Shown here one piece after another: positions 1 through 64,000 of a stretch of 64,000 nucleotides of DNA. The stretch covers positions 248,001 through 312,000 of the forward strand of contig NZ_JALJYF010000002.1 of NCBI RefSeq assembly GCF_024170465.1. Direction: 5' to 3'. Position 1 is the stretch's first letter, and each line of letters starts with the position of its first letter. The notes beneath the pieces were generated by a model. That model was given only the letters and a program-made list of their open reading frames with translations. It was not told where the DNA came from and made no database searches. The position numbers and the translations under genes were made by a program. Source of the DNA: Natronospira proteinivora (GTDB taxonomy: Bacteria; Pseudomonadota; Gammaproteobacteria; Natronospirales; Natronospiraceae).

Positions 1-639
1 CTGAAGATGTTCGATCTGCTGCTCGATGGTCTCCCGGTCCGCTTTGGGCAGGCTGTGGAACTGCTCCGGTTCCATCACTTCCCCCTTGCTGCGTGGGGCG
101 AAAGACATCTCCGAGGCAGTCTGGATCAGGGCGATGTCGTATTCTTCGGCCTCGTCCTCGATCTCCTTCACCGACTCCTGCTGTCGTTTCTGGAAGTCCT
201 GCTTGATGGCCTGCAAACGGGCTTGGTAATCCTCGCTTTCAAAGGCCGCCGGCACCGACGATTTCAGGCGTTCAATCATGCGATCCAGGTCCCGCCGGCA
301 GGCAGTACCCTGACCCGATTCCAGACGCAGGAGACGAGGCTTGTTGGCGTCCTCGAAATTGTGCACGTGACACCAGTCCGGTGGCACGACGGCTGCTTGG
401 GCCTTGTCTTCCAGGAATTTTCGAACCACGGTCTTCTTGCCCACCCCGTAGGGGCCGAGTACGAAGATGTTGAATCCCCGACTCTGGATGCCAGCGCCGA
501 ACTCCAGGGCGTCCAGTGCCCGATGCTGACCCACCACCCCTTCCGGGTCCCTGAGCTCATCGGTGTTCTCGAAGCGGAACTGCTCAGGGTCGCAAAAGTG
601 ATAGAGGGCCTGAACCGGCAACGCTTTGCTTACGGGCAT
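1..639 (-). CDS. Lon-like ATP-dependent protease, N-terminal part (cut by window edge)
   Basis: The first 213 codons of a larger gene are visible; its 3' part lies left of the window. The protein starts MPVSKALPVQALYHFCDP, followed by an opening typical of the YcbZ/LonB-like AAA+ protease family. A Walker A-like loop reads GPYGVGKKT near residue 66, within the family context 'GxNIFVLGPxGxGKKT'. A charged helical stretch follows around residues 130-190 (KRQQESVKEIEDEAEE), as in the family's coiled insertion. The ATG is preceded by GGGAG at good spacing, which fixes the start. The C-terminal serine-lysine protease domain cannot be seen, so proteolytic activity is inferred from the family. The gene is divergent from the FAD oxidoreductase to its right. 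Family call is fairly sure; substrate unknown. Confidence 0.85.
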   Translation of the reverse strand, partial: MPVSKALPVQALYHFCDPEQFRFENTDELRDPEGVVGQHRALDALEFGAGIQSRGFNIFVLGPYGVGKKTVVRKFLEDKAQAAVVPPDWCHVHNFEDANKPRLLRLESGQGTACRRDLDRMIERLKSSVPAAFESEDYQARLQAIKQDFQKRQQESVKEIEDEAEEYDIALIQTASEMSFAPRSKGEVMEPEQFHSLPKADRETIEQQIEHLQ

Positions 640-726
640 GAAGTCTCCCAATTTGATTGCTGAATAAAGGCACAAGATATCATGCCCCTTGGCCTTGAGG
701 GCCGTTGCTGACATACAATCCAAGTC

Positions 727-1818
727 ATGCGACTGGAACATGTGGACAACCTGATCATCGGACAGGGACTGGCCGGCAGCCTGCTGGCCTGGGAGCTGAT
801 CCGACGCAAACGCCGGGTCCTGGTGGTGGATCCGCCCCCGGGCCCCGCGGACCCAGGCGCCTCCCGCGTGGCCGGTGGCATTGTCAGCCCGTTGACCGGT
901 CGCCGCTTCACCAAGCCGGCGGAACTGGAATCCCTGATTGGCAGCGCAGTGGACCTCTACGGAGAGATCGAAGAGGCCTTCCGTCTTATCGTCTATCAGG
1001 AGTGCCCCATCTGGCGCTTGCTGGGAGACGATCTGGAATGGGCCAAACTGAACAAGCGCCGCGAGGACCCGGCCTATGAACCTTATATTGGGGAGGTACA
1101 GGCAGCTGGCGCCATGGGACATGGCCTGGCCGACCCCAAGGGCAGCGTCTGTTTGCACGGGGCTCGCCTGGATTTGGCCCGGCTGCTGGACCGCCTGCGC
1201 CAGTTCTTTCAGGATACCGCCAGATTGATGGAAGAACCGCTGGACCACAACGCCCTGGAACTGCGGGAAGGGATGGTCCATTACCGCCATATTCGGGCTC
1301 GCCAGGTGACCTTTTGCGAGGGCTTTCGGGTACTTGGTAACCCCTGGTTTCACTGGGCCCCAGTCCGCCCTTCCAAAGGCGAGATCCTGACCATCGGCAT
1401 TCGGCGGGAACTGCCCGAAGGTATTATCAATGCTGGCAAATGGCTGATCCCCCTGGGGGAAGGTCGCTACCGCCTGGGCGCGACCTATGAGCGGGACAAT
1501 CGGGACCCGGGCCCCACCGAAGCCGGCCGCCGGACATTGCTGGAGGCCTTCTCCCGCCTCTTTCTGGATCCGCCGGAAGTCACCGTGCTGGATCATCAAG
1601 CCGGGGTTCGACCGGGAAAGACCGATCACTATCCGGTACTGGGCCGGCACCCGGATCATCCCCAACTGGCTATTTTCAACGGCCTGGGTTCCCGGGGCAG
1701 CCTACTGGCGCCCCACTACGCCCGCCTGCTGGCGGACCACCTGGAGAAGGGCACGCCCCTGCCCCAGGCAGCGGACGCCCGCTACTGGCATGATAAAGGC
1801 AATGCGGTGAACAGCTGA
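727..1818 (+). CDS. FAD-dependent oxidoreductase of the DAO / MnmC1-like family
   Basis: A 363-residue protein with a Rossmann FAD-binding start (IIGQGLAGSLL; glycines at 12, 14 and 17). The C-terminal part carries the D-amino-acid-oxidase-type 'GVRPGKTDHYPVLG ... NGLGSRGSLLAP' pattern, which contacts FAD in this superfamily. No signal peptide is present, so it is cytoplasmic. Its TGA shares one base with the ATG of the next gene, an MnmM-type tRNA methyltransferase, implying translational coupling. In tRNA wobble-uridine modification, a DAO-type enzyme (MnmC1 domain, or the stand-alone enzyme of Bacillus) removes the carboxymethyl group of cmnm5U before methylation. The pairing makes that role attractive, but it is inferred from context. 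A glycine or other amino-acid oxidase remains possible. Confidence 0.82.
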   Translation: MRLEHVDNLIIGQGLAGSLLAWELIRRKRRVLVVDPPPGPADPGASRVAGGIVSPLTGRRFTKPAELESLIGSAVDLYGEIEEAFRLIVYQECPIWRLLGDDLEWAKLNKRREDPAYEPYIGEVQAAGAMGHGLADPKGSVCLHGARLDLARLLDRLRQFFQDTARLMEEPLDHNALELREGMVHYRHIRARQVTFCEGFRVLGNPWFHWAPVRPSKGEILTIGIRRELPEGIINAGKWLIPLGEGRYRLGATYERDNRDPGPTEAGRRTLLEAFSRLFLDPPEVTVLDHQAGVRPGKTDHYPVLGRHPDHPQLAIFNGLGSRGSLLAPHYARLLADHLEKGTPLPQAADARYWHDKGNAVNS

Positions 1819-2375
1819 TGAAGCCACCCCTGACCCAACTGGCCCATGACCACCTTGAACCCCTGCTCCGCCCGGGGGATTACGCGGTGGATGCCACGGT
1901 TGGCAACGGCCACGACACACTGTTTCTGGCTGGGCAGGTGGGCGAGTCCGGTCATGTGCTGGGGCTGGACATCCAGGAAGCCGCCATCCGGGTGGCGGGC
2001 GGACGACTCCGCCAGGCCGGACTGGATAATCGGGTCAGTCTGATTCAGACAGGCCATGAACGACTGACGGATATCCTGCCCACTGAAATGCAGGGCCGCC
2101 TCAAGGTGGTGATGTTCAATCTGGGCTACTTGCCCGGCGGCGACCAGCAGCTGATCACCCGGGCGGACACCACCCTGGAAGCCTTGTCAGCGGCCCTGTC
2201 CCAATTGGCCGAAGACGGACTGATCAGCCTGATGGTCTACCGAGGTCACCCGGGCGGACAGGAAGAGTACCAGGCCATTCTCGACTGGCTGAAGGCCGAG
2301 GAATGCCGCTGGTCACTACCACCAGTGGGCGAACGCCCCGACCACGCCCCGATCCTCATGCATATCCATCCCTGA
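1818..2375 (+). CDS. mnmM: MnmM-like tRNA (aminomethyl-uridine) methyltransferase
   Basis: A 185-residue class I SAM-dependent methyltransferase of the small 'rRNA_methylase' family (YtqB/MnmM). SAM motif I reads DATVGNGHDT (residues 25-34). The acidic end of strand 2 is GLDIQ (49-53). The family hallmark FNLGYLPGGD lies at residues 100-109, and a YRGHPGG motif occurs near residue 140. Characterised members methylate nm5(s2)U34 of tRNA to mnm5(s2)U34 in bacteria without the fused MnmC enzyme. The start overlaps the stop of the upstream FAD oxidoreductase by one base. The gene converges on the SDR gene with only 16 bases between them and no clear terminator. Family assignment is strong; exact tRNA substrates are inferred. 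Confidence 0.85.
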   Translation: MKPPLTQLAHDHLEPLLRPGDYAVDATVGNGHDTLFLAGQVGESGHVLGLDIQEAAIRVAGGRLRQAGLDNRVSLIQTGHERLTDILPTEMQGRLKVVMFNLGYLPGGDQQLITRADTTLEALSAALSQLAEDGLISLMVYRGHPGGQEEYQAILDWLKAEECRWSLPPVGERPDHAPILMHIHP

Positions 2376-2391
2376 CAGCGGGGCGACAACC

Positions 2392-3348
2392 TCAGGCCGA
2401 TGAAGCACCATCAATTTTCACGTCATCGCCGTTGAGGAACAGAGCTTCGGGCGCGGTGAGGTTAAGTACCACATCCGCCACTTCCGAGGGCTGGGCAATC
2501 CGGCCCATGGGGCTGTTTTCGCCCGCGCCTTCCAGACTGCCCCCCATGAAACGCTTCAGCAGATCCGTTTCGACACCCCCGGGGGAGACGCTGATCACCC
2601 GCACCCCGTCGCCGGCCTCCCGGCTAGCCGCAGAACGGGTCAGACCGATCACCGCATGCTTGGAGGCAGCATAGGCGCCAGCAAAGCTGGAACCACGGTG
2701 GGACAACATGGAACCGGTATTCACAATGACCCCGCTACCCTGTTCCCGCATCACCGGAATCTCGTAGCGCATGCCAAACAGGACGCCATCCACATTGGTT
2801 TTCATCACATCCTGATAGCTGCCGTCGCCGCTCAGATCGATCTCATCCAGTCCACCCCGGGGGCCTTCAATACCGGCATTATTGAAAGCGATATCCAGGC
2901 GACCTTCGGCGTCCACACATTGCTTGACCAGGTCCCGGACCTGGGACGCCTCACGCACATCGGCCTGGATAAACCAGGCCTTTCCGCCGTCATCACGGAT
3001 AGCAGCCTCAACCGCCTCTCCCCGTTCCTCGCGTCGACCACAGAAATAGACCCGGGCGCCGGCCTGGGCATAAGCATGGGCCGTGGCCTCACCGATCCCG
3101 GAGGTGGCGCCGGTAATCAGGACCACCTTATCCTGATAGCGTTTCCCGGACTGACCCTCACCGGCTCGTGAGGTACCCGCCAGCCCCGCCAGGCCGGCAC
3201 CGCCCAGGCCGACACCCGCCAGGCCCGCCACACTGCTGCCCAGAAAACGACGCCGGCCGGTGTCCACGGCCTCGTCTTCACCATCCGCGCCGGACAGCGC
3301 TGCTTTCCAATGGTGTTCCAGGCCCTTCTCATGATGGTGATCAGACAT
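2392..3348 (-). CDS. Tat-exported short-chain dehydrogenase/reductase
   Basis: A 318-residue SDR with an unusual N-terminal export region. After a histidine-rich start comes a twin-arginine motif GRRRFLGSS (residues 31-39) and a long Gly/Ala/Leu-rich hydrophobic segment, typical of a Tat signal. The SDR core follows: cofactor loop TGATSGIG (79-86), NNAG, a catalytic Ser in NTGSMLS, and the YxxxK pair Y226/K230. A basic residue after the second strand (CGRREER) favours NADP(H). Most SDRs are cytoplasmic; folding with the nucleotide before Tat export would explain the signal. It is the last gene of a minus-strand set with the SRPBCC protein and M19 dipeptidase. The start is supported by GGGAGAA. 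Substrate unknown. Confidence 0.88.
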   Translation of the reverse strand: MSDHHHEKGLEHHWKAALSGADGEDEAVDTGRRRFLGSSVAGLAGVGLGGAGLAGLAGTSRAGEGQSGKRYQDKVVLITGATSGIGEATAHAYAQAGARVYFCGRREERGEAVEAAIRDDGGKAWFIQADVREASQVRDLVKQCVDAEGRLDIAFNNAGIEGPRGGLDEIDLSGDGSYQDVMKTNVDGVLFGMRYEIPVMREQGSGVIVNTGSMLSHRGSSFAGAYAASKHAVIGLTRSAASREAGDGVRVISVSPGGVETDLLKRFMGGSLEGAGENSPMGRIAQPSEVADVVLNLTAPEALFLNGDDVKIDGASSA

Positions 3349-3363
3349 TCTGTTTCTCCCGAT

Positions 3364-3900
3364 TCAGGTATCGCAGCCCTGGTCCCGCTCATCCAGATAA
3401 CCGCGGACGCCAGATAGTTCTTCCCGGATCACATCATCCAGGGCACCACGAATGAAGATAATTGCCCAACGCCCCATGAAGCTCTGAAAGTCCACATTCA
3501 GGGTCAAGGTTACATGGCTCCCCTCGGTCTGCTCATCCAGCTCAACCCGGGCCCGGGCATTCTGGTCCTGGTGGGTCATAAAGCGATAATGCACGGCTTC
3601 CAATGGGCGACTCTCCACGATCTCAAGCCGGACCCAGCGCGCATCTTCATCCTCCAGCACGGCCACCGCCCCTTCACCGGACTCACCCTCGAGCCGACGC
3701 TGTTCATCCGGCACGCCGCCGATCAGGCTGGACCAGCTGGCCACCTGGGCGATTTCATTAAACAGGGGAAAGGCAGTTTCCCTCTCCACGCAAAGCAGCA
3801 CCTCGCCGCTACGCTCCACCTGGCGGGGTAAAAAGGCCGTCATCACCAATACCAGCGCCAACAGCAGGCCCAGGAAAATCCCGATCGCCCCCAATCTCAT
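3364..3900 (-). CDS. Membrane-anchored SRPBCC (START-like) protein, paralogue 1
   Basis: A 178-residue protein with one N-terminal membrane helix (residues 5-24) and a soluble domain resembling the SRPBCC/polyketide-cyclase fold that binds hydrophobic ligands. The mature part begins with Cys37 and ends with a Cys three residues from the C-terminus. The homologue at 12935-13492 also has one Cys in each of these places, with the shared signatures RW-V/L-R (central strand), an HY pair and GRW near the last helix. This suggests a disulfide in a periplasmic domain. AAGGAG precedes the ATG. The gene sits 12 bases downstream of the dipeptidase and 15 bases upstream of the SDR gene, probably in one operon. 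Ligand unknown. Confidence 0.75.
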   Translation of the reverse strand: MRLGAIGIFLGLLLALVLVMTAFLPRQVERSGEVLLCVERETAFPLFNEIAQVASWSSLIGGVPDEQRRLEGESGEGAVAVLEDEDARWVRLEIVESRPLEAVHYRFMTHQDQNARARVELDEQTEGSHVTLTLNVDFQSFMGRWAIIFIRGALDDVIREELSGVRGYLDERDQGCDT

Positions 3901-3912
3901 GAACAGACTCCT

Positions 3913-5235
3913 TTATTCGAAATCGTCGATACGGACATCCAGGGGACGAGTTGTGCCCTGCTCGGATTCCTTGTAGGCCTCATTGGCCCGGAACACCCGC
4001 AAGAGGTTTTGGCCTGCAATCTTTTCCAGTTCTTCCCGCTCATAGCCTCGCCGAATCAGCTCGGCAAACAGATCCGGATACGTCGACACATCTTCCAGGC
4101 CTTCCGGCACGGTGGTAATGCCGTCATAGTCACCGCCGATGCCGATGTACTCCACCCCGATGCGGTCACGGATGTAATCGATATGGTCCGCTACATCGCT
4201 CAGGGTGGCCCCGGGCGTGGGGTTGTCTTCATCCCAAGCCTCCATGCCGGCCTCCACCGCCTCGGGGTCGCCAATATGCAGGGACTCCAGCCGGGCCTGC
4301 TCCGCCGCACGGTTGGCCCCGTGCTGGCGAACGGCTTCACTGACGAAGGAAGGCACGAAGGTCACCATCACGATGCCACCATTCTCCGGCAGCCGGTCCA
4401 GGACATCATCCGGCACATTGCGGGGATGGGGAGTAACACCCATGGCCGAGGAATGAGAGAAGATCACCGGAGTTTCGGTAACGTCCAGCACATCATGCAT
4501 GGTGGACGGTGCCACATGGGACAGATCCACCAGCATGCCGATCCGATTCATCTCTTCAATGACCGCTTGGCCAAAACCGGTGAGGCCCCCGTGCTCGGGA
4601 TCATCCGTGGCCGCATCCGCCCAATCCGTATTCTGCCAGTGGGTCAGGGTCATGTAACGAGCACCCAAGGCGTAAAAGGTCCGCAGGGTCGCCAGGCTGT
4701 TATCCAGCACATGGCCGCCCTCCATGCCCAGCAGGGAGGCGATATGTCCCTCTTCAAACGCCTCTTCCAGCTCATCGGCCGTGGTGACATAGGACAGATC
4801 GGCGTGGCTGGCGATCAGACGCCGGGCAATATCGATTTGCTCCAACTGCGCCTTGGTGGCCTCCGCCCCCTCGAGACTGGGCGACACATAGACCGACCAG
4901 AACTGCCCGCCCACGCGACCTTCCCGCAAGCGGTTCAGATCGGTATGCATGGGAGGATCAAGCTCGGTGGTATCCTCGGCCAAATCGATCTCCGCCAAGC
5001 GATTGTCCACCCGCTGGCGGTACTGCCAGGGCACATCATTATGGCCATCAATCAGGGGCACCGATTCGAGAATGCGAATGGCGCGCTCCCGATCAGTCAG
5101 TTCTTCGGTTTCTTCCGTCTCGTTCTCAACGGTCTCCGCTTCCTGCGGCGGCTCGCCTTCTTCCGGCTGCAATGCCAGGACCGGGGCCGCAATCAGCAGC
5201 AGCAAGCTCAGTACACACCAATGAATACGGCGCAT
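3913..5235 (-). CDS. Membrane dipeptidase, peptidase M19 (renal dipeptidase family)
   Basis: A 440-residue secreted zinc dipeptidase. A signal peptide (residues 1-22, LLLLIAAPVLA) is followed by an acidic linker of about 25 residues rich in Glu. The catalytic domain begins at DGHND, with H65 and D67 as the HxD zinc ligands. Later family motifs are GMEGGHVLDNSL, GARYMTLTHW, DLSHVAPSTMHDV and IFSHSSA, then GIGGDYDG with a conserved aspartate region. M19 enzymes cleave dipeptides, and some accept D-amino acids at the second position. The ATG is preceded by GGAG. It is the first gene of a minus-strand set with the SRPBCC and Tat-SDR genes and diverges from the RND operon. The Glu-rich linker would suit a saline periplasm, which is only a suggestion. 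Confidence 0.93.
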   Translation of the reverse strand: MRRIHWCVLSLLLLIAAPVLALQPEEGEPPQEAETVENETEETEELTDRERAIRILESVPLIDGHNDVPWQYRQRVDNRLAEIDLAEDTTELDPPMHTDLNRLREGRVGGQFWSVYVSPSLEGAEATKAQLEQIDIARRLIASHADLSYVTTADELEEAFEEGHIASLLGMEGGHVLDNSLATLRTFYALGARYMTLTHWQNTDWADAATDDPEHGGLTGFGQAVIEEMNRIGMLVDLSHVAPSTMHDVLDVTETPVIFSHSSAMGVTPHPRNVPDDVLDRLPENGGIVMVTFVPSFVSEAVRQHGANRAAEQARLESLHIGDPEAVEAGMEAWDEDNPTPGATLSDVADHIDYIRDRIGVEYIGIGGDYDGITTVPEGLEDVSTYPDLFAELIRRGYEREELEKIAGQNLLRVFRANEAYKESEQGTTRPLDVRIDDFE

Positions 5236-5421
5236 GAATCACTCCATTTCAGTTCTCGGAATGGCATGATTCTATGCCATTCAAGGACCGAATGAAAAAA
5301 CTGGCAATTCCACTCACAGCCCCTATATTCCTTCCACCCCGCGCCCACAGTCACCGAACCCCACGGAAACCGCTCCCCCTGGCCGGATTCCAAGCAGCGG
5401 AGAAAATGATCCATCTGTTAC

Positions 5422-5449
5422 TTGCAGCGAAGAAATTTACTGTTATACT
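5422..5449 (+). promoter_or_regulatory. Candidate sigma70 promoter for the RND operon
   Basis: TTGCAG and TATACT are separated by 16 bases, about 50 bases before the adaptor start. The -10 matches consensus at five of six positions and the -35 at three. This is a pattern reading only. Confidence 0.35.
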
Positions 5450-5498
5450 TGGCTACATCACCTATACGGTAAGTCACAAACGTGGCAGGAGAAGGACG

Positions 5499-6584
5499 AT
5501 GAATTGGGCAAAATTTCCTCAAGCAGTACTCCTCATGCTGGCCCTGGGTGCTCTGGCTGCCTGCCAGGAGGACCATGCCGGTGAACAGAATGACGAAGAC
5601 AGTGAGACCCTGACCACGGTGCGGGTGGAGGAGCCGCGCCGGGAGCAGGTCAGCGCCAATCACCGGGCCACCGCCACCCTGCAAGCCATTTCCGATGCCC
5701 GGGTCCTGGCCCGTGCCGAAGGCCTGGTCCGGGAACTGCGGGTCGAGGAAGGCGACATGGTCGAGGAAGGCGACATCCTGGCCGTGCTGGACGACCGCCG
5801 GCGACGCCTGGAAGTGGAACAGCATCGCGCCAATCTCTCGGGCCTGGAGCAGGATTTGACCCGGCACAAGCGGATGCTGGAAGAGTCTTTGGTCAGCGCC
5901 GATGCAGTGGAACAACTGCGCTATGAAGTGGAAGCCCAGCGGGCCGGCCTGGCCCTGGCCGAGGTGGAACTGACCGAAACCCGGATCAAGGCACCCGTGG
6001 ACGGGGTGGTCTCTGAGCGCCATATCCGCCGGGGCGATAACGTCAGCCCCGGCGACACCGTGTTTCGGGTCACCAATACCCAGCAGCTGGAAGCGGAAGT
6101 ACACGTCCCCGAGCGCCTGCTTGGCCGACTGGCCGTGGATCAGCTGGTGGAAATCCGCACGGACGCGGCGCCGGATCAAATTCACACCGGCCAGATCGCG
6201 CGTATCAGCCCGATCGTCAACGCAGACTCGGGCACGGTGAAGACCACCGTGCGTGTCCAAGACAGTGACGGCCTGCTGCGCCCCGGCGCCTTTGCCCGGG
6301 TTCGTATTCTCTATGAAACCCGCGACAACGCCCTGATGGTGCCCCGCCAGGCCCTGACCTTCGAAAACGGCCGCACCAGCCTGTTCGTGGTGGAAGACGG
6401 CGTGGCCAAACGCCGTACCGTCACCACCGGGCAAAGCTCGGATGGCTGGGTAGAGATCACCGAAGGCCTGTCCGAGCAACTGCCGGTCATCACCCTGGGC
6501 CATGCCACCCTGCGGGACGGGGCCAAGGTCCGGATCAATGGTCAGGAACGCAGCGAGCAGCTGGCCGACAACCAGCACGGTTAA
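5499..6584 (+). CDS. RND efflux periplasmic adaptor lipoprotein (MFP/HlyD family)
   Basis: A 361-residue membrane fusion protein that would link the two downstream RND permeases to an outer-membrane channel. The ATG is chosen because AGGAGAAGG lies just before it and it opens a lipoprotein signal (LALGALAAC, lipid cysteine C22); an in-frame start 225 bases upstream would bury that signal. The biotinyl-lipoyl half-motif (ARAEGLVRELRVEEGDMVEEGDIL) is followed by an alpha-helical hairpin (about residues 105-165). Then come the second lipoyl half (IKAPVDGVVSERHIRRGDNVSPG), beta-barrel and membrane-proximal domains. The first permease starts 25 bases later. No TolC-like gene is in the window, so the channel must be encoded elsewhere. 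Substrate unknown. Confidence 0.93.
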   Translation: MNWAKFPQAVLLMLALGALAACQEDHAGEQNDEDSETLTTVRVEEPRREQVSANHRATATLQAISDARVLARAEGLVRELRVEEGDMVEEGDILAVLDDRRRRLEVEQHRANLSGLEQDLTRHKRMLEESLVSADAVEQLRYEVEAQRAGLALAEVELTETRIKAPVDGVVSERHIRRGDNVSPGDTVFRVTNTQQLEAEVHVPERLLGRLAVDQLVEIRTDAAPDQIHTGQIARISPIVNADSGTVKTTVRVQDSDGLLRPGAFARVRILYETRDNALMVPRQALTFENGRTSLFVVEDGVAKRRTVTTGQSSDGWVEITEGLSEQLPVITLGHATLRDGAKVRINGQERSEQLADNQHG

Positions 6585-6609
6585 CCCGAATAGCGACTAG
6601 GAATCGATC

Positions 6610-9600
6610 ATGCGACGCAAGACGCTTGGCATAGTGGATCTGGCAACCCGGCGGCGAGTCACCATCGCCATGATTGCCCTGGGGGTCGTGGTCTTCGGCT
6701 TGGTGGCCCAATCCCGTCTGGCGGTGAACCTGCTGCCGGAGATGAGCTATCCCAGCCTGACCGTACGCACTGAGCTCCCGGGCGGCGCCCCCCAGGAGAT
6801 TGAGTACCTGCTGACCCGGCCGGTGGAGGAAGTGCTGGCCACCGTCAGTGGCGTACGCCGCGTCACCTCGGTCTCCCAGGCCGGACAATCCGATGTCACC
6901 CTGGAATTCGCTTGGGGCACCGGCATGGATACCGCCGTGGTGGAGGTGCGGGAGAAGCTGGACCGCATCACCCTACCCCTGGAAGCCGAACGTCCCTTGT
7001 TATTGCGCTTTGATCCCTCCACGGACCCCATCCTGAGGCTCAGCCTGGGGGATGGTGAAAATGGCAACCTGGAACGCCTGCGTCGCTATGCCGAAGACCA
7101 GCTGGCCCGGGATCTGGAAACCGTGGAGGGCGTGGCCGCCGTTCGCGTCTCCGGGGGTCTGGACAATGAAGTCCAGGTGCTGGTGGACGATGACCGCATG
7201 GCGGCCCTGGGCCTTCAAATCGAGGATATCCGCGATCGCCTGGAAGCGGAGAACGTCAATGTCTCCGGCGGCAGTCTCTACGAGGGTTCCCGGGAACTGC
7301 TGGTGCGGACCATGAACCGCTTCGAAAACCTGGATGATATCGAGCAGACCGTGGTGGGTCGCCTGGAGGGCAATATTCTGCGCCTGAGCGAGATTGCGGA
7401 CGTCCGCATGGGGCATCGGGACCGGGAAGCCATCACCCGCCTCAATGGGGAAGAAGCGGTGGAAGTGGGTATCTACCGGGAAGGGGATGCCAATACCGTT
7501 CGCGTGGCGGAACTGCTGCGCCAGCGGCTGGATTCAGTCAAAGGTGAACTGCCATCGGGCATGGATGTGGCGGTGATCGCCGATCAATCCCAGTTCATTC
7601 GCCAGGCCGTTCGAGAGGTGGTCTCGGCCGGTTTGATCGGGGGCCTGCTGGCGGCCCTGATGCTGTATCTCTTTCTCGGCAGTGCCCGGCCCACCTTCAT
7701 TATCGGCGTCTCCATCCCCCTGTCGGTGATCGGCACTTTCCTGTTGATGCACGGCACGGGACTGAGTCTGAATGTCATGTCCCTGGGCGGGATTGCCCTG
7801 GCCGTGGGCCTGCTGGTGGACAGTGCCATCGTGGTGCTGGAAAGCATTGCCCGGCGTCGGGAAGCGGGGGATGATGCCCTCACCGCCGCCCGTCGCGGCA
7901 CCTCCGAAGTGGGCGGCGCGATCACCGCTTCCACCCTGACCACCATTGCAGTCTTTCTGCCCCTGATCTTCGTGGAAGGCCTGGCCGGCCAATTGTTTGG
8001 CGACCAGGCCCTGACCATTACCTTCTCCCTGCTGTTGGCCCTGCTGATCGCCCTGGCGGTGATCCCCATGCTGTCAGTGCCCGGCCAACGCCCGGACGGC
8101 AGTGATGATCCGGCCCTCAATGCCGAGGACCGGCGCGGCTGGCTGCGCCGGCTGCCGGGCCGGCTGGTGAGCGGTTTTTTCCTCACCCTGATGCTCCTGA
8201 TGCGGGGCGCGGCCCGGGCCATTGCCAGCGGCATGTACGGTCTTCTTTGGCCCCTGCGCAAGGGCTTCAATGCAGTCTGGAACCGGGTCGACCGAGCCTA
8301 CCCATCAATACTGGCCTGGTCACTGGGCAATGCCGGCAAGGTCTGGCTGATTACCCTGGCGGTGGTGGCCCTGGCGCTGGCCGTGCTGCCCCGCATGGGC
8401 ACCGAGCTGATCCCGGAGGTCAGCCAGGGCGAATACGACATGGTGATCGAGCTGCCGCCGGGCACCGACCTGGAGCGTACCGACGAAACATTGCAATCCC
8501 TGCGGGAGCGGCTGGACGGCGATCCGCGAATCGCGGTGACCGCCTCGGTGGCCGGCACCGGCAATCGCCTGGACGCCGCCCCCGGCGATGCCGGTGAAAA
8601 CCATGGTCAGTTGACGGTGCGCTTGAATCCCGGGCTGGGCGAGGCTGCGGAAGCGGCCACCGCCGATGTCTTGCGCGCTGCTCTGGAAGGCCGCGACGAC
8701 ATCCGTCACCGGATTGAGGCACCCGCCATCATGCGCTTTGAGCAACCGCTGGAATTGACCTTGCGCTCGGACAGCCTGGAGGCGCTACAGGCCGCCTCGG
8801 ATCAGGCCTTTGCGGCCATCCGGCAGGACGGACGTTTCCGGGATGTCCGCTCCTCCATGGCGGAAGGCTATCCGGAGGTCCGCATTCGCTTTGATCGCGA
8901 CCAGTTGGCCAGCCTGGGCCTGGACGCCGGCACCGTGGCCCGCCGGGTGGCGGATCATGTGCGCGGCCAAACCAGCAGCCGCTACTCTCTGCCGGAACGG
9001 GAACTGGACATCCTGGTGCGGGGCCGCGAGGAAACCCGGTGTTCCCTGGAAGCCCTCAGGGCCTTGCCCATCAATCCGGGGGACGAGCGCAGCCTGCCCC
9101 TGGAAGCGGTGGCCGACATCCGCATTGAAACCGGGCCGGTGGAAGTCCGCCGCCACAGTCAGCAACGGGTGGCGGTGATCTCGGCAACCCCGGCTGGTGG
9201 CGACACCGGCAGGGCCAGCCGGGGCCTGGCCGAGCTGGCCGACGGCCTGGAGCTGCCGGGCGGTGTCACGGCACAAGTCTCGGGCCAAAGCGACGAAATG
9301 GAAGCGGCCTTCTCGGCCATGCAGATGGCCTTGCTGCTGTCCATCTTCCTGGTCTATCTGGTGATGGCCTCGCAGTTCGAATCGCTGCTGCACCCCTTCA
9401 TCATCCTGTTCACCGTCCCCATCGCCCTGGCCGGTGCCATCCTGGGACTTTGGGTCACCGGGTCCACCATCAGCGTGGTGGTCTTCATCGGCCTGATGAT
9501 GCTGGGCGGGATTATCGTCAACAATGCCATCGTCCTGGTGGATCGTATCAACCGCAATCGGGCCGATGGCCTGGGCTTGCGGGAAGCGGTGACCGAGGCG

Positions 9601-9834
9601 GGCCAAACCCGGCTTCGCCCCATCCTCATGACCATGCTCACGACCCTGCTGGGCCTGTTGCCCATGGCCCTGGGCCTGGGCGAAGGGGGTGAGCTGCGGG
9701 CACCCATGGCCATTACCGTCATTGGCGGCCTATTGGTGGGCACCCTGCTCACGCTGATCCTGATCCCGGTGAGCTATGAACGCGTGGAGTACTGGCTGGC
9801 GGCCCGTCGCCGGGCCCAGGAGGCCTCGGCATGA
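6610..9834 (+). CDS. RND efflux permease, first subunit (HAE1/AcrB family)
   Basis: A 1074-residue inner-membrane RND transporter of normal length with two repeats of large periplasmic loops and about 12 membrane helices. The helix-4 proton-relay motif reads GLLVDSAIVVLE, so the Asp-Asp pair of AcrB is D404-S405 here. In helix 10, GGIIVNNAIVLVD carries Asn971 where AcrB has its essential Lys. This single-Asp form is common in the CzcA/SwrC/MdtB-like branches. The N-terminus (VDLATRRRVTIAMI) and 'LLPEMSYPSLTV' are typical. AGGA lies before the ATG. The TGA overlaps the ATG of the second permease by four bases, so the two are probably made in equal amounts and may assemble together as MdtB-MdtC do. 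Substrate cannot be read. Confidence 0.94.
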   Translation: MRRKTLGIVDLATRRRVTIAMIALGVVVFGLVAQSRLAVNLLPEMSYPSLTVRTELPGGAPQEIEYLLTRPVEEVLATVSGVRRVTSVSQAGQSDVTLEFAWGTGMDTAVVEVREKLDRITLPLEAERPLLLRFDPSTDPILRLSLGDGENGNLERLRRYAEDQLARDLETVEGVAAVRVSGGLDNEVQVLVDDDRMAALGLQIEDIRDRLEAENVNVSGGSLYEGSRELLVRTMNRFENLDDIEQTVVGRLEGNILRLSEIADVRMGHRDREAITRLNGEEAVEVGIYREGDANTVRVAELLRQRLDSVKGELPSGMDVAVIADQSQFIRQAVREVVSAGLIGGLLAALMLYLFLGSARPTFIIGVSIPLSVIGTFLLMHGTGLSLNVMSLGGIALAVGLLVDSAIVVLESIARRREAGDDALTAARRGTSEVGGAITASTLTTIAVFLPLIFVEGLAGQLFGDQALTITFSLLLALLIALAVIPMLSVPGQRPDGSDDPALNAEDRRGWLRRLPGRLVSGFFLTLMLLMRGAARAIASGMYGLLWPLRKGFNAVWNRVDRAYPSILAWSLGNAGKVWLITLAVVALALAVLPRMGTELIPEVSQGEYDMVIELPPGTDLERTDETLQSLRERLDGDPRIAVTASVAGTGNRLDAAPGDAGENHGQLTVRLNPGLGEAAEAATADVLRAALEGRDDIRHRIEAPAIMRFEQPLELTLRSDSLEALQAASDQAFAAIRQDGRFRDVRSSMAEGYPEVRIRFDRDQLASLGLDAGTVARRVADHVRGQTSSRYSLPERELDILVRGREETRCSLEALRALPINPGDERSLPLEAVADIRIETGPVEVRRHSQQRVAVISATPAGGDTGRASRGLAELADGLELPGGVTAQVSGQSDEMEAAFSAMQMALLLSIFLVYLVMASQFESLLHPFIILFTVPIALAGAILGLWVTGSTISVVVFIGLMMLGGIIVNNAIVLVDRINRNRADGLGLREAVTEAGQTRLRPILMTMLTTLLGLLPMALGLGEGGELRAPMAITVIGGLLVGTLLTLILIPVSYERVEYWLAARRRAQEASA

Positions 9835-12800
9835 ATTTGACTCGCCTGGCACTGAGTCGACCGGTCACGACTTTCATGCTCTGTGCGTCCGTGCTGGTGG
9901 CCGGTCTCGCCGCCGCCCGGATGCTGCCGCTGGCCCTGTTGCCGGACCTGGACTTCCCGGGTGTCTTTGTCCAGGTCGAAGCCCCCGGCATGGGCCCGGA
10001 AGAGCTGGAACGGGAAGTCTTGCGTCCAATCGAGGAATCGGTGGCCACTCTAAAAGGTATCGATCGCCTTGAAGGGACGGCCAACCCGGACCAGGGACAG
10101 GTCCGCATCTTCTTCCAGTGGGGGGATGAAATGGGCCCCCGCAACCTGGAGGTCCAGGCCCGCATCGACGCCATACGGCATGAATTGCCGGATAGCGTCC
10201 AGCGTGTCCGGGTCTTTACCGGCTCCACCTCCGACAATCCCATGCTCACCCTGCGCCTGTCCTCGGACCGGGACCTGTCCCGGGAGTACAGCCTGCTGGA
10301 TCGGCACCTGCGGGCCCGGCTGGAAAGAATCGAGGGGGTCTCCCAGGTTCAGCTCTACGGCATCCAGCAACCGCAAATCGAAATCCAGCTGGACCCGGAC
10401 CGTTTGGCGGCCTTCGGCCTCAGCGGCCAAGACGTGGCCAACACCATCGACCGCAATCACCAGACGGTCAGCGGGGGCATGCTGGACGTATCACCTCGCC
10501 GTTTACGGGTACGCCCGGATGCCGAGTTTCACAGCACCGAAGAGCTGGCCCAGCTACCCCTGGGCAATGGGGTACGACTGAATGACGTGGCCGACATCCA
10601 CGAGACCACCCCGCCCCTGCGCCTGGTTCGCCTGCTGGACCGCGAGCCCTCGGTGGGACTGAATATCCTGCGGGAATCCGGGGCCAATCTAGTGGCGGTG
10701 GCCGACCGGGTGAAGGCCGAGCTGGATGACATCCGGCAGGATCCGCAGTTCTCCGGCATCCGCATCTTCGAGATGAACGACGAATCGGCGGCGGTAACCG
10801 AATCCCTCAAGCAGTTGCTGCTGGCCGGCTTCATCGGTGCCCTGCTGGCCCTGGCCGTGCTCTGGTTCTTCCTGCGTTCCTTCCGCACCACGTTGATTGT
10901 GGTGGCCACCATCCCCGCCGCCATGGCCACCAGTCTGGCGGTGATGTATCTGCTGGGGCTGTCCCTCAACATTCTGTCCATGATGGGGCTGATGCTGGCC
11001 GTGGGCATGCTGGTGGACAATGCCGTGGTGGTCAGTGAAAACATCTTCCGCCACCGCCAGGAGAAGCATCGCAACCCCCTGTCCGCCAGCCTGCGGGGCA
11101 GCAAGGAAGTGGGGGTGGCGGTATTCGCCGGCACCCTGACCACCATTATCGTTTTCCTGCCCCTGGTATTCGGGGGCCAGGACGATATCACCGTCTTCCT
11201 GCAGCACGTGGCGGCCGCCATCGTGGTCACCCTGATCGCCTCATTGCTGATTTCACTCACGTTGATCCCCTTGCTGCTGTCCCGGGTATCGGCGGATCAG
11301 GCAGCGGAAAACCGGCCCAATCCGGTGGCCGGCCTGGCCCGGATCTACGGCCGCGGGCTGCAATGGAGTCTTAACCGCCCCCGGCTCACGCTGCTGTTCG
11401 GGGTTCTGGCCATGGCCTCGATCCTGATTCCGACCAACCTGGTGGAGTCGGAGATGTTCCCCCAGCAGGACAGCCGTACCCTCTGGCTCAGTTATCACGT
11501 GGACGGCAGCCATCCCTTGAGTGATATGCGGGAAGCCGTGGACACCATTGAGGCATATCTTTACGCCAACCAGGACGATTTCGATCTGGACTCGGTCTAT
11601 TCCTTTTATGAAAGTGGCCGCGCTCAATCCGCCCTGATCCTCAACACGGGGGATGACGCCCAATTGACCGCTGCCCAGGTTCGGGAACGGGTCATGGAGA
11701 ACCTGCCCGACATCGTCATCGGCAATCCCAGTTTCGATTGGCAGCGCAGCGGCAGTACCGAAACCCTCAATTTGCGGATCGAGGGGGAACGCTATGAAGA
11801 AATGCTGCCCATGGCCCGGGAGCTGGCCGAGCAACTTAGCCTGCTGGAAGGCATCACCCGGGCACGGCCGGTGATTGAGAGCCGGGCTCAGGAGCTGCAA
11901 GTCCGGGTTCGCCGGGATGCCAGCGAACAGTTCGACATCCGGCCCCGGGAGATCGCGACCTCCGTCTCCCTGGCGTTGCAGGGGCAGGGCCTGCGCCCCC
12001 TCCGAGGTGACGTGGACGATACCGAACTGCGGGTCATCTATCGGGAGGCGGAACGGCGCTCATTGGAGCAGCTGGCGGGCATGACCATTTCCATGGCCAA
12101 TGGCGAACGGGTGCGGCTGGACAGCCTGGCCGATCTCGAGATCGCCGAGCAGGCCGCCGCCATTCAGCGGCGCGACCGGCGCACGGCGGTGGATATCGAG
12201 TTTGATCTGGCGGCGGATACCAATACCAGCCAGGCCCAAAGCCAAATCCGCAGTGCCATGGCCGATGTCACCCTGCCGGCGGGCTACCGCTGGAGTTTCG
12301 GCCGGGGCTTTGAACAAGACCAGGAATCCATGCAGCGCATGCTTCAGAACATCATGCTGTCCATTTTCCTGATCTACATCGTCATGGCGGCCTTGTTCGA
12401 GGCCCTGCTCAAGCCCCTGGCCATACTCAGTGCCATCGCCTTTTCCATCACGGGGGTTTACTGGTTCTTCCTGTTCACCGGCACCAGCTTCACCTTCATG
12501 GCCATGATCGGGATTCTGATTCTCATGGGGGTGGTGGTGAACAACGGCATCGTGCTGGTCAACCACGTGAATCACTTACGCTGGCAGGGCCTTAATATGT
12601 ACGATGCCCTCTATCATGGCAGCCTGCACCGTTTCCGGCCCATTCTGATGACGGTGGCCACCACCATTCTGGCCCTGCTGCCCCTGGCCCTGGGGGATGC
12701 CTCCCTGGCCGGTGACGGTCCCTCCTACCAACCCATGGCCCGGGCGGTGATCGGTGGACTGGCCTTTTCCACCGTGGTCAGCCTCTTCCTGCTGCCGTCT

Positions 12801-12938
12801 CTATACATTCTGCTGGACCGGCTCGGGGTCCGGGCTCGCCGTCAATGGCAGCGAGCCGGACGCGTGGTGGGACTACCCACAGCCAAAACAGGCATGCACT
12901 ATGATGGGGGTTCTCCATTGCAACGGGAAAAAATATGA
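9831..12938 (+). CDS. RND efflux permease, second subunit (HAE1/AcrB family)
   Basis: A 1035-residue RND permease encoded directly after, and overlapping, the first one. The N-terminus LTRLALSRPVTTFML and LLPDLDFPGVFVQVEAPG are classical. The helix-4 relay is GMLVDNAVVVSENI (D396-N397). Helix 10 has a VVVNNGIVLVNHVN motif, again without the AcrB-type Lys. The two permeases differ clearly in sequence, so this is not a recent duplication; a heteromeric pump of MdtBC type is the simplest reading. Its TGA overlaps the ATG of the SRPBCC gene. The C-terminal tail is about 30 residues of basic, non-membrane sequence after the last helix. Drug, lipid or bile-type substrates are all possible. Confidence 0.94.
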   Translation: MNLTRLALSRPVTTFMLCASVLVAGLAAARMLPLALLPDLDFPGVFVQVEAPGMGPEELEREVLRPIEESVATLKGIDRLEGTANPDQGQVRIFFQWGDEMGPRNLEVQARIDAIRHELPDSVQRVRVFTGSTSDNPMLTLRLSSDRDLSREYSLLDRHLRARLERIEGVSQVQLYGIQQPQIEIQLDPDRLAAFGLSGQDVANTIDRNHQTVSGGMLDVSPRRLRVRPDAEFHSTEELAQLPLGNGVRLNDVADIHETTPPLRLVRLLDREPSVGLNILRESGANLVAVADRVKAELDDIRQDPQFSGIRIFEMNDESAAVTESLKQLLLAGFIGALLALAVLWFFLRSFRTTLIVVATIPAAMATSLAVMYLLGLSLNILSMMGLMLAVGMLVDNAVVVSENIFRHRQEKHRNPLSASLRGSKEVGVAVFAGTLTTIIVFLPLVFGGQDDITVFLQHVAAAIVVTLIASLLISLTLIPLLLSRVSADQAAENRPNPVAGLARIYGRGLQWSLNRPRLTLLFGVLAMASILIPTNLVESEMFPQQDSRTLWLSYHVDGSHPLSDMREAVDTIEAYLYANQDDFDLDSVYSFYESGRAQSALILNTGDDAQLTAAQVRERVMENLPDIVIGNPSFDWQRSGSTETLNLRIEGERYEEMLPMARELAEQLSLLEGITRARPVIESRAQELQVRVRRDASEQFDIRPREIATSVSLALQGQGLRPLRGDVDDTELRVIYREAERRSLEQLAGMTISMANGERVRLDSLADLEIAEQAAAIQRRDRRTAVDIEFDLAADTNTSQAQSQIRSAMADVTLPAGYRWSFGRGFEQDQESMQRMLQNIMLSIFLIYIVMAALFEALLKPLAILSAIAFSITGVYWFFLFTGTSFTFMAMIGILILMGVVVNNGIVLVNHVNHLRWQGLNMYDALYHGSLHRFRPILMTVATTILALLPLALGDASLAGDGPSYQPMARAVIGGLAFSTVVSLFLLPSLYILLDRLGVRARRQWQRAGRVVGLPTAKTGMHYDGGSPLQREKI

Positions 12939-13492
12939 GCATTCTTCAGAAGGCCTTGGCAACGGTTGCCGTTGTCATCATGGTCTTGGCGGGTTTGTTT
13001 CTGATTGTGGGGGCCGTGCTACCGGATAGCCGAGTCGGCGAGGCCATGGAAGAAAGTTGCCACCCCCTGGAGCGGGTCTACCCCAGCTTCCGGGAGCCGG
13101 AGGCCCTGGCGGCCTGGTTCTTCCCGGACAGCATGGATGAAGTGAGTATTCTGGATGACGGCGTCCGATGGCGAGATGGGGAGCGTTGGCTGAGGGTGGA
13201 TGTCACCGACAGCCGGATGGAGAGTTTCGTCCACTATGAAGTGGCCCAGGAAGGCCGTTTCAGCATGCCGGTGAAAGTCCGAATGCAGGCCCTGGAAAAC
13301 GGTGGCAGCCGCCTGGATATTCGTGCCGATGCCTCGGCGGAGACAGTATTCGGCCGCTGGTTCCTCGTATTGCCGGACCTACTGCAATGGCTTGGCCTGC
13401 CCAATCAGAACCTGGACGAGGCCATGAAACGGATCTCGGACCAAGCCCTGGAACATCTGGATAACGACTACGGACCTTGCCGGTCTGACTAA
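12935..13492 (+). CDS. Membrane-anchored SRPBCC protein, paralogue 2, RND-operon member
   Basis: A 185-residue protein that starts inside the stop codon of the second RND permease. One N-terminal hydrophobic helix (residues 7-30) is followed by a soluble domain like the SRPBCC protein at 3364-3900. Matched segments include RWLRVDV versus RWVRLEI, VHYEV versus VHYRF, and GRWFLVL versus GRWAIIF. Each protein has one Cys at the start of its mature part and one just before the C-terminus (here Cys42 and a Cys four residues from the end). The topology predicts a periplasmic domain, so these could form a disulfide. Co-translation with an efflux pump suggests a ligand-binding accessory role, which is inference. 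Confidence 0.72.
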   Translation: MSILQKALATVAVVIMVLAGLFLIVGAVLPDSRVGEAMEESCHPLERVYPSFREPEALAAWFFPDSMDEVSILDDGVRWRDGERWLRVDVTDSRMESFVHYEVAQEGRFSMPVKVRMQALENGGSRLDIRADASAETVFGRWFLVLPDLLQWLGLPNQNLDEAMKRISDQALEHLDNDYGPCRSD

Positions 13493-13515
13493 GACCCGGG
13501 CACACGATCACGGCC

Positions 13516-13626
13516 TCATTCCAATCTGGGAATGACCAGTGAGGTGGTCAGCAGAATGGCAAGGATGCCAATCAGAATGCCAAGACGGATGAACAGCTGC
13601 TTGTTACTGGGTTGCTTGTCACTCAT
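13516..13626 (-). CDS. Possible 36-residue single-helix membrane protein
   Basis: A short reading frame encodes MSDKQPSNKQLFIRLGILIG followed by more hydrophobic residues and a charged end (IPRLE). About 20 residues are strongly hydrophobic and the N-terminus is polar with lysines, so a single-pass N-in topology is likely. It lies in the gap between the converging RND operon and cytochrome gene and upstream of nothing on its own strand. The ribosome-binding site is weak (GAGATGAG about ten bases upstream). The regular amphipathic-then-hydrophobic design argues for a real gene, but no family is recognised. Confidence 0.45.
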   Translation of the reverse strand: MSDKQPSNKQLFIRLGILIGILAILLTTSLVIPRLE

Positions 13627-13669
13627 TCGATTTACTCATCTCGGGGCATGTTCAGTACGATAGTCCGAC

Positions 13670-14182
13670 TCAAAGCTCTGGACGCCGTTCCCAGACCTGG
13701 CTGGGGCTCAAGCGCTCTTCCCGTTGTCTTGCCACGTCCTCGGCTTCATAAGGCTCAAAATCTTCAGGTAATTGATCCTTGCCTTCCCAGGCATAACTGA
13801 CATGATTGAGCAAAGCCGCCACCTGCTCATCACTCATTCTCCGAAAGCCGGGCATGACACCGCTGTATTGCTCCCCCAGCACCTGGATCTCGCCACCGAG
13901 GCCGTAAAGGGTCAGCTGTATCAGGTATTCCCGCCCCCCTTCGGCCTTCAGCAACTTGGGCACATGATCCGCCAGCGGCGGAAACGCCCGGCCGTGGCCG
14001 CTGCCGTCCATTTGGTGACAAGCCCGGCATTGACGCTCATACAAGGCGGCTCCCTGGGGATAAGGAGATTCCTCAATGGCCTCATCCACCGTAGCTTCCA
14101 GCTCTTCCTGCTGCTGATCGCAAGCCAAAAGAAAAGTCATCAACAATAACGCAAGCAGCCACATAGCAGGCCTAACGATCAT
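13670..14182 (-). CDS. Lipoprotein c-type cytochrome
   Basis: A 170-residue single-heme cytochrome c with a lipoprotein signal (LLMTFLLAC, lipid Cys21). A Gln/Glu-rich linker follows. The heme site is CRACH (C52, C55, H56), with GSGHGRAFPPLADH after it as in many periplasmic class I cytochromes. The probable sixth ligand is Met110 in GVMPGFRRMSDEQVAALL, followed by the C-terminal helix that packs on the heme. It would carry electrons at the periplasmic face of the inner or outer membrane. Its start overlaps the last 11 bases of the P1 peptidase gene, so the two are co-transcribed. The partner oxidase or reductase is not in this window. An excess of acidic residues outside the heme core is notable. 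Confidence 0.9.
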   Translation of the reverse strand: MIVRPAMWLLALLLMTFLLACDQQQEELEATVDEAIEESPYPQGAALYERQCRACHQMDGSGHGRAFPPLADHVPKLLKAEGGREYLIQLTLYGLGGEIQVLGEQYSGVMPGFRRMSDEQVAALLNHVSYAWEGKDQLPEDFEPYEAEDVARQREERLSPSQVWERRPEL

Positions 14183-15329
14183 CCAGGATTTCCTCCAGAC
14201 GTTCGATGGGCAATGCTTCCATATGATTCCCCTGGCGCCCGGTCATGGACTCGGCTTGTAGCAAACTGTTGTAAATGGCTTCTTCGGTGGCTTCCACCGT
14301 GGCCATAAAGAGGGGGTCCATGTCTCGATCAGCCAGCACATTGCGACTACGCCCCTCGGATGGAGATTGATGGGAAACAGTGTCACTGGTGGAGAAGGCC
14401 ACCATGAAATCACCGGAGCCATTACTCATGAAGCCACCGCTGCGTCCAATACCCAGGCTGGCGCGCTTGGCCATACGCTCCAGATTCCGTTCACTCACGG
14501 GGGCATCGGTAGCGATCACCACCATGATGGAGCCTTGCTCATCCACCACATTGTTCAACTCAAGCTCAAGCTCGGTCTCCACTTCTTCCCGGAAGGTATA
14601 ACTGCCCAGGGCCTCGCCCACCCGGGCCCCATCCATGGTCAGCACACCCCCGAAGTTGGATTGCACCAGAACTCCCACGGTGTAACCGCCCAGGGGGTCG
14701 GGCAAGGCACGGGAAGCGGTGCCGATGCCTGCCTTCCAGCCAAAAGCCCGGGTACCGGTACCCGCCCCTACATTGCCTTCCGCCACCGTGCCCCCTTCCG
14801 CGGATTCAATGGCGGAAAAGACATGCTGGGGACGTACCGACTGACTACGGATATCATTGAGGAAACCGTCATTGGTTTCCCCCACCACCACATTCACCGA
14901 ATGCACGTCCTCGTTGCCATCTTGCTCCAGCATCCAGGCCACACCGGCTTCCAGGGTCGTGCCCACGTTCAGGGTATTGGTCAAGAGGATGGGTGATTCC
15001 AGCACGCCCAGTTCCCGGACCTGTTCGAAACCGGCCGCCTTGCCAAAACCATTGGCGGTGTAAACGGCGCCGGGCACCTTGTCCTGGAACAGATTCCCCC
15101 CATGGGGTAAGACAGCGGTCACCCCGGTACGAATATCATCACCGGAGACCAGGGAGACATGCCCGACACGCACGTCCTCCACATCGGTAATGGCGTTGAG
15201 CTCGCCAGCGGGCAACACCCCTGGCGCAATGCCCAGATCACGGGCCCGGGGGCGTTCCTCACCCACCAGAGGCTGAGCCAGAAGCCCGAGAACCAGGCCA
15301 AGTGGAATGATAGATCGACATAATCGCAT
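14172..15329 (-). CDS. P1 family peptidase (DmpA-type aminopeptidase)
   Basis: A 385-residue secreted peptidase of the DmpA/L-aminopeptidase D-esterase family. A signal peptide (LGLVLGLLAQPLVGEE) is followed by ARDLGIAPGVLPAGELNAITDVEDVRVGH, the family opening. The self-cleavage and nucleophile site is Gly266-Ser267 in the segment GSIMVVIATDAPVSERNL; cutting there yields alpha and beta chains in the N-terminal nucleophile fold. Asparagine-rich motifs (LTNTLNVGTTL, VVGETNDGFLND, EGNVGAGTGTRAFGWKAGIGTASR) match the family. It would trim small or beta-amino-acid peptides outside the cytoplasm. It shares an 11-base overlap with the downstream cytochrome gene, a combination with no evident metabolic logic. 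Confidence 0.92.
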   Translation of the reverse strand: MRLCRSIIPLGLVLGLLAQPLVGEERPRARDLGIAPGVLPAGELNAITDVEDVRVGHVSLVSGDDIRTGVTAVLPHGGNLFQDKVPGAVYTANGFGKAAGFEQVRELGVLESPILLTNTLNVGTTLEAGVAWMLEQDGNEDVHSVNVVVGETNDGFLNDIRSQSVRPQHVFSAIESAEGGTVAEGNVGAGTGTRAFGWKAGIGTASRALPDPLGGYTVGVLVQSNFGGVLTMDGARVGEALGSYTFREEVETELELELNNVVDEQGSIMVVIATDAPVSERNLERMAKRASLGIGRSGGFMSNGSGDFMVAFSTSDTVSHQSPSEGRSRNVLADRDMDPLFMATVEATEEAIYNSLLQAESMTGRQGNHMEALPIERLEEILDDR

Positions 15330-15433
15330 GGACGTCCCCGCCGTCTTTGGTTCAGAATCAGCAGCCCATTCTAGCGCAGATAACTAGCCTGAGCAGGTAC
15401 CCTCGCGCACCCGAGCAAGGCCGGAGGACGGAT

Positions 15434-16174
15434 TTGAATTTCCCCATTCTGTACCAGGATGACTACCTGGTGGCTGCCCGAAAACCGGCCGATATACTGG
15501 TGCACCGCACGGCCCTGGCCCGGGACCGGGTTTTCATGCTCCAGAGCCTGAGGGACCAGCTGGGTCGGACCCTCTATCCGGTTCACCGACTGGACCGGGC
15601 CACTTCCGGCGTGATTGTGTTCGCCCTGGATTCCCGCTCGGCCCATCAGCTCAATCAGGCCTTCAGTGAGCAGCAAGTTCACAAGCAATATCTGGCCATT
15701 GTGCGGGGCTGGCCGCCGGCCCAGGGGGAAATCAATCGACCGGTCAAGGATGATGATCGTGCAGAACATAGACCGGCGCTGAGCCGTTATCGGCGCCTGG
15801 CCCAGTGTGAGCTGCCCGTTCCCAATCGCCGTTACCCCACTTCACGCTACGCCCTGCTTGAGCTGGAGCCGATGACGGGGCGGCGCCATCAGCTGCGAAT
15901 TCACTGCGAGCGCATGGCCTATCCCATCATTGGTGATACCACCCACGGGGACGGTGAACACAACCGTATTTTTCGCGAGCACCTGGGCATCCGGCGCCTG
16001 CTCCTCCATGCCCGAACCATCACCTTGCCCCACCCCGCCGAATCCACTCGCCGGCTGACCGTATCCTGTCCGCCCGGTGATCAATTTATCGACGCCATGA
16101 TAGGGCTGGGATGGAAGGACTGGCTGGACAATGAAGCGAAGGCGCTATTCCGTCCAGCGCTTGAAGATCAGTGA
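15434..16174 (+). CDS. truC: tRNA pseudouridine(65) synthase-like RluA-family enzyme
   Basis: A 246-residue pseudouridine synthase. The catalytic motif is HRLDRATSG with nucleophile Asp54. The C-terminal GDTTHGDGEHNRIFREHLG and RRLLLHARTITLPHP segments favour TruC, which modifies U65 of tRNA, over RluA/C/D. No S4 domain is present, also as in TruC. I place the start at a TTG preceded by GGAGGA at good spacing. A longer in-frame TTG 87 bases upstream would add a non-family N-terminus. The last 30 bases overlap, tail to tail, the 3' end of the aryl polyene KS gene apeR. Family certain; exact tRNA position inferred. Confidence 0.86.
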   Translation: MNFPILYQDDYLVAARKPADILVHRTALARDRVFMLQSLRDQLGRTLYPVHRLDRATSGVIVFALDSRSAHQLNQAFSEQQVHKQYLAIVRGWPPAQGEINRPVKDDDRAEHRPALSRYRRLAQCELPVPNRRYPTSRYALLELEPMTGRRHQLRIHCERMAYPIIGDTTHGDGEHNRIFREHLGIRRLLLHARTITLPHPAESTRRLTVSCPPGDQFIDAMIGLGWKDWLDNEAKALFRPALEDQ

Positions 16175-17377
16175 GGTATTGATGCCGCCAAAGGCAAAAT
16201 TGTTGCTCATCACGTATTCCACATCCATTTTTCGGCCATCCCCCATGATGTAATCCAGCTCCGCACAGCGTTCATCCACATTGTGAAGATTGGCAGTGGG
16301 GGCAAACCAACCTTCATTCATCATTTCAATGGCCAGCCAGGCCTCCAGGGAACCGCAGGCCCCCAGGGTATGACCGAAGTTGCCCTTCATGGAGCTGATG
16401 GGCACCGGGCGGCCAAAGACTTCCCGTGTGGCCTGGGTTTCGGCGATATCGCCCCGGTCGGTGGCGGTACCATGGCCGCTCACATAGCCCACTTGGTCAG
16501 GATGGAGGCCGGCATCTTCCAGGGCCAGTCGCATGGCCACCGCCATGGTCTCGGCATTGGGCTGGGTAATGTGGGTGCCGTCGGAGTTGGTTCCGAAACC
16601 TACCAGCTCGGCCATGATATCCGCTCCCCGTTCCCGGGCATGGTCCAGGGATTCAAGGATCAGATTTACCGCCCCTTCCCCCACTACGAGACCATCCCGG
16701 TCCCGGTCATAGGGAGCGGGGGTGGTCTCCGGGGCATCATTTCGGGTGGAGGTAGCAAAGAGGGTATCGAAGACCGCGGCATCGGCGCTGGAGAGTTCCT
16801 CGGCACCGCCGCCGATCATCATGTCCTGATGGCCATAGCGAATTGCTTCCATACCGTAACCCACCCCGTGGGAACCCGAGGTACAGGCGGAACTGGTGGG
16901 AATGATGCGGCCGGTCATCTTGAAGTAGAGGGCAATATTCACCGGGGCGGTATGCCCCATCATTTGCACATAGCTGTTGGAGGTCACACCCGCCACGTTG
17001 CCGGTTTGAAGATAGCGGGCGAAGGTCTCGGTGGCATCAATGCTGCCGAAGGAGGAACCACAGGAGACCCCGGCGCGGCCACTGTTCAATACCGGATGCT
17101 CGCGCAGACCGGCATTCTGCAGGGCCAGATCGGCGGCCCGGGTGGCCAGCAAAGCCACCGTACCCATGCTGCGAGTCTGCTTGCGCCCATAGCCGGCCTT
17201 GGGCAATTCATAATCCATCACCGGGCCACCCAGCCGGGTATTGAGCCCTTCGAAGCGCTCCCACTCGGGCATGTAGCGAATCCCCGTACGGCCGGCCTTC
17301 AGGGCCTCACGGATGCGAGGCCAGTCGTGCCCCAGGGAGGTCAGGCCTCCGACACCGCTTACCACAATCCGTCGCAT
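16145..17377 (-). CDS. apeR: Aryl polyene beta-ketoacyl-ACP synthase ApeR
   Basis: A 410-residue FabF-like ketosynthase, the last gene of the aryl polyene operon. The thiolase-fold active site is complete: Cys165 in SSACTSGSH, one His in SGHGTATD and one in NFGHTLGACG. The C-terminal NNFAFGGINTSLIF is typical of KAS I/II. In the Xenorhabdus system ApeR is a homodimeric KS acting beside the ApeO:ApeC pair; this assignment rests on position and family. The ATG shares one base with the apeQ stop (TGATG). A GTG two codons upstream is an alternative. The 3' end overlaps truC by 30 bases on the opposite strand. Confidence 0.9.
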   Translation of the reverse strand: MRRIVVSGVGGLTSLGHDWPRIREALKAGRTGIRYMPEWERFEGLNTRLGGPVMDYELPKAGYGRKQTRSMGTVALLATRAADLALQNAGLREHPVLNSGRAGVSCGSSFGSIDATETFARYLQTGNVAGVTSNSYVQMMGHTAPVNIALYFKMTGRIIPTSSACTSGSHGVGYGMEAIRYGHQDMMIGGGAEELSSADAAVFDTLFATSTRNDAPETTPAPYDRDRDGLVVGEGAVNLILESLDHARERGADIMAELVGFGTNSDGTHITQPNAETMAVAMRLALEDAGLHPDQVGYVSGHGTATDRGDIAETQATREVFGRPVPISSMKGNFGHTLGACGSLEAWLAIEMMNEGWFAPTANLHNVDERCAELDYIMGDGRKMDVEYVMSNNFAFGGINTSLIFKRWTE

Positions 17378-18114
17378 CAGCACATTCCCCCATTGACGGC
17401 CAGCACCTGGCGGGTGATGTAGGCAGCCTCATCCCGCATCAGAAAATCCACCGTGGCCGCCACTTCTTCCGGGCGGCCCAGGCGGCCGGCGGGAATCAGC
17501 TTGAGTGCTTCCTCCACGGGGGCATCGGCAATCATGTCGGTCTCGATCAGGCCCGGGGCCACGCAATTGACCGTGATCTTGCGCTTGGCCAGTTCCAGGG
17601 CCAGGCTCTGGGCGGCAGCAATGATGCCGGCCTTGGAGGCGGCGTAATTGGCCTGACCCCGATTGCCCATCAAACCGGAGACCGAGGACATGGCGATAAT
17701 GCGCCCACCCTTGCGGCCCCGAACCATGGGCATGACCAGGGGGTGAATCACATTATAGAAACCGCCCAGATTAGTGTTCACCACCCGGTCCCAATCCTCG
17801 CCCGGCATGGCCGGAAAGGCATTGTCCGCCGTAATCCCCGCGTTGCAAATCACGCCATAATAGGGCCCTTTCTCCTCGACCCGTGCCTCCAGGGCTTCGC
17901 GGGCCGCCTCCCGATCGGCAATATCGAATCCCAGGGTATCCACGCTCACACCCTGCTCGGCCAATTCGGCGGCCAGGGATTCGGCTTCGGATTGACCGGA
18001 ACGATAATGCAGGGTCAGGGCCCAACCGGGTTCGGCCAGCCGCTTGGCAATGGCCCGGCCGATACCGCGACTGGCGCCTGTGACCAATACTCGTCTTTGA
18101 TCCCCCACTGTCAT
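17377..18114 (-). CDS. apeQ: Aryl polyene 3-ketoacyl-ACP reductase ApeQ (FabG-like)
   Basis: A 245-residue SDR that would reduce the beta-keto group of the growing polyene on its ACP with NADPH. Features are TGASRGIGRAIAKRL at residues 13-27, CNAGITADN, a catalytic Ser in MSSVSGLMGNRGQ, and YAASK. The C-terminal YITRQVLAVNGGMC is FabG-like. The start overlaps the apeP stop by four bases (ATGA), and the stop overlaps the apeR start. Position and length match ApeQ of characterised clusters. A general FabG role is less likely because the gene is locked into the aryl polyene operon. Confidence 0.92.
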   Translation of the reverse strand: MTVGDQRRVLVTGASRGIGRAIAKRLAEPGWALTLHYRSGQSEAESLAAELAEQGVSVDTLGFDIADREAAREALEARVEEKGPYYGVICNAGITADNAFPAMPGEDWDRVVNTNLGGFYNVIHPLVMPMVRGRKGGRIIAMSSVSGLMGNRGQANYAASKAGIIAAAQSLALELAKRKITVNCVAPGLIETDMIADAPVEEALKLIPAGRLGRPEEVAATVDFLMRDEAAYITRQVLAVNGGMC

Positions 18115-18551
18115 TCATTCTCTCCCGACAAGGCTTGCGGTGGCTGTTCCATGACGCTCAGACGCCCCCGCGCCAGACACTCGCCACCTTGATGTATTTC
18201 TCCACGGTAGGAGCCGAAGCCATTGTCCTGGCGTATCAGCTCCTCGACCCGGATTTCCAGTTCACTGCCGGCGGCAAAGGCCGCCACCTCGCTGTCATAG
18301 CTGCGGCAAGCCAGCAGGTAACCCACCCGCGGGCCCTCGCCCTGGTCCTGCCCCCGGACGCCGGCCCAGGCCGCCACCGTCTGAGCCATCATCTCCAGGC
18401 CCACCGTGGCCGGCACTCGCCCATCCGCCAGAGCAAAGGGATGGGAGGGGGCCATCACTGCCCGGGCCCGGGCAGTCTTGTCATCCCAGTCCAGCAGGGC
18501 GTCGATCAGCAGCATGTGGCCCCGGTGGGGCAAAAGCGACTCAAGCTTCAT
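18111..18551 (-). CDS. apeP: Aryl polyene dehydratase subunit ApeP (hotdog fold)
   Basis: A 146-residue FabA/FabZ-like hotdog protein starting MKLESLLPHRGHMLLID. The PHRGHMLLID start and GLEMMAQTVAAWAG central helix are the conserved parts of the ApeP/'3-hydroxylacyl-ACP dehydratase' family. In the Xenorhabdus aryl polyene pathway, ApeP pairs with ApeI to dehydrate the 3-hydroxyacyl chain to a trans double bond. Both subunits are present here, but apart: apeI lies about 8 kb upstream in the same operon. The gene is separated from apeO by 11 bases and overlaps apeQ. Confidence 0.88.
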   Translation of the reverse strand: MKLESLLPHRGHMLLIDALLDWDDKTARARAVMAPSHPFALADGRVPATVGLEMMAQTVAAWAGVRGQDQGEGPRVGYLLACRSYDSEVAAFAAGSELEIRVEELIRQDNGFGSYRGEIHQGGECLARGRLSVMEQPPQALSGENE

Positions 18552-18562
18552 TCTTCACCGGC

Positions 18563-19750
18563 TCAATCCGCACCCAGCAGCAACACGGCATTGCTGCCAC
18601 CAAAGGCAAAGGAGTTACTCATGGCCAATCGATGCTGCCCTTGAATCCACCCCCCGGGCGAAACCAGATCCAGCGGGGCCAGTGAGGGATCATTTTCGCC
18701 GTCCCAGACATGGGGTGGCAACTGCCCCCCGCCATAGGCCTCATGCAGGGCCAGCCAGCAAAAGGCCGCCTCCGTAGCCCCGGCCGCCCCCAGGGTATGC
18801 CCCACCATGCCCTTGCTGGAGCTGGCCGGCACGCCTCCCGGGAAAACCCGGGCCACAGCATGGCTCTCCATCAAATCGTTCTTCATGGTACCTGTTCCAT
18901 GCAGGTTGAGGTAAGCAATGTCGACCGGATCACAGCCGGCCATGGCCAGGGCCAAGCGCATGGCCTGCTCGGCGCCCACCCCGTCCGGATCGGGTGCGGA
19001 AATATGGTGGGCGTCGGAACACTCGCCCCAGCCCATCAGGCGCAGCGGTCCTGGCGCTCGACTCATCAGAAACAGAGCAGCGGCTTCACCAATATTGATG
19101 CCATCCCGGTTGCGGCTGAAGGGATTACAGGCCTGAGCGGAGACGCTTTCCAGGGCATCGAAGCCGTTCACGGTCAGATCACACAGAGAATCCGCGCCCC
19201 CGGCGACCACCACATCACACAGCCCCAATTCCAGCATTCGGGCGCCGGCAATCAGGGCCTTGCTGGACGAGGTACAGGCAGTGGACAGAGTCAGCGCCGG
19301 CCCGGAAACGGCCAGATACTCGGCCAGAAATTCCGAAGGACTGCCCACCTCCTGCAGACGATAATCAAACTCAGCCGGATACTGTCCCGAGTACTGGTGG
19401 CTGGCCACGGCGGCCTCGCCTTCCCGGACACCGGAGGTACTCGAGCCAAGTACCACCGCCACTCGATCGGGACCATGGCGTTCAATCGCCGCCTGTACTT
19501 CGGACTCGATTTCTTGAAGGGCCCCCAGCAACAGACGATTGTTACGGCTCGCCCGATGGGTCCAGCCTTCGGGCACAGCCGGCAATTCATCGCTGCAGGC
19601 ACCCACCGTGGCCTCGCCCCCCCGCAGCAGGGGCATGCGGCGACTCAGCCCATGGCGGGTGCCCGCCAGCATGGCCTCGGTCACCGACGCCTTGTCGCGG
19701 CCCAGGGGGTTGATCAGGCCCAGGTGGTTGAGATAAATCCTGCTGCTCAT
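18563..19750 (-). CDS. apeO: Aryl polyene beta-ketoacyl-ACP synthase ApeO
   Basis: A 395-residue ketosynthase with an intact active site: Cys159 in STACTSSSK, His in NLHGTGTMKND and His in MVGHTLGAAGATEA. Residues around the entrance (LNLHGTGTMKNDLMESHAV) match the ApeO/FabB-like branch of aryl polyene clusters. ApeO is the catalytic partner of the ketosynthase-like ApeC, which here is the first gene of the operon (30739-31503). Together they would elongate the aryl starter with malonyl-ACP units. The ATG overlaps the stop of the DUF3261 lipoprotein gene. The C-terminus SNSFAFGGSNAVLLLG is family-typical. Confidence 0.92.
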   Translation of the reverse strand: MSSRIYLNHLGLINPLGRDKASVTEAMLAGTRHGLSRRMPLLRGGEATVGACSDELPAVPEGWTHRASRNNRLLLGALQEIESEVQAAIERHGPDRVAVVLGSSTSGVREGEAAVASHQYSGQYPAEFDYRLQEVGSPSEFLAEYLAVSGPALTLSTACTSSSKALIAGARMLELGLCDVVVAGGADSLCDLTVNGFDALESVSAQACNPFSRNRDGINIGEAAALFLMSRAPGPLRLMGWGECSDAHHISAPDPDGVGAEQAMRLALAMAGCDPVDIAYLNLHGTGTMKNDLMESHAVARVFPGGVPASSSKGMVGHTLGAAGATEAAFCWLALHEAYGGGQLPPHVWDGENDPSLAPLDLVSPGGWIQGQHRLAMSNSFAFGGSNAVLLLGAD

Positions 19751-20325
19751 GACGACAATGGCTCCAGGGTAATACGGATATCCTCGTCCATAATCATTTC
19801 AATCATCCCGGTGTCGGAAGCGCGAAGGATGCGCAGGATGACCCGACCATTGTCCAGACGCAAGCGCCGATCCCCCTGCTCGTCCACTTCCAGATGGCCA
19901 CCGTAAATCACCCGGTTCAGGTCTTCGGGCTCGGCCAGTAGCAATTGCAGCAAGGCCAGCAATTGAATGGGCTCAGGCGCCTCATCCGGGAACCGTCCTC
20001 GGCTGGACAACTGCTCACCGTCCCATTCCACCCGGAACAGGGCCATGCCGGTGAGGCTCTGGGCCGCCAGCAGGAACCGCTTTTCATCCACCGCCAACTG
20101 CCCGATGAAATCCTGTCGGCCCGCCGGTGAGCGAAGCTGCACCCGGTCCAGGCGTTCCAGAGAGCGGCCCATCTCGGCCGGCGTCAAAAGACAATAGGCC
20201 AGCCGGGCATGTAGACGCTCGCAGCCCGAACGATCAGGCAGGGTGAGGGGCGCGCAGGCCGTCAGCGCCGCCAACAGCAGGCACAGCAGGGCCAGGCGCC
20301 AGGGTTTCTGAAATCCCATTCTCAC
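19747..20325 (-). CDS. apeN: DUF3261 lipoprotein of the aryl polyene operon (ApeN-like)
   Basis: A 192-residue protein with a clear lipoprotein signal ending LAALTACAP. The mature part has the beta-rich pattern of DUF3261 proteins and alternates polar and hydrophobic residues without a catalytic motif. Such lipoproteins occur in almost all aryl polyene clusters next to the MMPL exporter and LolA-like carrier, and are thought to help place the lipid in the outer membrane. The GTG start overlaps the apeM stop (GTGA); an ATG two codons later is an alternative. The stop overlaps apeO. Molecular function is unknown. Confidence 0.8.
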   Translation of the reverse strand: MRMGFQKPWRLALLCLLLAALTACAPLTLPDRSGCERLHARLAYCLLTPAEMGRSLERLDRVQLRSPAGRQDFIGQLAVDEKRFLLAAQSLTGMALFRVEWDGEQLSSRGRFPDEAPEPIQLLALLQLLLAEPEDLNRVIYGGHLEVDEQGDRRLRLDNGRVILRILRASDTGMIEMIMDEDIRITLEPLSS

Positions 20326-22646
20326 GAGGCCTCCCCCTGTTCAGCAGCCTGGCCCGCCAGCAAAAGGGCCGAGAGATACGACGCCACGATACCCACGATC
20401 ACGGTCAAGCCGAACTGTCCCAAGGCCGGCACCTGACTCAAGCCCAGAAGACCAAAGGCCAGCAACGTGGTCACTGCGGCCAGACCAATACCGGCCACCC
20501 CGGCCGGTGACGGTTGACGCTCGGCGGCCAGAAAAGCCGCGTAATCCGCCCCCACACCCAAGGCCAGAATGACCCCCATGAGCACGAAGGTGTTCAGGCC
20601 AATGCCGCTCAGCCATAGAAAGCACAAGGTCAGGGACAGCGCGGAGAGGGGTGCCAGGGCCGCCATGCCGCCACGACGCCAACCCAGCAACAGGACAAAC
20701 AGGGCCGGAATACCGATCACGGCAGCCGCCAGTATCCAGCGACTGGCCGTTGCCCGCTGTTCGGACAGGTTCCGGTTCATCAAGGCCATGGCATCCACAT
20801 AGCGAACCCCCGTCGGCAGTTGTTCCTCGTCCAGTCCGTCCAGGTCACTGCGGGGGATCAAGAGACTGGCCTTGTCGGTCTCGCCCTCAATCCAGAGTCG
20901 TTCCACCAGGGGCGCGAGCGGACCGTCTCGCAGCGCATCGGGCTGCAGCCAGTGTCCCCGGGCCTCGGCCCAACGGGCTCGCAGTGCCGTACGGGCCGAG
21001 GCGGACAAACCGATTTCCCCCAGCGAGGCATCCAGCGTGGAATCCGCCAGGGCCTGTCCCAGCAGGGCATGGGTCTCGGCCTGGATGGAGGGCGGCGGAA
21101 TCAGCCGGGACAGGGCCACGCTACGCTGCCCCAGGTCTTGCTCGGCCAAGCGCTGGCGCAGGGCCCGCTCCCGGCTCATGACCTGATCCAGATCCCGCCC
21201 CTGGATCAGGAAAAAACCGGGCGGGAAATCCGTCCCGCTCACCGCCCGCACATGGTGATCCACGTCCAATTGCTCGGGCAATTCGGCTTGAAAGGCCCGC
21301 AGATCGTCACTGCCCGGCATCTGCCAAAAGGCCACAAAGCCAAGGGGCAATACCAGCAAGGGGAACAGCCAGCGTGCCGGGCCGATCCCTGCGAGCAGGG
21401 TCCGGGGCTCGTTCAACAGGCGGGTGACAGGCGCACTGAGATGGACCGGCATATGCCGGTCCAGAACCGGGAACAACAGCACCACGGTCAGCCAGGCGCC
21501 GGCCAAGCCTGCGGCGGAAAAAACCGCCAACTCCCGAAGCACCGGGAAGGGACTGACCGCCAGCACACCCAGACAGAGCAGACTGCTCAGCACACCGAGC
21601 AAGAGCGGACGCTGCAGGCGCCGGACCAGTCGCTCGGGGGAATCGGAACCGCGCTCGGTGCGGTGAACCAGGTATTTGAAGACATAGTCGATGGCAATCC
21701 CCAGCAGGGTACTGCCCGCCACCAGGGTGATGATATGGATCCGGCCGAACAGCAACAGGGAGACCGCCGCCGCCATCAGGACCCCGCCCCCCAGGGCCAG
21801 GGCAGCCAGCACCAGGGGCCGAAGGCTGACAAAGGCCAGAAGAATCAGCAACAGAATACCGACCAGGGAGAGGGAGGAAATCAGCATGACCTCGCCCCGG
21901 GCCAGCTGGCGTTGCTCGGCCGCAAAATGGACCGGCCCGGTACTGCTCAGGCGGCAATCCGGGCAGGCCTGGGCCACGGCCTGCTCCACCTGGGCCAGGG
22001 TTGCCTGGTGAGCGGTCTGGACCGGGGTCTCAAAGGCATTGCCACTCAAGGAAAGCGGCAGGAGCCAACGGTCCTGATCATCGCCGGCCTGGTACCAAAG
22101 CCCCTCACGACGCTGGAAATCCGGATAGGGGCTCGGCTGATGGCTCAGGTATTCGCCCAGAAAACCCGCCGGATCCTGATCAAACGACCGGCCGGTGGCG
22201 GGCGAAGGTCGTGCCAAGCGTCCCTGGACGGTACGCCAGTAGTAGCCCGCCGGGTCCAGTCGCAATCGCTCCAGGGTGGCGGGCCGCAACAGGGCAAACT
22301 GATAGGGCTTGAGTGCCTCCAGCAGGGTTTGCGGATCGCCCATCGCCAGCGGTTGGGCAACCTCGCTGTCACGGATAATCTCACGGACCTGTCCGGCAGC
22401 CGCCGCCGAGGCCTCCCCTGGGCCTTCAATCAGCAGCAGCCACTCGCCCGTGGCACCAATGCGATCCCGGCCCATGGCCCGGGCAATCAGGGGATCCTGA
22501 TGCTCCGCCGGCATCAGGTGGGTAATGTCGCTGTCCAGCCAGTCGCCCGCCGGGTGCTGCTGGGGCAACCAGACCAATAGCACCGCCAGGCCGGCGAGGA
22601 TCATGAGCAGCCAGGCCAGGCCCCGTCCCAACGCCATGACGCTCAT
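20322..22646 (-). CDS. apeM: Aryl polyene MMPL/RND-type lipid exporter ApeM
   Basis: A 774-residue polytopic protein of the MMPL branch of the RND superfamily. It has two repeats, each a single helix, a large periplasmic loop and a bundle of five helices (about 12 helices in total). The helix-4 region ITLVAGSTLLGIAIDYVFKY and its second-repeat counterpart LILALGVGADYAAFL carry the conserved Gly-rich/Asp-Tyr signature of proton-driven lipid transporters. In aryl polyene loci this protein is thought to move the acylated pigment from the inner membrane toward the LolA-like carrier. It overlaps its neighbours by four bases on both sides. Confidence 0.92.
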   Translation of the reverse strand: MSVMALGRGLAWLLMILAGLAVLLVWLPQQHPAGDWLDSDITHLMPAEHQDPLIARAMGRDRIGATGEWLLLIEGPGEASAAAAGQVREIIRDSEVAQPLAMGDPQTLLEALKPYQFALLRPATLERLRLDPAGYYWRTVQGRLARPSPATGRSFDQDPAGFLGEYLSHQPSPYPDFQRREGLWYQAGDDQDRWLLPLSLSGNAFETPVQTAHQATLAQVEQAVAQACPDCRLSSTGPVHFAAEQRQLARGEVMLISSLSLVGILLLILLAFVSLRPLVLAALALGGGVLMAAAVSLLLFGRIHIITLVAGSTLLGIAIDYVFKYLVHRTERGSDSPERLVRRLQRPLLLGVLSSLLCLGVLAVSPFPVLRELAVFSAAGLAGAWLTVVLLFPVLDRHMPVHLSAPVTRLLNEPRTLLAGIGPARWLFPLLVLPLGFVAFWQMPGSDDLRAFQAELPEQLDVDHHVRAVSGTDFPPGFFLIQGRDLDQVMSRERALRQRLAEQDLGQRSVALSRLIPPPSIQAETHALLGQALADSTLDASLGEIGLSASARTALRARWAEARGHWLQPDALRDGPLAPLVERLWIEGETDKASLLIPRSDLDGLDEEQLPTGVRYVDAMALMNRNLSEQRATASRWILAAAVIGIPALFVLLLGWRRGGMAALAPLSALSLTLCFLWLSGIGLNTFVLMGVILALGVGADYAAFLAAERQPSPAGVAGIGLAAVTTLLAFGLLGLSQVPALGQFGLTVIVGIVASYLSALLLAGQAAEQGEAS

Positions 22647-23230
22647 GAATCGTCTTCCACCTCAAGCATCTCGTCATCGGGGCGGTCGCCCTGATGGTCG
22701 CTCAGGCGAATATCCAGGTGCCCCCCATCGGCCTCCTTTATATGAATGTGCTCTGGCCAGCGCCCCTGGACCACTTCGATGGCATCGATCTGTTCCGCCA
22801 GGGCTTCATCCCGGGGTTTGAGGCGAAAACGCATTCCGTCCTCGTCATCCGCCGCCAGCGGTTGAACATCAAAAAGTGCCGCGAGCTGTTCCTGATCACC
22901 GCTCATCAACGCCATGAGCAACTCATTCAGGGATACCACCCAGGGGGCATCCTCGGCACGAATCTCTTCTGCTTCGCCCTCGGGGTGGATCTCGATGATG
23001 CGATCCGGCAACAGGCGATAAACATGCTCGAAGGGGGACTCGGTTTCCCAGCGCAGTTCTTCGCCGGCCACCCAGTGGACCCGCCCCTCACTGCGAAAAG
23101 CCCGATCCAGTCCCGGCGTGGTGCGTTCCTGCTGGAAGCGCGCCTCAAAGGCGGCCGGCTCGGCTGCCAGGGGCGTGACCAGCCCCATCAGCAGGACAAA
23201 CAACACAAGCTTCAAACCGCGCCCCCTCAT
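22643..23230 (-). CDS. apeL: LolA-like outer-membrane carrier protein ApeL
   Basis: A 195-residue secreted protein. The ATG is placed inside the apeK stop (ATGA), where it opens a signal peptide (LKLVLFVLLMGLVTPLAAEP). A longer in-frame start lacks any signal. The mature part has the LolA/LolB pattern: FEARFQQERTTPGLDRAFRSEG, then EELRWETESPFEHVYRLLPD, and alternating strands up to an acidic C-terminus (DDEMLEVEDDS). LolA-like proteins shuttle lipidated cargo across the periplasm; in aryl polyene clusters the cargo is probably the pigment lipid. Sequence similarity is modest in this family, so the name rests on motif layout and the invariant operon position. Confidence 0.85.
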   Translation of the reverse strand: MRGRGLKLVLFVLLMGLVTPLAAEPAAFEARFQQERTTPGLDRAFRSEGRVHWVAGEELRWETESPFEHVYRLLPDRIIEIHPEGEAEEIRAEDAPWVVSLNELLMALMSGDQEQLAALFDVQPLAADDEDGMRFRLKPRDEALAEQIDAIEVVQGRWPEHIHIKEADGGHLDIRLSDHQGDRPDDEMLEVEDDS

Positions 23231-23661
23231 GAAGCCTGGTGCGCCAGCTGGGCGCGGATACGATCGGTCAGGGCCGGCGGGCAGACAAACTGCAGCTCCC
23301 CGCTCTCCACACAAACCGCACACTGGATGGTATGGGCCCGGCAGAGACGCTTGCCGGTTTCGATGTCATGCAATTCATAATCGATGCGCAGGCGGTTTTC
23401 CCATTCCATGATCCCGGCGGTAACCCGCACCTGCTGAGCGTATTCCAGCGGCGCGATGTATTTGACCCGGGTGTCCACGATGGGCCACATGAAGTTCGAG
23501 GCCCGCATCTGGGGATAGTCATAATCGATCTTGCGCAACAGAGCAGCCCGGCCGGCCTCGAAATAGCGAAAGTAATTGCCATGCCAAGCCACCCCCATGG
23601 GATCCAGATCCTGGAAGGGAATCTCTATATCAATGCTTTCGACGATCTCGGCCTTCTTCAT
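23227..23661 (-). CDS. apeK: Aryl polyene acyl thioesterase ApeK (4HBT hotdog)
   Basis: A 144-residue hotdog thioesterase. The signature DLDPMGVAWHGNYFRYFEAGR (residues 18-38) has the catalytic Asp at the start and the family His-Gly-Asn-Tyr, as in 4-hydroxybenzoyl-CoA thioesterases. In aryl polyene biosynthesis it could free the finished chain or edit stalled ACPs. It is translationally coupled on both sides, with four-base overlaps to the ammonia-lyase upstream and apeL downstream. There is no signal peptide, so it acts in the cytoplasm. Family certain; role inferred from characterised loci. Confidence 0.9.
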   Translation of the reverse strand: MKKAEIVESIDIEIPFQDLDPMGVAWHGNYFRYFEAGRAALLRKIDYDYPQMRASNFMWPIVDTRVKYIAPLEYAQQVRVTAGIMEWENRLRIDYELHDIETGKRLCRAHTIQCAVCVESGELQFVCPPALTDRIRAQLAHQAS

Positions 23662-25220
23662 GCAGAAATCCTTCTTTCTCGCAGGGCCGCCAGCAGTTCA
23701 CGCAAATCCCCTTCCAGGGCACGATCCTCGGTCACGAAGGGGCACAGTTTCTGCACCTGGGACAGGGTCTCGGCCAGCTCGGCGGGCAATTCACTCAACT
23801 CGCCCCGGCGCCGACGGATCTCCAGGGCCTGGCTCACCGAAACCAACAGGCCGACCGCAGTCTGCTCACTCAACTCCAGCACCCGCAAAGCATCACGGGC
23901 GGCAATGGTACCCATGCTCACCTTGTCCTGATTGTGGCACTCGGTGGAGCGGGAAAAGGAGGTGGCCGGCATGGTGAGTTTAAGGGCCTCGGCGGTCCAG
24001 GCGGATACCGAAATCTGCAGAGCCTTGAGGCCATGACTGCTGGCATGCTCGGGATTGGCCTCCCAGGCCAGATTGGAAGGCAGGCCATTGGAGAATCGGC
24101 TGTCCACCAGTTGTGCCATCTGCCGATCCAGCAGGTCGGAGACGCTGGCGATGGCCGTCTTGAGACTGTCCATGGCCTGGCCCACATGGCCACCGTAGAA
24201 ATGGCCACCGTGATAGACCTCTCCCGTTTCCGGGTCGATGAGGGGGTTGTCGTTGGCGCTGTTCAGCTCGATTTCCAGCCAGCGCTCGCACCAGTCCAGG
24301 CTGTCATCCAGCACCCCGATGACATGGGGGGCACAGCGAATGGAATAGCGGTCCTGGAGCCGGGTACCAGGCTTGCCACTGTCATCCGGCAGCACGGCAC
24401 GAATGGCGTGAGCGGAACGGCTCTGGCCGGGATGAGGCTTCATTTCAAACAGCCGAGGATGGAAATGATTGGCATTGCCGGCCATGGCCAGGCAGGCCAT
24501 GGCCGTGATGCGATTGGCCAGATCCACCAGCTGGCGGGCACGGGTCCAGGTGACACAGGCAATGCCGGTCATCACTGCGGTGCCATTCATCAGGGCCAGA
24601 CCTTCCTTGGGGAGCAGTTCAAGCGGCCTGATACCCAGCTCGTCCAGCACAGCGGCGGCGGGCCGTCGCTGTCCCTTGTGCAGCACCTCCCGCTCCCCCA
24701 CCAGGGCCGCAGCCAGATAGGACAGGGGCGTGAGATCACCGCTGGCGCCCACCGAGCCTTCTGCCGGCATCAAGGGCAGTACATTTTCCTGCAACAGCGC
24801 GACCAGCTTTTCCAGCAGCTCCAGCCGAACCCCGGAGACCCCGTGGGCCAGGGAATTGATCCGTGCCAGCATGGTGGCTCGAACCAGCTCGGGTGCCAGA
24901 TGCTCCCCCAGACCACAGCCGTGGTAGCGGGTCAGATTCAGGGGCAGGGCATGCAGCTGTTCATTGGGAATGGAGACGGTACAGGAATCACCAAAACCAG
25001 TGGAAATACCGTAGACCTGGGCGCCACTGTGCACCAGCTCGGCCACCCGGTCGGCGCCCTTTTGAATACGCTTTCGAAAGGCCTTGTCCTGACTCAGGGC
25101 CACCGGTTGCACCGACCTGGCAACGGCATCCACCGATGCCACCGAGAGGGTCTCACTGCCAATGGCCAGTGGCTTGCAATCGGCCGATTGGGACGACAGC
25201 TTGTCGGCTCGTTGACTCAT
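23658..25220 (-). CDS. Aromatic amino acid (HAL/TAL-type) ammonia-lyase
   Basis: A 520-residue MIO-dependent ammonia-lyase. The self-forming cofactor is Ala159-Ser160-Gly161 in GSVGASGDLTPLSYL. Further family motifs are VYGISTGFG, ALMNGTAVMTG, RCAPHVIG, ELNSANDNPL and NQDKVSMGTIAAR. The substrate-selecting pair on the inner loop reads Tyr99-His100 (NLTRYHGCGLG). This differs from Ser-His of classical histidase and His-Leu of Rhodobacter tyrosine lyase. In a pigment operon it most likely makes 4-coumarate from tyrosine as the polyene starter, and no hut genes are nearby. It starts immediately after the apeJ stop and overlaps apeK. Histidine or phenylalanine as substrate cannot be ruled out by reading. 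Confidence 0.88.
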   Translation of the reverse strand: MSQRADKLSSQSADCKPLAIGSETLSVASVDAVARSVQPVALSQDKAFRKRIQKGADRVAELVHSGAQVYGISTGFGDSCTVSIPNEQLHALPLNLTRYHGCGLGEHLAPELVRATMLARINSLAHGVSGVRLELLEKLVALLQENVLPLMPAEGSVGASGDLTPLSYLAAALVGEREVLHKGQRRPAAAVLDELGIRPLELLPKEGLALMNGTAVMTGIACVTWTRARQLVDLANRITAMACLAMAGNANHFHPRLFEMKPHPGQSRSAHAIRAVLPDDSGKPGTRLQDRYSIRCAPHVIGVLDDSLDWCERWLEIELNSANDNPLIDPETGEVYHGGHFYGGHVGQAMDSLKTAIASVSDLLDRQMAQLVDSRFSNGLPSNLAWEANPEHASSHGLKALQISVSAWTAEALKLTMPATSFSRSTECHNQDKVSMGTIAARDALRVLELSEQTAVGLLVSVSQALEIRRRRGELSELPAELAETLSQVQKLCPFVTEDRALEGDLRELLAALRERRISA

Positions 25221-26927
25221 CTACTCTTTCTCCACAGGGGATTCCGGCTCAACCACCCCGGCACGCCGCGCCGGGGTCTCGTCCTGCCAGAAGTCATAGA
25301 AGTTGTACCATTGATAGGGGTATTCGCACAGCAGCGATTCCAGGCGGCGGACATATTCATCCACCACCGAACGCAGCTTGGCTTCGCGCTCCCGCCGGGG
25401 CAAGCGCAAGCGTTCAGCAAAGCGCTCAAAATAAATCCGGGCATTGCCGTCGGGACGATCCATGTAGAAAAAGCCGTATACCGGACACTGCAGGGCATGG
25501 GCCAGCACCCAGGGACCAATGGGGAAATCTGTCTCATCCCCCAAAAAGGGCAGACGGACGCGGGGACTGTCGACCGCCACCGGTGCCCGGTCTCCCACGA
25601 TCACCACGAATTCCCCCTGATCGATCCGAGATTTCAGCATCAGGGCCGTATCGGCCCCGATCTCCTCCACCATGATCACCCGCGCACCATGCTCCCGGTT
25701 CAACGCTCGCATCACTCGATTGTATTTGCGGGCATTGGCGGTATAGATCAGGGCATTGATCTTCACCTCGGGATAGCGGGTAGCGAGGGCCCGGCCCACC
25801 TCCAGATTGCCGGCATGGGCCCCCACCAGCAGGGCCCCCTGCCCCCGGTCCAGCAGGGACTGGAATGCCTCCCAATTGGGCATTTCCAGCGCATCGGGAT
25901 CCCCACCACCGGACCAGGCTTCCACTCGCTTGATGTTGGCGCGGACAAACTGCCAGAAATGCCGGAAGGTGGTTCTCCAGCCGGGCCGGGGCTGGCTGGG
26001 GTCAAAGGCATGCAGGCGGCGAAAGTAATGCATGGAGGCCCGGCGGGCACGGCCATTGAACAGCAGAAAATAGAGGGCGGCGGGAAACAGCACCACCGCC
26101 ATACCCCGACGCCCCAGCAGGCGATAGGCCCAGACCGCCATGCGCATCCCCAACACGGTGCCCGGTTCCTCCACCCCGGCCCAGTGATCGGCCCGGCGCC
26201 CGGCCATCAACCAGCCGGGCCAACGAGCCAGCATCCCGAACACCAAGCGTACATGCATGGCCGAGATACGGACATTGTCCCGAAAGAGGCGAAAGGTGGA
26301 GCGGCTGCCGGTGTCATAGCGAACACCGGTTTCGATGAAACGTACCGCGGTGCCCCGCCAGAACAGACGCACCATGATCTCGGTATCGAAGTCCATGCGC
26401 GGCCCGACCCCTTCCTCATCCGCCACCGCCAGGCTGGCGGCCAGGGGGTAGATGCGGTAGCCGCACATGGAATCCCGGATCTGGAAACTCAGGGTTTCAA
26501 TCCAGACCCAGACATGGGTGATATAGCGGGCAAAGACCCGGCCGGCGGGCACCGAGGCATCGTAGCGAGGCCGGCCGGAGATCAGGGCTTGCGGTTCGGC
26601 TCGGGCCGCGTCCAGAAAGGCCGGCAGGTCCGCCAGATCATGCTGGCCATCGGCATCCACCTGCAGAACATGGCTGAAACCGTCGGCCCGGGCTTGGCGC
26701 ATGCCGCACAGCACGGCGATGCCCTTGCCCCGGTTAATGGCCTGACGAAGCAGGATCACATGGGGGTCGGCCTGGGCGATTTCCGCCAAGCGCCGAGCGG
26801 TGTCGGCATCATTGCCGTCATCCACCAGGTAACAGGGCAATCCCTGATCGCGCAACTGCGCCACCACCTCGGCCACCCGCTCGGGTTGACGATAGACCGG
26901 AACTACCGCACAAAAGGACAGGTTCAT
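25221..26927 (-). CDS. apeJ: Glycosyltransferase-acyltransferase fusion ApeJ
   Basis: A 568-residue two-domain protein. Residues 1 to about 240 form a family 2 glycosyltransferase: FCAVVPVYRQPERV, LVDDGNDADT, NRGKGIAVLCG and QVDADGQHD (the DxD-like metal site). After a linker, residues of about 270-560 form a lysophospholipid-acyltransferase/LpxL-like domain with GAHAGNLEVGRAL, VMVEEIGADTALML and a HFWQ/YF-rich core. Such fusions are diagnostic for aryl polyene loci and may glycosylate and acylate the pigment's lipid anchor. The start is the ATG overlapping the apeI stop (ATGA); an in-frame start 108 bases upstream gives a non-family extension. It is followed directly by the ammonia-lyase. 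Confidence 0.9.
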   Translation of the reverse strand: MNLSFCAVVPVYRQPERVAEVVAQLRDQGLPCYLVDDGNDADTARRLAEIAQADPHVILLRQAINRGKGIAVLCGMRQARADGFSHVLQVDADGQHDLADLPAFLDAARAEPQALISGRPRYDASVPAGRVFARYITHVWVWIETLSFQIRDSMCGYRIYPLAASLAVADEEGVGPRMDFDTEIMVRLFWRGTAVRFIETGVRYDTGSRSTFRLFRDNVRISAMHVRLVFGMLARWPGWLMAGRRADHWAGVEEPGTVLGMRMAVWAYRLLGRRGMAVVLFPAALYFLLFNGRARRASMHYFRRLHAFDPSQPRPGWRTTFRHFWQFVRANIKRVEAWSGGGDPDALEMPNWEAFQSLLDRGQGALLVGAHAGNLEVGRALATRYPEVKINALIYTANARKYNRVMRALNREHGARVIMVEEIGADTALMLKSRIDQGEFVVIVGDRAPVAVDSPRVRLPFLGDETDFPIGPWVLAHALQCPVYGFFYMDRPDGNARIYFERFAERLRLPRREREAKLRSVVDEYVRRLESLLCEYPYQWYNFYDFWQDETPARRAGVVEPESPVEKE

Positions 26928-27274
26928 TGGGATGCTCCGAAAAACAGTCGGCCTTCGGAACACAGGGGGCCATCCAGTCCATCCAGGGTCAGACGCCAGT
27001 CCACCTGGCCATCGCGGGCTTCCAGGTGCAGGCAAAGCTCACAATCCGGCTGGATTACCCGTTGGAATTTCACCGAGCGCAGGCCCTGGAAGCCTCCATC
27101 GGGACAGAGATCCCGCTCGGCCAGTTGGCGGGCCCATTCCACCTGAACCAGGCCGGGCAACACCGGGTGGCCGGGAAAATGGCCCCGAAACCAGGGCAGA
27201 TCGACGGGCACGGCCAGGCGGTATTCGGCCACCGGCCCCCTGACACGCTCGCTCAGTATGGGTGGCAGACTCAT
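26924..27274 (-). CDS. apeI: Aryl polyene dehydratase subunit ApeI (FabZ-like hotdog)
   Basis: A 116-residue hotdog protein with the FabZ active-site signature WFRGHFPGHPVLPGLVQ; His32 or His36 is the probable catalytic base. It is shorter than FabZ itself but normal for ApeI, which forms a hetero-complex with ApeP in the Xenorhabdus pathway and removes water from each 3-hydroxyacyl-ACP. The start shares one base with the apeH stop (TGATG), and its stop overlaps the apeJ start. Together these fix its reading frame and place it in the operon between ligase and transferase. Confidence 0.9.
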   Translation of the reverse strand: MSLPPILSERVRGPVAEYRLAVPVDLPWFRGHFPGHPVLPGLVQVEWARQLAERDLCPDGGFQGLRSVKFQRVIQPDCELCLHLEARDGQVDWRLTLDGLDGPLCSEGRLFFGASQ

Positions 27275-28653
27275 CAGGCCCCCTCCTGAAACAAGGCCAG
27301 CAGATCAGCCCGGCGCAGCTTGCCCATGGGATTGCGGGGCAAGGTTTCCAGGTAGCGAAAGCGTCGCGGCAGAGCAACCTCGGTGAAACGGGTGGCCAGT
27401 TGCGCCCGCAACTGCCGCTTGAATTGCCACTTGCCCAAGGCCTCCAGGGCTTGCTGACCGACCTCACTCAGGGCCAATACTGCTGCCGTGGTCTGCCGCT
27501 CGCCGTTCAGGCGCAGCACCGCGGCTTCCCGGACCCAGTCGCTGGCTTCCAGGGCAGTCTCGATTTCGGCCAGTGAGATACGGCGATCCTCGATCTTGAT
27601 CACCCCGTCACTACGCCCCAACAACTCGAATCCGCCTGCGGAATCCAGCCGCCGCCGAGCCCGGTCACCCGTATCCAGCCATTCATGACCAGTGGCCGGG
27701 GATCGGACCTGCATGGGCCCCGGCTCAGCGTCCGGGAATGCCAGCTCGACGCCGGCAAAGGTCTGCCAGTGTGCATGCTCGGGCCGTCCCTGATCACGGA
27801 AAGCAATGCCACCGGTCTCGGTACTGCCATAGACTTCCCATACCGCCAGGGGGTCCAGGGCCCGGTGCAGGGCCAGGGAGGTGGAAGCGGGTAGCGGCCC
27901 GGCAGAAGAAAACACGCCATCCAGCCGACCGGCGGAAGCCACCAGAGCGGTATAGCCCGGCCAGCGTTTGAGATGGGCTGGGCTGCTCACCAGGACACTG
28001 CGGGGGAAGCGATCGATGGCAGCGGCAATTCGGGGGGGCTCCAGCAGGGCCAGCTCCGGCACGGGCCGCCCGGCTACGAAGGGCCAGAGCAAGCGAAACA
28101 GCAAGCCATAGAGATGGAAATGGGGCACCGTGGCCACCACCGCACTCGCTTCAAGGAGATCGCCCCAGGCCTCCTGCAACACCAGCAGCTCGTCTTCCAG
28201 CTGGGCCAGGGTCTTGTCCACCCGCGTGGGCTCACCGGTGGAGCCGGAGGTAAACAACAGCAGGCGAGCCTTGCGGGAAAGCTCAATGGGCGTATTCACC
28301 GGGGCTCCCGCCGCCACCGCCACATCCCGGTCGTCCGCCAGCTCGGGGGCCCCACTGACCAGACCCCGCTGGTCATCCACCAGCTGTCGCACCGCAGCCA
28401 CGCCACTGTGAGGGGGGAGCACGGGGGTTGCACCGGCCGCCAGCACCCCCAGCACAGCGGCCAGGAACCGGGTGGCGTTGTCATCCACCACCAGCCATTG
28501 CTGGCGGGAGTCTTCGGACACGTTACGTCGGACCTGCTCGACCATGGACCGCAACAGACCCAGGGAATGGCCTTCGGCCTCCGGATGCCAGCTGATGATT
28601 CGCCCTGTATCGGATTGATTCAGGGCGGCGGTTAGCTGAGTGGCAATGGTCAT
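27274..28653 (-). CDS. apeH: Aryl acid-AMP ligase for polyene starter activation (ApeH)
   Basis: A 459-residue ANL-family ligase. The AMP-binding loop is LLLFTSGSTGEPTRVDKTL. The sugar-phosphate binding part is EVYGSTETGGIAFR, and the hinge and C-terminal motif is LDTGDRARRR ... LGRSDGVIKIEDRRISLAEIE. The last catalytic Lys region reads NPMGKLRRADLL. ApeH charges the aromatic starter (4-hydroxybenzoate or 4-coumarate type) onto the ACP. Here the neighbouring ammonia-lyase would favour a cinnamate-type acid. The start is the ATG overlapping the apeG stop (ATGA); a GTG four codons upstream is possible. Confidence 0.9.
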   Translation of the reverse strand: MTIATQLTAALNQSDTGRIISWHPEAEGHSLGLLRSMVEQVRRNVSEDSRQQWLVVDDNATRFLAAVLGVLAAGATPVLPPHSGVAAVRQLVDDQRGLVSGAPELADDRDVAVAAGAPVNTPIELSRKARLLLFTSGSTGEPTRVDKTLAQLEDELLVLQEAWGDLLEASAVVATVPHFHLYGLLFRLLWPFVAGRPVPELALLEPPRIAAAIDRFPRSVLVSSPAHLKRWPGYTALVASAGRLDGVFSSAGPLPASTSLALHRALDPLAVWEVYGSTETGGIAFRDQGRPEHAHWQTFAGVELAFPDAEPGPMQVRSPATGHEWLDTGDRARRRLDSAGGFELLGRSDGVIKIEDRRISLAEIETALEASDWVREAAVLRLNGERQTTAAVLALSEVGQQALEALGKWQFKRQLRAQLATRFTEVALPRRFRYLETLPRNPMGKLRRADLLALFQEGA

Positions 28654-29225
28654 GGCGCTGACCACCGGCGCCGCTGATGCTGACGAATACCGTACTCAAT
28701 GGCAAACAAGGTGGCCACCAGCAAATAACTGATCAGGCCGTTATAAAGCCCCCAAAGCCAGTCCGGTGCCCACAGGGCCGTGGCCAGGGCGACCAGGCTG
28801 TTGGCAAACAGAAACAGGCTCCAGACCCGGGTAACCTGGCGGGTGTAGGGGATGGCCTCCGGTGGAAGTTTCCCCTCCCGCAAACGGGCAATCCGTTCCA
28901 CCAGGGGACGTTCGCTGAACAGGGAGGAAAAAAACAGGCTGAACACGGCCAGATTGGCCAGGACCGGATAAAAACGAATCCCCAGCATGAAATCCAGTTC
29001 CAGCCAAAGCGGTAGGGCCAGCAGGATCCCCAGTATCACGACCAGACTCCCTTGCAGGATCAGTGTCTGCCGATGAAACCATCGGGCGGACAGCAAGCGA
29101 AGGGTCATCAGACCCAGCAGGACCATCCAGAGCGTACCCACTTCCCAGAAGCGGATTCCGGCAATCACTGCCAGGGGATACACCGCCAGGCCAATGCCAG
29201 TGATCGCCGGAAGGGGGTTCTTCAT
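28650..29225 (-). CDS. apeG: COG4648 membrane protein ApeG
   Basis: A 191-residue membrane protein with five or six hydrophobic segments and short loops. It ends in a basic tail (RQHQRRRWS). Between the helices runs a conserved stretch, FFSSLFSERPLVERIARL followed by YTRQVTRVWSLFLFANSL, typical of the COG4648 family that accompanies ACP and ligase genes in aryl polyene clusters. No enzyme motif is visible. The start is an ATG with GGAGAAG at the end of the preceding ACP gene; an in-frame start 42 bases upstream lies inside the ACP gene. Its molecular job is unknown. Confidence 0.82.
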   Translation of the reverse strand: MKNPLPAITGIGLAVYPLAVIAGIRFWEVGTLWMVLLGLMTLRLLSARWFHRQTLILQGSLVVILGILLALPLWLELDFMLGIRFYPVLANLAVFSLFFSSLFSERPLVERIARLREGKLPPEAIPYTRQVTRVWSLFLFANSLVALATALWAPDWLWGLYNGLISYLLVATLFAIEYGIRQHQRRRWSAP

Positions 29226-29229
29226 GGCA

Positions 29230-29475
29230 TCAGGCCAGCAGCTTCTCCATGGCGCGAATGACATCATCCACGGTACGCACGTCCTTGAATTGCTCCGGCT
29301 TGATCTTCTGCCCGGTGATTTCCTGCAGCTTGATTACCAGATCAACCGCATCAATGCTGTCCAGCTCCAGGTCCTCATAGAGATGGGCCTCGGGCTGGAT
29401 GTCGCTCTCATCAATCTCAAAATGGTCGATGAGAATGCGCTTGATTTCATCAAAATCCACGGTTGCGCTCGCCAT
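29230..29475 (-). CDS. apeF: Aryl polyene acyl carrier protein ApeF
   Basis: An 81-residue acidic ACP. The phosphopantetheine serine is Ser40 in LELDSIDAVDL. Helix I (FDEIKRILIDHFEID) and helix IV (VRTVDDVIRAMEKLL) are of normal length. In characterised aryl polyene systems two ACPs divide starter loading and chain carrying. This one is the shorter and more FabF-ACP-like. It lies three bases downstream of apeE and just upstream of apeG. Confidence 0.93.
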   Translation of the reverse strand: MASATVDFDEIKRILIDHFEIDESDIQPEAHLYEDLELDSIDAVDLVIKLQEITGQKIKPEQFKDVRTVDDVIRAMEKLLA

Positions 29476-29478
29476 GAT

Positions 29479-29748
29479 TCACCCCGCTCCATTGGCCCGT
29501 GCCGATTCAATGAATCGGGCCAGGTTCTCGATACTGTAAAAATGTTCCCGAGTGTCTTCGGAGGTGGCATCAAGACGTACATTGTATTTCTTCTGCACCG
29601 CCACACCGATCTCCAGTGCGTCAATGGAATCCAGTCCCAGGCCATCGCCGAACAGGGGCGCCTGGGGATCGATATCCTCCACGGCAATATCTTCCAGCTC
29701 CAGGGCCTCGATCAGCAATTCACGCAACTCTGTCTTCAATCCAGACAT
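29479..29748 (-). CDS. apeE: Aryl polyene acyl carrier protein ApeE
   Basis: An 89-residue ACP with Ser41 in LGLDSIDALEIG as the phosphopantetheine site. Relative to ApeF it has a longer helix IV region containing 'EHFYSIENLARFIESA', so the two carriers are not interchangeable copies. The ATG is preceded by AAAGAG; an upstream TTG in frame is less likely. It is the first gene after a 224-base gap that holds a perfect 18-base palindrome and a possible promoter, so transcription of apeE-R may be separately controlled. Confidence 0.92.
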   Translation of the reverse strand: MSGLKTELRELLIEALELEDIAVEDIDPQAPLFGDGLGLDSIDALEIGVAVQKKYNVRLDATSEDTREHFYSIENLARFIESARANGAG

Positions 29749-29878
29749 GCTCTTTACCCTCAATCCACGCGGTATGACTCAGCAGTCCTTCCAGGACCCA
29801 TGCGCAAGTCACCCGGCGGAGATTCTGTTAAATCGGCAAGACCTGTGCGGCTCCCCGGCGATCTCGCGTAGCAAGTCC

Positions 29879-29905
29879 AATATACGCGCCCCTCGCCGGT
29901 CTCCG
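29879..29905 (-). promoter_or_regulatory. Possible promoter for apeE onward
   Basis: On the minus strand TATATT (29879-29884) matches the -10 consensus at five of six positions. The hexamer 17 bases upstream (TTCGGA) is poor, as expected of an activator-dependent promoter. The apeE start lies about 130 bases downstream. Confidence 0.3.
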
Positions 29906-29906
29906 A

Positions 29907-29924
29907 ACCCCTCATATGAGGGGT
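29907..29924. promoter_or_regulatory. Perfect 18-base palindrome in the apeD-apeE gap, candidate operator
   Basis: ACCCCTCATATGAGGGGT is identical on both strands. Its centre is about 43 bases upstream of the start point predicted from the TATATT box, the usual position of a class II activator site. The ACCCC...GGGGT half-sites resemble binding sites of LuxR/NarL-type response regulators. No cognate regulator is identified in the window. Confidence 0.5.
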
Positions 29925-29972
29925 ATGCGGTCCCCAAAAGCCACCCAGCTCCCTCGGACAAGGCGCGGAATT

Positions 29973-30752
29973 CTACAAGAGCCCAAGCTCACGTTCAAAA
30001 AAGCGCTTCAGTCCCTGGGTCAGTCGTCTTACAGCCAGGCTCTCTTCCAGTCCTTCCACCTCGGCGAAGGCGCTGAGGGGGCGCGCCTCCAGGACCCGAA
30101 TCTTCAGTGTCCACACCCGATCCGGCACCCGATACCAAGGAGTCCCCTTATTCAGGGTGGGCGGCGTGCATTCCATGACCACCGGCATAATCGGTGCGCT
30201 GCTGGCCAGAGCAATTCGGGCCGCACCCCGGCGAAAGCGCAGGGGCTCGCCGGGCACGGTACGGGTCCCTTCTGGAAAAACGATAAAGGGTTCGTTTCGG
30301 GTGTTGAGGCGCTCAGCAGCGGTAGCCACCACCGATTCGGCCTCGGCATTGCTTACATAGCCCGCCGCACTCACCATCAATGCCAGCACCGGATTGCGCC
30401 AGGCAGACTGTTTGACCACGCAATCAGCCTCGGGTAACCGGGAGATCAACACTACCACGTCAATCAGGGTGGGATGCTTGACCGGCAACACCAGACAGCC
30501 CCCCGATTGGGCCAGCAAATGCTCGTTTTCGATCTCGAAACGCCCCAGACCCAATTTCTCGATCTGCCATGGCACGGTGGCAAAGCCCCAGCGAATCAGA
30601 CCGCGGACCCGGCGGCGGCGGGCTTTGGCGCTTCCCGGGATCAGCAGCACCAGGGGAAGCACCGCCAGGCTCATAACCACACCACCAAGACCAAAGCTGA
30701 GAAAGACCCAGCCTGTACCCAGGCTGCGGTAGATACGTTCAAGCGGCCACAT
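29973..30752 (-). CDS. apeD: Lysophospholipid acyltransferase family protein ApeD
   Basis: A 259-residue PlsC-like acyltransferase. The HX4D catalytic motif is His93-PTLI-Asp98, and the substrate motif FPEGTRTVPG follows about 90 residues later. One or two hydrophobic segments at residues 12-40 anchor it to the inner membrane. In aryl polyene systems ApeD probably builds the lipid to which the pigment is attached. The start chosen is the ATG with GGAG seven bases upstream, 14 bases inside the apeC end; a longer start lacks a good ribosome site. It is followed by a 224-base gap before apeE. Confidence 0.88.
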   Translation of the reverse strand: MWPLERIYRSLGTGWVFLSFGLGGVVMSLAVLPLVLLIPGSAKARRRRVRGLIRWGFATVPWQIEKLGLGRFEIENEHLLAQSGGCLVLPVKHPTLIDVVVLISRLPEADCVVKQSAWRNPVLALMVSAAGYVSNAEAESVVATAAERLNTRNEPFIVFPEGTRTVPGEPLRFRRGAARIALASSAPIMPVVMECTPPTLNKGTPWYRVPDRVWTLKIRVLEARPLSAFAEVEGLEESLAVRRLTQGLKRFFERELGLL

Positions 30753-31503
30753 GAACCGGCTCCAGCTGCCATGCCCGTCGCTCGCTACGCCAATCACCCC
30801 TGCCCTGTGGCCGAACCAGCCCCGTCAGCATGGATTGCAGAACGGCCGTTTCACCGGCGGGGTCACCTGGTGGCACGGCACGCCAGGCAAGACGAAACAG
30901 GGGGCCGGCCTGGGTGTCTTCCTTGGGCGCAACGCGCAAGGCCAGACAGGCGACGGGGGCGTCCTCGGGCAGATAATGGCGATAAAAGGCCGGTATCGAC
31001 TGCTCGGCCCAGACCATCAGGCAGTCCCGCTGGGAAACCGCTGCCTGCACGGCAGTTTCCAGCAAGCCCGCAGGCAAGGTATCCAGCCCCGCCGCCACTG
31101 CCGTAGCCGGCTCCCGATTTTTGCGGGCAATGGAATGCAGCCCCAGAATGGCGTTGTGGACGGAGAGAGAAAAGTCCCGGGGTGACAGCGGTTCGCCTTC
31201 GGCCAATGACTGTAACAGTGAATAAGATCGGGCCAATTCGCCATGCCGCGAAGCGAACACCATGGGCGCATGATCATCGGCATCATGCAGGGTGTCTTCC
31301 ATCACTCGAAACACCATTCGCGCCATGGGGCCCAGACGACGACGCTGCATGGCAGGCAGAAAACTGACGTCGGCACGCTCCTCGCCAGCGGGTGGCCCAC
31401 CCCGCTCGATCCAGGCCAGCCAGTCCTTATGGCTGCTCATGCCGGGCGCCCAGGCTTGCCAGTCACGCAATCGAAAATCGATCTCGGTCGAATTATTGTT
31501 CAT
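30739..31503 (-). CDS. apeC: Ketosynthase-like chain-length partner ApeC
   Basis: A 254-residue protein of the 'beta-ketoacyl synthase, N-terminal' family found first in aryl polyene operons. It is far shorter than a full ketosynthase. Where the nucleophilic Cys would sit it has DFSLSVHNAILGLHSIA, so it cannot form the acyl-enzyme. This agrees with ApeC being a chain-length-factor-like partner of ApeO. The start MNNNSTEIDF is chosen because the upstream extension lacks the family N-terminus. It is the first gene of the operon and faces the ABC transporter operon across an 89-base divergent gap. Its last 14 bases overlap apeD. Confidence 0.85.
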   Translation of the reverse strand: MNNNSTEIDFRLRDWQAWAPGMSSHKDWLAWIERGGPPAGEERADVSFLPAMQRRRLGPMARMVFRVMEDTLHDADDHAPMVFASRHGELARSYSLLQSLAEGEPLSPRDFSLSVHNAILGLHSIARKNREPATAVAAGLDTLPAGLLETAVQAAVSQRDCLMVWAEQSIPAFYRHYLPEDAPVACLALRVAPKEDTQAGPLFRLAWRAVPPGDPAGETAVLQSMLTGLVRPQGRGDWRSERRAWQLEPVHVAA

Positions 31504-31592
31504 GGTCCGCTTGCCAATCCCCATCCAAGATGGCGATAGTGTAAAGCCTGTTTCCCCTTTCCGCTGAATGGCGACCCTAAAAAGACCGTGCA

Positions 31593-32561
31593 ATGAGCAA
31601 TCCGGCCCCAGGCAAACCCACTCCCCTGCTGCAGTTATCCGGGGTTCAAAAACAATGGCCGGGACGGCCGCATCCCGCCCTGAACGGGCTCGACCTCACT
31701 GTCGCCGAGGGCCGCATCCTGGGGCTACTTGGCCCCAATGGGGCCGGCAAGACGACCTTGTTATCCGTGCTCATGGGCCTGACACCCGCAGATGCCGGTC
31801 GCTTTGAGCTGGATGGCCAGCCCCTGGACCGGCGACGCACCGCCTTGCGGCGTATCGCGGGCCTGGTGCCTCAGCATATTGCCCTCTACCCCAGTCTCAG
31901 CGGCCAACAGAATCTGGACTTCTTCGCCGGCCTGCTCTGGCGTCACCCCAGGGAACGGCAGCGGGCCGTGGACCGTTGTGCGGCCATTGCGGATCTGGGA
32001 GAAGCCCTGAATTACCGGGTGGAACAATACAGTGGCGGGCAGAAGCGACGGCTGAACCTGGCAGTGGGACTGCTGGGGGAACCCCGACTGCTTTTGCTGG
32101 ATGAACCCACCGTGGGCATCGATCCCCAGTCCCGTCATTTCATACTGGAATCCATTCGCCGGCTTTGCCGGGACGAGGGCATGACCGTGATCCACACCAC
32201 CCACTACATGGAAGAAGTGGAACAGCTCTGTGACGATGTGGCCATCATGGATGAGGGGCGCGTGCTGCTCAATGACAGCCTGGACCAGGCACTCCGTCAA
32301 GCCCGCGCCCTGGGGCGACTTCAGCTGCGCTTGGAAGGGTCGGCACCCAATTCACTGCTCGCGGCCTTGCGAAAAGAAGGCATCGTGGTGGAAGCAGTAC
32401 GCGACCATGAACTGTCCCTGAGCCTGGCCGAATGCAACCTCAGTCTGTCGGCCATCACCGAATTGATCGAAGCACAGCAACAAGTCATCAGCACCCTGCG
32501 CTTTGGGGCCAGCCTGGAAACCCTTTTCCTGTCACTCACCGGCCGGGCCCTGAGGGAATAA
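31593..32561 (+). CDS. ABC transporter ATP-binding protein of the resorcinol block
   Basis: A 322-residue ABC ATPase. Walker A is GPNGAGKTT near residue 50, the signature is YSGGQKRRLNLA, Walker B is LLLLDEPTVGID, and the H-loop His lies in VIHTTHYMEEVE. About 80 C-terminal residues after the core resemble the extension of drug- and lipid-exporting ABC-2 systems (DrrA/CcmA type). It is followed one base later by its permease. Location between the aryl polyene and resorcinol genes suggests export of the pigment or its precursor, in addition to the MMPL route, but this is not shown by sequence. Confidence 0.93.
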   Translation: MSNPAPGKPTPLLQLSGVQKQWPGRPHPALNGLDLTVAEGRILGLLGPNGAGKTTLLSVLMGLTPADAGRFELDGQPLDRRRTALRRIAGLVPQHIALYPSLSGQQNLDFFAGLLWRHPRERQRAVDRCAAIADLGEALNYRVEQYSGGQKRRLNLAVGLLGEPRLLLLDEPTVGIDPQSRHFILESIRRLCRDEGMTVIHTTHYMEEVEQLCDDVAIMDEGRVLLNDSLDQALRQARALGRLQLRLEGSAPNSLLAALRKEGIVVEAVRDHELSLSLAECNLSLSAITELIEAQQQVISTLRFGASLETLFLSLTGRALRE

Positions 32562-32562
32562 G

Positions 32563-33720
32563 ATGCATCGACTGATCTCATTGATCTGGAAGGAATGGCA
32601 GGTGCTGGCCCGGGACCCCCATGGCCTGGCGGTACTGTTTCTCATGCCGGCGGTTTTCATCCTGGTCATGTCGGTGGCCCTGCAGGATGTCTTTGCGCCG
32701 GATGGCGAGGAAATGGGACAAGTCGCTGTGGCCGACCCCATCCCCGACGCCACCGCGGAAAGCTTTCTCGATCACCTGTCAAAACGAGTCCTGCTGGTGA
32801 CTGTGGACGCCAATGATCCCCTGGCCCGGGATGAGGTACGCCTACAGCTGGCAGCGGATTTTGGAGAACGACTGACGGCCCTGGTTGAAGATCCCGGTGA
32901 AAATCCCGCTCCCGCTTTGGACCGCTTGGCGGACCCCGGCGTGGATGGCCGTTCTCTGCAAGTCATCGATAGTGCCATCCAGATGGCATTGGGCGAAGCC
33001 CTGTCGGAGATGGAAGGTGACGGGGAAGTGGCCGACCTGCTGACCCAACTGGATCGCCACGCCATTCGCGGTCTGCGGCCTGGCCAGGCAGATCCCACCA
33101 CCACCCTGAGCTCGGTGCAGCAATCGGTTCCGGCCTGGCTGGTCTTTGGCATGTTTTTCGTGGTAATCCCCCTGTCCACGGTACTGATCGGGGAACGCCA
33201 GGAAGGCACCCTGGACCGGCTACGCCTCATGGGGGTGGGTCCGAGCATTCTCCTTTTGGCCAAACTGCCGGCCTACTTTCTGGTCAACCAGGTCCAGTTG
33301 CTGGCCATGCTGGCGATTGGCTTCTGGATTGTTCCCCTGGCGGGCGCCGAGGCCCTTCAACCGCCGATTCATCTCACCGCCCTGATACTGGTGGCCTCCA
33401 TTACCAGTCTGGCCGCCATCACCTTTGCCCTGCTGGTGGGCGTTATTGCAAAAACCCATATGCAGGCCACCACGGCCGGCGGTGTCTTCAATATCCTCTT
33501 TGCCGCCGCCGGGGGCATCATGGTGCCGCGATTTGTCATGGCGGATACCATGCAGTCCGTGGCGTGGCTCTCTCCCATGGGCTGGGCACTGGATGGTTTT
33601 CTGGCCGCCTTTCTGCGCGAGGACGCCCTGTCCGTAATATGGCTGCCGCTGCTGGGGCTTTCCCTGTTTGCCCTGCTCTGCTTCCTGTTGGCGGTGGGCA
33701 TCATCGCCCGCCGCCACTAG
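32563..33720 (+). CDS. ABC-2 type permease
   Basis: A 385-residue permease. One N-terminal helix (residues 20-40) is followed by a soluble periplasmic domain of about 150 residues, then five or six helices beginning at VPAWLVFGMFFVVIPLSTVL. The segment IGERQEGTLDRLRLMGV is the conserved E-[GR]-T-L-[ED] cytoplasmic loop of ABC-2 exporters, and the AMLAIG..VPLAGA and TFALLVGVIAKTHMQATTAGG segments are typical. It pairs with the ATPase one base upstream. The periplasmic domain is of the YhhJ/DrrB-like half-transporter kind, so two copies probably form the channel. Confidence 0.9.
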   Translation: MHRLISLIWKEWQVLARDPHGLAVLFLMPAVFILVMSVALQDVFAPDGEEMGQVAVADPIPDATAESFLDHLSKRVLLVTVDANDPLARDEVRLQLAADFGERLTALVEDPGENPAPALDRLADPGVDGRSLQVIDSAIQMALGEALSEMEGDGEVADLLTQLDRHAIRGLRPGQADPTTTLSSVQQSVPAWLVFGMFFVVIPLSTVLIGERQEGTLDRLRLMGVGPSILLLAKLPAYFLVNQVQLLAMLAIGFWIVPLAGAEALQPPIHLTALILVASITSLAAITFALLVGVIAKTHMQATTAGGVFNILFAAAGGIMVPRFVMADTMQSVAWLSPMGWALDGFLAAFLREDALSVIWLPLLGLSLFALLCFLLAVGIIARRH

Positions 33721-33804
33721 CAAGCCCAAGCCCCGTTTGCTGTCGGCTTTTTGATAAACTGCCCATTGACCACTGGCAGCAATGTCCACACGGCGGAGAA
33801 GGGA

Positions 33805-34074
33805 ATGTCTGGCTCTCAGGATGATCAATTCAAGCAATCGCTCAAGGAACTGATCCTGGAGGAGACCGGCAAGGACGAACTGAGCCCGGAACAGATCGCC
33901 GATGACGAGGCCCTGTTCGGGCCGGACACTTCCCTGGAACTGGATTCCCTGGATGGCCTCCAGGTATCGGTGGCACTGAAACAGCAGTTTGGTGTCGAGC
34001 TTAATGACAGCAAGCGTCTGCGCCGCGTGATGGCGAATATCAACACCCTGGCCGACTTCCTGCGCCCCGACTGA
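33805..34074 (+). CDS. Acyl carrier protein of the resorcinol block
   Basis: An 89-residue acidic ACP. Ser48 in LELDSLDGLQV is the phosphopantetheine site. The start has GGAGAAGG at ideal spacing; an in-frame ATG-like codon 54 bases upstream gives an unrelated leader. The stop shares one base with the ketosynthase ATG (TGATG). It is a third carrier, different from ApeE and ApeF, and supports an independent fatty chain made by this block. Confidence 0.93.
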   Translation: MSGSQDDQFKQSLKELILEETGKDELSPEQIADDEALFGPDTSLELDSLDGLQVSVALKQQFGVELNDSKRLRRVMANINTLADFLRPD

Positions 34075-35225
34075 TGCCCAAGCCAATCCACCCCGTGCAC
34101 ATCGTGGGCCATGCCATGGCCTGCCCCCACAACGACCCGGCTGCCGCCTTCCAGGCCGGTGCTCCGCCCACCTGGACCCCGCTGCCGGTTCCCGGCTATC
34201 CGGGTGTGGAACGACCTTACGGCTTCCTGCACCAGCGGGAAGCCCCCGAACAGGCCCTGGACCGGCTACTGGATGAAGCCTTGAGCCGGGCTGGCTTGAG
34301 TGCGGCGGAACGAGTCCAGGCCCCGGTTCTCATGGGCACCTCTTCGCTGAATATCGGCGAGAATGAAAAACGCATCATCGAGCAGCTGCATCAGAGCGAT
34401 TCATCCCCCGCCCTGGAAGATGCCCGCTGGGGTTTCATGCTGGATCAGTATTGCCAGCGCCACGGCCTGGAAGGTCCCCAGACGACCTTCAACACCGCCT
34501 GCAGCTCCAGCGCCAACGCCCTGCTTTACGCACAACGCATCCTGAGTCTGGATCTGGCACCCGCGGTGGTGGTCATCGGCTTTGAAGCCTATAACGGCAT
34601 CAGCTTTGGCGGCTTTCATGGACTAATGCTGCTGTCCCCGCAAGACTACCGTCCTTTCGATCCTTCTCGGCAGGGCATCATCCTGGGGGAGGGGGTGGCT
34701 GTGGCCGTGCTACGCCGGGACGACAAGGGTGCCGTAGCACGGTTGGAAGGCGGCGACACCGCCATCGACTTCACCGGCATCACGGTGGCTTCGGAAGACA
34801 GCCTGGCCCGTGTCATGCGCTCGGCCCTCGATAAAACCGGCAATACCCCGGTGCAGGCGATCAAGGCCCATGGCACCGGCACGGCCGGCAATGATCAGGC
34901 GGAAGCCAACGCCATCCACCAGGTATTCGGTGAGCAGGCACCCCCCTACTTTTCCCTCAAGGGCGGTCTGGGACACAGTCTGGGGGCCTGCGGACTGGTG
35001 GAACTGCTGAGCTTGAGCGTCTGCCGCGACAGGGGGTTTCTGCCCGCCTCTCTGGGCTACGGCGACCATCCCCCGCAGACCCAGGAAACCGCAGAGGAAG
35101 AGGAGATCGAGTCACTGCCCCTGCTGCCCCTGGATACACAGCAAGCCTGGCCGGAACCCGGACGGCTGCTGCTGAACTATTTTGGTTTCGGCGGCAATAA
35201 CACCAGCCTGGTGGTGACCCTGTGA
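34074..35225 (+). CDS. Beta-ketoacyl-ACP synthase of the resorcinol block
   Basis: A 383-residue ketosynthase with complete residues: Cys143 in NTACSSSANALL, His in KAHGTGTAGND, and His in GGLGHSLGACGLVE. The C-terminal NYFGFGGNNTSLVV replaces the usual NSFGFGG. It is divergent from ApeO and ApeR and is locked between an ACP gene and a cysteine-less partner. Together they look like a KS/chain-length-factor pair for one of the two acyl chains that DarA and DarB would join. The next gene starts at a GTG overlapping the stop by four bases. Confidence 0.9.
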   Translation: MPKPIHPVHIVGHAMACPHNDPAAAFQAGAPPTWTPLPVPGYPGVERPYGFLHQREAPEQALDRLLDEALSRAGLSAAERVQAPVLMGTSSLNIGENEKRIIEQLHQSDSSPALEDARWGFMLDQYCQRHGLEGPQTTFNTACSSSANALLYAQRILSLDLAPAVVVIGFEAYNGISFGGFHGLMLLSPQDYRPFDPSRQGIILGEGVAVAVLRRDDKGAVARLEGGDTAIDFTGITVASEDSLARVMRSALDKTGNTPVQAIKAHGTGTAGNDQAEANAIHQVFGEQAPPYFSLKGGLGHSLGACGLVELLSLSVCRDRGFLPASLGYGDHPPQTQETAEEEEIESLPLLPLDTQQAWPEPGRLLLNYFGFGGNNTSLVVTL

Positions 35226-36109
35226 GTGCGCCGGCCATCCAGCAATTCCGGGTCCTGGCAGCCGGCCAGTTCAGTCGCCCACTGGACTCGCCCGAGGGAC
35301 AGGACCTGCGAGACCTGTTCAAGACCGAAGGCCTGCCCCCCATTCGACGGGCCAACCGTTTCATTAGCCTGGCGGTACTCGGGGCCCATCGTTGTCGGCG
35401 GCATTACTCAGGCAAGCTCCCCGATGACTGTGGTACCTATCTGGCCACCGCCCACGGCAGCTTCACTGACACCGTCCGGCTATTGGAAGACCAGGTACAG
35501 CGCCATTTGCCCATCACGCCCTTTCGTTTCGTGAATGTATTGAGCAATATTGCCGGCTTTCATGTAGCCGCCCATCTGGGAACGTCCGGGGAAAACCTGG
35601 CCATTGCTCGCTTGAAGGGGGCGTTTGATGCGGCACTGGAAACGGCAGCCATGGACCTGGCCTTGGGACAGACTGACTGCGCCATGGTGGGTGGCGTAGA
35701 TGAAGGCGACGACGACCTGGCATTGCACCGCAGCCGCACCAAGACGCCGGAAGGCCGCATACCCGGAGAAGGCAGTGGCTGGCTTCTGCTCACTGCGGAT
35801 TTGCATCAGGAAGGGGCCCTTCTGCAACATGGCGGCGATTATGGTGATCCATCTGTGCTGGCCGATGCCTTGCACGATGCCCGGCCGGACTGCTTGGCAG
35901 TAGGCACCTCGGCCGATCGCCACCCGGCTTCCTTGCAGGCCGCCTTCCCGAATTATGCGGTGTGGGACTACCACCAGACCCAGGGCTGGATACTGAGCAA
36001 CCCGGCCATGGCCTTTGCCGAGCATATCTGTAACGGCGCCGGACGACTGGCCCATATCGATCAGACCGGCCCCCAGGGTCAATGGCGGCTATGGCTGCTG
36101 GATCGTTAA
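35222..36109 (+). CDS. Cysteine-less ketosynthase-like partner (chain-length factor type)
   Basis: A 295-residue member of the thiolase superfamily that is shorter than a full KS. The region matching the nucleophile reads FVNVLSNIAGFHVAAHLGTSGENLAIA, with no Cys at the active site, as in ApeC and chain-length factors. Later KS-like elements (GQTDCAMVGGVDEGD, RIPGEGSGWLLL) are still recognisable. The GTG start overlaps the stop of the active KS by four bases, so a 1:1 heterodimer is likely. The gene ends 18 bases from the converging BtrH-like gene. It is homologous in design to apeC, giving two KS/KS-like pairs in one locus. Confidence 0.82.
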   Translation: MSAPAIQQFRVLAAGQFSRPLDSPEGQDLRDLFKTEGLPPIRRANRFISLAVLGAHRCRRHYSGKLPDDCGTYLATAHGSFTDTVRLLEDQVQRHLPITPFRFVNVLSNIAGFHVAAHLGTSGENLAIARLKGAFDAALETAAMDLALGQTDCAMVGGVDEGDDDLALHRSRTKTPEGRIPGEGSGWLLLTADLHQEGALLQHGGDYGDPSVLADALHDARPDCLAVGTSADRHPASLQAAFPNYAVWDYHQTQGWILSNPAMAFAEHICNGAGRLAHIDQTGPQGQWRLWLLDR

Positions 36110-36127
36110 GGGGCCACCGATCCCGAT

Positions 36128-37165
36128 TCAGAGCTGGCGGGCAAGATGTTTCAGTGCCCGCCCTTCCTGTTCGGCGCAGCAACGTAGCTGCTCGGGCAAA
36201 CCCCTGAGCTGACCCGGGTCACCACTTTTCACGTAACGCGCGCCTTCCAGGGCAAAGTCGCGCCACTGTTCACCCGCCTCGGCCATCAAGGCCGCACTGT
36301 CTTCCAGGGCCGGAGACTGCATCCAGTCAGCCGCTTCCTGGAGGAAAGCCGCATAGAGGAAACGGAAGCCACCACCACCGGTACCGATTTCTTCCTGCAT
36401 GCGAATGATCTGGGCCACATAGAGCTGCTTTTCGCGATCCTCCAGGGATTTTCCCGACAGCTTTTCCAGACGCTTGGCCAGATGACGGATCCCCCGCAAG
36501 CCGATCCAGGGTACCGGCGAGTAACGCATCATGTTGCAGCTGCTGCGAATGGCACGGCGGGCGATTCCCGACCAGTCCAAATGCTTGGGGAAATCCTCGG
36601 GATAGTAGATCAGACCCTTGGGCGCAAAGGGCCCCCGGGCAAAACGAGCCTTCATCAGATCCCGCCAGGGCGCCCGCACCGGGTGATCAAAAACCGGGTC
36701 ACTGATCAGATAATCCTCCCCTTCCCGCCCATAGACGATCAGATTGTGGGCGTTGAAATGAAAGCGCATGTCCCGGGGGAAATAGGGCAGCCAGTACACC
36801 GAGGTCTGCAAGCCCACCGGGCGACCCTCGGCCAGATGGTCATCCAGGGCCTGCATGCCCGCCACCGGGTCCCGGAAGCGTTCCCGGTGCATGGTCAATC
36901 CCAGTCGCTTCTCCAGACCTCGAACCACCCGGCCCGGTGGCATGCGATAAGAAGTGAGGGGCTGTTGATTAACTCGAACCATGGGCAAATGGGCGAAGGT
37001 AAAGGCCGCCGAGAGCCCAAAGGCTGCCGGCTCACTAAGAGGCAGGCCCGCATGCCCCAGCAGACGGGCCATGACGCCGGTCTCACAATGAGCGGCATGT
37101 TGATGCTCAAAGGTGGGCACGCCGATCAACCCGGGGGAATAAGTGTCTGTGGCCACGGCTGCCAT
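36128..37165 (-). CDS. BtrH/DUF4872-like cysteine acyltransferase candidate
   Basis: A 345-residue protein with the BtrH N-terminal layout: a probable nucleophile Cys27 in HQHAAHCETGVMA, His140 in FHFNAHNLIVYG, and Asp156 in YLISDPVFD. The C-terminal half is helical, in line with DUF4872. The named relative BtrH moves an acyl group from an ACP to the amine of an aminoglycoside in butirosin synthesis. There is no signal peptide. Here the gene sits in one minus-strand set with darA and darB, so acyl transfer from ACP to the resorcinol or another acceptor is attractive. Sequence identity to BtrH cannot be judged by eye. ATG follows CAGGAG. Confidence 0.8.
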   Translation of the reverse strand: MAAVATDTYSPGLIGVPTFEHQHAAHCETGVMARLLGHAGLPLSEPAAFGLSAAFTFAHLPMVRVNQQPLTSYRMPPGRVVRGLEKRLGLTMHRERFRDPVAGMQALDDHLAEGRPVGLQTSVYWLPYFPRDMRFHFNAHNLIVYGREGEDYLISDPVFDHPVRAPWRDLMKARFARGPFAPKGLIYYPEDFPKHLDWSGIARRAIRSSCNMMRYSPVPWIGLRGIRHLAKRLEKLSGKSLEDREKQLYVAQIIRMQEEIGTGGGGFRFLYAAFLQEAADWMQSPALEDSAALMAEAGEQWRDFALEGARYVKSGDPGQLRGLPEQLRCCAEQEGRALKHLARQL

Positions 37166-37166
37166 C

Positions 37167-37616
37167 TCAGGGCTCCTGTTTCAACTGTTCGGTATCCATG
37201 TCCAGCACCTCGGCATAACGTCGTAACAGCCGGGGTGACAAACGGGAAAAAGGCCCGGGGCGCAAATGCCGGCGCACGCGCCAGCTCATGATGCCCATGG
37301 CCTGGGCGAGACTACCCGGATCCAGGCGGCGCTCGTACATGTAAAAGGCCAGAGGCGATGCCCGCCCGGCCTGGATCGCCGCCCGGGCTTCCCGGGCCAG
37401 TCGCTGGAATTCCGCGACCGCCGCCGTGGTCACGACCTCCTCCACCTTCCAGCCCTCGGACGGGATCATCCGATAATGGCCGGAGGCATCCCGGCGATAG
37501 ACAGCCTTGTGCTCACCCTCCAGCACCCGGTTCTCTTCCGATGCCAGCTCGTCCTCCGACCCCCCGACATCCGGGGGCGATACAGAGGCCTTGTTGTTGG
37601 GGACATCACTGACCAT
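37167..37616 (-). CDS. Uncharacterised protein with possible HTH segment
   Basis: A 149-residue protein of no recognised family. The N-terminal 35 residues are polar and disordered-looking. The C-terminal half contains a helix-turn-helix-like pattern, LDPGSLAQAMGIMSWRVRRH followed by SRLSPRLLRRYAEVLDM, reminiscent of XRE-type DNA-binding domains. A local regulator of the locus is therefore possible. The central part (EVVTTAAVAEFQRLAREARAA) is helical. The ATG lies just inside the end of darB, and the BtrH-like gene starts one base after its stop, so it belongs to the darA-darB transcript. Function unknown. Confidence 0.72.
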   Translation of the reverse strand: MVSDVPNNKASVSPPDVGGSEDELASEENRVLEGEHKAVYRRDASGHYRMIPSEGWKVEEVVTTAAVAEFQRLAREARAAIQAGRASPLAFYMYERRLDPGSLAQAMGIMSWRVRRHLRPGPFSRLSPRLLRRYAEVLDMDTEQLKQEP

Positions 37617-37618
37617 GA

Positions 37619-38779
37619 TCAAGCCACCGTCAACTGCATCCAGCAGCTGGTAAAGCGCCCGCTTTCGGGCACAAAACAGAGAATCTTCTGACCGGACTCA
37701 AGCTGACCACTGGCGGCGAGCTCTTCCAACATGATGAAGATGGAAGCCGCCCCCGTATTGCCGCGCTCCGCCAGATTGGTAAACCAGCGATCCTGGGGAA
37801 TCTCCGTCCCCACCCGGGCCATACCCTCAGTGAGAGGGCCCCGAAAGTACTCCGAGGACATATGGGGCAGGAACCAGTCCACGCTGGAAACATCCAGGCC
37901 CCGACGAGCACAGACCCGGGGCAGGGTCTCATCCACGGTCTTTTTCACCACTTCATCATTGAGCAGACGAACATCCTGCTTGACCGCCATTACCGAATTA
38001 CGGCCCAGCGCTTCAGGCCCTCCAAACTCCCGCCAGCCCTTTAGATAACCAGCCTTATTCTTCTCGGCACCGGCATACATGCAAACCGGCATATCACCGG
38101 CATGGGACGTGGAATCGATCCAGTCAATCCAAAGATTCACCGGTCCCGGACCGGGACGGTCTGATAGCAGCATGGCGCCTGCCCCGTCCGAGAGCATCCA
38201 GCGCAAAAACTCCTTTTCAAAGGCCAGCTCCGGACGTTGGGTCACCGCTTCCGCCCTCTCTTGGGCCAGCGCCTCTGCCTCCGCCTGAAAATGGGCCGAC
38301 CGCATCATCAATGAAGACGTCTCGGACCCGGTGGCCACGGCTTGCCGGGCTTCACCCACCGCCACCGCCAGCCAGGCCTGTTTCAAGGCCAGGATGCCGG
38401 CGCTACAGATGCCGCTGGTGGACACGGTTTCGCAGGGCCCCGCCCCCAACTCACCGTGGACCATGACGGCATGGGAGGGCATCAGCTGGTCCGCCATGCT
38501 GGTACCACAGGCCAGAAGGTCCATGCCCTCGGGATCAAACACCTTGCCATCCAGACGCCGAATAGCCTCGGCTGTCAGCTGGGCATTGTTCCAGCGGGGC
38601 TCACCGTTTTCCGAATCCAGCACATAGTGACGACGGCGAATACCGTTCTGGCGCAGAATCACCCGCCGGGCCCGGGAGGGCCGATCACCCACCTGGCCCA
38701 GAACCTTTTCCATGGCGTCATTCGTCACCGCTTCACCGGGCATGAAGCGGCTCAAACTGGTAATGCAGACCTTATTCAC
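37619..38779 (-). CDS. darB: KAS III-like resorcinol-forming ketosynthase DarB
   Basis: A 386-residue FabH-type ketosynthase. The catalytic set is Cys125 in TSGICSAGILALK, His in WFLPHMSSEY, and Asn in ERGNTGAAS. It has the DarB family's 'GIRRRHYVLD' N-terminus. DarB condenses two acyl chains to the precursor of a 2,5-dialkylresorcinol, and aromatisation occurs later. It overlaps the end of darA by eight bases. The downstream small HTH-like gene starts just beyond its stop. Named with good confidence because of the darA neighbour. Confidence 0.9.
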   Translation of the reverse strand: MNKVCITSLSRFMPGEAVTNDAMEKVLGQVGDRPSRARRVILRQNGIRRRHYVLDSENGEPRWNNAQLTAEAIRRLDGKVFDPEGMDLLACGTSMADQLMPSHAVMVHGELGAGPCETVSTSGICSAGILALKQAWLAVAVGEARQAVATGSETSSLMMRSAHFQAEAEALAQERAEAVTQRPELAFEKEFLRWMLSDGAGAMLLSDRPGPGPVNLWIDWIDSTSHAGDMPVCMYAGAEKNKAGYLKGWREFGGPEALGRNSVMAVKQDVRLLNDEVVKKTVDETLPRVCARRGLDVSSVDWFLPHMSSEYFRGPLTEGMARVGTEIPQDRWFTNLAERGNTGAASIFIMLEELAASGQLESGQKILCFVPESGRFTSCWMQLTVA

Positions 38780-39725
38780 GACAGAACTCTTCCATTCTCT
38801 CCCGGCCAGCCCCGGAAGGCTGTTCCAGACGTTGTTGTTTGTCTTTCAGGCGGCGGGCCAGCAGCGGCCGGGCCAGGGCCTGGACCAGCAGACTCATCGG
38901 CACCACGGTCACGATCATCAGCACCAAAAAGATCATGTAGAGATAGAGCACCGGATAGCGTCGACGCTGCCCGGGGCGACCTACGGCCCGAATCAGCTTC
39001 CCCCATAACTTGAAGCTACGATGGCCAATGGCCTCACTCATGATGAAACGACGGTCCACCCTGGCAGCCTCCAGGCCGGTCAACATGGCCTTGCCCTGCC
39101 GTTCCTCGTCTCTCGACAGCGCATCCAGCAGGGCATAGCCAAAACGCCGGGTGCTCCATATCTGGGATTCATGCAGGCCAGCGGGCGGCAAGCGCCCATT
39201 TGGTGACCCGCGCCGACCCGTCAGCATCCAGCGGGGCGTGGTAATAAAGGTGGCCAGAGGCGGCCCCGGGTCCACCAGGGCCACGTGGTCACAATGCCGA
39301 GCCCCGGCCTCCGCCAGCAGGGACTTCATCTTTTCCTGGGCGGTCAACCACATATTGCGGCAGGCCGTCACCGTGACCACCGGGGTATTGTGCAGGATTC
39401 GTCGGCCCTGTTGGGAACGCAGGAAACCGGTAAACGGCAAACTGGGTGACAAAAACCAGACCTGATAGACCATAATCACAAGGTCAAACTGCTCATCATC
39501 CAGCAGCAGGGGGTCCATCTCCGGGGGCAGCAAATGCACCGATTCGGGAAAGACATCCAGAAAGCGGGTCACCGTCCAGGGGAAGGGATACGCGACCTTG
39601 GGGCGCAGGCGGCCATGGACCACGTCCACCTCGCTGCTGGCTTCCAGAGGTTCAATCAGGGATTGCGCCACCTGATCGGTTTGCCCACTCTGTGACCAGT
39701 AAACCACCAAGACCCGTTTGCCCAT
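38772..39725 (-). CDS. darA: Dialkylresorcinol condensing enzyme DarA
   Basis: A 317-residue protein. The N-terminal domain has a flavodoxin-like start, VLVVYWSQSGQTDQVAQSL. A segment with HLLPPEMDPLLL and VYQVWFLSPSLPFTGFL follows. A C-terminal membrane helix (YLYMIFLVLMIVTVVPMSLLV) lies before a basic tail. These are features of the DarA family found beside DarB in dialkylresorcinol and flexirubin clusters. It is probably bound to the inner membrane through the C-terminal helix. The gene is first on its strand after a promoter-like TATAAT and diverges from the MipA gene. The family name is reliable; the chemistry of DarA is less settled. Confidence 0.88.
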   Translation of the reverse strand: MGKRVLVVYWSQSGQTDQVAQSLIEPLEASSEVDVVHGRLRPKVAYPFPWTVTRFLDVFPESVHLLPPEMDPLLLDDEQFDLVIMVYQVWFLSPSLPFTGFLRSQQGRRILHNTPVVTVTACRNMWLTAQEKMKSLLAEAGARHCDHVALVDPGPPLATFITTPRWMLTGRRGSPNGRLPPAGLHESQIWSTRRFGYALLDALSRDEERQGKAMLTGLEAARVDRRFIMSEAIGHRSFKLWGKLIRAVGRPGQRRRYPVLYLYMIFLVLMIVTVVPMSLLVQALARPLLARRLKDKQQRLEQPSGAGRERMEEFCRE

Positions 39726-39796
39726 ATCTGCTTTTTGCCCCAGAGTTCGTCATCGTCCAAAGACCGCCAAGCGGCGACCATGCCGTCAGCGGCCGA

Positions 39797-39802
39797 ATTA
39801 TA
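39797..39802 (-). promoter_or_regulatory. Candidate -10 box for the darA operon
   Basis: TATAAT on the minus strand, about 70 bases before the darA start. No convincing -35 lies 17 bases upstream (TGTGGC). It is the only exact TATAAT seen in a divergent gap of this locus. Confidence 0.35.
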
Positions 39803-39910
39803 AGTCAAATACAATGGTCGCCACAGGCGCAGTGTAAGCGGCCTGGAAATAACCCCAAACCCTCCAGACGGGGGGTAGGAAGAGACTTGCCATACAAGGA
39901 TCATGCATGC

Positions 39911-40777
39911 ATGCGATGTTTTGCCCTCATATTGGCCTCGGCATTGACCCTGACCAGTCCAATGGTCTGCTCAGGGGAGGACGCCGCATCCAATGATACC
40001 CAAGGTGAAACTTCCCGCTGGGCCGGGGGCACACTGGAATATGGCATCGGACTGACCCGGCTCGCTTTCCCCCATTATCCCGGATCGGATCAGAGCCACA
40101 CCGTGATGATGCCCTTCCCCTACCTCACTTATTACAGCGAGCGGGTGGAACTGGATGGCAGCGATCTACAGGGTCGGCTTTGGCAAGGCGATCGCTTCGG
40201 TCTGGATATCAGCAGTGGTGGGGCCCTGCGGGTGGACGCCGATGACAATGAGGCCCGGGAAGGCATGGAAGATTTGGGATGGTTGGGGGAAATCGGCCTG
40301 GCGCTCAGATATTCTCCCCGCTGGACCCCAGGGAATCCGGATACCTGGCAGTATCGTCTCTCACTGCCGCTGCGCCAGGCGGTGGAACTGGATGGCAGCA
40401 GTCTGAGCCGGACCGGCTGGGTCCTCTCCCCCAATGCCGAAGTCCAGCGGGATTTCCATCTGGGACCACATCAATGGGAGTTTCAGGGACGACTCAGTGC
40501 CCGGTACGGTTCCACCGACTACCATCAACACTTTTACGGGGTCCCCCTGTCCGCAACGACACCGGACCGACCGGCCTATCAGGCCGAGGAAGGCTTTACC
40601 GCCTATGTGGCCTCCATGGGCCTGGCCTGGCGCCAGGGTCCTTGGTGGTTGGGGGGCTTTGTTCGGCATGAAAATTTCAGTGACAGTGTCGTGATCGACA
40701 GCCCGTTGTTACGAGAATCCAGGCAACAATCGGTGGGCGTGTCTGCCGCCTATATCTTTGGAAAACGTCGTCTATAA
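39911..40777 (+). CDS. MipA/OmpV family outer-membrane protein
   Basis: A 288-residue beta-barrel protein. The ATG opens a signal peptide (CFALILASALTLTSPMVCSGEDA). The motif GLTRLAFPHYPGSDQSH near residue 50 and GVPLSATTPDRPAYQAEEGF near residue 220 are MipA/OmpV hallmarks. Alternating strands end in AAYIFGKRRL, so the usual terminal aromatic is followed by four extra residues. A longer in-frame start overlapping darA is rejected because it lacks a signal. The gene lies between darA (divergent) and the O-methyltransferase. It may let a pigment intermediate or substrate through the outer membrane, but MipA proteins also serve as scaffolds. Confidence 0.88.
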   Translation: MRCFALILASALTLTSPMVCSGEDAASNDTQGETSRWAGGTLEYGIGLTRLAFPHYPGSDQSHTVMMPFPYLTYYSERVELDGSDLQGRLWQGDRFGLDISSGGALRVDADDNEAREGMEDLGWLGEIGLALRYSPRWTPGNPDTWQYRLSLPLRQAVELDGSSLSRTGWVLSPNAEVQRDFHLGPHQWEFQGRLSARYGSTDYHQHFYGVPLSATTPDRPAYQAEEGFTAYVASMGLAWRQGPWWLGGFVRHENFSDSVVIDSPLLRESRQQSVGVSAAYIFGKRRL

Positions 40778-40795
40778 CTCTTGGGGAAATACAAC

Positions 40796-41863
40796 ATGAT
40801 GCCCAGTTCCAAAGGCCGCATGCGCGCGGTCGAGGCCAAATCCTATGCCCAGTTTCTGGCCTTCGGCCCTTTCGCCTTTCAAGCCACCGTGGTTATGCGG
40901 GACTGTGGCCTGCTGGCCGCACTGGATCAGGGCGAGGGCGGCCACAGCCTGGCAAGCCTGGTGGATGACACCGGTCTGAGCGAGTATGCCGTGTCGGTTC
41001 TGCTGGATGTGGGCCGCAACATCGGCCTAGTGGAACGGGACGATGAAGGGTGCTTTCACCTGGGCCGGGTGGGTTTCTTCGTTCTGCATGACGAGATGAC
41101 CCGGGTGAATATCAATTTCACCCGGGACGTGGCCTATCAGGCCCTGCCCTATCTGGAGGCATCCCTGCGGGAATCCCGTCCGGCCGGTCTCAAGACCCTT
41201 GGGCCCTGGAAAACCATCTATGAGGGTCTGACCCAGTTGCCCGAACCCGCCCAGCAGAGCTGGTTCGAGTTCGATCACTACTATTCCGATCAGGTCTTCG
41301 ACCAGCTACTTCAACTGGTCTTCCAACGTCCCATTCGGCATTTGCTGGATGTGGGTGGCAACACGGGCCGCTGGGCATTGAAGTGCCTCAACCATGATCC
41401 CGGGATTAAAGTCACCCTGATGGATCTCCCGGGACAGCTCAAGGAGGCAAAAAAGAATCTGGAAGCAGCGGGTGTGGGGGATCGAGCCGACTATTACCCG
41501 GCGGATCTGTTGAAAACGGATACCCGCTTTCCCGAAGCGGCCGATACCATCTGGATGAGTCAGTTTCTGGACTGTTTTTCGGAACCGGAAATCGTCAGCA
41601 TCCTGCAACGTGCCGCAGCTTCCATGGATGCAGACAGCCGGCTTTTCATTGTGGAGTTATTCCCGGACCGACAGGGCTTTGAAGCCGCCCGCTTCAGTCT
41701 GGATGTAACCTCACTCTACTTCACCTGCCTGGCCAATGGCAACAGCCGCATGTACCACTATGACCGTTTTCTCGAGCTGGTAAAGCAGGCTGGTCTGGTG
41801 GTTGAAAAGGAGGTGGACCTGCCTGCCGGTGGACACACTTTCCTCAGTTGTCGGCGAGCCTGA
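40796..41863 (+). CDS. O-methyltransferase-like SAM-dependent enzyme
   Basis: A 355-residue class I methyltransferase. The N-terminal part is a winged-helix-like dimerisation domain (residues 15-110, LAFGPFAFQATVVMRDCGLL). SAM motif I is HLLDVGGNTGRWA near residue 185, followed by VTLMDLPGQL; the C-terminal HTFLSCRRA ends the fold. This is the hydroxyindole/small-molecule O-methyltransferase type. It ends the resorcinol block and could methylate a phenol on the polyene head or the resorcinol. The start is an ATG with GGGGAAAT upstream; a TTG 15 bases earlier is less likely. A terminator follows 18 bases after the stop. Confidence 0.87.
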   Translation: MMPSSKGRMRAVEAKSYAQFLAFGPFAFQATVVMRDCGLLAALDQGEGGHSLASLVDDTGLSEYAVSVLLDVGRNIGLVERDDEGCFHLGRVGFFVLHDEMTRVNINFTRDVAYQALPYLEASLRESRPAGLKTLGPWKTIYEGLTQLPEPAQQSWFEFDHYYSDQVFDQLLQLVFQRPIRHLLDVGGNTGRWALKCLNHDPGIKVTLMDLPGQLKEAKKNLEAAGVGDRADYYPADLLKTDTRFPEAADTIWMSQFLDCFSEPEIVSILQRAAASMDADSRLFIVELFPDRQGFEAARFSLDVTSLYFTCLANGNSRMYHYDRFLELVKQAGLVVEKEVDLPAGGHTFLSCRRA

Positions 41864-41881
41864 GCAATTACTGCATGCCAC

Positions 41882-41913
41882 AAAAAAGCCACCCCGCCTG
41901 GGGTGGCTTTTTT
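41882..41913. terminator. Strong bidirectional Rho-independent terminator
   Basis: A perfect inverted repeat of 14 bases (AAAAAAGCCACCCC and its complement) surrounds a four-base loop GCCT. GC-rich stem halves are flanked by A6 and T6, so it can stop transcription from both the methyltransferase gene and the converging DUF4382 gene. Confidence 0.93.
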
Positions 41914-41946
41914 GCTTGGGCCATTCAGACCCTATTGATATCGCGA

Positions 41947-42840
41947 TCAGGGCTCGAAGCGGATCTCGGTGGTTTCGCCCACTTCAATGGCAGTATCCTG
42001 AACCTGCAGGAACTCGATGTCGTTGGCTTCTTCCGGATCATCCTCATCGGCCTCGCAGGTGAAAGCAGCCGTGTAGTCACCCACCAGCAGGAAGCCGATT
42101 TCGAAGAGGAAAATACCATCTTCGTTCATGGCCACACCGGAGGACGTTACGGGCGCATTGTCACTGCCTTCGCTTCCGGTTTCCGCACCATGGCCTTCAT
42201 AGACATAAACGGCTGGGGTGCAAGCCTCATCGCCTGCCCAGCTGGCAGACACCGAACCGGCCAGGGTGCCCACCTCGGTATTGTCCACCAAACGCAGTGC
42301 CGGACGCAGGAAGTAATCATTGAAGGCTCCGCCGGGGCGATGCACGGACTTGCGCAGATCGAAGTCGATGGTGAAATCGGCAACATCATTGGCCGACAGG
42401 GTAAAGCCACTCACCAGACGCAGCCCACTCTGGGCGCCGCTGGGCACATACAGGGAATGGATTCCTCCGTCACTGGTTTCGATGTAGGAATCTTCAACAC
42501 CCCGCTGGGCTTCAACGTTCAGCTGAATCCACTGATACTCACCGGCAGGCAGGCTTTCATCGTCCAGAATAACCTCATGGGCCTCGCCCTGAAGCGCCAG
42601 CAGATCAATTTCCCGCGGCTCATCAAACTCGAAAACCACACGGCCTTCACCGCTGTGCTGAAGTTCAACCCCGGTGAAGCGAACCACAACCGCTTCCGCT
42701 TCATCCACCGGCGCGTCAGTCAGACTCAAAGTAAGACTGGCATCATCATCGCTACTGCTGAAGCAAGCGGCCAGAAACCCAGCCGAACCCAGCAGCAGAG
42801 CAGCCATCGCGATGTTTTTCCCAAATACACTTGTCTTCAT
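41947..42840 (-). CDS. DUF4382 lipoprotein
   Basis: A 297-residue lipoprotein. The signal ends GFLAAC (C26) and is followed by SSSDDD, so it is probably sorted to the outer membrane. The DUF4382 domain is seen in SLTLSLTDAPVDEAEAVVVRFTGVELQ, FDEPREIDLLALQGE and LPAGEYQWIQLNVEA (residues 35-115). A second beta-rich part of about 130 residues contains a pair of Cys. The protein is strongly acidic, with many Asp and Glu on predicted loops. No enzymatic motif is visible. It ends near a bidirectional terminator and is preceded on its strand by the probable outer-membrane barrel gene 149 bases upstream. Confidence 0.85.
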   Translation of the reverse strand: MKTSVFGKNIAMAALLLGSAGFLAACFSSSDDDASLTLSLTDAPVDEAEAVVVRFTGVELQHSGEGRVVFEFDEPREIDLLALQGEAHEVILDDESLPAGEYQWIQLNVEAQRGVEDSYIETSDGGIHSLYVPSGAQSGLRLVSGFTLSANDVADFTIDFDLRKSVHRPGGAFNDYFLRPALRLVDNTEVGTLAGSVSASWAGDEACTPAVYVYEGHGAETGSEGSDNAPVTSSGVAMNEDGIFLFEIGFLLVGDYTAAFTCEADEDDPEEANDIEFLQVQDTAIEVGETTEIRFEP

Positions 42841-42989
42841 TCTTCATCTCCTGTTGCAGGCTGGAGAGGAATTTACCGGGAAGGGCCGATTGCCTGATTG
42901 ACGCATCGACCCACCCGGGCTTTTTACTCGCTGTTCGGTACCTTCAACGGAGACACAAGCGAAACGGTTGACAAATTCCAGGCAAAAAA

Positions 42990-43937
42990 TCACGGATACC
43001 AGCTTAAATGGACGCCGCTAAACCAACTGCGACCGAAGCCCTCGGTACGAGCCGCACCCAATTCCAGCTCCATATCCCATTGCCGGCCAACAGGAGTGAG
43101 GTAACGCAGGCTTAGTGTATCGCTGTATAGGCCATCCACGGCCGATTTGTCCCGGCCCAGGTCCAGCCCCAGCTCTCGCCATTCGTCGAAGGACCAACTT
43201 ACACCCAGGCCATAGCGATGCTCGCTAAAACCCTGGGCCAGGGTCAGGGCACTGAGGCTGAGGTTCTCCACCCCCTCGCGGGTGGCCAAGGTGGCCGCGT
43301 CCTTGTCGTAGTCATACCAGGTGGCCGAAACACGCAGGCGCCAGTCTTCCCCCAGTTCGCGCCCAAAACGGAGCCCCAGGGAACGGCTTAATAGGTCAAA
43401 GTCCTCGGCCAGCTCTTCACCATCACTGCCCTCCCGAACGGGGGGCAGATCTACATGGTCCGGGGGCCCACCACCCTGGCCATTTGGCCCTGCAGCGGGG
43501 GCACCGGCGTGCAGGGTGACCCAACGAAAACCAGGCACAAGGCTCAAACGATAAGGCCCCGGGCGCCAACTCAGGCGGCCATTAAGGCTGTCACTGCTGA
43601 TATCTCCGGAACGACCCCAACGTTCATACCAGCTACCCAAGCTAACGTTCTCATTCAATCGATGCCCCCCGCCCAGGCTCAGGCTACGGGTGTCCAAGGC
43701 CAGGTCGTCACTGTCTACCCGGGTCTGACCCAGGCCGGTATAAATATGGCTGCTCTCCCCCAGGAGTCGTTCCACAAGCAGATGACTACGCCAGGTTCCA
43801 CCCTCTGATATCCCCAGAGAGGTATCCACCGCCCAATCCCCGGCCTGCAGTATCTGGGGCGTACTGATGATAAGAAACAGCAGAGCCAATGCCCAGCGGT
43901 GCATGGGCTGTCGTATTGGCGCAATCTCATCCATCAT
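42990..43937 (-). CDS. Probable outer-membrane beta-barrel protein, unknown family
   Basis: A 315-residue secreted protein not recognised as any named family. A hydrophobic signal (RWALALLFLIISTPQILQAGDW) follows 12 N-terminal residues; translation may really begin at the second Met (MHRWAL). After it come many alternating strands of 8-12 residues with Trp/Tyr girdles (for example VSLGSWYERWGRSGD, YRLSLVPGFRWVTLH, WRLRVSATWYDYDKD). They end in WFSGVHLSWYP, near an aromatic terminus. A Gly/Pro-rich loop with VDLPPVREGSDGEE lies in the middle. An outer-membrane barrel of about 14-16 strands is likely. No clear promoter was found in the 153-base gap to the sigma factor gene. Confidence 0.62.
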   Translation of the reverse strand: MMDEIAPIRQPMHRWALALLFLIISTPQILQAGDWAVDTSLGISEGGTWRSHLLVERLLGESSHIYTGLGQTRVDSDDLALDTRSLSLGGGHRLNENVSLGSWYERWGRSGDISSDSLNGRLSWRPGPYRLSLVPGFRWVTLHAGAPAAGPNGQGGGPPDHVDLPPVREGSDGEELAEDFDLLSRSLGLRFGRELGEDWRLRVSATWYDYDKDAATLATREGVENLSLSALTLAQGFSEHRYGLGVSWSFDEWRELGLDLGRDKSAVDGLYSDTLSLRYLTPVGRQWDMELELGAARTEGFGRSWFSGVHLSWYP

Positions 43938-44090
43938 CCATACTCGCTTTGGGTGGCATATCGTGCATTCTAAACGAGCATTGGCAATTGATGCGGTGAT
44001 ATGTCAACCAATGGGAGACGCTAGTCGTTATATAAGGTACAGACCGCGAAAGGACGCAGGCATCCGACGGGATATGCGGGGAGAGGGTAA

Positions 44091-44618
44091 GTGAGCAGTC
44101 AACTGGATGCCTTTCTGGCCGAAGTGGAAATCCGTGCCTTCCGATTGGCGGAGCTACGGCTGGGGGATACGGACCAAGCCCATGACGCAGTACAGGATGC
44201 CATGTTCCGACTGGTCAGAAAATACGCCCACAAGCCCGAAGCGGAATGGCGTCCACTGTTCTTTCGCATACTGGGTAACCGCATTCTGGACATGCAGCGA
44301 GCGGCCACATTACGACGCTGGCTGTTTCTGGACAATGCCGACCCGGAGCGATCCGACCTGATCGCCACCACGGCCGGGCCCAGTGCACAGGAACCGGAAC
44401 AGAGGGCCAAGGATGAGGATTTCTGGTGGGTGTTTGGGCAAGTGCTTCGGGACATGCCACCCCGCCAGCAGGAAACGGTGGTATATCGCCTCCTGGAAGG
44501 CATGGATGTCGCGGAGACGGCCCGGCACATGGGCTGCTCACCGGGCTCGGTCAAGACCCAGTACGCCCGGGGCATGGCCCGACTCAGAACACGATTTGGA
44601 GATAGGTGGGACCCATGA
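44091..44618 (+). CDS. ECF RNA polymerase sigma factor
   Basis: A 175-residue sigma-70 family factor of the extracytoplasmic type. Region 2 has LRLGDTDQAHDAVQDAMFRLVRK, and region 4 has LRDMPPRQQETVVYRLLEGM followed by VAETARHMGCSPGSVKTQYARG. There is no region 1.1 or 3. The GTG start follows GGGGAGAGGGTAA. It is the first gene of an overlapping set: the next gene's ATG is inside its stop (ATGA), then a small secreted protein and a DUF3106 protein. The second gene is the natural candidate for the anti-sigma factor. Target promoters unknown. Confidence 0.9.
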   Translation: MSSQLDAFLAEVEIRAFRLAELRLGDTDQAHDAVQDAMFRLVRKYAHKPEAEWRPLFFRILGNRILDMQRAATLRRWLFLDNADPERSDLIATTAGPSAQEPEQRAKDEDFWWVFGQVLRDMPPRQQETVVYRLLEGMDVAETARHMGCSPGSVKTQYARGMARLRTRFGDRWDP

Positions 44619-44971
44619 AGGAACGGGACATATTGCAGCAACGCTATCAACAGCGGATCGACATCACACCCACGTCGGATCGTCAACGACTGGCCAATGC
44701 CCGCCGTTCGGCCCTGGCCCAATCCAATCATCGATCCAGCCTCACCGCCCTGGGCCGCTGGAGTTGGATACCGGCTGGGGCAGCGGCCAGTCTGATGGTC
44801 CTCTTGCTATGGCCAGGAGAACCCGGGGAGCAGGACGCCACGGTAGATACCGTCCAGGCGGAAGTGGCGGTGGACGATCTGGATATCCTGCTGGCGGAAG
44901 AAGACCTCGACTTTTATGCCGAACTGGATTTCTATCTCTGGCTGGAGGAGGAAATGGATGAAACGTCCTAA
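44615..44971 (+). CDS. Single-pass membrane protein, probable anti-sigma-like partner
   Basis: A 118-residue protein. It has a basic N-terminal cytoplasmic part (residues 1-45), one membrane helix (WSWIPAGAAASLMVLLLW), and an acidic periplasmic tail with many Asp and Glu (TVQAEVAVDDLDILLAEEDLD). That layout fits an ECF anti-sigma factor or DUF3619-type protein, but no zinc-binding HxxxCxxC motif is present. Translation overlaps the sigma factor by four bases and the next gene by 14 bases. Which surface binds sigma cannot be judged from the sequence. Confidence 0.72.
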   Translation: MKERDILQQRYQQRIDITPTSDRQRLANARRSALAQSNHRSSLTALGRWSWIPAGAAASLMVLLLWPGEPGEQDATVDTVQAEVAVDDLDILLAEEDLDFYAELDFYLWLEEEMDETS

Positions 44972-45185
44972 AATCCCCCTCCTCGCCAGTGTGCTTCTGC
45001 TGACACCAGGGGGTGTCCTGTGGGCTGCGGAGGAGACCCCGGACCCGGCACTGCTGGAGTTCATTGGTGAATTCAGCGAGGCAGATAACGATCAATGGAT
45101 TGACCCGACCCTGCTCCCTGCTTTGGAAGATAGTGGCATCGAGGCCGATGATGATGGCCAGGAGAACGATGATGAAAACGCGTAA
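44958..45185 (+). CDS. Small secreted acidic protein of the ECF operon
   Basis: A 75-residue protein. The start ATG lies 14 bases inside the previous gene and opens a signal peptide (MKRPKIPLLASVLLLTPGGV). The mature part of about 52 residues is very acidic (PDPALLEFIGEFSEADNDQ then EADDDGQENDDEN) and probably disordered except for one short amphipathic helix. Its 3' end overlaps the DUF3106 gene by 14 bases. Similar small proteins sit at this position in other sigma-DUF3106 operons. No function is known. Confidence 0.68.
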   Translation: MKRPKIPLLASVLLLTPGGVLWAAEETPDPALLEFIGEFSEADNDQWIDPTLLPALEDSGIEADDDGQENDDENA

Positions 45186-45756
45186 ACAGCCTATGGCAAA
45201 ACCGGTCCAGGCACTGGTGCTTGTGCTGGGCCTGCTCACCGCTACCATCATTCAGGCAGGACCAAGCTGGGATGAACTGGATGCGGACCAGCGGGCATTG
45301 CTGGACCCAATGTCCGAGCAATGGGAGACCTTGCCCTCGGAAAGACGGGAGAATCTGGCGCGCGGGGCGGAACGCTGGCAGGCCATGGACGCCGAGGAAC
45401 AGGAACAGGCCCGGGAGCGTTTCCAGCGCTGGCAGGGTATGGACCCGGAAGAGCGAGACGCCATCCGTGAACGCTATGCCGCTTACCAGGCCATGCCCGA
45501 GCATGCTCAGGAGCGGGTCAGACAGGCCTTTGAGCGCTACCAGGGCATGGACCCGGAAGAACGGGACAGAATGCGGGAGCGCTGGCAAGGCATGGATCCG
45601 GAAGAGCGTCGGGAGATGATCCGGCAACGTCGCGAACAGGCCCAGGAGCGTCGTGAACAGCGTCGGGAGATGCGCGAGGAGCGCCGTGAACAGGGCCGGG
45701 AACGGCGTGAGGAACGGCGCGACCGGAGAGGTGGCCCGGGTGGCCCCGGGGGCTAA
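45172..45756 (+). CDS. DUF3106 secreted repeat protein
   Basis: A 194-residue exported protein. The signal is VQALVLVLGLLTATIIQAGP. Short helical repeats of about 17 residues follow, with the core pattern W/Y-Q-x-M-[DP]-x-E-E-R/Q (for example RWQGMDPEERDAIRERY, RYQGMDPEERDRMRERW). The last 50 residues are an Arg/Glu-rich helix (EQRREMREERREQG) and a short Gly/Pro end. This is the DUF3106 family. GGAG lies before the ATG. A periplasmic role resembling the CpxP/Spy-like 'LTxxQ' helical proteins has been suggested for such repeats, but I only see that both are short-helix Arg/Glu-rich proteins. Confidence 0.85.
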   Translation: MKTRKQPMAKPVQALVLVLGLLTATIIQAGPSWDELDADQRALLDPMSEQWETLPSERRENLARGAERWQAMDAEEQEQARERFQRWQGMDPEERDAIRERYAAYQAMPEHAQERVRQAFERYQGMDPEERDRMRERWQGMDPEERREMIRQRREQAQERREQRREMREERREQGRERREERRDRRGGPGGPGG

Positions 45757-45843
45757 TAGAAACCCTTATTCAGATGCGCATCCACAAAGAATGCTGGATT
45801 GATACCCGAGAATAGCAACGGTATCCACGCCATCGGGGACTCT

Positions 45844-46284
45844 CTACCTCGGCAACTCGAACGAAGCCCAAGCCAGCTCATATTCCCCACAATTTTCAAT
45901 CTGGAGGATCGAGCACATGGTGGGATTGGCCAGGGCTGTGCGCGACAAGGATGTCGCGCCCAGAGCGTCTCAGGGACGGATTCACAGCGTCCCTGGCCAA
46001 TCCCACCATGTGGTCGAGCCGTGAAGCTTAAACAGAGACCAACACCCTCAGCTGGCTGTAGCTCGAACAGCATCGAATGCGGCTAACGCAAGGTATTCTC
46101 GACGTGCCCAGTTCGAACACGGGCCACCGTTTCAATGGTTCAAAGGCCTAACGTGATCAGGTCACACCCTACGAGGAGATTTACCTTTTGCCGGCCGGAG
46201 AAGAGTGGACTGCTTTCAGGGCTTCACGGCTCGAGTGCAGGGTGGGATGAACTGGCTTTGGCTTCGTTCGAGTTGCCTAGGTGG
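45844..46284. repeat. Non-coding island flanked by a 38-base inverted repeat
   Basis: Bases 45844-45881 and 46247-46284 are inverted copies with 34 of 38 identical. Inside lie a longer palindrome (45909-46017) and another inverted match, 46014-46027 with 46221-46234 (14 bases, perfect). No reading frame in the island has a plausible start and family. The 602-base gap between the DUF3106 and S9 peptidase genes is thus filled by nested repeats, of the kind seen in miniature elements. No target-site duplication was identified. Confidence 0.7.
45909..46017. repeat. Large imperfect palindrome with internal hairpin
   Basis: Arms of 27 bases (45909-45935 and 45991-46017) pair with a single mismatch; 22 bases are perfect. 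Inside, GCTGTG (45935-45940) can pair with CACAGC (45983-45988), and GCGCGACA-AGGA-TGTCGCGC (45940-45959) is a perfect hairpin. The RNA or extruded DNA would form a long branched stem. Confidence 0.8.
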
Positions 46285-46295
46285 ATCGTCTGGAT

Positions 46296-46338
46296 AAAAA
46301 AAGCCCCCGATGCTCATGACACCGGGGGCGTTTTTTTT
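46296..46338. terminator. Rho-independent terminator of the S9 peptidase gene
   Basis: A 7-base GC stem (GCCCCCG and CGGGGGC) with a 13-base loop is flanked by A7 on one side and T8 on the other. On the minus strand it follows the S9 peptidase stop by about 20 bases. Confidence 0.88.
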
Positions 46339-46357
46339 GGCAATGGATTGGTCTGGC

Positions 46358-48808
46358 TTAGTTATCCGCTTGGCGAACAAACTCCTCCATCCATTCCAGC
46401 TGCTCATGCAGCATGTGAAGCACCGACTCCCGGGCACGATAGCCGTGGGACTCCTCGGGCAACATGACCAGCCGGGCCGTTCCACCCAGACCCCGCAGCG
46501 CCTCAAAGAAACGCTCGGACTGCATGGGATAGGTCCCCGAGTTATTGTCCTCGGCCCCGTGGATCAGCAGGATGGGATTGTCCAGGGTATCGGCCGCAAA
46601 GAACGGTGACATGCCGATGTAGAGATCCGTGTCATCCCAGATGGTGCGCTGTTCACGCTGAAAGCCAAATGGCGTCAAGGTACGATTGAAAGCACCACTG
46701 CGGGCAATGCCGGCCTGGAAGGTGTCCGAGTGGGCCAGCACATTGGCAGTCATGAAGGCCCCGTAGGAATGCCCACCGATGGCCACCCGGTCCGGATCGG
46801 TCACACCTTGCTCAACACCGGCCTGCACCGCAGCCTCGCCATTCATCACCAATTGCTCGATGAAGGTGTCGTTGGGTTCCTGATCCCCTTCGCCCACCAC
46901 CGGCATGGTAGCGCGATCCAGCACAGCGTAACCCTGGGTCAAGGCGAAATGAGGACCCCAATAGCTAAGACGATTGAACTCATAGGGCGAACCCTGAATC
47001 TGGCCGGCCGCATCGGCACTGCGATACTCCCGCGGATAGGCCCAGACCAGGGTAGGCAGCGGGCCATCCTCTTCCGGGTCGTAGTCGGCCGGCAGATACA
47101 TCTGTGCCGACAGAGGCAGACCATCTTCCCGTTCATAGGTGATCAGTTCCCGGCTGACCCCCTTGAGCTCGGGCAAGGGATGCTCAAAGTCAGTAATCTG
47201 GCCGAGGCTGTCAGTAGCCAGGTCCCGCCAATAGTAGTTGGGTGGTGTATCCACCTGCTCACGCCGGGTCAGAACCACCGGTGTCTCGGCATCCAGCATG
47301 GCCACAACGGATTCATACCAGGGGGATTCGGAACGCCACAAGCGTTCGCTGTCTTTGCTGTCCAGTTCAAAGCGGTCCAGGAAGGGACGATCCCCCTCCT
47401 CCGATGCCCCGTCACCGGACATGAACAAGGCACCGTCATCCAGAACCAGTACGCGATGTCCTGTTTCGCCACGGCGGGTCATGGGTTCCCCGGGATCATT
47501 GTAACGATCCTCCCAGGAACGCTCCCAGAGCTTGCGGGGCTCGGTCTCAGGCTGGTCCGGTGCCACCTGCCACATGGTCTCGGCCCGGTTGTTGTACCAG
47601 CGCTCCAGAACCAGGGCGGTGCCGCCATCACCGAAGGTCACACCGCGGAAACGGTCACCCAGCTCGGCCAGGGCCACCGGCTCTCCGTCGAAGGGCGCAT
47701 CCAGCAGATAAAGCCGTTCACGCACCTCCACCTCTTCCCGGGGATCGCCGCCATCCTGTGCTTCCGCCCAGAACAAGGTGGCATCGGCATCGCTGCGCCA
47801 GCTCACGCTGCGAGGCCCGGTCACCGTGGCATCAAAGGCAATGGGCAAATCATCGGCCAGGTCCCGGTCCACCACTTCATGAACCGCCTCTCCATCGTGG
47901 TCAAGAACCTCAATGGTGCGGGCAAAGCGAAAGAACGGCACCGAATAGGACCAGGGTTGCTGCAAGGTCTCCACCAGCAGATAACGACCATCCGGTGAAG
48001 GGGAGAAGCTGGAGATAATCCCGTCAGCCAGAATCGTTTGCTCGCCTTCAAGGCTCAGACGAACCAGTTCGACCTGAAAATAATGTTCAAACAGGCGCTC
48101 GTCGTGGGAATCTTCCAGCAAATCCTGATAGGTTCGCGCCGGTGCGGCACGACCCCGATTCTCCTGGACGATGGGCCCTTCTGGAACCCCGTCCGTTTCC
48201 AGGGCGGTGTCTTGGTCCGGCGCAACGCGGCGGACCAAGAGATATTCACTGTCCGGGCCCCACTCATAGGGCGTTCCCGGATAGGAGGCATGCACGTCCA
48301 GCTCGGACACCTCCCGAGCCTCGGCCGACTCGACATCAACAAGCCAGAGGGAAACCCGGTCCGGCGCCACCTGGGTGAAGGCCACTTGGCGGCCATCCGG
48401 CGAGAAACGGACATCACGAATACGGGGGCGATCGGGCAGACCGCTGACGGAACGGCTGACGCCCTCATCGATGGATTTCAAACTGAGATCCAGATAATAG
48501 TTGGGCCGACTGGGACCATGGTTTTCCGGATTGAAGCGAATCCCCGCCAAACGAAGCTCGGGCTCGGCCAGGTCCCGGATGGTCCGCAACGCGGGCCGTT
48601 CCATTAACAGCAACTGATCCCCTTGGGGGCTGAGACGCAGACTGGGTGTCAGTGGCGCGTCCACCAGGTCGATGATTTCCTGAGGCGGCTTCTGATAACT
48701 GGCCACCGACTCTCCCTGGGCCAGCACCGATAAAGGCACACAACAAAGGGCCACCATGAACAGACCGGCCACACCACTGCGAATAAATAACCCTCGTTTC
48801 CAAGACAT
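46358..48808 (-). CDS. Prolyl oligopeptidase family (S9) serine peptidase
   Basis: An 816-residue secreted peptidase. A signal peptide (GLFMVALCCVPLSVLAQ) is followed by a beta-propeller-like N-terminal part with WD-type repeats (LRLSPQGDQLLL, DVRFSPDGRQVAF, SSFSPSPDGRYLL). The alpha/beta hydrolase domain carries Ser681 in GGHSYGAFM, Asp754 in HGAEDNNSG and His788 in EESHGY. The layout resembles the large S9 peptidases related to plastid glutamyl endopeptidase. It probably degrades peptides in the periplasm. The gene has its own terminator 3' of it. Cleavage preference unknown. Confidence 0.92.
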   Translation of the reverse strand: MSWKRGLFIRSGVAGLFMVALCCVPLSVLAQGESVASYQKPPQEIIDLVDAPLTPSLRLSPQGDQLLLMERPALRTIRDLAEPELRLAGIRFNPENHGPSRPNYYLDLSLKSIDEGVSRSVSGLPDRPRIRDVRFSPDGRQVAFTQVAPDRVSLWLVDVESAEAREVSELDVHASYPGTPYEWGPDSEYLLVRRVAPDQDTALETDGVPEGPIVQENRGRAAPARTYQDLLEDSHDERLFEHYFQVELVRLSLEGEQTILADGIISSFSPSPDGRYLLVETLQQPWSYSVPFFRFARTIEVLDHDGEAVHEVVDRDLADDLPIAFDATVTGPRSVSWRSDADATLFWAEAQDGGDPREEVEVRERLYLLDAPFDGEPVALAELGDRFRGVTFGDGGTALVLERWYNNRAETMWQVAPDQPETEPRKLWERSWEDRYNDPGEPMTRRGETGHRVLVLDDGALFMSGDGASEEGDRPFLDRFELDSKDSERLWRSESPWYESVVAMLDAETPVVLTRREQVDTPPNYYWRDLATDSLGQITDFEHPLPELKGVSRELITYEREDGLPLSAQMYLPADYDPEEDGPLPTLVWAYPREYRSADAAGQIQGSPYEFNRLSYWGPHFALTQGYAVLDRATMPVVGEGDQEPNDTFIEQLVMNGEAAVQAGVEQGVTDPDRVAIGGHSYGAFMTANVLAHSDTFQAGIARSGAFNRTLTPFGFQREQRTIWDDTDLYIGMSPFFAADTLDNPILLIHGAEDNNSGTYPMQSERFFEALRGLGGTARLVMLPEESHGYRARESVLHMLHEQLEWMEEFVRQADN

Positions 48809-48875
48809 AGACCTTCCTTTATCTTCAGACGATAAAATACCTGATCGATTACGATCGGTGGTTCACTGGAATTTT

Positions 48876-49553
48876 TTAACGAAATAGTTTCACGCCGGGG
48901 CGCTTGAAGAACAAGACCAAAATCATGCCCGCCACAAAACCACCGGCATGGGCCCCGAAGGCAACGCCCGCCTGGTCAGCAGGCGCAATCATGGACTGGA
49001 GCAGCTGAAATCCGAACCAGGCCCCCAACATGAGCCAGGCCGGCACCCAGACGAAGAAGATCACCACATAGGGCATGAGCAATTTAATCCAGGCGAAGGG
49101 GTGCAACATGAGATAGGCACCCAGCACACCGGAAATGGCCCCACTGGCGCCCACCATTGGGATGGTGGAATCCGGTGCCATCAATGCCTGGGTCATGGCG
49201 GCGGCCAGACCGCAGAGCAGATAGAAGACGATAAAACGGCCATGGCCCATGCTGTCTTCAATATTGTTGGCGAAGACATAGAGAAACAGCATATTACCGA
49301 TGAGATGTAGCCAGCCCCCATGCAGAAACATGGAGGTGACAATGGTGGCCAGAGGCGCCACCACCAGATCCGGATGCCCGAAGGGCACCTGGAACAGGGC
49401 CTTGGGGATCAGGCCGAATTGATAAACCGCTTGCTGAAAACCGGGCTGGCCCAGACTGAACTGCCATAGGAACACCAGCACACAGCCGATCAAAAACACC
49501 CAGGTTACGATGGGTTTTCGATGGCTGGGGTTGTTATCGGCAATCGGTATCAC
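48876..49553 (-). CDS. Rhomboid family intramembrane serine protease
   Basis: A 225-residue six-helix rhomboid. Catalytic Ser137 sits in GASGAISG and His202 in GAHAGGFVAG, with FLHGGWLHLIGNML in the first loop-helix region. The order and spacing match GlpG-like and bacterial-type rhomboids. A short N-terminal cytoplasmic tail (IPIADNNPSHRKP) precedes helix 1, and there is no extra cytoplasmic domain. It would cleave transmembrane helices in the inner membrane. The gene lies alone between the S9 peptidase and an unknown membrane protein. Confidence 0.94.
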   Translation of the reverse strand: MIPIADNNPSHRKPIVTWVFLIGCVLVFLWQFSLGQPGFQQAVYQFGLIPKALFQVPFGHPDLVVAPLATIVTSMFLHGGWLHLIGNMLFLYVFANNIEDSMGHGRFIVFYLLCGLAAAMTQALMAPDSTIPMVGASGAISGVLGAYLMLHPFAWIKLLMPYVVIFFVWVPAWLMLGAWFGFQLLQSMIAPADQAGVAFGAHAGGFVAGMILVLFFKRPGVKLFR

Positions 49554-49660
49554 AACTTACGGTCCTTTACGGCCATTTATCCCGGCTTCCCGCGCTGCCC
49601 ATGTGACCATCGCCGGAGGAAATCGATCCCCCGGATGGGAAAATGGTTTAAAAACGGAGC

Positions 49661-50281
49661 TCAAGCGTTGTGGCGACGGTGGGCCAGCCAGGTGATCAAG
49701 CAATGTCCGGGCCAATAAAGCAGCACCGGATAGGCCACTATCAAGACCATTGCCCAGAGGGGATCCGGCATCCAGGTCTGTTCCATGCCGAAGGGCTGAT
49801 ACATCCAGTTCACATTGCGATGCGGCTCGGTGAAGAGCCAGGCCCCGATCACCCCAAAGGCTCCGATCAGGGATTGCAGCCACGGCCCGCGACGATCATA
49901 GCCATTGCGGCGGACCAACCAGACAAACACCAATGGCAGAAAGACGTGGTACAGAGAGGTGGCGCGGGCCAGCAGCGACAAGTCATCACTGAACATATAG
50001 GCCGTAAAACCGGTGACACTGTCGCCCAGCAGCAGGCCCAGGAAAAAATCCAGGCTCCAGCCCAGTCCCACCAGGGTCACCACACCCGCCTGGCTTGAGA
50101 TCAGCAGGCGATTGCCGGCCCACAGGGCATAGAGCAGGATGAACTGAGCCAGGTTGCAGAGCCAGAAGAAGTTCTGGGGCCCCTGATTGTTCAGGATCAC
50201 CGTCACCCAGAAAATCATCCAAAGGGTAAACCCCAGCCGCAACGCCAAGGGTATTGAAGGCTTTAACGGTGTAGATGCCAT
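49661..50281 (-). CDS. Polytopic membrane protein of unknown function
   Basis: A 206-residue protein with about six hydrophobic segments (for example LALRLGFTLWMIFWVTVIL, FWLCNLAQFILLYALWAG, DPLWAMVLIVAYPVLLYW). Polar loops contain NNQGPQNF, EPHRNVNWMYQPFG and HCLITWLAHRR. I do not recognise a family. The first ATG with GGGGA upstream is the start used; five more codons upstream are possible. It is divergent from the SDR gene to its right. Confidence 0.72.
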   Translation of the reverse strand: MASTPLKPSIPLALRLGFTLWMIFWVTVILNNQGPQNFFWLCNLAQFILLYALWAGNRLLISSQAGVVTLVGLGWSLDFFLGLLLGDSVTGFTAYMFSDDLSLLARATSLYHVFLPLVFVWLVRRNGYDRRGPWLQSLIGAFGVIGAWLFTEPHRNVNWMYQPFGMEQTWMPDPLWAMVLIVAYPVLLYWPGHCLITWLAHRRHNA

Positions 50282-50372
50282 CGGCCATCCCCGCAACGCT
50301 CAGAATGAGTGGCGGGACCTGTATAATCCCGGCCTGATTCCCCGGAACAGATAAGCATCGGAGTACACCATC

Positions 50373-51089
50373 ATGCAAGCGAAAATCGCAGTTGTCACCG
50401 GCGCCAACCGAGGCCTGGGTCTGGCCAGCTGCCGTGCCCTGTCGGATGCGGGCTACCATGTCATTCTTTGCGCCCGGGATTCGGAGCCCGGCGTGCAGGC
50501 GGTGGAAACACTGCAGCAGGAGAAGCGGTCAGTGGAGCTTCGGGTGGTGGATGTGAATCGGGCCGAACAGGTCAAGGACCTGGGCCGTTACATCCGGGAA
50601 AACTATGGCCGGGTGGATGTGCTGATCAACAATGCCGGCATCAACATCGAAAGCCGCCAGGCGGGTGGTGAGCGCTCCGCCAACCCCCTGATCGTCTCCC
50701 CCATGACCGTCATGGAAACCCTCAACACCAATACCCTGGGTGCACTGCGCATGATCCAGGCCCTGGCCCTGATGATGCCCGAGGGAGGGCGAATCGTGAA
50801 TGTGTCCTCCGGGATGGGACAGCTGAGCGAGATGGACGGCGGCTGGCTGGGCTACCGCCTATCCAAGACTGCGCTGAACAGTCTCACCCGGGTCTTCGCC
50901 AAGGAATTGGAGGAACGGAGCATCCTGGTCAACTCGGTCTGTCCGGGCTGGGTGCGCACGGATCTGGGCGGCGAGCAGGCCAGCCGCTCCATCGAAGAAG
51001 GCATCGATACCATCATCTGGCTGGCCACCGACCCCGAGGTCACCGAATCCGGCGCTTTCTGGCGGGACCGGGCAAAGATCGATTGGTAG
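50373..51089 (+). CDS. Short-chain dehydrogenase/reductase
   Basis: A 238-residue classical SDR. Cofactor loop VTGANRGLGLASCRAL, LINNAGIN, a catalytic Ser in NVSSGMG, and YRLSK are present. The C-terminal part, VNSVCPGWVRTDLGGEQASRSIEEG, resembles the plant- and bacterial-type carbonyl-reductase-like SDRs. A basic residue after the second strand (CARDSE) hints at NADPH. There is no signal peptide. It stands alone upstream of the globin gene. Substrate cannot be read. Confidence 0.93.
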   Translation: MQAKIAVVTGANRGLGLASCRALSDAGYHVILCARDSEPGVQAVETLQQEKRSVELRVVDVNRAEQVKDLGRYIRENYGRVDVLINNAGINIESRQAGGERSANPLIVSPMTVMETLNTNTLGALRMIQALALMMPEGGRIVNVSSGMGQLSEMDGGWLGYRLSKTALNSLTRVFAKELEERSILVNSVCPGWVRTDLGGEQASRSIEEGIDTIIWLATDPEVTESGAFWRDRAKIDW

Positions 51090-51129
51090 ATGGGGTCAAG
51101 CTCACAATTGATTCCCGCTGAATGGTGAC

Positions 51130-51170
51130 TTGATCTAGGTCATACATATATTAGCTTGTGCTGTTATCCT
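51130..51170 (+). promoter_or_regulatory. FNR/ANR-like site and -10 box before the globin gene
   Basis: TTGATCTAGGTCAT (51130-51143) keeps the first FNR half-site exactly and three of five bases of the second. A -10-like TATCCT ends at 51170, so the site is centred near -40.5, the standard class II activating position. This is inferred from pattern alone. Confidence 0.5.
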
Positions 51171-51201
51171 ACGGCCCGGTCGAATTTTGTGAGGAAGCAT
51201 C

Positions 51202-51606
51202 ATGGATCAGTATGGCGACATTCAACAAAGCTTCGGACGCTGTCTGCGCGAAAACCCGAATTTCGTTGAGGACTTCTACCGTCGCCTGCTTTCCAGCCAT
51301 GAGAAAATTCCGCCCATGTTCACCCATACCGATTGGCAGCTGCAGAACAAGCTGATCCGCCGGGGCATCAGCATGGCCATCACCTATGCCGGCACCCCAA
51401 TGGCCGCCCGCCGCCAGATTGCGGATATCGCAAAAGTCCACAGCCGCGAGGGTCACACGCCGGTGGAACCGTCACTCTACCCCTACTGGATCCGAAGCCT
51501 GGTGGAAACCGTGGCCGAGAGCGACCCCCGCTATACCCCGAAACTGGGCCGGCGCTGGGAAGAAGCGTTGAAACCGGCCATTGAGATGATCATCAGCCAG
51601 TACTGA
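51202..51606 (+). CDS. Single-domain bacterial globin
   Basis: A 134-residue globin. It has FVEDFYRRLLSSHEKIPPMF (helices A-C with a Phe at the CD turn), TDWQLQNKLIRRGISMAI (helix E), and IADIAKVHSREGHTPVEPSLYP (helix F) with proximal His80. Length and the S-H-x-K-I-P/F pattern fit single-domain globins of the flavohemoglobin-like class, without a reductase domain. It may bind oxygen or nitric oxide. GAGGAAGC precedes the ATG, and an FNR-like box lies 60 bases upstream, consistent with low-oxygen induction. It stands alone between the SDR and the transporter. Confidence 0.85.
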   Translation: MDQYGDIQQSFGRCLRENPNFVEDFYRRLLSSHEKIPPMFTHTDWQLQNKLIRRGISMAITYAGTPMAARRQIADIAKVHSREGHTPVEPSLYPYWIRSLVETVAESDPRYTPKLGRRWEEALKPAIEMIISQY

Positions 51607-51635
51607 AGGCCACTCATGGGGGTACACTAACCACC

Positions 51636-52613
51636 ATGAGAAAAAGCAGCACATCATGGCTTAGCTGGCGCAACCTGGAACGCTGGCAACTCATTCCCCT
51701 GCTGCTGGCTGCTCTGGCCGGCCTGGCCACCGGTCATTGGCAGACCGCACTGGTGGCCGGCTGGCAGGTGGCCATCTGGCCCCTGCTGGGCGCACTGCTG
51801 TTCACGGTATTTTTGAACCTGGATCTGAGGGGTTGGCAGCGAGCCCTGGTGGATCGACGCTTCCTGAGCGCGGTGGCCCTGATGAACTTCGGCATCCTGC
51901 CGTTGCTCACCGGCCTGACGCTCTTTTGGCTGCCGGCGGACCCAGTCATCCAATTCGCGGTCATCCTGGTGCTGCTGGCCCCCTGTACGGACTGGTTTCT
52001 GAGCTTCAATCTCTTGGGCCGGGGCAATCCGGAACGGGCCACGGCCGCCATTCCCTTGCTCCTGGCGGGGCAAGTGCTGACCATTCCCTTCTGGATAACC
52101 CTCTTTCTGGGGCCCGGCACACTGGAGGCATTCGGCCTGGAACGTTTCCTGGCCGTCTTCGTCGGCCTGTTTCTGGTCCCGCTGTCCCTTGCTCTGGCAG
52201 CCCAGCGACTCAATCGCCGCATCAAGGCCCTGGACCCGCTAATCCATGGCCTGCGGCATGCGCCACTGTTCCTGCTCATGGCGGTAATCTTTCTGGTCAC
52301 GGCGGTGGAGCTATCCGACCTCTTGCATTCGGAACTGGGACAACTGCAACCTCTGATCTCGATCTTTCTGGGCTGGACTCTGGTGGCGCTGCTCATCGCC
52401 CTGGGCATCGGTCATGTGTTCCAGCTGGCGGTTCCCGCCCGTCGAACCCTTTGCTTTAATGCCGGCTCCCGCAATTCCTTCGTGGTGCTACCCTTTGCCC
52501 TGGCCCTGCCGGTGAAGTCCGATCTGGCCACGGCTGTTATCCTGCTCCAGGCCATGCTGGAATTGGGCTTGTTGATCCTGCTGACCCACTGGATACCGAG
52601 ACTGATTCGATGA
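51636..52613 (+). CDS. BASS-superfamily transporter (bile acid/ACR3-like)
   Basis: A 325-residue protein with about ten membrane helices. The motif LVLLAPCTDWFLSFNLLG in helix 4 resembles the Cys-containing APC-T/I signature of ACR3-type arsenite permeases. The last parts, NAGSRNSFVVLPFALALP, fit the second pseudo-repeat of the BASS fold. It could transport arsenite or an organic anion, and no ars genes are nearby. It starts a two-gene set with the DCC-domain protein, whose ATG overlaps its stop (ATGA). Call is at superfamily level. Confidence 0.8.
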   Translation: MRKSSTSWLSWRNLERWQLIPLLLAALAGLATGHWQTALVAGWQVAIWPLLGALLFTVFLNLDLRGWQRALVDRRFLSAVALMNFGILPLLTGLTLFWLPADPVIQFAVILVLLAPCTDWFLSFNLLGRGNPERATAAIPLLLAGQVLTIPFWITLFLGPGTLEAFGLERFLAVFVGLFLVPLSLALAAQRLNRRIKALDPLIHGLRHAPLFLLMAVIFLVTAVELSDLLHSELGQLQPLISIFLGWTLVALLIALGIGHVFQLAVPARRTLCFNAGSRNSFVVLPFALALPVKSDLATAVILLQAMLELGLLILLTHWIPRLIR

Positions 52614-53008
52614 GCGAGCAAGACGCAGCAAACACCGTGACACCGCGCCGGCCTGTGGTCTTATACGACGGTGGCTGTCCCCGTTGTCGGCGGGAAATCG
52701 ATTTTTATCAACGCAGCCGGGGCGCGGACGCGCTGGACTGGATCGACATCCACGCCGAACCCACGGCCTTGGCCGGCACGGGCATCCCCTGGGTGGATGC
52801 CATGCGCTACTTCCACATGCTGGATGGCGACGGGCGCTGGCGGGTGGGATGGGATGGCTTCATCGCCCTCTGGGCCGCCCTGCCCCGCTGGCGCTGGCTG
52901 GCCCGACTTGCCGCCCTGCCCGGGCTACGGCCCATCCTCTCCGGCCTGTATCGGCGCTGGGCGGATCGGCGCTTTCCCCGCCGCATGCGAGAATGCGACC
53001 TGGATTGA
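52610..53008 (+). CDS. DCC family (DUF393) thiol-disulfide protein
   Basis: A 132-residue DUF393 protein with the diagnostic VVLYDGGCPRCRREIDFYQR (Cys23 and Cys26 in a CPRC motif). Later WIDIHAEP and W-D-G-F-I-A-L-W segments fit the family, whose members look like small thioredoxin-related proteins. No signal peptide. It overlaps the stop of the BASS transporter gene by four bases. The reading that it controls or reduces the transporter is only suggested by the coupling. Confidence 0.9.
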   Translation: MSEQDAANTVTPRRPVVLYDGGCPRCRREIDFYQRSRGADALDWIDIHAEPTALAGTGIPWVDAMRYFHMLDGDGRWRVGWDGFIALWAALPRWRWLARLAALPGLRPILSGLYRRWADRRFPRRMRECDLD

Positions 53009-53022
53009 ATCGGCCGAGTGTC

Positions 53023-54825
53023 CTAGCCTCCCTGTCCTTTCATGACAACACGGTTACGGCCCTTGGCCTTGCCCTCATACATGGCATGGTCAGCGTGACG
53101 TACGGCCTCGGTCAGATCACTGCCAGACAGTTGGGCCACGCCGATGGTGATGCGCACTGACAGCGGACCTGCGTCTGTATCGAAAGGCTCGGCCTCCACA
53201 ATCTCGCGAATTTTCTCAGTCACCACCCCCGCCTGTTCCAGATCCGTTTCCGGCATCAGCAGCAGAAATTCCTCGCCGCCCCAGCGGCATAGGCAATCAC
53301 TGGCACGAAGCTGGGATTGCACCCGTTTGGACAAGGCTACCAACACCTGATCGCCCACATGGTGGCCATGGGTATCATTAAGCAGCTTGAAGTGATCAAT
53401 ATCATAGAGCGCCAGAGTGATGGGCTTTTCGCTCCGCTTGCCCCTGGATTGCTCTGCTTTGACCACCTCCAGAATATGACGGCGATTGGCCAAGCCGGTA
53501 AGCGGGTCCTGACGCGCCAACTGCTGAATCATATCCAGAGCCCGGGACAGCTCCTGGTTCTTTTTCTCGATCCGCTCGCCACTGACCCGACGAATCCGAT
53601 AGGCTCGCCAGGCCAGTACCGCGACCAGAGAAGCCAGCAGGAACAGCGCAAAACCCACGATACTGAGGATCTGACGATTCCTGAGGGTCATTTCCCGAAG
53701 CTCTGCATCCAGTTCCAAGTGTTCAATTCTTTGTTGCCGCTGCTCCGCCTGGAAAGCCTCTTCCGCTTCCAGAATGGCTTCCTGGCGCTGGGCATCCATC
53801 AACTCACTGTGGACTGAAAAATGGTCACGGGCATGTACCAGCGCTCTGGCATAGTCGCCAACGGATTCGTAGAACTCTGACAGCGCACGATGACTGTCCA
53901 CCAGCTGCGGGCGTGCTTCCAATTCTCTGGACAGTTCCAGTGCAGCAATATAGAGCGCTTCTACCTGCTCCGGCTGGTCCAGTTTCAGGTACAAATCCGC
54001 CAAGCGATTGTAGGCATAGTGCAAGGCCCGAAAATGCCCGGAGCCTTCCAGGGTTTCGATACCCTGCCTGCAATACTCCACCGCCCGTTCCAGAGATTCC
54101 ATACTGATCAAGGTATTGCAGATGTTGACTTGTTGATACGCGGCGGAGGTTGGGCGGTCCAGCTCCTGCATCAAGGCCAGGGATCGTTGGTGATACGGCA
54201 GGGCCGATTCGTAATCGCCATCGTCATTAAAGGTATTGCCGATATTACCCAGCATGATGCCGTAGCGACCCTGGTCCTCCAGTGCTTCATATCCTTCCAG
54301 GGCTCGATAGTAATATCGCCTGGCTTGCTCCGAATCACCCAGGCTGAAATGCAGGTTCCCAGCGGTATTGTTGGCAGCAGCCAGCAACACCTGATCCTCA
54401 ATACCCTCTGCCAGGCGAAGCACGGCCTGATTCAGTCGCAAGGCTTCCTCGAAGTCACCTGCGTCCAGATAGACAGTGGCACGCACATGTTCGGCCTCGG
54501 CATGCAAACGTTCATCACCGCTTCTCAGCGCAAGCGCCTTCACAGCAGACAAGGTCATCAGGGCAGCTTCCCGGCGTCCCTGATCCCGCTGGATGTTGGC
54601 AATCTGCAGCAGGGCCTGAGCCTCGCCAGCAGGATTTTCCAGGGAACGGGCCAGTGCCAGAGCTTCTTCCAGCAAAGGCAAGGCCGCATTCGAATCACTT
54701 TCTTCGCCGGCATCCGTCAGCAGGGCCGAGACCGGCTCCGCCACCTGGGAGGCATGAGACTGATAGGGGAGAACAAGGAGCAGGCACAGCCACAGCAAGG
54801 TCATCGGTAAAACGCTGGCATTCAT
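53023..54825 (-). CDS. TPR-sensor diguanylate cyclase (GGDEF protein)
   Basis: A 600-residue protein. The signal-like start VLPMTLLWLCLLLVLPYQSHA is followed by a periplasmic array of TPR-like repeats (about residues 50-370). A membrane helix comes next (ILSIVGFALFLLASLVAVLAW), a short coiled coil, and a GGDEF domain with DPLTGLANRRHILE, DIDHFKLLNDTHGHHVGD and RWGGEEFLLLMPE. The product-binding I-site RASD sits five residues before GGEEF, so feedback inhibition is expected. It would make c-di-GMP in response to periplasmic ligands or proteins. The start follows GGAG; an in-frame start 33 bases upstream is less likely. Ligand unknown. Confidence 0.92.
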   Translation of the reverse strand: MNASVLPMTLLWLCLLLVLPYQSHASQVAEPVSALLTDAGEESDSNAALPLLEEALALARSLENPAGEAQALLQIANIQRDQGRREAALMTLSAVKALALRSGDERLHAEAEHVRATVYLDAGDFEEALRLNQAVLRLAEGIEDQVLLAAANNTAGNLHFSLGDSEQARRYYYRALEGYEALEDQGRYGIMLGNIGNTFNDDGDYESALPYHQRSLALMQELDRPTSAAYQQVNICNTLISMESLERAVEYCRQGIETLEGSGHFRALHYAYNRLADLYLKLDQPEQVEALYIAALELSRELEARPQLVDSHRALSEFYESVGDYARALVHARDHFSVHSELMDAQRQEAILEAEEAFQAEQRQQRIEHLELDAELREMTLRNRQILSIVGFALFLLASLVAVLAWRAYRIRRVSGERIEKKNQELSRALDMIQQLARQDPLTGLANRRHILEVVKAEQSRGKRSEKPITLALYDIDHFKLLNDTHGHHVGDQVLVALSKRVQSQLRASDCLCRWGGEEFLLLMPETDLEQAGVVTEKIREIVEAEPFDTDAGPLSVRITIGVAQLSGSDLTEAVRHADHAMYEGKAKGRNRVVMKGQGG

Positions 54826-55011
54826 TGGCAACAGCTCCGCTCCCCGGGAAGAAATCATCTGGTCATCTTAAGGGTTTTCTATTCAGATATCTCGCAAAAC
54901 ACAAGAACCGTGGATTTTCAATCTTGCACATCCAGTCCCCAGTCGGTGTAATGCCTCCACCCCGGAGGGCCTAGCCATCCGATTTCCATTCAGCATTGCA
55001 ACCAAAGAGTC

Positions 55012-57351
55012 ATGATGGATAAAGCAGCCAGCCAGGAAAACATCACCCACCGCATCGCCGAGGAACTGGGGGTGCGCCCCGCCCAGGTCAACGCCACCGT
55101 CAAGCTGCTGGATGACGGGGCCACCGTGCCCTTCATCGCCCGCTACCGGAAGGAGGTCACCGGCAGTCTGGACGACACCCAGCTGCGGGAGCTGGAGCAA
55201 CGACTGGGCTATCTGCGGGAACTGGAAGAGCGCCGGGCCACCATCCTGGAATCCATTGCCGAGCAGGAAAAGCTGACCCCGGAGCTGGAAAAGGCCATCA
55301 AGGCCGCGGAAAACAAAACCCGGCTGGAAGATCTATACCTGCCCTACAAGAAAAAACGCCGCACCAAGGGGCAAATGGCCATCGAGGCCGGCCTGGAACC
55401 GCTGGCCGATCAGTTATTCGAGGACCCGAGCCAGAACCCTGAAGCCCTGGCCGCCGATTACGTAGACGCCGACAGCGGCTACGGCGACACCGCCAAGGTG
55501 CTGGAAGGGGCCCGCGCCATTCTCTCCGAGCGCTGGGCCGAGGACGCCGAGCTGGTGGGCCGAATTCGGGAATGGATGCAGAAAGGTGCCTGGATTGAAT
55601 CCCGGGTGGTGGAGGAAAAACGGCAGGAAGGCAGCAAGTTCCGGGATTACTTCGAACACGCCGAACCCCTGGCCAAGATCCCGTCCCACCGCTTCCTGGC
55701 CCTGCTACGGGGTCGCAATGAAGGCATATTGCGGCTCGACATCGTCGCCCCCGATCAACTGGAGAATGCCGAGCCGGCCCAGATCGAGGCCATGGTGGCG
55801 CGACATTTGGGCTGGTCTCACCAAAACCGGGCGGCGGATGACTTTCTGGCCGATGCGGTGCGCTTCACCGGCCGCATCAAGATCCTGGTCCGCCTGGAAA
55901 CCGAGTTGACCAGCTGGATTCGGGAGCAGGCCGAGGAAGAGGCCATTCAGGTCTTCGCCGGCAATATGCGGGATCTGCTGCTGGCCGCCCCGGCCGGTGA
56001 GAAAACCGTCCTGGGTCTCGACCCGGGCCTGCGCACCGGCTCCAAGGTGGCGGTGGTGGACACCACCGGCAAGCTGGTGGAAACCGCCACCATCTATCCC
56101 CACGCCCCCCAGAAACAGTGGCAGCAGTCCCTGGCCGCCCTGCGCACCCTGGTGGAGCGCCATGGGGTGAACCTGATCGCCATCGGTAACGGCACCGCCT
56201 CCCGGGAAACGGAAAAGCTGATCAAGGAACTGACCCAGGAAAAGGGCCTGCGGGGCGTGGAGTACCTGGTGGTCTCGGAAGCCGGGGCCTCGGTGTATTC
56301 AGCCTCCGAGGCGGCAGCCAAGGAATTTCCGAATCTGGATGTGTCCCTGCGGGGCGCGGTCTCCATCGCCCGCCGGGTCCAGGACCCACTGGCGGAACTG
56401 GTCAAGATCGAACCCAAGTCCATCGGTGTGGGCCAGTACCAGCATGATGTGAGCCAGGTGAAACTGGGCCGCAGCCTGGAAGCGGTGGTGGAGGATTGTG
56501 TGAACGCGGTGGGCGTGGATGCCAACACCGCCTCCGCCGCCCTGCTCTCCCGGGTCTCCGGACTGAGCCAGGCGCTGGCCGAGAATCTGGTCCGTCACCG
56601 GGATGAAAACGGCCCCTTCAGCAGCCGCAAGCAACTGAAAAAGATCTACCGTTTTGGCGACAAGGCCTTTGAACAGGCCGCCGGCTTCTTGCGCATCCGC
56701 GGCGACCATCCCCTGGATGCCTCCTCGGTCCACCCGGAAGCCTATCCGGTGGTGGAGAAAATCCGCGACAAGACCGGCCGGGAGCTGTCCCAGCTCATCG
56801 GTGACGAGAAACAGCTGAAAAAGCTCGACCCCCAGGATTTCACCGATGAGCGCTTCGGCGTACCCACGGTGGAAGACATCCTCAAAGAGCTGGAAAAGCC
56901 GGGCCGGGATCCCCGCCCGGAATTCCGTACGGTCCAGTACCGGGAAGGGGTGGAAAAGATCAGTGACCTGGAAGCCGGCATGAAGCTGGAAGGGGTGGTC
57001 ACCAATGTGACCAACTTCGGCGCCTTCGTGGATGTGGGTGTCCACCAGGACGGCCTGGTCCACATCTCCCAACTGGCGGACAAATTCGTCAAGGATCCCC
57101 GGGACGTGGTCAAACCCGGTGATATTGTCAGCGTGCGGGTGATGGAAGTGGACGTGGACCGCAAGCGCATCGGCCTCAGCATGCGCTCCGATGCCGCCGC
57201 CGAAGCCGGCAAGCCCGGCGGGGCTCCCAAGCACGCCAAGCCGGACAAAACCGCCAAGGGCAAAGGCAAGGGCGGTGGCGGAAAACCCGCCCGCCAGAAG
57301 GAACCGGAAGGCGCCCTGGCCATGGCCCTGAAGGAAAAGCTCGGGAAATAG
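55012..57351 (+). CDS. tex: Tex family RNA-binding transcription accessory protein
   Basis: A 779-residue cytoplasmic protein. In order there are an N-terminal helical region ([21 protein letters not shown]), a YqgF-like nuclease fold ([18 protein letters not shown]), helix-hairpin-helix repeats ([22 protein letters not shown], then [14 protein letters not shown]), and an S1 domain ([20 protein letters not shown]). The last 60 residues form a Lys/Gly/Pro-rich tail ([17 protein letters not shown]). These are the full set of Tex domains. It assists transcription and RNA processing. The stop is followed by a GC-rich hairpin at 57360-57386. Confidence 0.96.
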
Positions 57352-57359
57352 TATCTCGT

Positions 57360-57386
57360 CCCCCGGTGGGCGAAAGCCGCCGGGGG
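57360..57386 (+). terminator. Hairpin after tex, weak terminator candidate
   Basis: CCCCCGGTGGGC-GAAA-GCCGCCGGGGG pairs over ten bases with one G-T pair and a GNRA-type loop. No T-tract follows (ATTAGG), so ordinary Rho-independent stopping is uncertain; RNA 3'-end protection is as likely. Confidence 0.4.
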
Positions 57387-57433
57387 ATTAGGTTACAATG
57401 GGCGGCAAATTCCAATCGCTTACGGAGTCAACA

Positions 57434-57847
57434 ATGAGTGAGCAGGACATGCCGCGCATGGAAATGGACGCGGACAATCTCTATCGGGAAGAAAACTACA
57501 CCGATGCCCGGGTGGGCAGCATCCGCTGTCTGGTTCCGGTCAAATCCGACGGTAGCGACGACGACAGCCGCAGTGTGCGTTACTTGGGCAGCACCCAGGT
57601 GATGACCGAAGCCGGCGCCTTGCCGATTAACTTTGAAATCGAGGCGGACAACCTGGCCTCGGCCATTGCCCAATTCGACAGCGGTGCCCACCAGGCGCTG
57701 GAAGAGATGATGAAAAAGGCCGAGGAAATGCGCCGTGAGCAGGCCTCCAAGATCATGACCCCGGGCGATGCCGGCGGCATGGGTGGCATGGGCGGTGGCC
57801 AGGGCGGCATGCCCGGCGGCGGTGGCGGCGGCCTCCAGATGCCCTGA
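57434..57847 (+). CDS. Conserved small cytoplasmic protein with Gly/Met-rich tail
   Basis: A 137-residue protein with no signal. The N-terminus has YREENYTDARVGSIRCLVPV, then a beta-rich part (SVRYLGSTQVMTEAGALPINF) and a charged helix (LEEMMKKAEEMRREQASKI). The tail is unusual: repeats of GGMGGMGGG and PGGGGGGLQMP. A similar protein of unknown function, usually without such a long tail, occurs in many Gammaproteobacteria. GGAGTC precedes the ATG. It lies between tex and epmC and may be transcribed with epmC (55 bases apart). Confidence 0.78.
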   Translation: MSEQDMPRMEMDADNLYREENYTDARVGSIRCLVPVKSDGSDDDSRSVRYLGSTQVMTEAGALPINFEIEADNLASAIAQFDSGAHQALEEMMKKAEEMRREQASKIMTPGDAGGMGGMGGGQGGMPGGGGGGLQMP

Positions 57848-57902
57848 TTTGGGTCCGGGCCCCGGCAACTGTCCGGGGCCCGACCATTCCTTTCAAGCCA
57901 TC

Positions 57903-58415
57903 ATGCATTACGCCAGCGACCTCATTCAGCTTTTCAATCAGACCTTCGAAGCCAGCCACAACACCATACTGGTGGGGGGTGGCGAAGAGCCTTTATACCT
58001 CCCTGCCGACCAGAATCATCTGCGCCATCGAATTATCTTCCGCCTGGACTACTTCGCCAGCGGTCTGCATGAGATCGCCCATTGGTGCATTGCCGGCAGG
58101 CAGCGGCGCCAGCAGGTGGATTACGGCTATTGGTATGAACCCGATGGCCGGGATGCCCAACAACAGGCCCGCTTCGAGGCGGTGGAAGCCCGTCCCCAGG
58201 CCATCGAGTGGGCCTTCAGCCGGGCCTGCCAAAAAACCTTCCGCATCAGCCTGGACAACCTGGACGGCCCCATCGAGCAAAGCCGACGCTTTCAAGCAAA
58301 GGTGGAAGCGACTTTACGTACACTGGAGGAGAAAGGCTTTCCGCCCCGGGCCCAGACATTTATCAGTGTCCTGTCCGTCTATTACCAACGCCACCCCGGC
58401 GCTTGGGATCGATAA
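57903..58415 (+). CDS. epmC: Elongation factor P hydroxylase EpmC
   Basis: A 170-residue protein. The family motif HEIAHWCIAGRQRRQQVDYGYWYEPDGRD holds the metal-binding His-Glu-x-x-His pattern. EpmC/YfcM hydroxylates the beta-lysylated lysine of EF-P in gammaproteobacteria. The true start is the ATG giving MHYASDLIQLFN; an in-frame start 135 bases upstream lies inside the preceding gene. No epmA or epmB is in the window, so they should be elsewhere if the pathway is complete. Family assignment is firm. Confidence 0.93.
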   Translation: MHYASDLIQLFNQTFEASHNTILVGGGEEPLYLPADQNHLRHRIIFRLDYFASGLHEIAHWCIAGRQRRQQVDYGYWYEPDGRDAQQQARFEAVEARPQAIEWAFSRACQKTFRISLDNLDGPIEQSRRFQAKVEATLRTLEEKGFPPRAQTFISVLSVYYQRHPGAWDR

Positions 58416-58535
58416 ACCATAAACAAATCCCAGGTTTACAAGCCCTCACAGGCGAGCCATGATCCAGTCATGCCCTGTATCAAGAAAGAGCTGGGGTCAT
58501 TGATAAGGGCTTTGTGCTCATGAGGTGGAAAATGC

Positions 58536-60182
58536 GTGAAAACGATTAGACCCAGACCCATATCCACCTTGCTTGTGATGGTGCTGCTCTCATTCTCGGT
58601 GGTACTGGCACTGGTCCTCGCTGTTTTTTCCTTGCAAGTGCACTGGCAAAGCGAACGCATGCAGGCCCATGTGGAATCCGCGCTGTTTGAAAGCATTCAG
58701 GCGGAACTGCAAGCCACCTACGGCGTCATTGAGCCTGTTCTGGAATCCCGCCGCCAAGCTTTTCTGAAAGTACACCAAGCGGTTCTGACACATGCTGAAG
58801 CGGTCTCCGGTCCACCGGATATAGAGGCACTTCAGCGGATGGCCGAGGATCTGTCGGGTGTCCCCACTGATATCTATCTTATAAACCCCGAACTTCAAGT
58901 GATCGAAACCACCTATCCGCCGGATCAGGACCTGGATTTCAGTCATCCGGGATTATTCGATGGGCGGTACATGATTGAACGGGCACATCAGGAAAATGAC
59001 ATCGTTGTGAGTGCCCCGGTCCTGGAAATGGTTTCTCGGGAGTTTCGTATTTACAGCTATTCACCACTGGGTGATAGCGGCTACACCCTGGAGCTGGGTT
59101 TTGTCTCACCCATGCTCGATCATTTTTTTCAAAATGTTCAACAGCGATTGTCCGATAGACAGATATTCCAGGCAAACCTTCACTTTCTGATGTGGGATGA
59201 CTGGCTACTCTCACTCACACCGGACCGCAGTGAAGGGGATGACAAAGCCGCGCTTTTGGAAGAACACTACCAAGCTCAGCAAACGAAGATCGAACACCTG
59301 CGGGCCGCCAAGGAAAGGGATGAGCCTGTTCGGATTTTGGACAGTGAAAGCGGAAGCGCTCGTCACTATATCCATCTGATGGATATCCCCACGGAGGAAA
59401 CCTGGGACATCAGTGTCATGGCGGCAGTAGAAGTACAGATTGATGCAGTCCAGCAAACCCGACAAGGCATGACCTACGCCGCAAGTCTGGCATTCGGCAT
59501 CATTCTGCTACTGAGCTGTGTCGTGTTTTTGATCGCCAGAAAAGCACTGGCCAACCCCCTGGCCCAGGCCGCCGCTGATATCGAGGCATGGCGTCCGGTG
59601 AGACTGAAAGGGCTGGGCCGGTATGTCAGTGAGCTCCAATTATTGACGTCTCACTTCAATAGCATGCTCAGTTCGGCCCATTCCCGAATCCAGGGTCTGG
59701 GACAACAGGCAAGAACCGATTCTTTGACCGGCCTGGCCAACCGGGCCAGTATCGAATCCGAGCTCGCCGTGGAAATCCAGCGCAGTGAGCGCTATGGTCA
59801 CCCCCTATCCGTGATCTTGATGGACCTGGATCACTTCAAGCGCATCAATGATCACCATGGCCACCTGGCCGGTGACGAGGTGCTACAGAAGGTAGCCAAA
59901 ACCCTCACCAAGCGAGCACGGCGCGTGGACACGGTTGGTCGCTGGGGTGGCGAAGAGTTCGTCATCATCTGCAGAGACACCGAACTCAAGGATGCCACTC
60001 AGCTGGCTGAATCCCTGCGCGAGGATATCGGCGATCAATGCGCTTGCACCGCCAGCTTCGGCGTTGTTGATTATCAAGCCGACGATACATTGCACAATCT
60101 TTTCCATCGGGCGGATGAGGCCCTTTACGTGGCCAAGAGCAATGGCAGAAACCAGGTATCCGCTTCACCCAGGCCCGCCTGA
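58536..60182 (+). CDS. Sensor diguanylate cyclase with periplasmic domain
   Basis: A 548-residue protein. An N-terminal helix (LLVMVLLSFSVVLALVLAVF) and a second one (LAFGIILLLSCVVFLIARKAL) frame a periplasmic domain of about 270 residues, probably of the Cache type. A short HAMP-like linker leads to GGDEF: TDSLTGLANRASIES, DLDHFKRINDHHGHLAGD and RWGGEEFVIICRD. An RRVD I-site precedes it by five residues. The GTG start is the best available. It is the second diguanylate cyclase of the window, with a different sensor. No EAL phosphodiesterase is present. Confidence 0.92.
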   Translation: MKTIRPRPISTLLVMVLLSFSVVLALVLAVFSLQVHWQSERMQAHVESALFESIQAELQATYGVIEPVLESRRQAFLKVHQAVLTHAEAVSGPPDIEALQRMAEDLSGVPTDIYLINPELQVIETTYPPDQDLDFSHPGLFDGRYMIERAHQENDIVVSAPVLEMVSREFRIYSYSPLGDSGYTLELGFVSPMLDHFFQNVQQRLSDRQIFQANLHFLMWDDWLLSLTPDRSEGDDKAALLEEHYQAQQTKIEHLRAAKERDEPVRILDSESGSARHYIHLMDIPTEETWDISVMAAVEVQIDAVQQTRQGMTYAASLAFGIILLLSCVVFLIARKALANPLAQAAADIEAWRPVRLKGLGRYVSELQLLTSHFNSMLSSAHSRIQGLGQQARTDSLTGLANRASIESELAVEIQRSERYGHPLSVILMDLDHFKRINDHHGHLAGDEVLQKVAKTLTKRARRVDTVGRWGGEEFVIICRDTELKDATQLAESLREDIGDQCACTASFGVVDYQADDTLHNLFHRADEALYVAKSNGRNQVSASPRPA

Positions 60183-60227
60183 TGTCCGGGTCTTGCCCGG
60201 ACACCAGCAAATCGAACCTGCCCATTT

Positions 60228-61823
60228 TCAATACTCGGACGCCGGCTGTTTCAAACGCTCCACGCCCGCCTCTTCCTTGGCAGCCTCAACCATGTCACGC
60301 ACATCGGCGCGTAATTGCTCGGCATCGAAAATGATGCCGTCCTTGATGGTGTAGCGCACACCACCGACGCGCTTGAGCTGGTTCTGCTCATCCACCCGAA
60401 TAGCGCCGGTGCCGAACAGGACCTTGAAGTTCTCCAGGGGATTTTCCTCCACCACCACCAGATCCGCCAGCTTGCCGGGCTCCACCGAACCAATCTCATC
60501 ATCCATGCCCAAGGCCTCGGCCCCATGCAGGGTGGCGGCACGAATTACTTCCAGGGGATGAAAGCCGGCTTCCTGCAATAATTCCAGTTCCTGGATATAG
60601 CCGAAGCCATAGAGCTTGTAGATATAGCCGGAATCCGACCCCACGGTCACCCGGCCACCGTGGTTCTTGTAGTCATTCAGAAACTGCATCCAGAGGCGAT
60701 AGTTTTCCTTCCAGTTGATTTCGTCCTGGGTGGACCAGTCGAACCAGTAGGAGCCATGGGCCCGGCGGTCGGGCTCGAAGAAATCCCATAAGGCCGGCAG
60801 GGTGTAATACTCATGCCATTCGGCCCGGCGCTGGGCCATGAAATCCCGGTTGGCCTCGTAGATGGTCAGGGTGGGGTTAAGCGTTAGCCCCAATTCAATC
60901 AACTCATCACGCACCGCCTGCCAGTGCTCACTGCCGGGTTCGGCGGCCTGCTTCCAGAGCTTGCCGGCTTCGGAGAAGCGGTGGTATTCATTCTGGTAGT
61001 TATAGTCCCGGCGATAATCCTGCAGGGTGCGATCCTCGAACAGGGCCTCGGGCAAGCCATACCAGTGTTCCATGGTGTCCAGACCCCAGCGGGCGGTATC
61101 CAGCACATTGGCCCGCCCCACTTCCAGCTGGGCATGATGCTGGGCCGTACCCAGGCCGCGGTCATTGGCCTCCTCGATGGCAGCTCTTAAAACCTTGGGC
61201 GGTGCGCCGAAGAACTTGAAACCATCCGCGCCCCGACGATCCATGCCGCGAACCCAGCGGCGAGCCTGGCGCTCGGTGGTGATGGGCCCGTCATGGTCCA
61301 TGCCAAAGCCCGCATAGGCCTGAATCCGGGGGGCGGTGATTTCATTGGCCCCGCTCTTTTCCTTGTGTTCCAGCACCCAGTCCAGACCGTTGAAACTGCC
61401 CGGGTCCCGGATGGTGGTGATGCCGTGGCCCATCCAGAGCTTGAACACATAATCCGCCGGCGTACCCTGGGCGGCACCGCCGATATGGGCATGCATGTCC
61501 ACAAAGCCCGGCAGGACATACATGCCTTCCAGATCCAGCACCCGATCATCCTCGCCAGCCTCGGGTCGGCCCTCCGGGTCGATTTCGACACCGGGATAGC
61601 CCACCACATGGATGTCCTCAATCCGATTGTCCCGGATGACGATATCCACCGGGCCCTTGGGGGGTGCGCCGGTGCTGTTGATCAGGGTCGCGCCCCGCAG
61701 GATCAGTCGATCATAAGGACCCTCGCCTTCACTGCGCTCCGAGGCGGGTTCGATGGCGGCCAGGGCCGACGTACTGCTCAGGGCGATAATCAGCAAGAAG
61801 CACACGAGACGAATCACAGGCAT
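60228..61823 (-). CDS. Secreted amidohydrolase family protein
   Basis: A 531-residue protein with a signal peptide (VCFLLIIALSSTSALAA). The metal-dependent amidohydrolase core has the HAHIGG site in the first strand, a possible bridging Lys in GFKFFG, His residues in TAQHHAQ and MEHWYG, and the last Asp in TVGSDSGY. The composite urease-type beta-sandwich is formed by the two ends (LILRGATLINSTGAPPKGPVDIVIRDNRIEDI and GKLADLVVVEENPLENF). It is probably an imidazolonepropionase/dipeptidase-like enzyme acting outside the cytoplasm. The gene is divergent from the oligopeptidase B gene with about 100 bases between starts. Substrate unknown. Confidence 0.88.
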   Translation of the reverse strand: MPVIRLVCFLLIIALSSTSALAAIEPASERSEGEGPYDRLILRGATLINSTGAPPKGPVDIVIRDNRIEDIHVVGYPGVEIDPEGRPEAGEDDRVLDLEGMYVLPGFVDMHAHIGGAAQGTPADYVFKLWMGHGITTIRDPGSFNGLDWVLEHKEKSGANEITAPRIQAYAGFGMDHDGPITTERQARRWVRGMDRRGADGFKFFGAPPKVLRAAIEEANDRGLGTAQHHAQLEVGRANVLDTARWGLDTMEHWYGLPEALFEDRTLQDYRRDYNYQNEYHRFSEAGKLWKQAAEPGSEHWQAVRDELIELGLTLNPTLTIYEANRDFMAQRRAEWHEYYTLPALWDFFEPDRRAHGSYWFDWSTQDEINWKENYRLWMQFLNDYKNHGGRVTVGSDSGYIYKLYGFGYIQELELLQEAGFHPLEVIRAATLHGAEALGMDDEIGSVEPGKLADLVVVEENPLENFKVLFGTGAIRVDEQNQLKRVGGVRYTIKDGIIFDAEQLRADVRDMVEAAKEEAGVERLKQPASEY

Positions 61824-61925
61824 GGCGGACGACCCTCCGAAATAAGAAACGGCCTTATCCTAGCAGGCCGGCCCTGTGATATCTTCCGCCCCTCTGAAAC
61901 CCGCAACGACCGTGAAGACTCTGCC

Positions 61926-64000
61926 ATGGAAAAGTCCAAGCATCCCGCCGCCCGCCACTTCGCCCAGCAGGCCGATATCCAAGCCCCGCCAGTGCCGCGC
62001 CAGGACAAGACCATCGAGCAGCACGGGGAAAGCCGACAGGACCCCTATCACTGGCTGCGGGATGACAATTGGCAGGCTTTGCTGCGAGACCCGAGCCTGC
62101 TCAAGACCCCCATCCGGGAACAGCTGGCGGCGGAAAATCGCTATCACGATGCCATGATGGCGGATGCCGCTGATCTACGGGAAGCTCTGTTCCAGGAAAT
62201 GCGGGGCCGGATCAAGGAGGACGACGCCTCAGTCCCCGAAGCGGATGGCCCCTACGAGTACTACCTGCGATTCCGGGAAGGCGGAGACTATCCCCTCTTT
62301 GCCCGCCGCTCCCGGGGCAAGGAAGAAGAGACCATCCTCTTCGACGGGGACGCCGAGGGCCGGGGCCAGCCCTTCTTTTCCATCGCTTCGGTGGATCACA
62401 GCCGGGACCACCGCCTGATCGCCTATGGCGTGGATACCACCGGATCGGAGTATTACACCCTGCGGGTACGGGATACCGAAACCGGCCAGGACCTGCCCGA
62501 TGTGATTGAAAGCACCGATGGCGGCGTGGTCTGGGCGGCGGATTCCAAAAGCTTTTTCTATGTGGAGCGGGATGACAATCAACGGCCCAAGCGGGTCAAG
62601 CAGCACTACCTGGGCCAGGACCCGGCGGATGATCGCATTGTCTTTGATGAACCGGATGATGGTCAGTTTGTCTCGGTCTCAGAAACCCAGAGCGGTGACT
62701 ACATTCTGATCAGCTCGGGCAATCACGACAGCAGTGAAACCCGCTTCATCCCGGCCACTCAACCCGATGCCGAACCTCAATTGATCGCACCCCGAAAAGA
62801 CGATGTGCTCTACGAAGTCGAACACCGGGGCGAGCATTTCTACATCCTGACCAACATCGAAGGCGCCATTGATTTCAAGATTGTGCGCACACCAATCACC
62901 CGGCCGGCACCGGACAACTGGGAAGACGTGGTTGCCCATCAACCCGGCCGCCATATCAGTGATTTTGTTTGTTACAAAAATCACTGGGTTCGCCTGGAAC
63001 GGGTGGATGCCAAACCGCGGCTGGTCATTGACAACTACCAAGGCGAAAACCGGGAAGTACCCATGGAGGCCGAGGCCTATCATCTGGGCCTGCGCCCGGG
63101 CCTGGCATTCGATACCCAATGGACGCGCTTTGTCTATTCCACACCGGCCCAACCGGCCCAGACCTTCGACTACCACATGGCCACCGGTGAGCGCCGCCTG
63201 CGCAAGACCCAAGTCGTGCCCAGTGGCCATGATCCCGATCGCTATGTGGTGGAGCGCCTGGATGCCGAAACAGCGGATGGGGCCATGGTGCCCATCATCA
63301 TCCTGCGTCTGAAATCCACACCAGTCGATGGCAGCGCCCCGGTCCTGCTGTATGGCTATGGCAGCTACGGCATGAATCTTCCGGATGCCTTTTCCCTCAC
63401 CCAGCTGTCGCTGGTGGATCGTGGCGTCATTTACGCCGTGGCCAAGGTCCGGGGTGGCTCGGAGAAGGGCCAGCCCTGGTATCGGGACGGCAAGCTCCAG
63501 CACAAGCCCAACAGCTTCCAGGATTGCTTGACCGCTGCCCGGGCCCTGGTGGAACACCGTTACACCCAAGCAGGCCGTATCGTGCTGGATGGTCGTTCAG
63601 CGGGTGGCCTGCTGGTGGGCGCCACGCTCAACCTGGATCCGGAATACTTTGCCGGCGCCATTGGCGGGGTGCCTTTCGTGGATGTACTCAACACCATCTC
63701 CGATCCCAGCCTGCCCCTGACCCCGCCGGAATGGCCGGAGTGGGGTAATCCCATTGAGTCGGAGGCGGATTACCAGACCATCAAGTCCTATTCGCCCTAT
63801 GAGAATCTGCGTGACGATGCGGTCTATCCGCCGGTGATGGCCACGGCCGGTTTGGCGGATTTCCGGGTGACCTATTGGGAGCCGGCCAAGTGGATTGCCC
63901 GGCTGCGGGCCGAGACCCGGGGCGGGCCCTATCTGCTCAAGACCAATATGGAGGCCGGCCACGGGGGTTCGGCGGCCCGTTTTGAGGCACTGAAGGAGGA
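61926..64000 (+). CDS. ptrB: Oligopeptidase B (S9A), 3' end outside window
   Basis: At least 691 residues; the gene runs off the right edge. The N-terminal propeller begins after QDPYHWLRDDNW. The catalytic domain has the oxyanion-side motif YGYGSYGMNLPDAFS, VRGGSEKGQPWYRDGKLQHK, nucleophile Ser558 in DGRSAGGLLVG, Asp645 in GLADFRVTYWEPAKW, and His679 in EAGHGGSAARF. The complete triad is therefore inside the window. Oligopeptidase B cuts small peptides after Arg or Lys. No signal peptide is seen, so it is cytoplasmic. The ATG has only a weak GAAGAC upstream. Ten or more C-terminal residues should lie beyond the edge. Confidence 0.92.
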   Translation, partial: MEKSKHPAARHFAQQADIQAPPVPRQDKTIEQHGESRQDPYHWLRDDNWQALLRDPSLLKTPIREQLAAENRYHDAMMADAADLREALFQEMRGRIKEDDASVPEADGPYEYYLRFREGGDYPLFARRSRGKEEETILFDGDAEGRGQPFFSIASVDHSRDHRLIAYGVDTTGSEYYTLRVRDTETGQDLPDVIESTDGGVVWAADSKSFFYVERDDNQRPKRVKQHYLGQDPADDRIVFDEPDDGQFVSVSETQSGDYILISSGNHDSSETRFIPATQPDAEPQLIAPRKDDVLYEVEHRGEHFYILTNIEGAIDFKIVRTPITRPAPDNWEDVVAHQPGRHISDFVCYKNHWVRLERVDAKPRLVIDNYQGENREVPMEAEAYHLGLRPGLAFDTQWTRFVYSTPAQPAQTFDYHMATGERRLRKTQVVPSGHDPDRYVVERLDAETADGAMVPIIILRLKSTPVDGSAPVLLYGYGSYGMNLPDAFSLTQLSLVDRGVIYAVAKVRGGSEKGQPWYRDGKLQHKPNSFQDCLTAARALVEHRYTQAGRIVLDGRSAGGLLVGATLNLDPEYFAGAIGGVPFVDVLNTISDPSLPLTPPEWPEWGNPIESEADYQTIKSYSPYENLRDDAVYPPVMATAGLADFRVTYWEPAKWIARLRAETRGGPYLLKTNMEAGHGGSAARFEALKE

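Follow-up and report, generated by a model that had tools for sequence, protein, structure and literature searches.

The locus between positions 16145 and 41863 of the window, a 64,000-nucleotide stretch of the Natronospira proteinivora genome, joins a complete aryl polyene (ape) operon to a dialkylresorcinol (dar) block and quite probably directs the synthesis of an outer-membrane pigment, a polyene-dialkylresorcinol ester. This reading, already put forward in a preliminary description of the locus, is the best supported because the ape-dar linkage survives rearrangement in relatives, the two gene sets co-occur strongly, and comparable sets are found in both characterized precedents, arcuflavin and flexirubin, which are themselves polyene-dialkylresorcinol esters (PMC3949708, PMC3992019). 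Judging from gene content, we infer a joined product, probably a yellow-orange, membrane-located pigment combining a polyene acid with a resorcinol ring. A narrower proposal, which we rate slightly below an even chance, is a 4-coumarate-started, ring-methylated aryl polyene ester of a dialkylresorcinol, that is, an undescribed flexirubin-like pigment made by ape-type machinery in Gammaproteobacteria.

Organization of the locus

The ape operon runs from ApeR to ApeC on the minus strand (16145-31503), with Pfam and NCBIfam support for its genes, and is followed divergently by the dar block (31593-39725), a MipA-family gene and a methyltransferase gene (Table 1). All Ape proteins other than ApeN align with their E. 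coli CFT073 counterparts in the same order, at 26-63% identity. The core enzymes ApeC to ApeR thus stand in operon order, ApeN being assigned through its DUF3261 domain (by Pfam here, by annotation in E. coli) and its position only. The start of ApeL probably lies near 23230. The complete ape operon, the 89-base spacing and the full complement of dar, MipA and methyltransferase genes all agree with the preliminary description. The two complete gene sets, 89 bp apart and accompanied in the same genome by a BtrH-like acyltransferase, favor a hybrid product.

Table 1. Features of the ape-dar locus (window coordinates), with the evidence for each assignment
Feature	Coordinates	Strand	Evidence
ApeR, ketosynthase	16145..17383	-	PF00109/PF02801; 56% to E. 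coli ApeR
ApeQ, ketoreductase	17377..18114	-	PF13561; 55% to E. coli ApeQ
ApeP, dehydratase	18111..18551	-	PF22817; 34% to E. coli ApeP
ApeO, ketosynthase	18563..19750	-	NF006618, 497 bits (cut-off 407); 46% to E. coli ApeO
ApeN, DUF3261 lipoprotein (LolB-like role)	19747..20325	-	PF11659; operon position; DUF3261 annotation at same position in E. coli
ApeM, MMPL/RND exporter	20322..22646	-	PF03176; 27% to E. coli ApeM, full length
ApeL, LolA-like carrier	22643..23323	-	PF03548; E. coli ApeL match
ApeK, thioesterase	23227..23661	-	PF13279; 55% to E. coli ApeK
Aromatic amino acid ammonia-lyase (AAL)	23658..25220	-	PF00221, 536 bits; between ApeJ and ApeK
ApeJ, glycosyltransferase-acyltransferase	25221..26924	-	PF00535 + PF03279; 43% to E. 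coli ApeJ
ApeI, dehydratase	26924..27274	-	35% to E. coli ApeI
ApeH, acyl-ACP/CoA synthetase	27274..28665	-	PF00501; 32% to E. coli ApeH
ApeG, COG4648-like membrane protein	28650..29267	-	42% to E. coli ApeG
ApeF, acyl carrier protein	29230..29475	-	63% to E. coli ApeF; LDSID phosphopantetheine site
ApeE, acyl carrier protein	29479..29748	-	54% to E. coli ApeE; LDSID site
ApeD, lysophospholipid-type acyltransferase	29973..30797	-	PF01553; 38% to E. coli ApeD
ApeC, ketosynthase chain-length-factor	30739..31503	-	PF13723; 31% to E. coli ApeC
Divergent intergenic region	31504..31592	.	Exactly 89 bp; ApeC start 31503, ABC ATPase start 31593
DarF, ABC transporter ATPase	31593..32561	+	PF00005
DarI, ABC-2 permease	32563..33720	+	PF12698/PF01061
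DarC, acyl carrier protein	33751..34074	+	PF00550
DarJ, ketosynthase, active-site Cys143	34074..35225	+	PF00109/PF02801
DarK, ketosynthase-like (chain-length-factor-like)	35222..36109	+	Weak PF00109; without TACSS cysteine motif
BtrH-like acyltransferase (DarE in arcuflavin numbering; NCBIfam DarH)	36128..37165	-	NF053550, 449 bits (cut-off 300)
DarD (arcuflavin numbering; NCBIfam DarG family protein)	37167..37622	-	NF053536, 139 bits (cut-off 70)
DarB, StlD/DarB-family ketosynthase (dialkylresorcinol cyclase)	37619..38779	-	NF005293, 538 bits (cut-off 450)
DarA, flavodoxin fold with C-terminal helices (aromatase)	38772..39725	-	Homology, neighborhood, predicted fold
MipA-family outer membrane protein	39911..40777	+	PF06629
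ApeB/FlxJ-like methyltransferase	40781..41863	+	48% to E. coli ApeB; FlxJ family, 458 bits (below cut-off 560)

Within the dar block, C125, H306 and N335 of DarB are invariant among 7 homologues, C143, K296 and H301 of DarJ among 8, and C27 and H140 of the BtrH-like protein among 12. The BtrH-like protein, which exceeds the cut-off of the NCBIfam ‘DarH acyltransferase’ model, a further point for the hybrid, is the candidate ester-forming enzyme. DarB is assigned through NF005293 and scores 449 bits against the stricter model NF053539, below its cut-off of 550. Its partner DarA, which matched no Pfam or NCBIfam model, is identified by homology, neighborhood and fold: it is 45-56% identical to other proteobacterial DarA proteins (74% to the same-genus copy), its gene adjoins that of DarB in most relatives, and its AlphaFold2 model (pLDDT 91) matches WrbA-type flavoproteins in Foldseek (E 2.5e-7).

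The 89-bp gap presumably acts as a two-way promoter; a promoter scan of it returned a single weak sigma-70-like match, not above shuffles, and Rfam and tRNA scans of the whole window found nothing. G+C content is 63% in the ape operon and 62% in the dar block, with 62% in the left flank and 60% in the right; the blocks match the former and slightly exceed the latter, so base composition does not point to a recently acquired foreign segment.

The ammonia-lyase and the starter unit

The gene most informative about the product lies between ApeJ and ApeK and encodes an aromatic amino acid ammonia-lyase (AAL). Alignment, from which the out-of-frame rows L071, L074, L078, L081 and L082 were left out, identifies an ASG triad forming the MIO group, YH at motif 1 and HNQD at motif 2. 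This is the pattern described for FlxA, a demonstrated tyrosine ammonia-lyase that combines a HAL-like motif 1 with a TAL/PAL motif 2 (PMC3992019). AAL passes none of the functional NCBIfam cut-offs, which leaves both tyrosine and phenylalanine as candidate substrates and counts against the proposed product. With its FlxA-type motifs it is a probable tyrosine ammonia-lyase that would supply a 4-coumarate starter. The polyene would thus probably start from tyrosine, in flexirubin fashion. The XanB2-type chorismatase (PF21168) that provides the hydroxybenzoate starter of arcuflavin proper was not found in a search of this genome (assembly 98% complete); the same search was positive in two of the resorcinol-bearing genomes tested (via loci titled Dechloromonas). 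AAL was also considered as the genome's histidine-utilization gene and rejected, a separate true hutH adjoining hutI elsewhere in the genome. The preliminary description did not mention AAL.

Proposed pathway

The proposed pathway would begin with deamination of tyrosine to 4-coumarate by AAL and its loading onto ApeE/ApeF by ApeH. Extension to the aryl polyene would then proceed via ApeO-ApeC, ApeR, ApeQ, ApeP and ApeI, with methylation of the aryl ring by the ApeB-like enzyme. In parallel, DarB would condense a pair of acyl units of fatty-acid origin, with the carrier protein and ketosynthases DarC/J/K perhaps contributing to their supply, and flavodoxin-fold DarA would oxidize the ring to a 2,5-dialkylresorcinol. 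Extension and resorcinol formation are modeled on characterized homologues. The BtrH-like acyltransferase may then link the polyene to a resorcinol hydroxyl, and ApeL-M-N, the ABC transporter and MipA may carry the product to the outer membrane.

The methyltransferase probably belongs to the ape set, since it shares 48% identity with E. coli ApeB, and this homology makes modification of the aryl ring more likely than a role in defining a new product. It may alternatively, as the preliminary description implied, be an O-methyltransferase capping a phenol or the resorcinol, an activity compatible with the hybrid and consistent with its Pfam Methyltransf_2 match, with the methionine-derived methyl in the polyene part of arcuflavin and with the usual methylation of the xanthomonadin hydroxyl (PMC3949708). 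E. coli ApeB, however, has been assigned to the aryl head (PMC8253772), the protein is related to the FlxJ family, and the flexirubin ring is methylated with loss of one ring deuterium (PMC3992019), so that we give O-methylation perhaps one chance in a few.

Conservation in relatives and alternative products

Genomic neighborhood analysis reveals the ape-dar linkage in an identical layout in a same-genus genome (G002). In two further genomes (G003 and G012) the dar genes lie on the opposite side of the ape operon, with ApeR adjoining DarA, and still other arrangements link the two in G163, G246, L036 and L037. Among 276 genomes of the class, 12 carry both ApeR and DarB, with 1.8 expected (hypergeometric P 1e-9, or 5e-8 without the window's genus), values that take no account of relatedness among the 276 genomes.

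Some of the same comparisons speak against the hybrid ester. ApeR and DarB lie on different contigs in 8 of those 12 genomes, and the dar block can exist independently of ape: G009, a genome of the same order (94% complete), has the entire block with its BtrH-like gene, whereas ApeR, AAL and ApeO were not found there at the search thresholds applied. One alternative is two separate products, an aryl-polyene lipid like those of E. coli and Xenorhabdus alongside a free dialkylresorcinol. In its favor, each block is also found alone in relatives, free dialkylresorcinols are known products, and ApeD and ApeJ are retained intact here; in E. coli these two are proposed to link the polyene to another lipid anchor (PMC8253772), which is also a point against the hybrid ester. 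However, linkage that outlasts rearrangement and the strong co-occurrence argue otherwise, the acyltransferase of the dar block would be superfluous for a free resorcinol, and acyltransferase and glycosyltransferase genes also occur in flexirubin clusters (PMC3992019). We consider two separate products improbable. Less probable still, to the point of being a marginal reading, is that the dar product is a resorcinol ester of an ordinary acyl chain assembled on DarC by DarJ/DarK, the polyene taking no part. The block does have its own carrier protein, ketosynthase pair, acyltransferase and ABC exporter, and it stands alone in G009, but the same self-contained set in Azoarcus sp. BH72 yields a polyene ester (PMC3949708).

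Comparison with characterized clusters

A close parallel in dar gene content is offered by the arc and dar loci of Azoarcus sp. BH72, which share DarA, DarB, a conserved small protein, the BtrH-like protein, the ABC ATPase and permease, the carrier protein and the ketosynthase, together with MipA, methyltransferase, LolA, exporter, acyltransferase and AMP-ligase genes (PMC3949708). The preliminary description had suggested that the combination of BtrH-like protein, ABC exporter and O-methyltransferase may yield a new product. This part is not supported: the arcuflavin gene table lists a BtrH-like darE, ABC genes darF and darI, the carrier protein darC, the ketosynthase darJ, the MltA-interacting arcC and the methyltransferase arcM (PMC3949708), and the methyltransferase here is an ApeB homologue. 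Because each of the three occurs in the arcuflavin gene set or among the E. coli ape genes, they were rejected as marks of a new product. Unlike the single locus described here, the polyene genes of Azoarcus lie in two physically unlinked loci, the chorismatase ArcB rather than an ammonia-lyase provides its starter, 3-hydroxybenzoate, and its cluster includes a halogenase gene (PMC3949708).

With the flexirubin clusters described in Chitinophaga pinensis and Flavobacterium johnsoniae, the locus shares an FlxJ-like methyltransferase, DarG/DarH relatives and, probably, an ammonia-lyase-started polyene joined to a dialkylresorcinol (PMC3992019). However, all three flexirubin equivalog models, FlxA, DarG and FlxJ, stay below their cut-offs (AAL 334 of 700 bits, DarG 100 of 170, methyltransferase 458 of 560), and the operon order is that of proteobacterial ape clusters. 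Every gene from ApeB to ApeR of E. coli CFT073 has a counterpart here, and ApeC-ApeR keep the E. coli order (PMC8253772); unlike in that operon, ApeB lies beyond the dar block, AAL separates ApeJ from ApeK, a dar block is attached, and a homologue of ApeA was not found.

Such clusters are already known in other bacteria. A linked hybrid ape-resorcinol cluster has been reported, as a prediction, in the gammaproteobacteria Pseudoalteromonas distincta and P. arctica, where it coincides with yellow-orange color; the likeness is by description, and the term ammonia-lyase is absent from the text of that paper (PMC9966250). A search by title and abstract, with subscription journals mostly outside it, found no characterized proteobacterial ape cluster with an ammonia-lyase. 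The distinctive twist here is probably the tyrosine-started polyene, as in flexirubins.

If the flexirubin-like ester is correct, flexirubin-type pigments would mark Bacteroidota less reliably than is commonly supposed, as the arcuflavin study has already pointed out (PMC3949708). An undescribed hybrid would further suggest more than one origin of flexirubin-like chemistry, here by the joining of a dar block with an ape operon that carries a lyase gene. The order to which this genome belongs contains members with ape alone, with dar alone and with both joined, and would lend itself to tracing how the two pathways came together and to identifying the enzyme behind the ester bond.

Gene content and layout

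The preliminary description placed and named the genes correctly, and its reading of the locus as the source of a hybrid polyene-dialkylresorcinol pigment is probably right. Complete aryl polyene (ape) and dialkylresorcinol (dar) gene sets lie 89 bp apart. All Ape proteins of the window's ape operon except ApeN align with their E. coli CFT073 counterparts in conserved order (26-63% identity), and ApeN is a DUF3261 protein in both.

Features of the ape-dar locus and its flanks in the window
Feature	Coordinates	Strand	Remark
HlyD-type adaptor, tandem pair of AcrB-family RND pump genes	5274-12938	+	
Pseudouridine synthase	15347-16174		
ape operon	16145-31503	-	ApeC, D, E, F, G, H, I, J, AAL, ApeK, L, M, N, O, P, Q, R
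Aromatic amino acid ammonia-lyase (AAL)	23658-25220		Between ApeK and ApeJ
Divergent gap, ape to dar			89 bp
ABC ATPase, permease, acyl carrier protein, ketosynthase, ketosynthase-like protein		+	Ketosynthase-like protein lacks the TACSS cysteine motif
BtrH-like protein, small protein, DarB, DarA		-	
MipA, methyltransferase		+	After DarA
DUF4382 protein	41947-42840	-	Directly past methyltransferase; overlapped by longer plus-strand ORF without family support
ECF sigma factor	44091-44618	+	Possibly regulatory
DUF3106 protein	45013-45756		Few hundred bases from sigma factor

The BtrH-like protein and the adjoining small protein exceed the cut-offs of the NCBIfam models 'BtrH-related acyltransferase DarH' and 'DarG family', respectively, which marks both, by sequence, as standard dar genes. 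C27 and H140 of the former, presumably catalytic, are kept across aligned homologues, as are C125, H306 and N335 of DarB and C143, K296 and H301 of DarJ. DarA matches no family model; its AlphaFold2 model (mean pLDDT 91) comprises a flavodoxin-like domain plus extra C-terminal helices. The best Foldseek matches are WrbA-type FMN flavoproteins (E 2.5e-7), with a query-normalised TM-score of about 0.35 because the C-terminal helices have no match. The predicted fold fits flavin-dependent oxidation of the DarB-made ring, that is, the aromatase role assigned to DarA in arcuflavin (PMC3949708).

Probable polyene starter and head-group methylation

In the ammonia-lyase, the triad that forms the MIO cofactor is ASG, and the motifs YGISTGFG and QDRYSIR are present. 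Its motifs 1 and 2 read YH and HNQD, the latter of the phenylalanine ammonia-lyase type, versus SH and GQED in the genome's true hutH, which lies at a separate locus adjoining hutI. The characterised flexirubin enzyme FlxA, which deaminates tyrosine, likewise combines a HAL-like motif 1 with a TAL/PAL-like motif 2 (PMC3992019). The alternative, a 3-hydroxybenzoate starter as in arcuflavin, would draw on a XanB2-type chorismatase; this domain (PF21168) was not found in the source genome or six relatives, while the search was positive in two genomes reached via Dechloromonas-titled loci. The FlxA-like motifs, the separate hutH and the negative chorismatase search together make 4-coumarate, as in flexirubin, the more likely starter, which we infer rather than assign because the lyase passes no functional NCBIfam cut-off.

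The methyltransferase, previously described as an O-methyltransferase, is instead probably one of the ape enzymes, and it may act as a C-methyltransferase. It shares 48% identity with E. coli ApeB, assigned to aryl head methylation (PMC8253772), and scores 458, below the FlxJ family cut-off of 560; for flexirubin, feeding with ring-deuterated tyrosine reveals that one ring deuterium is lost, as ring methylation predicts (PMC3992019).

Distribution and relation to known systems

Co-occurrence was counted in 276 genomes of the class with a completeness of 90% or more. DarB (E up to 1e-60) is encoded by 19 of them and ApeR (E up to 1e-90) by 26; 12 encode both, versus 1.8 expected (10 versus 1.5 without the window genus). 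The hypergeometric P value is only indicative, as species are non-independent. The two genes share a contig within 25 kb in 4 of the 12 and lie on different contigs in 8.

In an order-level search of 19 genomes, the congener G002 has the window's layout, and two genomes (G003, G012) have the dar block at the opposite end of an AAL-bearing ape operon, with ApeR adjoining DarA. In six genomes (G005, G007, G010, G013, G015, G017), some of them incomplete, ApeR and an ape-type AAL are present with no strong match to DarB. G009 has dar alone, and searches of its genome for ApeR and ApeO of the ape type and for an AAL were negative. Its complete dar block (L056, G009:C13:112001-132000), BtrH-like gene included, neighbours a WcaJ-like glycosyl phosphotransferase and CpsG. 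Elsewhere in the class, dar adjoins an AAL-bearing ape operon in G163 (another family) and an AAL-less one in G246; ape and dar genes are also adjacent in L036 (Thiohalomonas-titled) and L037 (UBA6908). Of 23 additional ape-bearing genomes searched, 9 encode an AAL homologue (52-57% identity); in eight of these nine it lies no more than about 10 kb from ApeR. The lyase-bearing ape operon is thus widespread in its own right.

Systems of this hybrid type are already established: arcuflavin and flexirubin have been characterised, dar genes within or next to polyene genes are recorded for nine genomes in the arcuflavin study (PMC3949708), and a cluster linking ape and resorcinol genes has been reported in Pseudoalteromonas (PMC9966250). 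The arcuflavin gene table includes BtrH-like, ABC transporter, ACP, ketosynthase, MltA-interacting protein and methyltransferase genes, all shared with the window. What remains new is a lyase-started ape operon paired with dar in Gammaproteobacteria; no description of its predicted product was found in the literature searched.

On a Synechocystis contig (L038, 8989-11140), DarB (46%) lies beside a DarA-like sequence with a stop within its translated stretch; DarD, DarE, DarC and DarJ were not detected nearby. In G011, a second ApeR copy adjoins DarA (L053, G011:C125:39450-59449, at 13075-14295), with AAL, ApeO and the other ApeR on a different contig, possibly a trace of a split ape-dar cluster. 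In G002 (L048, 12355-13065), a homologue of the window's pseudouridine synthase lies between MipA and the methyltransferase, at the opposite cluster end, a local rearrangement between sister species.

Follow-up and report, generated by a model that had tools for sequence, protein, structure and literature searches.

The closest described counterpart of the locus analysed here is the arcuflavin cluster darA-K of Azoarcus sp. BH72, in which darJ is listed as a ketosynthase and darK as a hypothetical protein (Table 1 of PMC3949708). DarB-type enzymes join a β-ketoacyl thioester to an α,β-unsaturated acyl thioester (PMC4578411), and the DarABC operon of P. asymbiotica yields dialkylresorcinols (PMC4414361). 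The flexirubin cluster of Chitinophaga pinensis, which we liken to this locus by description, also combines resorcinol with polyene and includes several putative β-ketoacyl synthases (FlxC, I, L, N, and O); it differs in that no pair of a ketosynthase (KS) and a chain-length factor (CLF) is named in the accessible part of that account (PMC3992019). An active KS with a Cys-less partner is found in the ApeO-ApeC complex (6QSP; PMC8358021), and KS-CLF pairs are found in the ishigamide (Iga11-Iga12) and anthraquinone (AntD-AntE) systems. ApeC was reported with only one thiolase fold, and the study of Acinetobacter baumannii ApeC identified an Arg pair as the probable point of contact with the ACP (PMC8358021); in FabF, a pair of the same kind (R68/K69) contacts AcpP, and it is the monomer without the AcpP crosslink that provides most of the contacts (PMC7138838). 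In the openly accessible literature searched, we found no description of DarJ/DarK as a KS/CLF pair.

The dar Locus and Its Conserved Cassette

The 64,000-nt stretch of the Natronospira proteinivora genome analysed here (contig NZ_JALJYF010000002.1; hereafter the window) contains a dar locus of the Azoarcus type: DarB, DarG, and DarH score above their NCBIfam cut-offs, and genes for an ABC ATPase, a permease, an ACP, a KS (KS1), and a KS-like protein (KS2) follow one another in that order (Table 1). The set and order of darA, darB, darD, darE, darF, darI, darC, darJ, and darK are shared with Azoarcus sp. BH72 (PMC3949708), where darD corresponds to the DarG family of the window and the BtrH-like darE to NCBIfam DarH. 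The BH72 cluster differs in having a PHD/PilT pair inside it, whereas the window has the cassette convergent to darHGBA. The ACP, KS1, and KS2 genes are very probably darC, darJ, and darK, with the match between KS2 and darK made by position and annotation. DarA returned no Pfam or NCBIfam match and takes its name from its position. Genes for a MipA-like outer membrane protein (39911-40777) and an O-methyltransferase (40781-41863) adjoin DarA, and both are kept in a genome of the same genus (L057). Elsewhere in the window, an aromatic amino acid lyase (23658-25220; Pfam 7e-161) lies near an AMP ligase (27274-28665), which suggests, by analogy with tyrosine in flexirubin, an amino-acid-derived polyene starter.

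Table 1. Genes of the cassette, the adjoining dar genes, and the polyene-block KS genes used for comparison, by position in the window.
Feature	Position	Strand	Evidence
ApeO, polyene-block ketosynthase (comparison)	18563..19750	-	NCBIfam PRK09185 497 bits, cut-off 407; ApeO clade
ApeC, polyene-block Cys-less partner (comparison)	30739..31593	-	Pfam PF13723 9.2e-53; RR pair, no Cys
ABC transporter ATPase, first cassette gene (darF-equivalent)	31593..32561	+	Pfam ABC_tran 1.3e-31
ABC-2 permease, second cassette gene (darI-equivalent)	32563..33720	+	Pfam ABC2_membrane_3 2.2e-22
ACP, dedicated (darC-equivalent)	33805..34074	+	Pfam PP-binding 1.8e-5; DSL serine; start codon chosen by us
KS1, active ketosynthase (darJ-equivalent)	34074..35225	+	C143/H266/K296/H301; ApeO-sister clade; KS-fold model
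KS2, Cys-less KS-fold partner, chain-length-factor-like (darK-equivalent)	35222..36109	+	No C-H-H; R42/R43; fold model; purifying selection
DarH, BtrH-related acyltransferase (darE of Azoarcus)	36128..37165	-	NCBIfam NF053550 449 bits, cut-off 300
DarG-family protein	37167..37622	-	NCBIfam NF053536 138.6 bits, cut-off 70
DarB, StlD/DarB-family ketosynthase	37619..38779	-	NCBIfam NF005293 538 bits, cut-off 450
DarA, aromatase/condensing protein	38772..39725	-	Adjacent to DarB, as in related loci

The conserved cassette consists of the ABC ATPase, permease, ACP, KS1, and KS2, and is larger than the unit of a KS pair with its ACP given in the original prediction. Its order and strand are constant wherever the contig reaches, with the exception of L022, where no ACP was found; the window does have the dedicated ACP gene expected beside a type II KS-CLF heterodimer. 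In most loci, including the window, the cassette is convergent to DarH-DarG-DarB-DarA; L071 and L072 instead have the nine genes in one collinear, same-strand run. The cassette does not adjoin dar genes in about ten loci, and polyene genes lie near it in L012, L018, L069, and L070. No ketoreductase (KR), dehydratase (DH), or enoylreductase (ER) is encoded within the cassette, and so the pair alone could make only β-ketoacyl chains.

Two Myxococcota loci have other arrangements. L022 (6489-10843; Myxococcota/Deltaproteobacteria) encodes the ABC ATPase, permease, KS1, and KS2 beside genes for an acyl-CoA dehydrogenase and a protein kinase, with no dar genes on the contig. L026 (3-5156) has a DarH fragment directly before ABC-ACP-KS1-KS2, in a MAG that has a weak DarB-like match and in which no full DarB was found.

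Gene Anatomy and Catalytic Residues

KS1 (383 aa, ATG start) has the active-site residues of a functional ketosynthase, TAC143SSS, H266 (KAHGTG), K296, and H301 (GHSLG), and is followed by KS2 (295 aa, GTG start), the start of which shares the sequence GTGA with the stop of KS1. Directly upstream of KS1 is a PP-binding ACP with a DSL serine, a feature of nearly all cassette ACPs, and the stop codon of this gene overlaps the KS1 start (TGATG at 34072-34076). The original prediction of a KS with an active C143, overlapped through GTGA by a KS-like protein lacking the nucleophile, is correct in coordinates and residues, and the ACP that it assigned to the pair is likewise present. A 4-nt KS1/KS2 overlap like that of the window is seen in roughly half of the related pairs (with start codons chosen by script). 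The same prediction saw here a repeat of the ApeO/ApeC design; this stands as far as the combination of a KS with a Cys-less partner is concerned, but ApeO and ApeC lie ~11 kb apart in the window, whereas KS1 and KS2 overlap. In a Roseomonas locus (L141), ApeO (7884-9077) overlaps its CLF (9074-9868), unlike ApeO/ApeC of the window.

C143, H266, K296, and H301 are invariant in KS1 across 16 relatives (alignment A3), and in a wider set of 25 the first catalytic His is replaced by Gln in a single KS1 (L071). In KS2, the column of the Cys nucleophile is occupied by Lys in the window and by many different residues among 25 homologues, 24 of which have no Cys there, and neither catalytic His is conserved across the same 25. 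The KS2 of a Hirschia MAG (L023, 9980-10882) has a Cys at the nucleophile column and is missing both catalytic His residues.

KS2 is nevertheless a genuine relative of ketosynthases. Pfam ketoacyl-synt matches the window KS2 alone only weakly (E 9.9e-5), and 13 of 19 homologues match this family; searched against PDB sequences, the KS2 profile finds FabF (E 2.7e-9) and the ishigamide chain-length-factor chain 6kxd_B (2.6e-6). Membership of the ApeC family by Pfam was ruled out, in that PF13723 is matched by one of the 19 KS2 members and not by that of the window.

ACP-Docking Arginine Pair

The window KS2 carries an arginine pair, R42/R43, which is RR in 24 of 25 aligned KS2 proteins and RK in the remaining one. 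We take this pair to occupy the position of R68/K69 in E. coli FabF, on the basis of an alignment with the FabF of this genome (RRMD) and of the E. coli FabF sequence. A Pro-x-x-Phe motif beside the FabF hydrophobic patch is also kept in KS2 and is common to ApeC. The RR pair is present in all five ApeC sequences and absent from KS1 (0/25) and ApeO (0/12), so that the dead partner, KS2, retains a docking surface that the live partner, KS1, no longer has. Among the sequence data, this split of the RR pair between KS2/ApeC and KS1/ApeO argues most strongly for an obligate heterodimer, which KS1 and KS2 very probably form.

Predicted Structures

The AlphaFold2 model of KS2 (19 homologues; pLDDT 90, pTM 0.90) can be superposed on full KS folds over 283-289 residues, and KS2 is predicted to have a complete KS fold. 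The best match to the model is the ishigamide CLF 6kxd_B (Iga12; Z 25.6, rmsd 4.0, 289 residues aligned), together with AntE 6smp_C (Z 24.9, rmsd 3.5, 283 residues). These two chains have only 14 and 10 percent identity to KS2, which is ~55-70 residues shorter, and since FabF 2rjt_A scores Z 24.7 beside them (rmsd 3.5, 285 residues), the preference of KS2 for CLF folds amounts to a tie. ApeC does not appear among the PDB structures listed for KS2, to which we attach no meaning. KS1 was modelled at pLDDT 82, with Z ~40 to FabB/FabF, to ApeO-type 7f28, and to the KS chains of KS-CLF pairs.

In the KS2 model both halves of the KS fold are retained in compact form, and the architecture is not the reduced single-thiolase-domain one. 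KS1/KS2 resemble ApeO-ApeC in having an active KS and a Cys-less partner, in carrying RR on the partner only, and in being the nearest clades in the unconstrained tree (see below), and differ in that KS2 does not match PF13723, is modelled with both KS-fold halves, overlaps KS1 translationally, and belongs to a cassette without KR or DH.

Phylogeny and Selection

A tree was built from KS1, KS2, ApeO, ApeC, ApeR, FabF-type KSs, and Streptomyces KS pairs. Without constraints, KS1 forms one clade (SH-aLRT 99) that is sister to ApeO (90), and KS2 forms one clade (97) that is sister to ApeC (91). In AU tests, neither the grouping of KS2 with ApeC (p 0.54) nor that of KS1 with KS2 (p 0.31) was rejected, with long branches in play, and after this test the strong claim that KS2 shares its descent with ApeC, and is not the product of an ancient KS1 duplication, was withdrawn. 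Profile-profile comparisons of KS2 gave similar values throughout, with E of 2.5e-8 for ApeO, 3e-7 for the Streptomyces Cys-less KS-like proteins, 9e-7 for ApeC, and 3e-6 for KS1. On a Streptomyces plasmid (L145, 2529-8815), four KS-like genes, two of which lack the nucleophile, are clustered with an ACP gene.

Constraining the window KS2 to group with the neighbouring KS1 (together with the pair from the same genus) was rejected (p-AU 3e-51), and KS2 is thus not a recent degraded copy of its neighbour. KS2 is under purifying selection, with pairwise dN/dS of 0.09-0.31, mostly slightly above that of KS1. Phylogeny had been named at the outset as the analysis that could expose KS2 as a degraded KS; the single KS2 clade, the rejected constraint, and the dN/dS values all speak against degradation. 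The distances within KS1 and KS2 mirror each other (r 0.92; 0/2000 permutations), as expected for partners inherited together.

The KS2 profile was run on 34 related loci, from 33 distinct contigs, and in every one it finds an open frame beside KS1; in L019 the two genes are ~1 kb apart, and in L011 KS1 is partial. KS2 is ~234 aa in L071 (9543-10247) and 196 aa in L072 (9669-10256), nearing the size of ApeC, and both loci have the collinear, Azoarcus-like gene order.

Co-occurrence with DarH and DarB

Among 369 genomes drawn from the class, KS2 (threshold E<1e-16) was found in 17, DarB in 24, and DarH in 18, and the KS2 genomes lie entirely within both the DarH set (17/17) and the DarB set (17/17). 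Fisher tests, which treat genomes as independent though they are not, gave 2e-28 for KS2 with DarH and 4e-24 for KS2 with DarB. KS2 is absent from all six DarB genomes that lack DarH (p 5e-5 within DarB genomes, again treated as independent); in three of the six the DarB-like matches are all weak (38-40% identity), and G121, G214, and G237, the remaining three, encode DarAB without DarG/H and with an ApeC-family gene. The pair tracks DarH, not DarB alone, and given that KS2 is nested in the DarH set and absent from DarB-only genomes, it belongs to the resorcinol-polyene hybrid pathway. Three loci (L112, L113, and L114) encode DarAB and an ApeC-family gene with no DarG, DarH, or cassette, and are possible makers of free resorcinol plus polyene.

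Across all 33 KS2 genomes, DarB is encoded in 31, a full DarH in 31, and a partial DarH in one, which also holds for genomes in which the cassette lies away from the dar genes, and 31 have an ApeC-family gene. The idea that several genomes with the cassette lack dar genes proved wrong, as DarB is located elsewhere in nearly all of them. The clear exception is the Myxococcota genome of L022 (G389), which has KS1, KS2, and the ABC genes without ACP, DarB, or DarH. Another genome, G148 (L111, 179-1060; L122), encodes DarABGH with a different ORF at the place expected for KS2; its ABC pair is on a separate contig, and the stretch read contains no ACP-KS1-KS2, for which an assembly gap and a loss are both possible explanations. 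Other KS2 matches were weak, at E 1e-9 or worse, and we treated them as ordinary KSs; among the genomes concerned are G338, G341, and G377, all three without DarB, and the G338 match is ApeR-like. A match on a Variovorax plasmid (H11) is not a dar locus.

Proposed Function

We propose that KS1 and KS2 are a DarJ/DarK-type ketosynthase and its CLF-like partner in a dialkylresorcinol-polyene (flexirubin/arcuflavin-like) pathway, where they would supply DarB; taken as a whole, we consider this explanation evenly poised between right and wrong. KS1 would perform the chemistry and KS2 would complete the acyl pocket at the dimer interface, with the KS2 arginine patch docking the dedicated ACP (DarC) so that it could reach the KS1 active site. 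An acyl starter and malonyl-DarC would be condensed without reduction to β-ketoacyl-DarC, which would serve as one of the two DarB substrates, the other being an α,β-unsaturated acyl thioester from fatty acid synthesis. DarA would then aromatise the ring and, judging from family names and published models, DarH would form the ester between resorcinol and polyene, and export of the product would fall to the ABC pair.

β-Ketoacyl-ACPs are normally transient in fatty acid synthesis. A pair that has an ACP of its own, in a cassette free of reductive enzymes, would be suited to make and hold a β-ketoacyl substrate for DarB, and this supply is the role that we prefer, if tentatively and with slightly less than even confidence. 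DarAB occurs without the pair in the DarB-only genomes, and Photorhabdus has DarABC; supply of the β-ketoacyl substrate by the pair is therefore not strictly required, and the model allows the pair to be dispensable where fatty acid synthesis feeds small amounts of free resorcinol. Also counting against the explanation are the loci in which the cassette does not adjoin dar genes, the four loci with polyene genes near it, the Myxococcota genome G389, and the weakly secured deep position of KS2 beside ApeC.

The tight link to DarH rather than to DarB could point to the esterification step, which is where the main rival explanation places the pair: KS1/KS2 would place an acyl chain, probably a polyenoyl one, on DarC or lengthen it there, for transfer by DarH to a resorcinol hydroxyl. 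KS2 occurs in 17 of the 18 DarH genomes and in no DarB genome without DarH, the nearest relatives of KS1/KS2 in the unconstrained tree are ApeO/ApeC, nearly all KS2 genomes carry an ApeC-family gene, the DarH fragment of L026 directly precedes the cassette in the Myxococcota MAG described above, and DarH is of the BtrH type, which is ACP-dependent by family. However, no aryl-polyene-only system is known to require a pair of this kind, addition of malonyl would leave a β-keto end requiring the KR and DH that the cassette lacks, and the function of DarH is itself taken from its family name; we regard this explanation as rather unlikely. We are similarly doubtful that KS1/KS2/DarC constitute a separate class of type II synthase, sister to ApeO/ApeC, the product of which would be the acyl group attached by DarH or a chain handed over from polyene carriers, with KS2 acting mainly as a dead ACP-docking subunit.

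Two type II sets in one locus had originally been taken to mean that the resorcinol side chains are made within the cluster, that is, by an iterative synthase that would build alkyl chains to a set length and borrow KR, DH, and ER from fatty acid synthesis. A second KS/Cys-less pair with its own ACP is indeed present, the combination of KS, CLF-like partner, and ACP is the classic chain-length-setting design, and the cassette is linked to dar genes. The proposed making of side chains fares less well, given the DarAB-only genomes without the pair and the lack of reductive enzymes in the cassette. In addition, according to the accessible part of the arcuflavin study (PMC3949708), the dialkylresorcinol (DAR) part of native arcuflavin has the same MS3 pattern as DAR made heterologously with the Azoarcus DAR proteins, a tentative sign that the pair is not needed to fix chain length, which may be set by DarB. 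We consider an iterative side-chain synthase improbable. We consider it highly improbable that KS2 is a KS copy in decay or without function: the lost catalytic residues, the low Pfam score, and the shortened versions in L071 and L072 would fit decay, but intact genes next to KS1 in 33 other loci, invariant residues, constrained dN/dS, and the rejected origin from the neighbouring KS1 rule out a pseudogene.

Implications

Both KS/CLF proteins as a kind and dar operons as a type were already known, and what is added here is a likely role for darK, by which a protein listed as hypothetical in a pigment operon is given a function class. The preferred assignment of β-ketoacyl supply to the pair, set against delivery of an acyl chain to DarH, turns the substrate supply and joining of dialkylresorcinol-polyene hybrids into a simple mutant and enzyme test. 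If KS1/KS2/DarC were instead a separate synthase class with its own ABC exporter, the cassette would be the module that defines the resorcinol-polyene hybrid pigments of Proteobacteria. The apparent division of roles in both KS1/KS2 and ApeO/ApeC, with catalysis on one subunit and the docking arginines on the other, would offer a reason, open to testing, for the retention of Cys-less partners.

Follow-up and report, generated by a model that had tools for sequence, protein, structure and literature searches.

DarH, a BtrH-related protein encoded beside darA and darB in Natronospira proteinivora, as a candidate for the polyene-resorcinol joining step of flexirubin/arcuflavin-type pigments

Background

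Flexirubin and arcuflavin are esters of a polyene and a dialkylresorcinol (DAR). Heterologous expression of darA and darB yields DAR, and a ligase-like protein, FlxW, has been suggested as the joining enzyme for the flexirubin of Chitinophaga (PMC3992019). In Azoarcus sp. BH72, the arcuflavin cluster contains a gene, darE (azo0290), placed between darD and darF and listed as a "BtrH-like peptidase" with no assigned role; the product was assigned by mass spectrometry as a polyene-DAR ester in a study that also describes insertion mutants in the polyene clusters, and the Discussion of that study predicts the ester and names no joining enzyme (PMC3949708). In E. coli, ApeD and ApeJ have been proposed to anchor the polyene to lipid (PMC8253772). 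We found no paper in the literature searched that shows experimentally which enzyme forms the polyene-DAR ester.

Three described enzymes are of direct relevance to the gene analysed here. BtrH of butirosin biosynthesis carries out an ACP-dependent acyl transfer onto an aminoglycoside (PMC10318531). CcbD of celesticetin biosynthesis takes an acyl group from a carrier protein onto its cysteine and hands it on to an amine in a ping-pong condensation with a Cys-His-Glu triad (PMC12945683). CtaG of closthioamide biosynthesis has a proposed role in transfer between two carrier proteins, taking 4-hydroxybenzoyl from the first to a substrate bound on the second (PMC6772006). Our literature search returned no experimental paper on DarH, no functional test of its NCBIfam family (NF053550) and no structure paper for CtaG.

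Results

The window, a 64,000-nucleotide stretch of the N. proteinivora genome (NZ_JALJYF010000002.1, positions 248,001 to 312,000), exhibits a minus-strand ORF of 345 amino acids with the exact bounds 36128-37165, which we refer to as darH (darE in the Azoarcus naming); reading of the same interval on the plus strand is interrupted by a stop. This ORF is the final gene of a closely packed, co-directional darA-darB-darD-darH run. The darB gene (37619-38779, minus strand) encodes a StlD/DarB-family ketosynthase for dialkylresorcinol formation (NF005293, 538 bits against a cut-off of 450), and its 8-bp overlap is with the ORF of darA (38772-39725, minus strand), the gene for the dialkylresorcinol condensing/aromatising protein. 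DarA has no match in Pfam or NCBIfam, and we identify it by its position and by its homologues, which adjoin darB in 16 other genomes. The preliminary description of this locus had placed darH in the same direction as darA and darB, one base away from its neighbour. All these genes are indeed on the minus strand, in almost gapless order, and the single base lies between the TGA of darD (37169-37167) and the ATG of darH (37165-37163), so that the neighbour in question is darD and not darB. A GGAG motif is located about 7 nt upstream of the darH ATG. The darD gene itself (37167-37616, minus strand, 149 aa counted from the ATG at 37616), directly upstream of darH, belongs to the NCBIfam DarG family. 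The DarD protein combines a small beta part at the N-terminus with an XRE/Cro-like helix-turn-helix at the C-terminus, and NGO0477 (E-value = 4e-3) and the HicB3 antitoxin (E-value = 4e-2), both weak, are among its longest fold matches.

A complete aryl-polyene gene set (16145-31593, minus strand) adjoins the dar run. It comprises genes for a KS, a KR, an ApeP-like DH, a DUF3261 protein, an MMPL exporter, LolA, an ApeK-like thioesterase (23227-23661), an aromatic ammonia-lyase, a GT2/LpxL-like (ApeJ-like) protein (25221-27035, minus strand), an ApeI-like DH, an AMP ligase, two ACPs (ApeE-like, 29230-29475; ApeF-like, 29479-29763; both minus strand), an ApeD-like LPLAT (29973-30797, minus strand) and a PF13723 ketosynthase. 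The AMP ligase, the only one of the set, is closest to 4-coumarate-CoA ligase and is for this reason more likely a starter enzyme. The ApeJ-like and ApeD-like genes are retained alongside the dar genes, and their presence suggests that the polyene might go to lipid as well as to resorcinol. The window thus combines a polyene set with darA and darB, as expected of a flexirubin/arcuflavin-type APE-DAR cluster.

On the opposite strand, a dar-linked operon (31593-36109, plus strand) converges on darH. It starts with an ABC transporter ATPase (31593-32561) and an ABC-2 permease (32563-33720), followed by a PP-binding acyl carrier protein that we call darC (33751-34074), darJ (34074-35225), a ketosynthase, and darK (35222-36109), which has a ketosynthase-like N-terminal domain without the catalytic cysteine. 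Together with their own ACP, darJ and darK resemble a ketosynthase/chain-length-factor pair conserved alongside darH. We considered darJ as a dead ketosynthase that might form the ester and dropped this idea, as its Cys-His-His residues are intact. With the ApeE-like and ApeF-like proteins, darC brings to three the ACPs near darH that are candidates for the donor carrier. The Azoarcus arcuflavin cluster is similarly arranged: its darE adjoins the conserved hypothetical gene darD, then darB and darA, with ABC genes, an ACP, darJ and darK nearby. The Azoarcus cluster has a chorismatase, whereas the polyene set of the window has an aromatic ammonia-lyase.

The DarH protein exhibits two consecutive Pfam domains, BtrH_N (residues 26-157, E-value = 5.7e-46) and DUF4872 (residues 169-341, E-value = 2.2e-51), which together span residues 26-341. 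It matches the NCBIfam model NF053550 (DarH_acyl) with 449 bits (E-value = 8.3e-135) over profile positions 2-324 of 325. This model is an equivalog, "BtrH-related acyltransferase DarH", with a curated cut-off of 300 bits, and we saw no difference between it and the window protein. DarH is therefore a member of an already named family and not a new gene, and the BtrH-like identity first given to it stands. The same holds for the proposed catalytic residues: Cys27, His140 and Asp156 are present as described, and all three are invariant in 43 of 43 aligned sequences, relatives at 44-58% identity. They are also kept in two distant homologues at 23-25% identity. This invariance is far beyond chance. 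DarH conserves the residues of the papain-like Cys-His-Asp/Glu triad of the BtrH/CcbD/CtaG-type carrier-protein-dependent condensing enzymes. The two distant BtrH_N/DUF4872 proteins (L054, 10089-11105; L055, 9303-10331) are encoded outside dar clusters, the former near ABC transporter genes.

A structure prediction, which the preliminary description had proposed as a check, gave a confident AlphaFold2 model (pLDDT 91.9, pTM 0.89). A PDB sequence search with the DarH protein or the DarH profile returned no meaningful match, and the relation to known structures is visible by fold comparison alone. Foldseek against the PDB aligned the whole DarH chain with AziU3, CcbD and CtaG (E-values from 2e-7 to 3e-11, TM about 0.6-0.7), and the scores fall steeply below these three; the full-length fold of the BtrH/CcbD/CtaG-type enzymes is thus predicted for DarH. 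In the model, Cys27 opens the first helix, His140 opens a strand, and Asp156 comes after the hairpin partner of that strand. Such a placement of Cys, His and Asp is expected in papain-like enzymes. From the fold, the secondary structure and the residue spacing, we infer that the three residues may be arranged as a catalytic triad. DarH resembles CcbD in its whole-chain fold and in a catalytic cysteine near the N-terminus, and the CcbD donor is carried by a carrier protein; CcbD differs in its Cys-His-Glu triad, its amine acceptor and an identity of about 15%. CtaG shares with DarH the whole-chain fold, the Cys/His/Asp residues (variants C11A, H128A and D144N are listed in the CtaG PDB titles) and a His-to-Asp spacing of 16, although its identity to DarH is about 11% and its product is an amide. 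BtrH shares the BtrH_N domain and its acyl transfer is ACP-dependent, but it acylates an aminoglycoside, whereas a phenol is the proposed acceptor of DarH.

Relatives of DarH are encoded in at least 565 stretches, and we examined the gene content around darH in the best 80 of these loci across proteobacteria. None of the best 80 carries a Bacteroidota label. The most constant partner is darD, present in 77 loci, on the same strand as darH in 77/77 and adjacent to it in 76/77. The ABC ATPase is found in 69 and the permease in 68 of the 80, the ACP in 67, darB in 66, darA in 64, darJ in 62 and darK in 60. For the 14 loci with no darB nearby, DarB is encoded elsewhere in the genome in eight and undetected in six. 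The six genomes are all metagenome assemblies; two of them (G379, G382) have a darA-like match, and in the other four (G372, G376, G380, G381), which do encode DarH, neither DarA nor DarB was detected, reflecting either assembly incompleteness or another acceptor. Three Deltaproteobacteria metagenome assemblies (L082, L148, L149) have darD-darH beside polyene-type type II ketosynthases, an ACP and an LPLAT, with a 4HBT thioesterase also near in L082 and L149; neither DarA nor DarB was found in the L148 and L149 genomes. DarH can thus be linked to either of the two halves. The L149 locus also exhibits two radical-SAM genes near darD-darH, one with a B12-binding domain.

Co-occurrence was assessed in an even sample of 370 genomes across the class. 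DarH was counted above the NF053550 cut-off and APE-type ketosynthases, our proxy for APE clusters, by PF13723; DarB was counted by NF005293, since no genome reached the cut-off of 550 of the NCBIfam DarB model NF053539. DarH is present in 17/370 genomes and DarB in 18/370, and all 17 DarH genomes have DarB (Fisher p = 2e-28). PF13723 is present in 86/370 genomes, including 17/17 of those with DarH (p = 5e-12), while none of the 68 genomes of this sample with PF13723 but without DarB has DarH. The genomes of the class are not phylogenetically independent, and p stays below 1e-10 after removal of same-genus repeats. With a stricter ApeI model (PF22818), 12 of the 17 DarH genomes pass (p = 5e-10), and we rejected it as the sole APE marker as too insensitive. 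In the other family sampled, that of G145 (199 genomes), DarB was counted by NF053539 with an E-value bound; DarB is present in 19 genomes, of which 18 have DarH and 19 have PF13723. This family is probably Pseudomonadaceae, because the G145 DarH shares 76% identity with the Pseudomonas anguilliseptica protein.

DarH is absent from the two DarB genomes in which the dar genes stand alone. G177, from a family of three genomes, has an isolated darA-darB pair flanked by unrelated genes. G517 (7.0 Mb) has ACP-darB-darA beside two AraC/DJ-1-type regulators, an arrangement that corresponds to the cluster with which Pseudomonas aurantiaca makes a free dialkylresorcinol. No darD was found within the 20 kb read around darA-darB in either genome, and the polyene ketosynthase of each lies elsewhere, away from the pair. 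The presence of darA-darB without DarH in these genomes indicates that the resorcinol can be made without DarH. As a control, Bacteroides ihuae has a strong DarB-family match and PF13723, and neither DarH nor any BtrH_N protein; joining in Bacteroidota may accordingly use another enzyme, unless this species makes no hybrid. DarH is thus found almost only in bacteria with genes for both pigment halves.

Discussion

The analysis favours a role of DarH as a papain-fold, carrier-protein-dependent acyltransferase that probably links the polyene and resorcinol parts of flexirubin/arcuflavin-type pigments. With His140 and Asp156 activating it, Cys27 would take over the finished aryl-polyene acyl chain from an ApeE/F-type or dar-linked ACP to form an acyl-enzyme thioester; a phenolic hydroxyl of the 2,5-dialkylresorcinol made by DarA/DarB would then attack this thioester and yield the aryl ester. 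The passage of the acyl group from ACP to Cys27 to acceptor is modelled on CcbD and CtaG, and the chemistry would be of the ping-pong type. Judged by the genomes in which darH occurs, the donor is most likely the polyene and the acceptor most likely the dialkylresorcinol phenol. The characterised relatives of DarH form amides, whereas an aryl ester is proposed here. The preliminary description had named the gene a candidate for linking polyene and resorcinol. Co-occurrence, the genomes with darA-darB only, synteny and the full-length CcbD/CtaG fold all strengthen this candidacy, with the polyene donor and the resorcinol hydroxyl acceptor still resting on inference.

Nearly every DarB genome found also has PF13723, so co-occurrence by itself does not tell polyene-DAR joining apart from a different step in the dar pathway. 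DarH might be an ACP-dependent acyltransferase of the pathway that uses a different donor or acceptor; it could, for example, acylate the second DAR phenol, load a precursor chain, or attach the polyene to an amine or a lipid. The dar-linked ACP, darJ and darK that accompany darH in most of the best 80 loci would suit such a role, as would the four metagenome assemblies with DarH in which DarA and DarB went undetected and the amine acceptors of CcbD and BtrH. We nevertheless consider this unlikely: darA-darB make the ring without DarH, both in heterologous expression (PMC3992019) and, as their gene content suggests, in G177 and G517; no amine-bearing partner pathway adjoins darH in the window; and the APE-type ketosynthase is found in every DarH genome of the class sample.

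It is less likely still that the ester is formed by a FlxW-like ligase, an ApeD-like LPLAT or an ApeJ-like GT/acyltransferase, with DarH serving as an editing thioesterase or carrier hydrolase. A ligase, FlxW, has been put forward for the join in Chitinophaga (PMC3992019), homologues of both proposed E. coli anchors are encoded in the window, and B. ihuae combines DarB and PF13723 without BtrH_N. However, ApeD and ApeJ belong to APE clusters without DAR (PMC8253772), and the sole AMP ligase of the window polyene set is closest to starter ligases. A separate thioesterase, the ApeK-like one, is already encoded in the window, and the closest folds for which a function has been described belong to transferases. 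We rejected a papain-type peptidase role, in which DarH would act as a C39-like peptidase for the neighbouring ABC transporter, as highly improbable: the frequent ABC genes near darH, a weak fold similarity (Foldseek E-value = 2e-4) to PCAT1, a transporter that contains a peptidase, and the "BtrH-like peptidase" label (PMC3949708) are outweighed by whole-chain matches to condensing enzymes that include the C-terminal domain with E-values several orders better, and by DarH being a separate protein with a DUF4872 C-terminus instead of a fusion to an ABC exporter.

The role of DarH as joining enzyme can be put in a broader form, to which we give slightly less than an even chance: that DarH forms the aryl ester of these pigments in Proteobacteria from an ACP-bound polyene, by BtrH/CcbD/CtaG chemistry widened from amines to a phenol, and that Bacteroidota form this bond with a different enzyme.

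The family of DarH is already named; what is new here is the evidence for its role, which makes the function directly testable. Through the strict co-occurrence and the two genomes with darA-darB and no DarH, a gene once labelled "peptidase" becomes a specific, testable candidate, with relatives widespread in Proteobacteria. If the proposed role is true, a structural family known for amide products would gain O-ester formation on a phenol, and darH would be a marker gene for hybrid pigment clusters.
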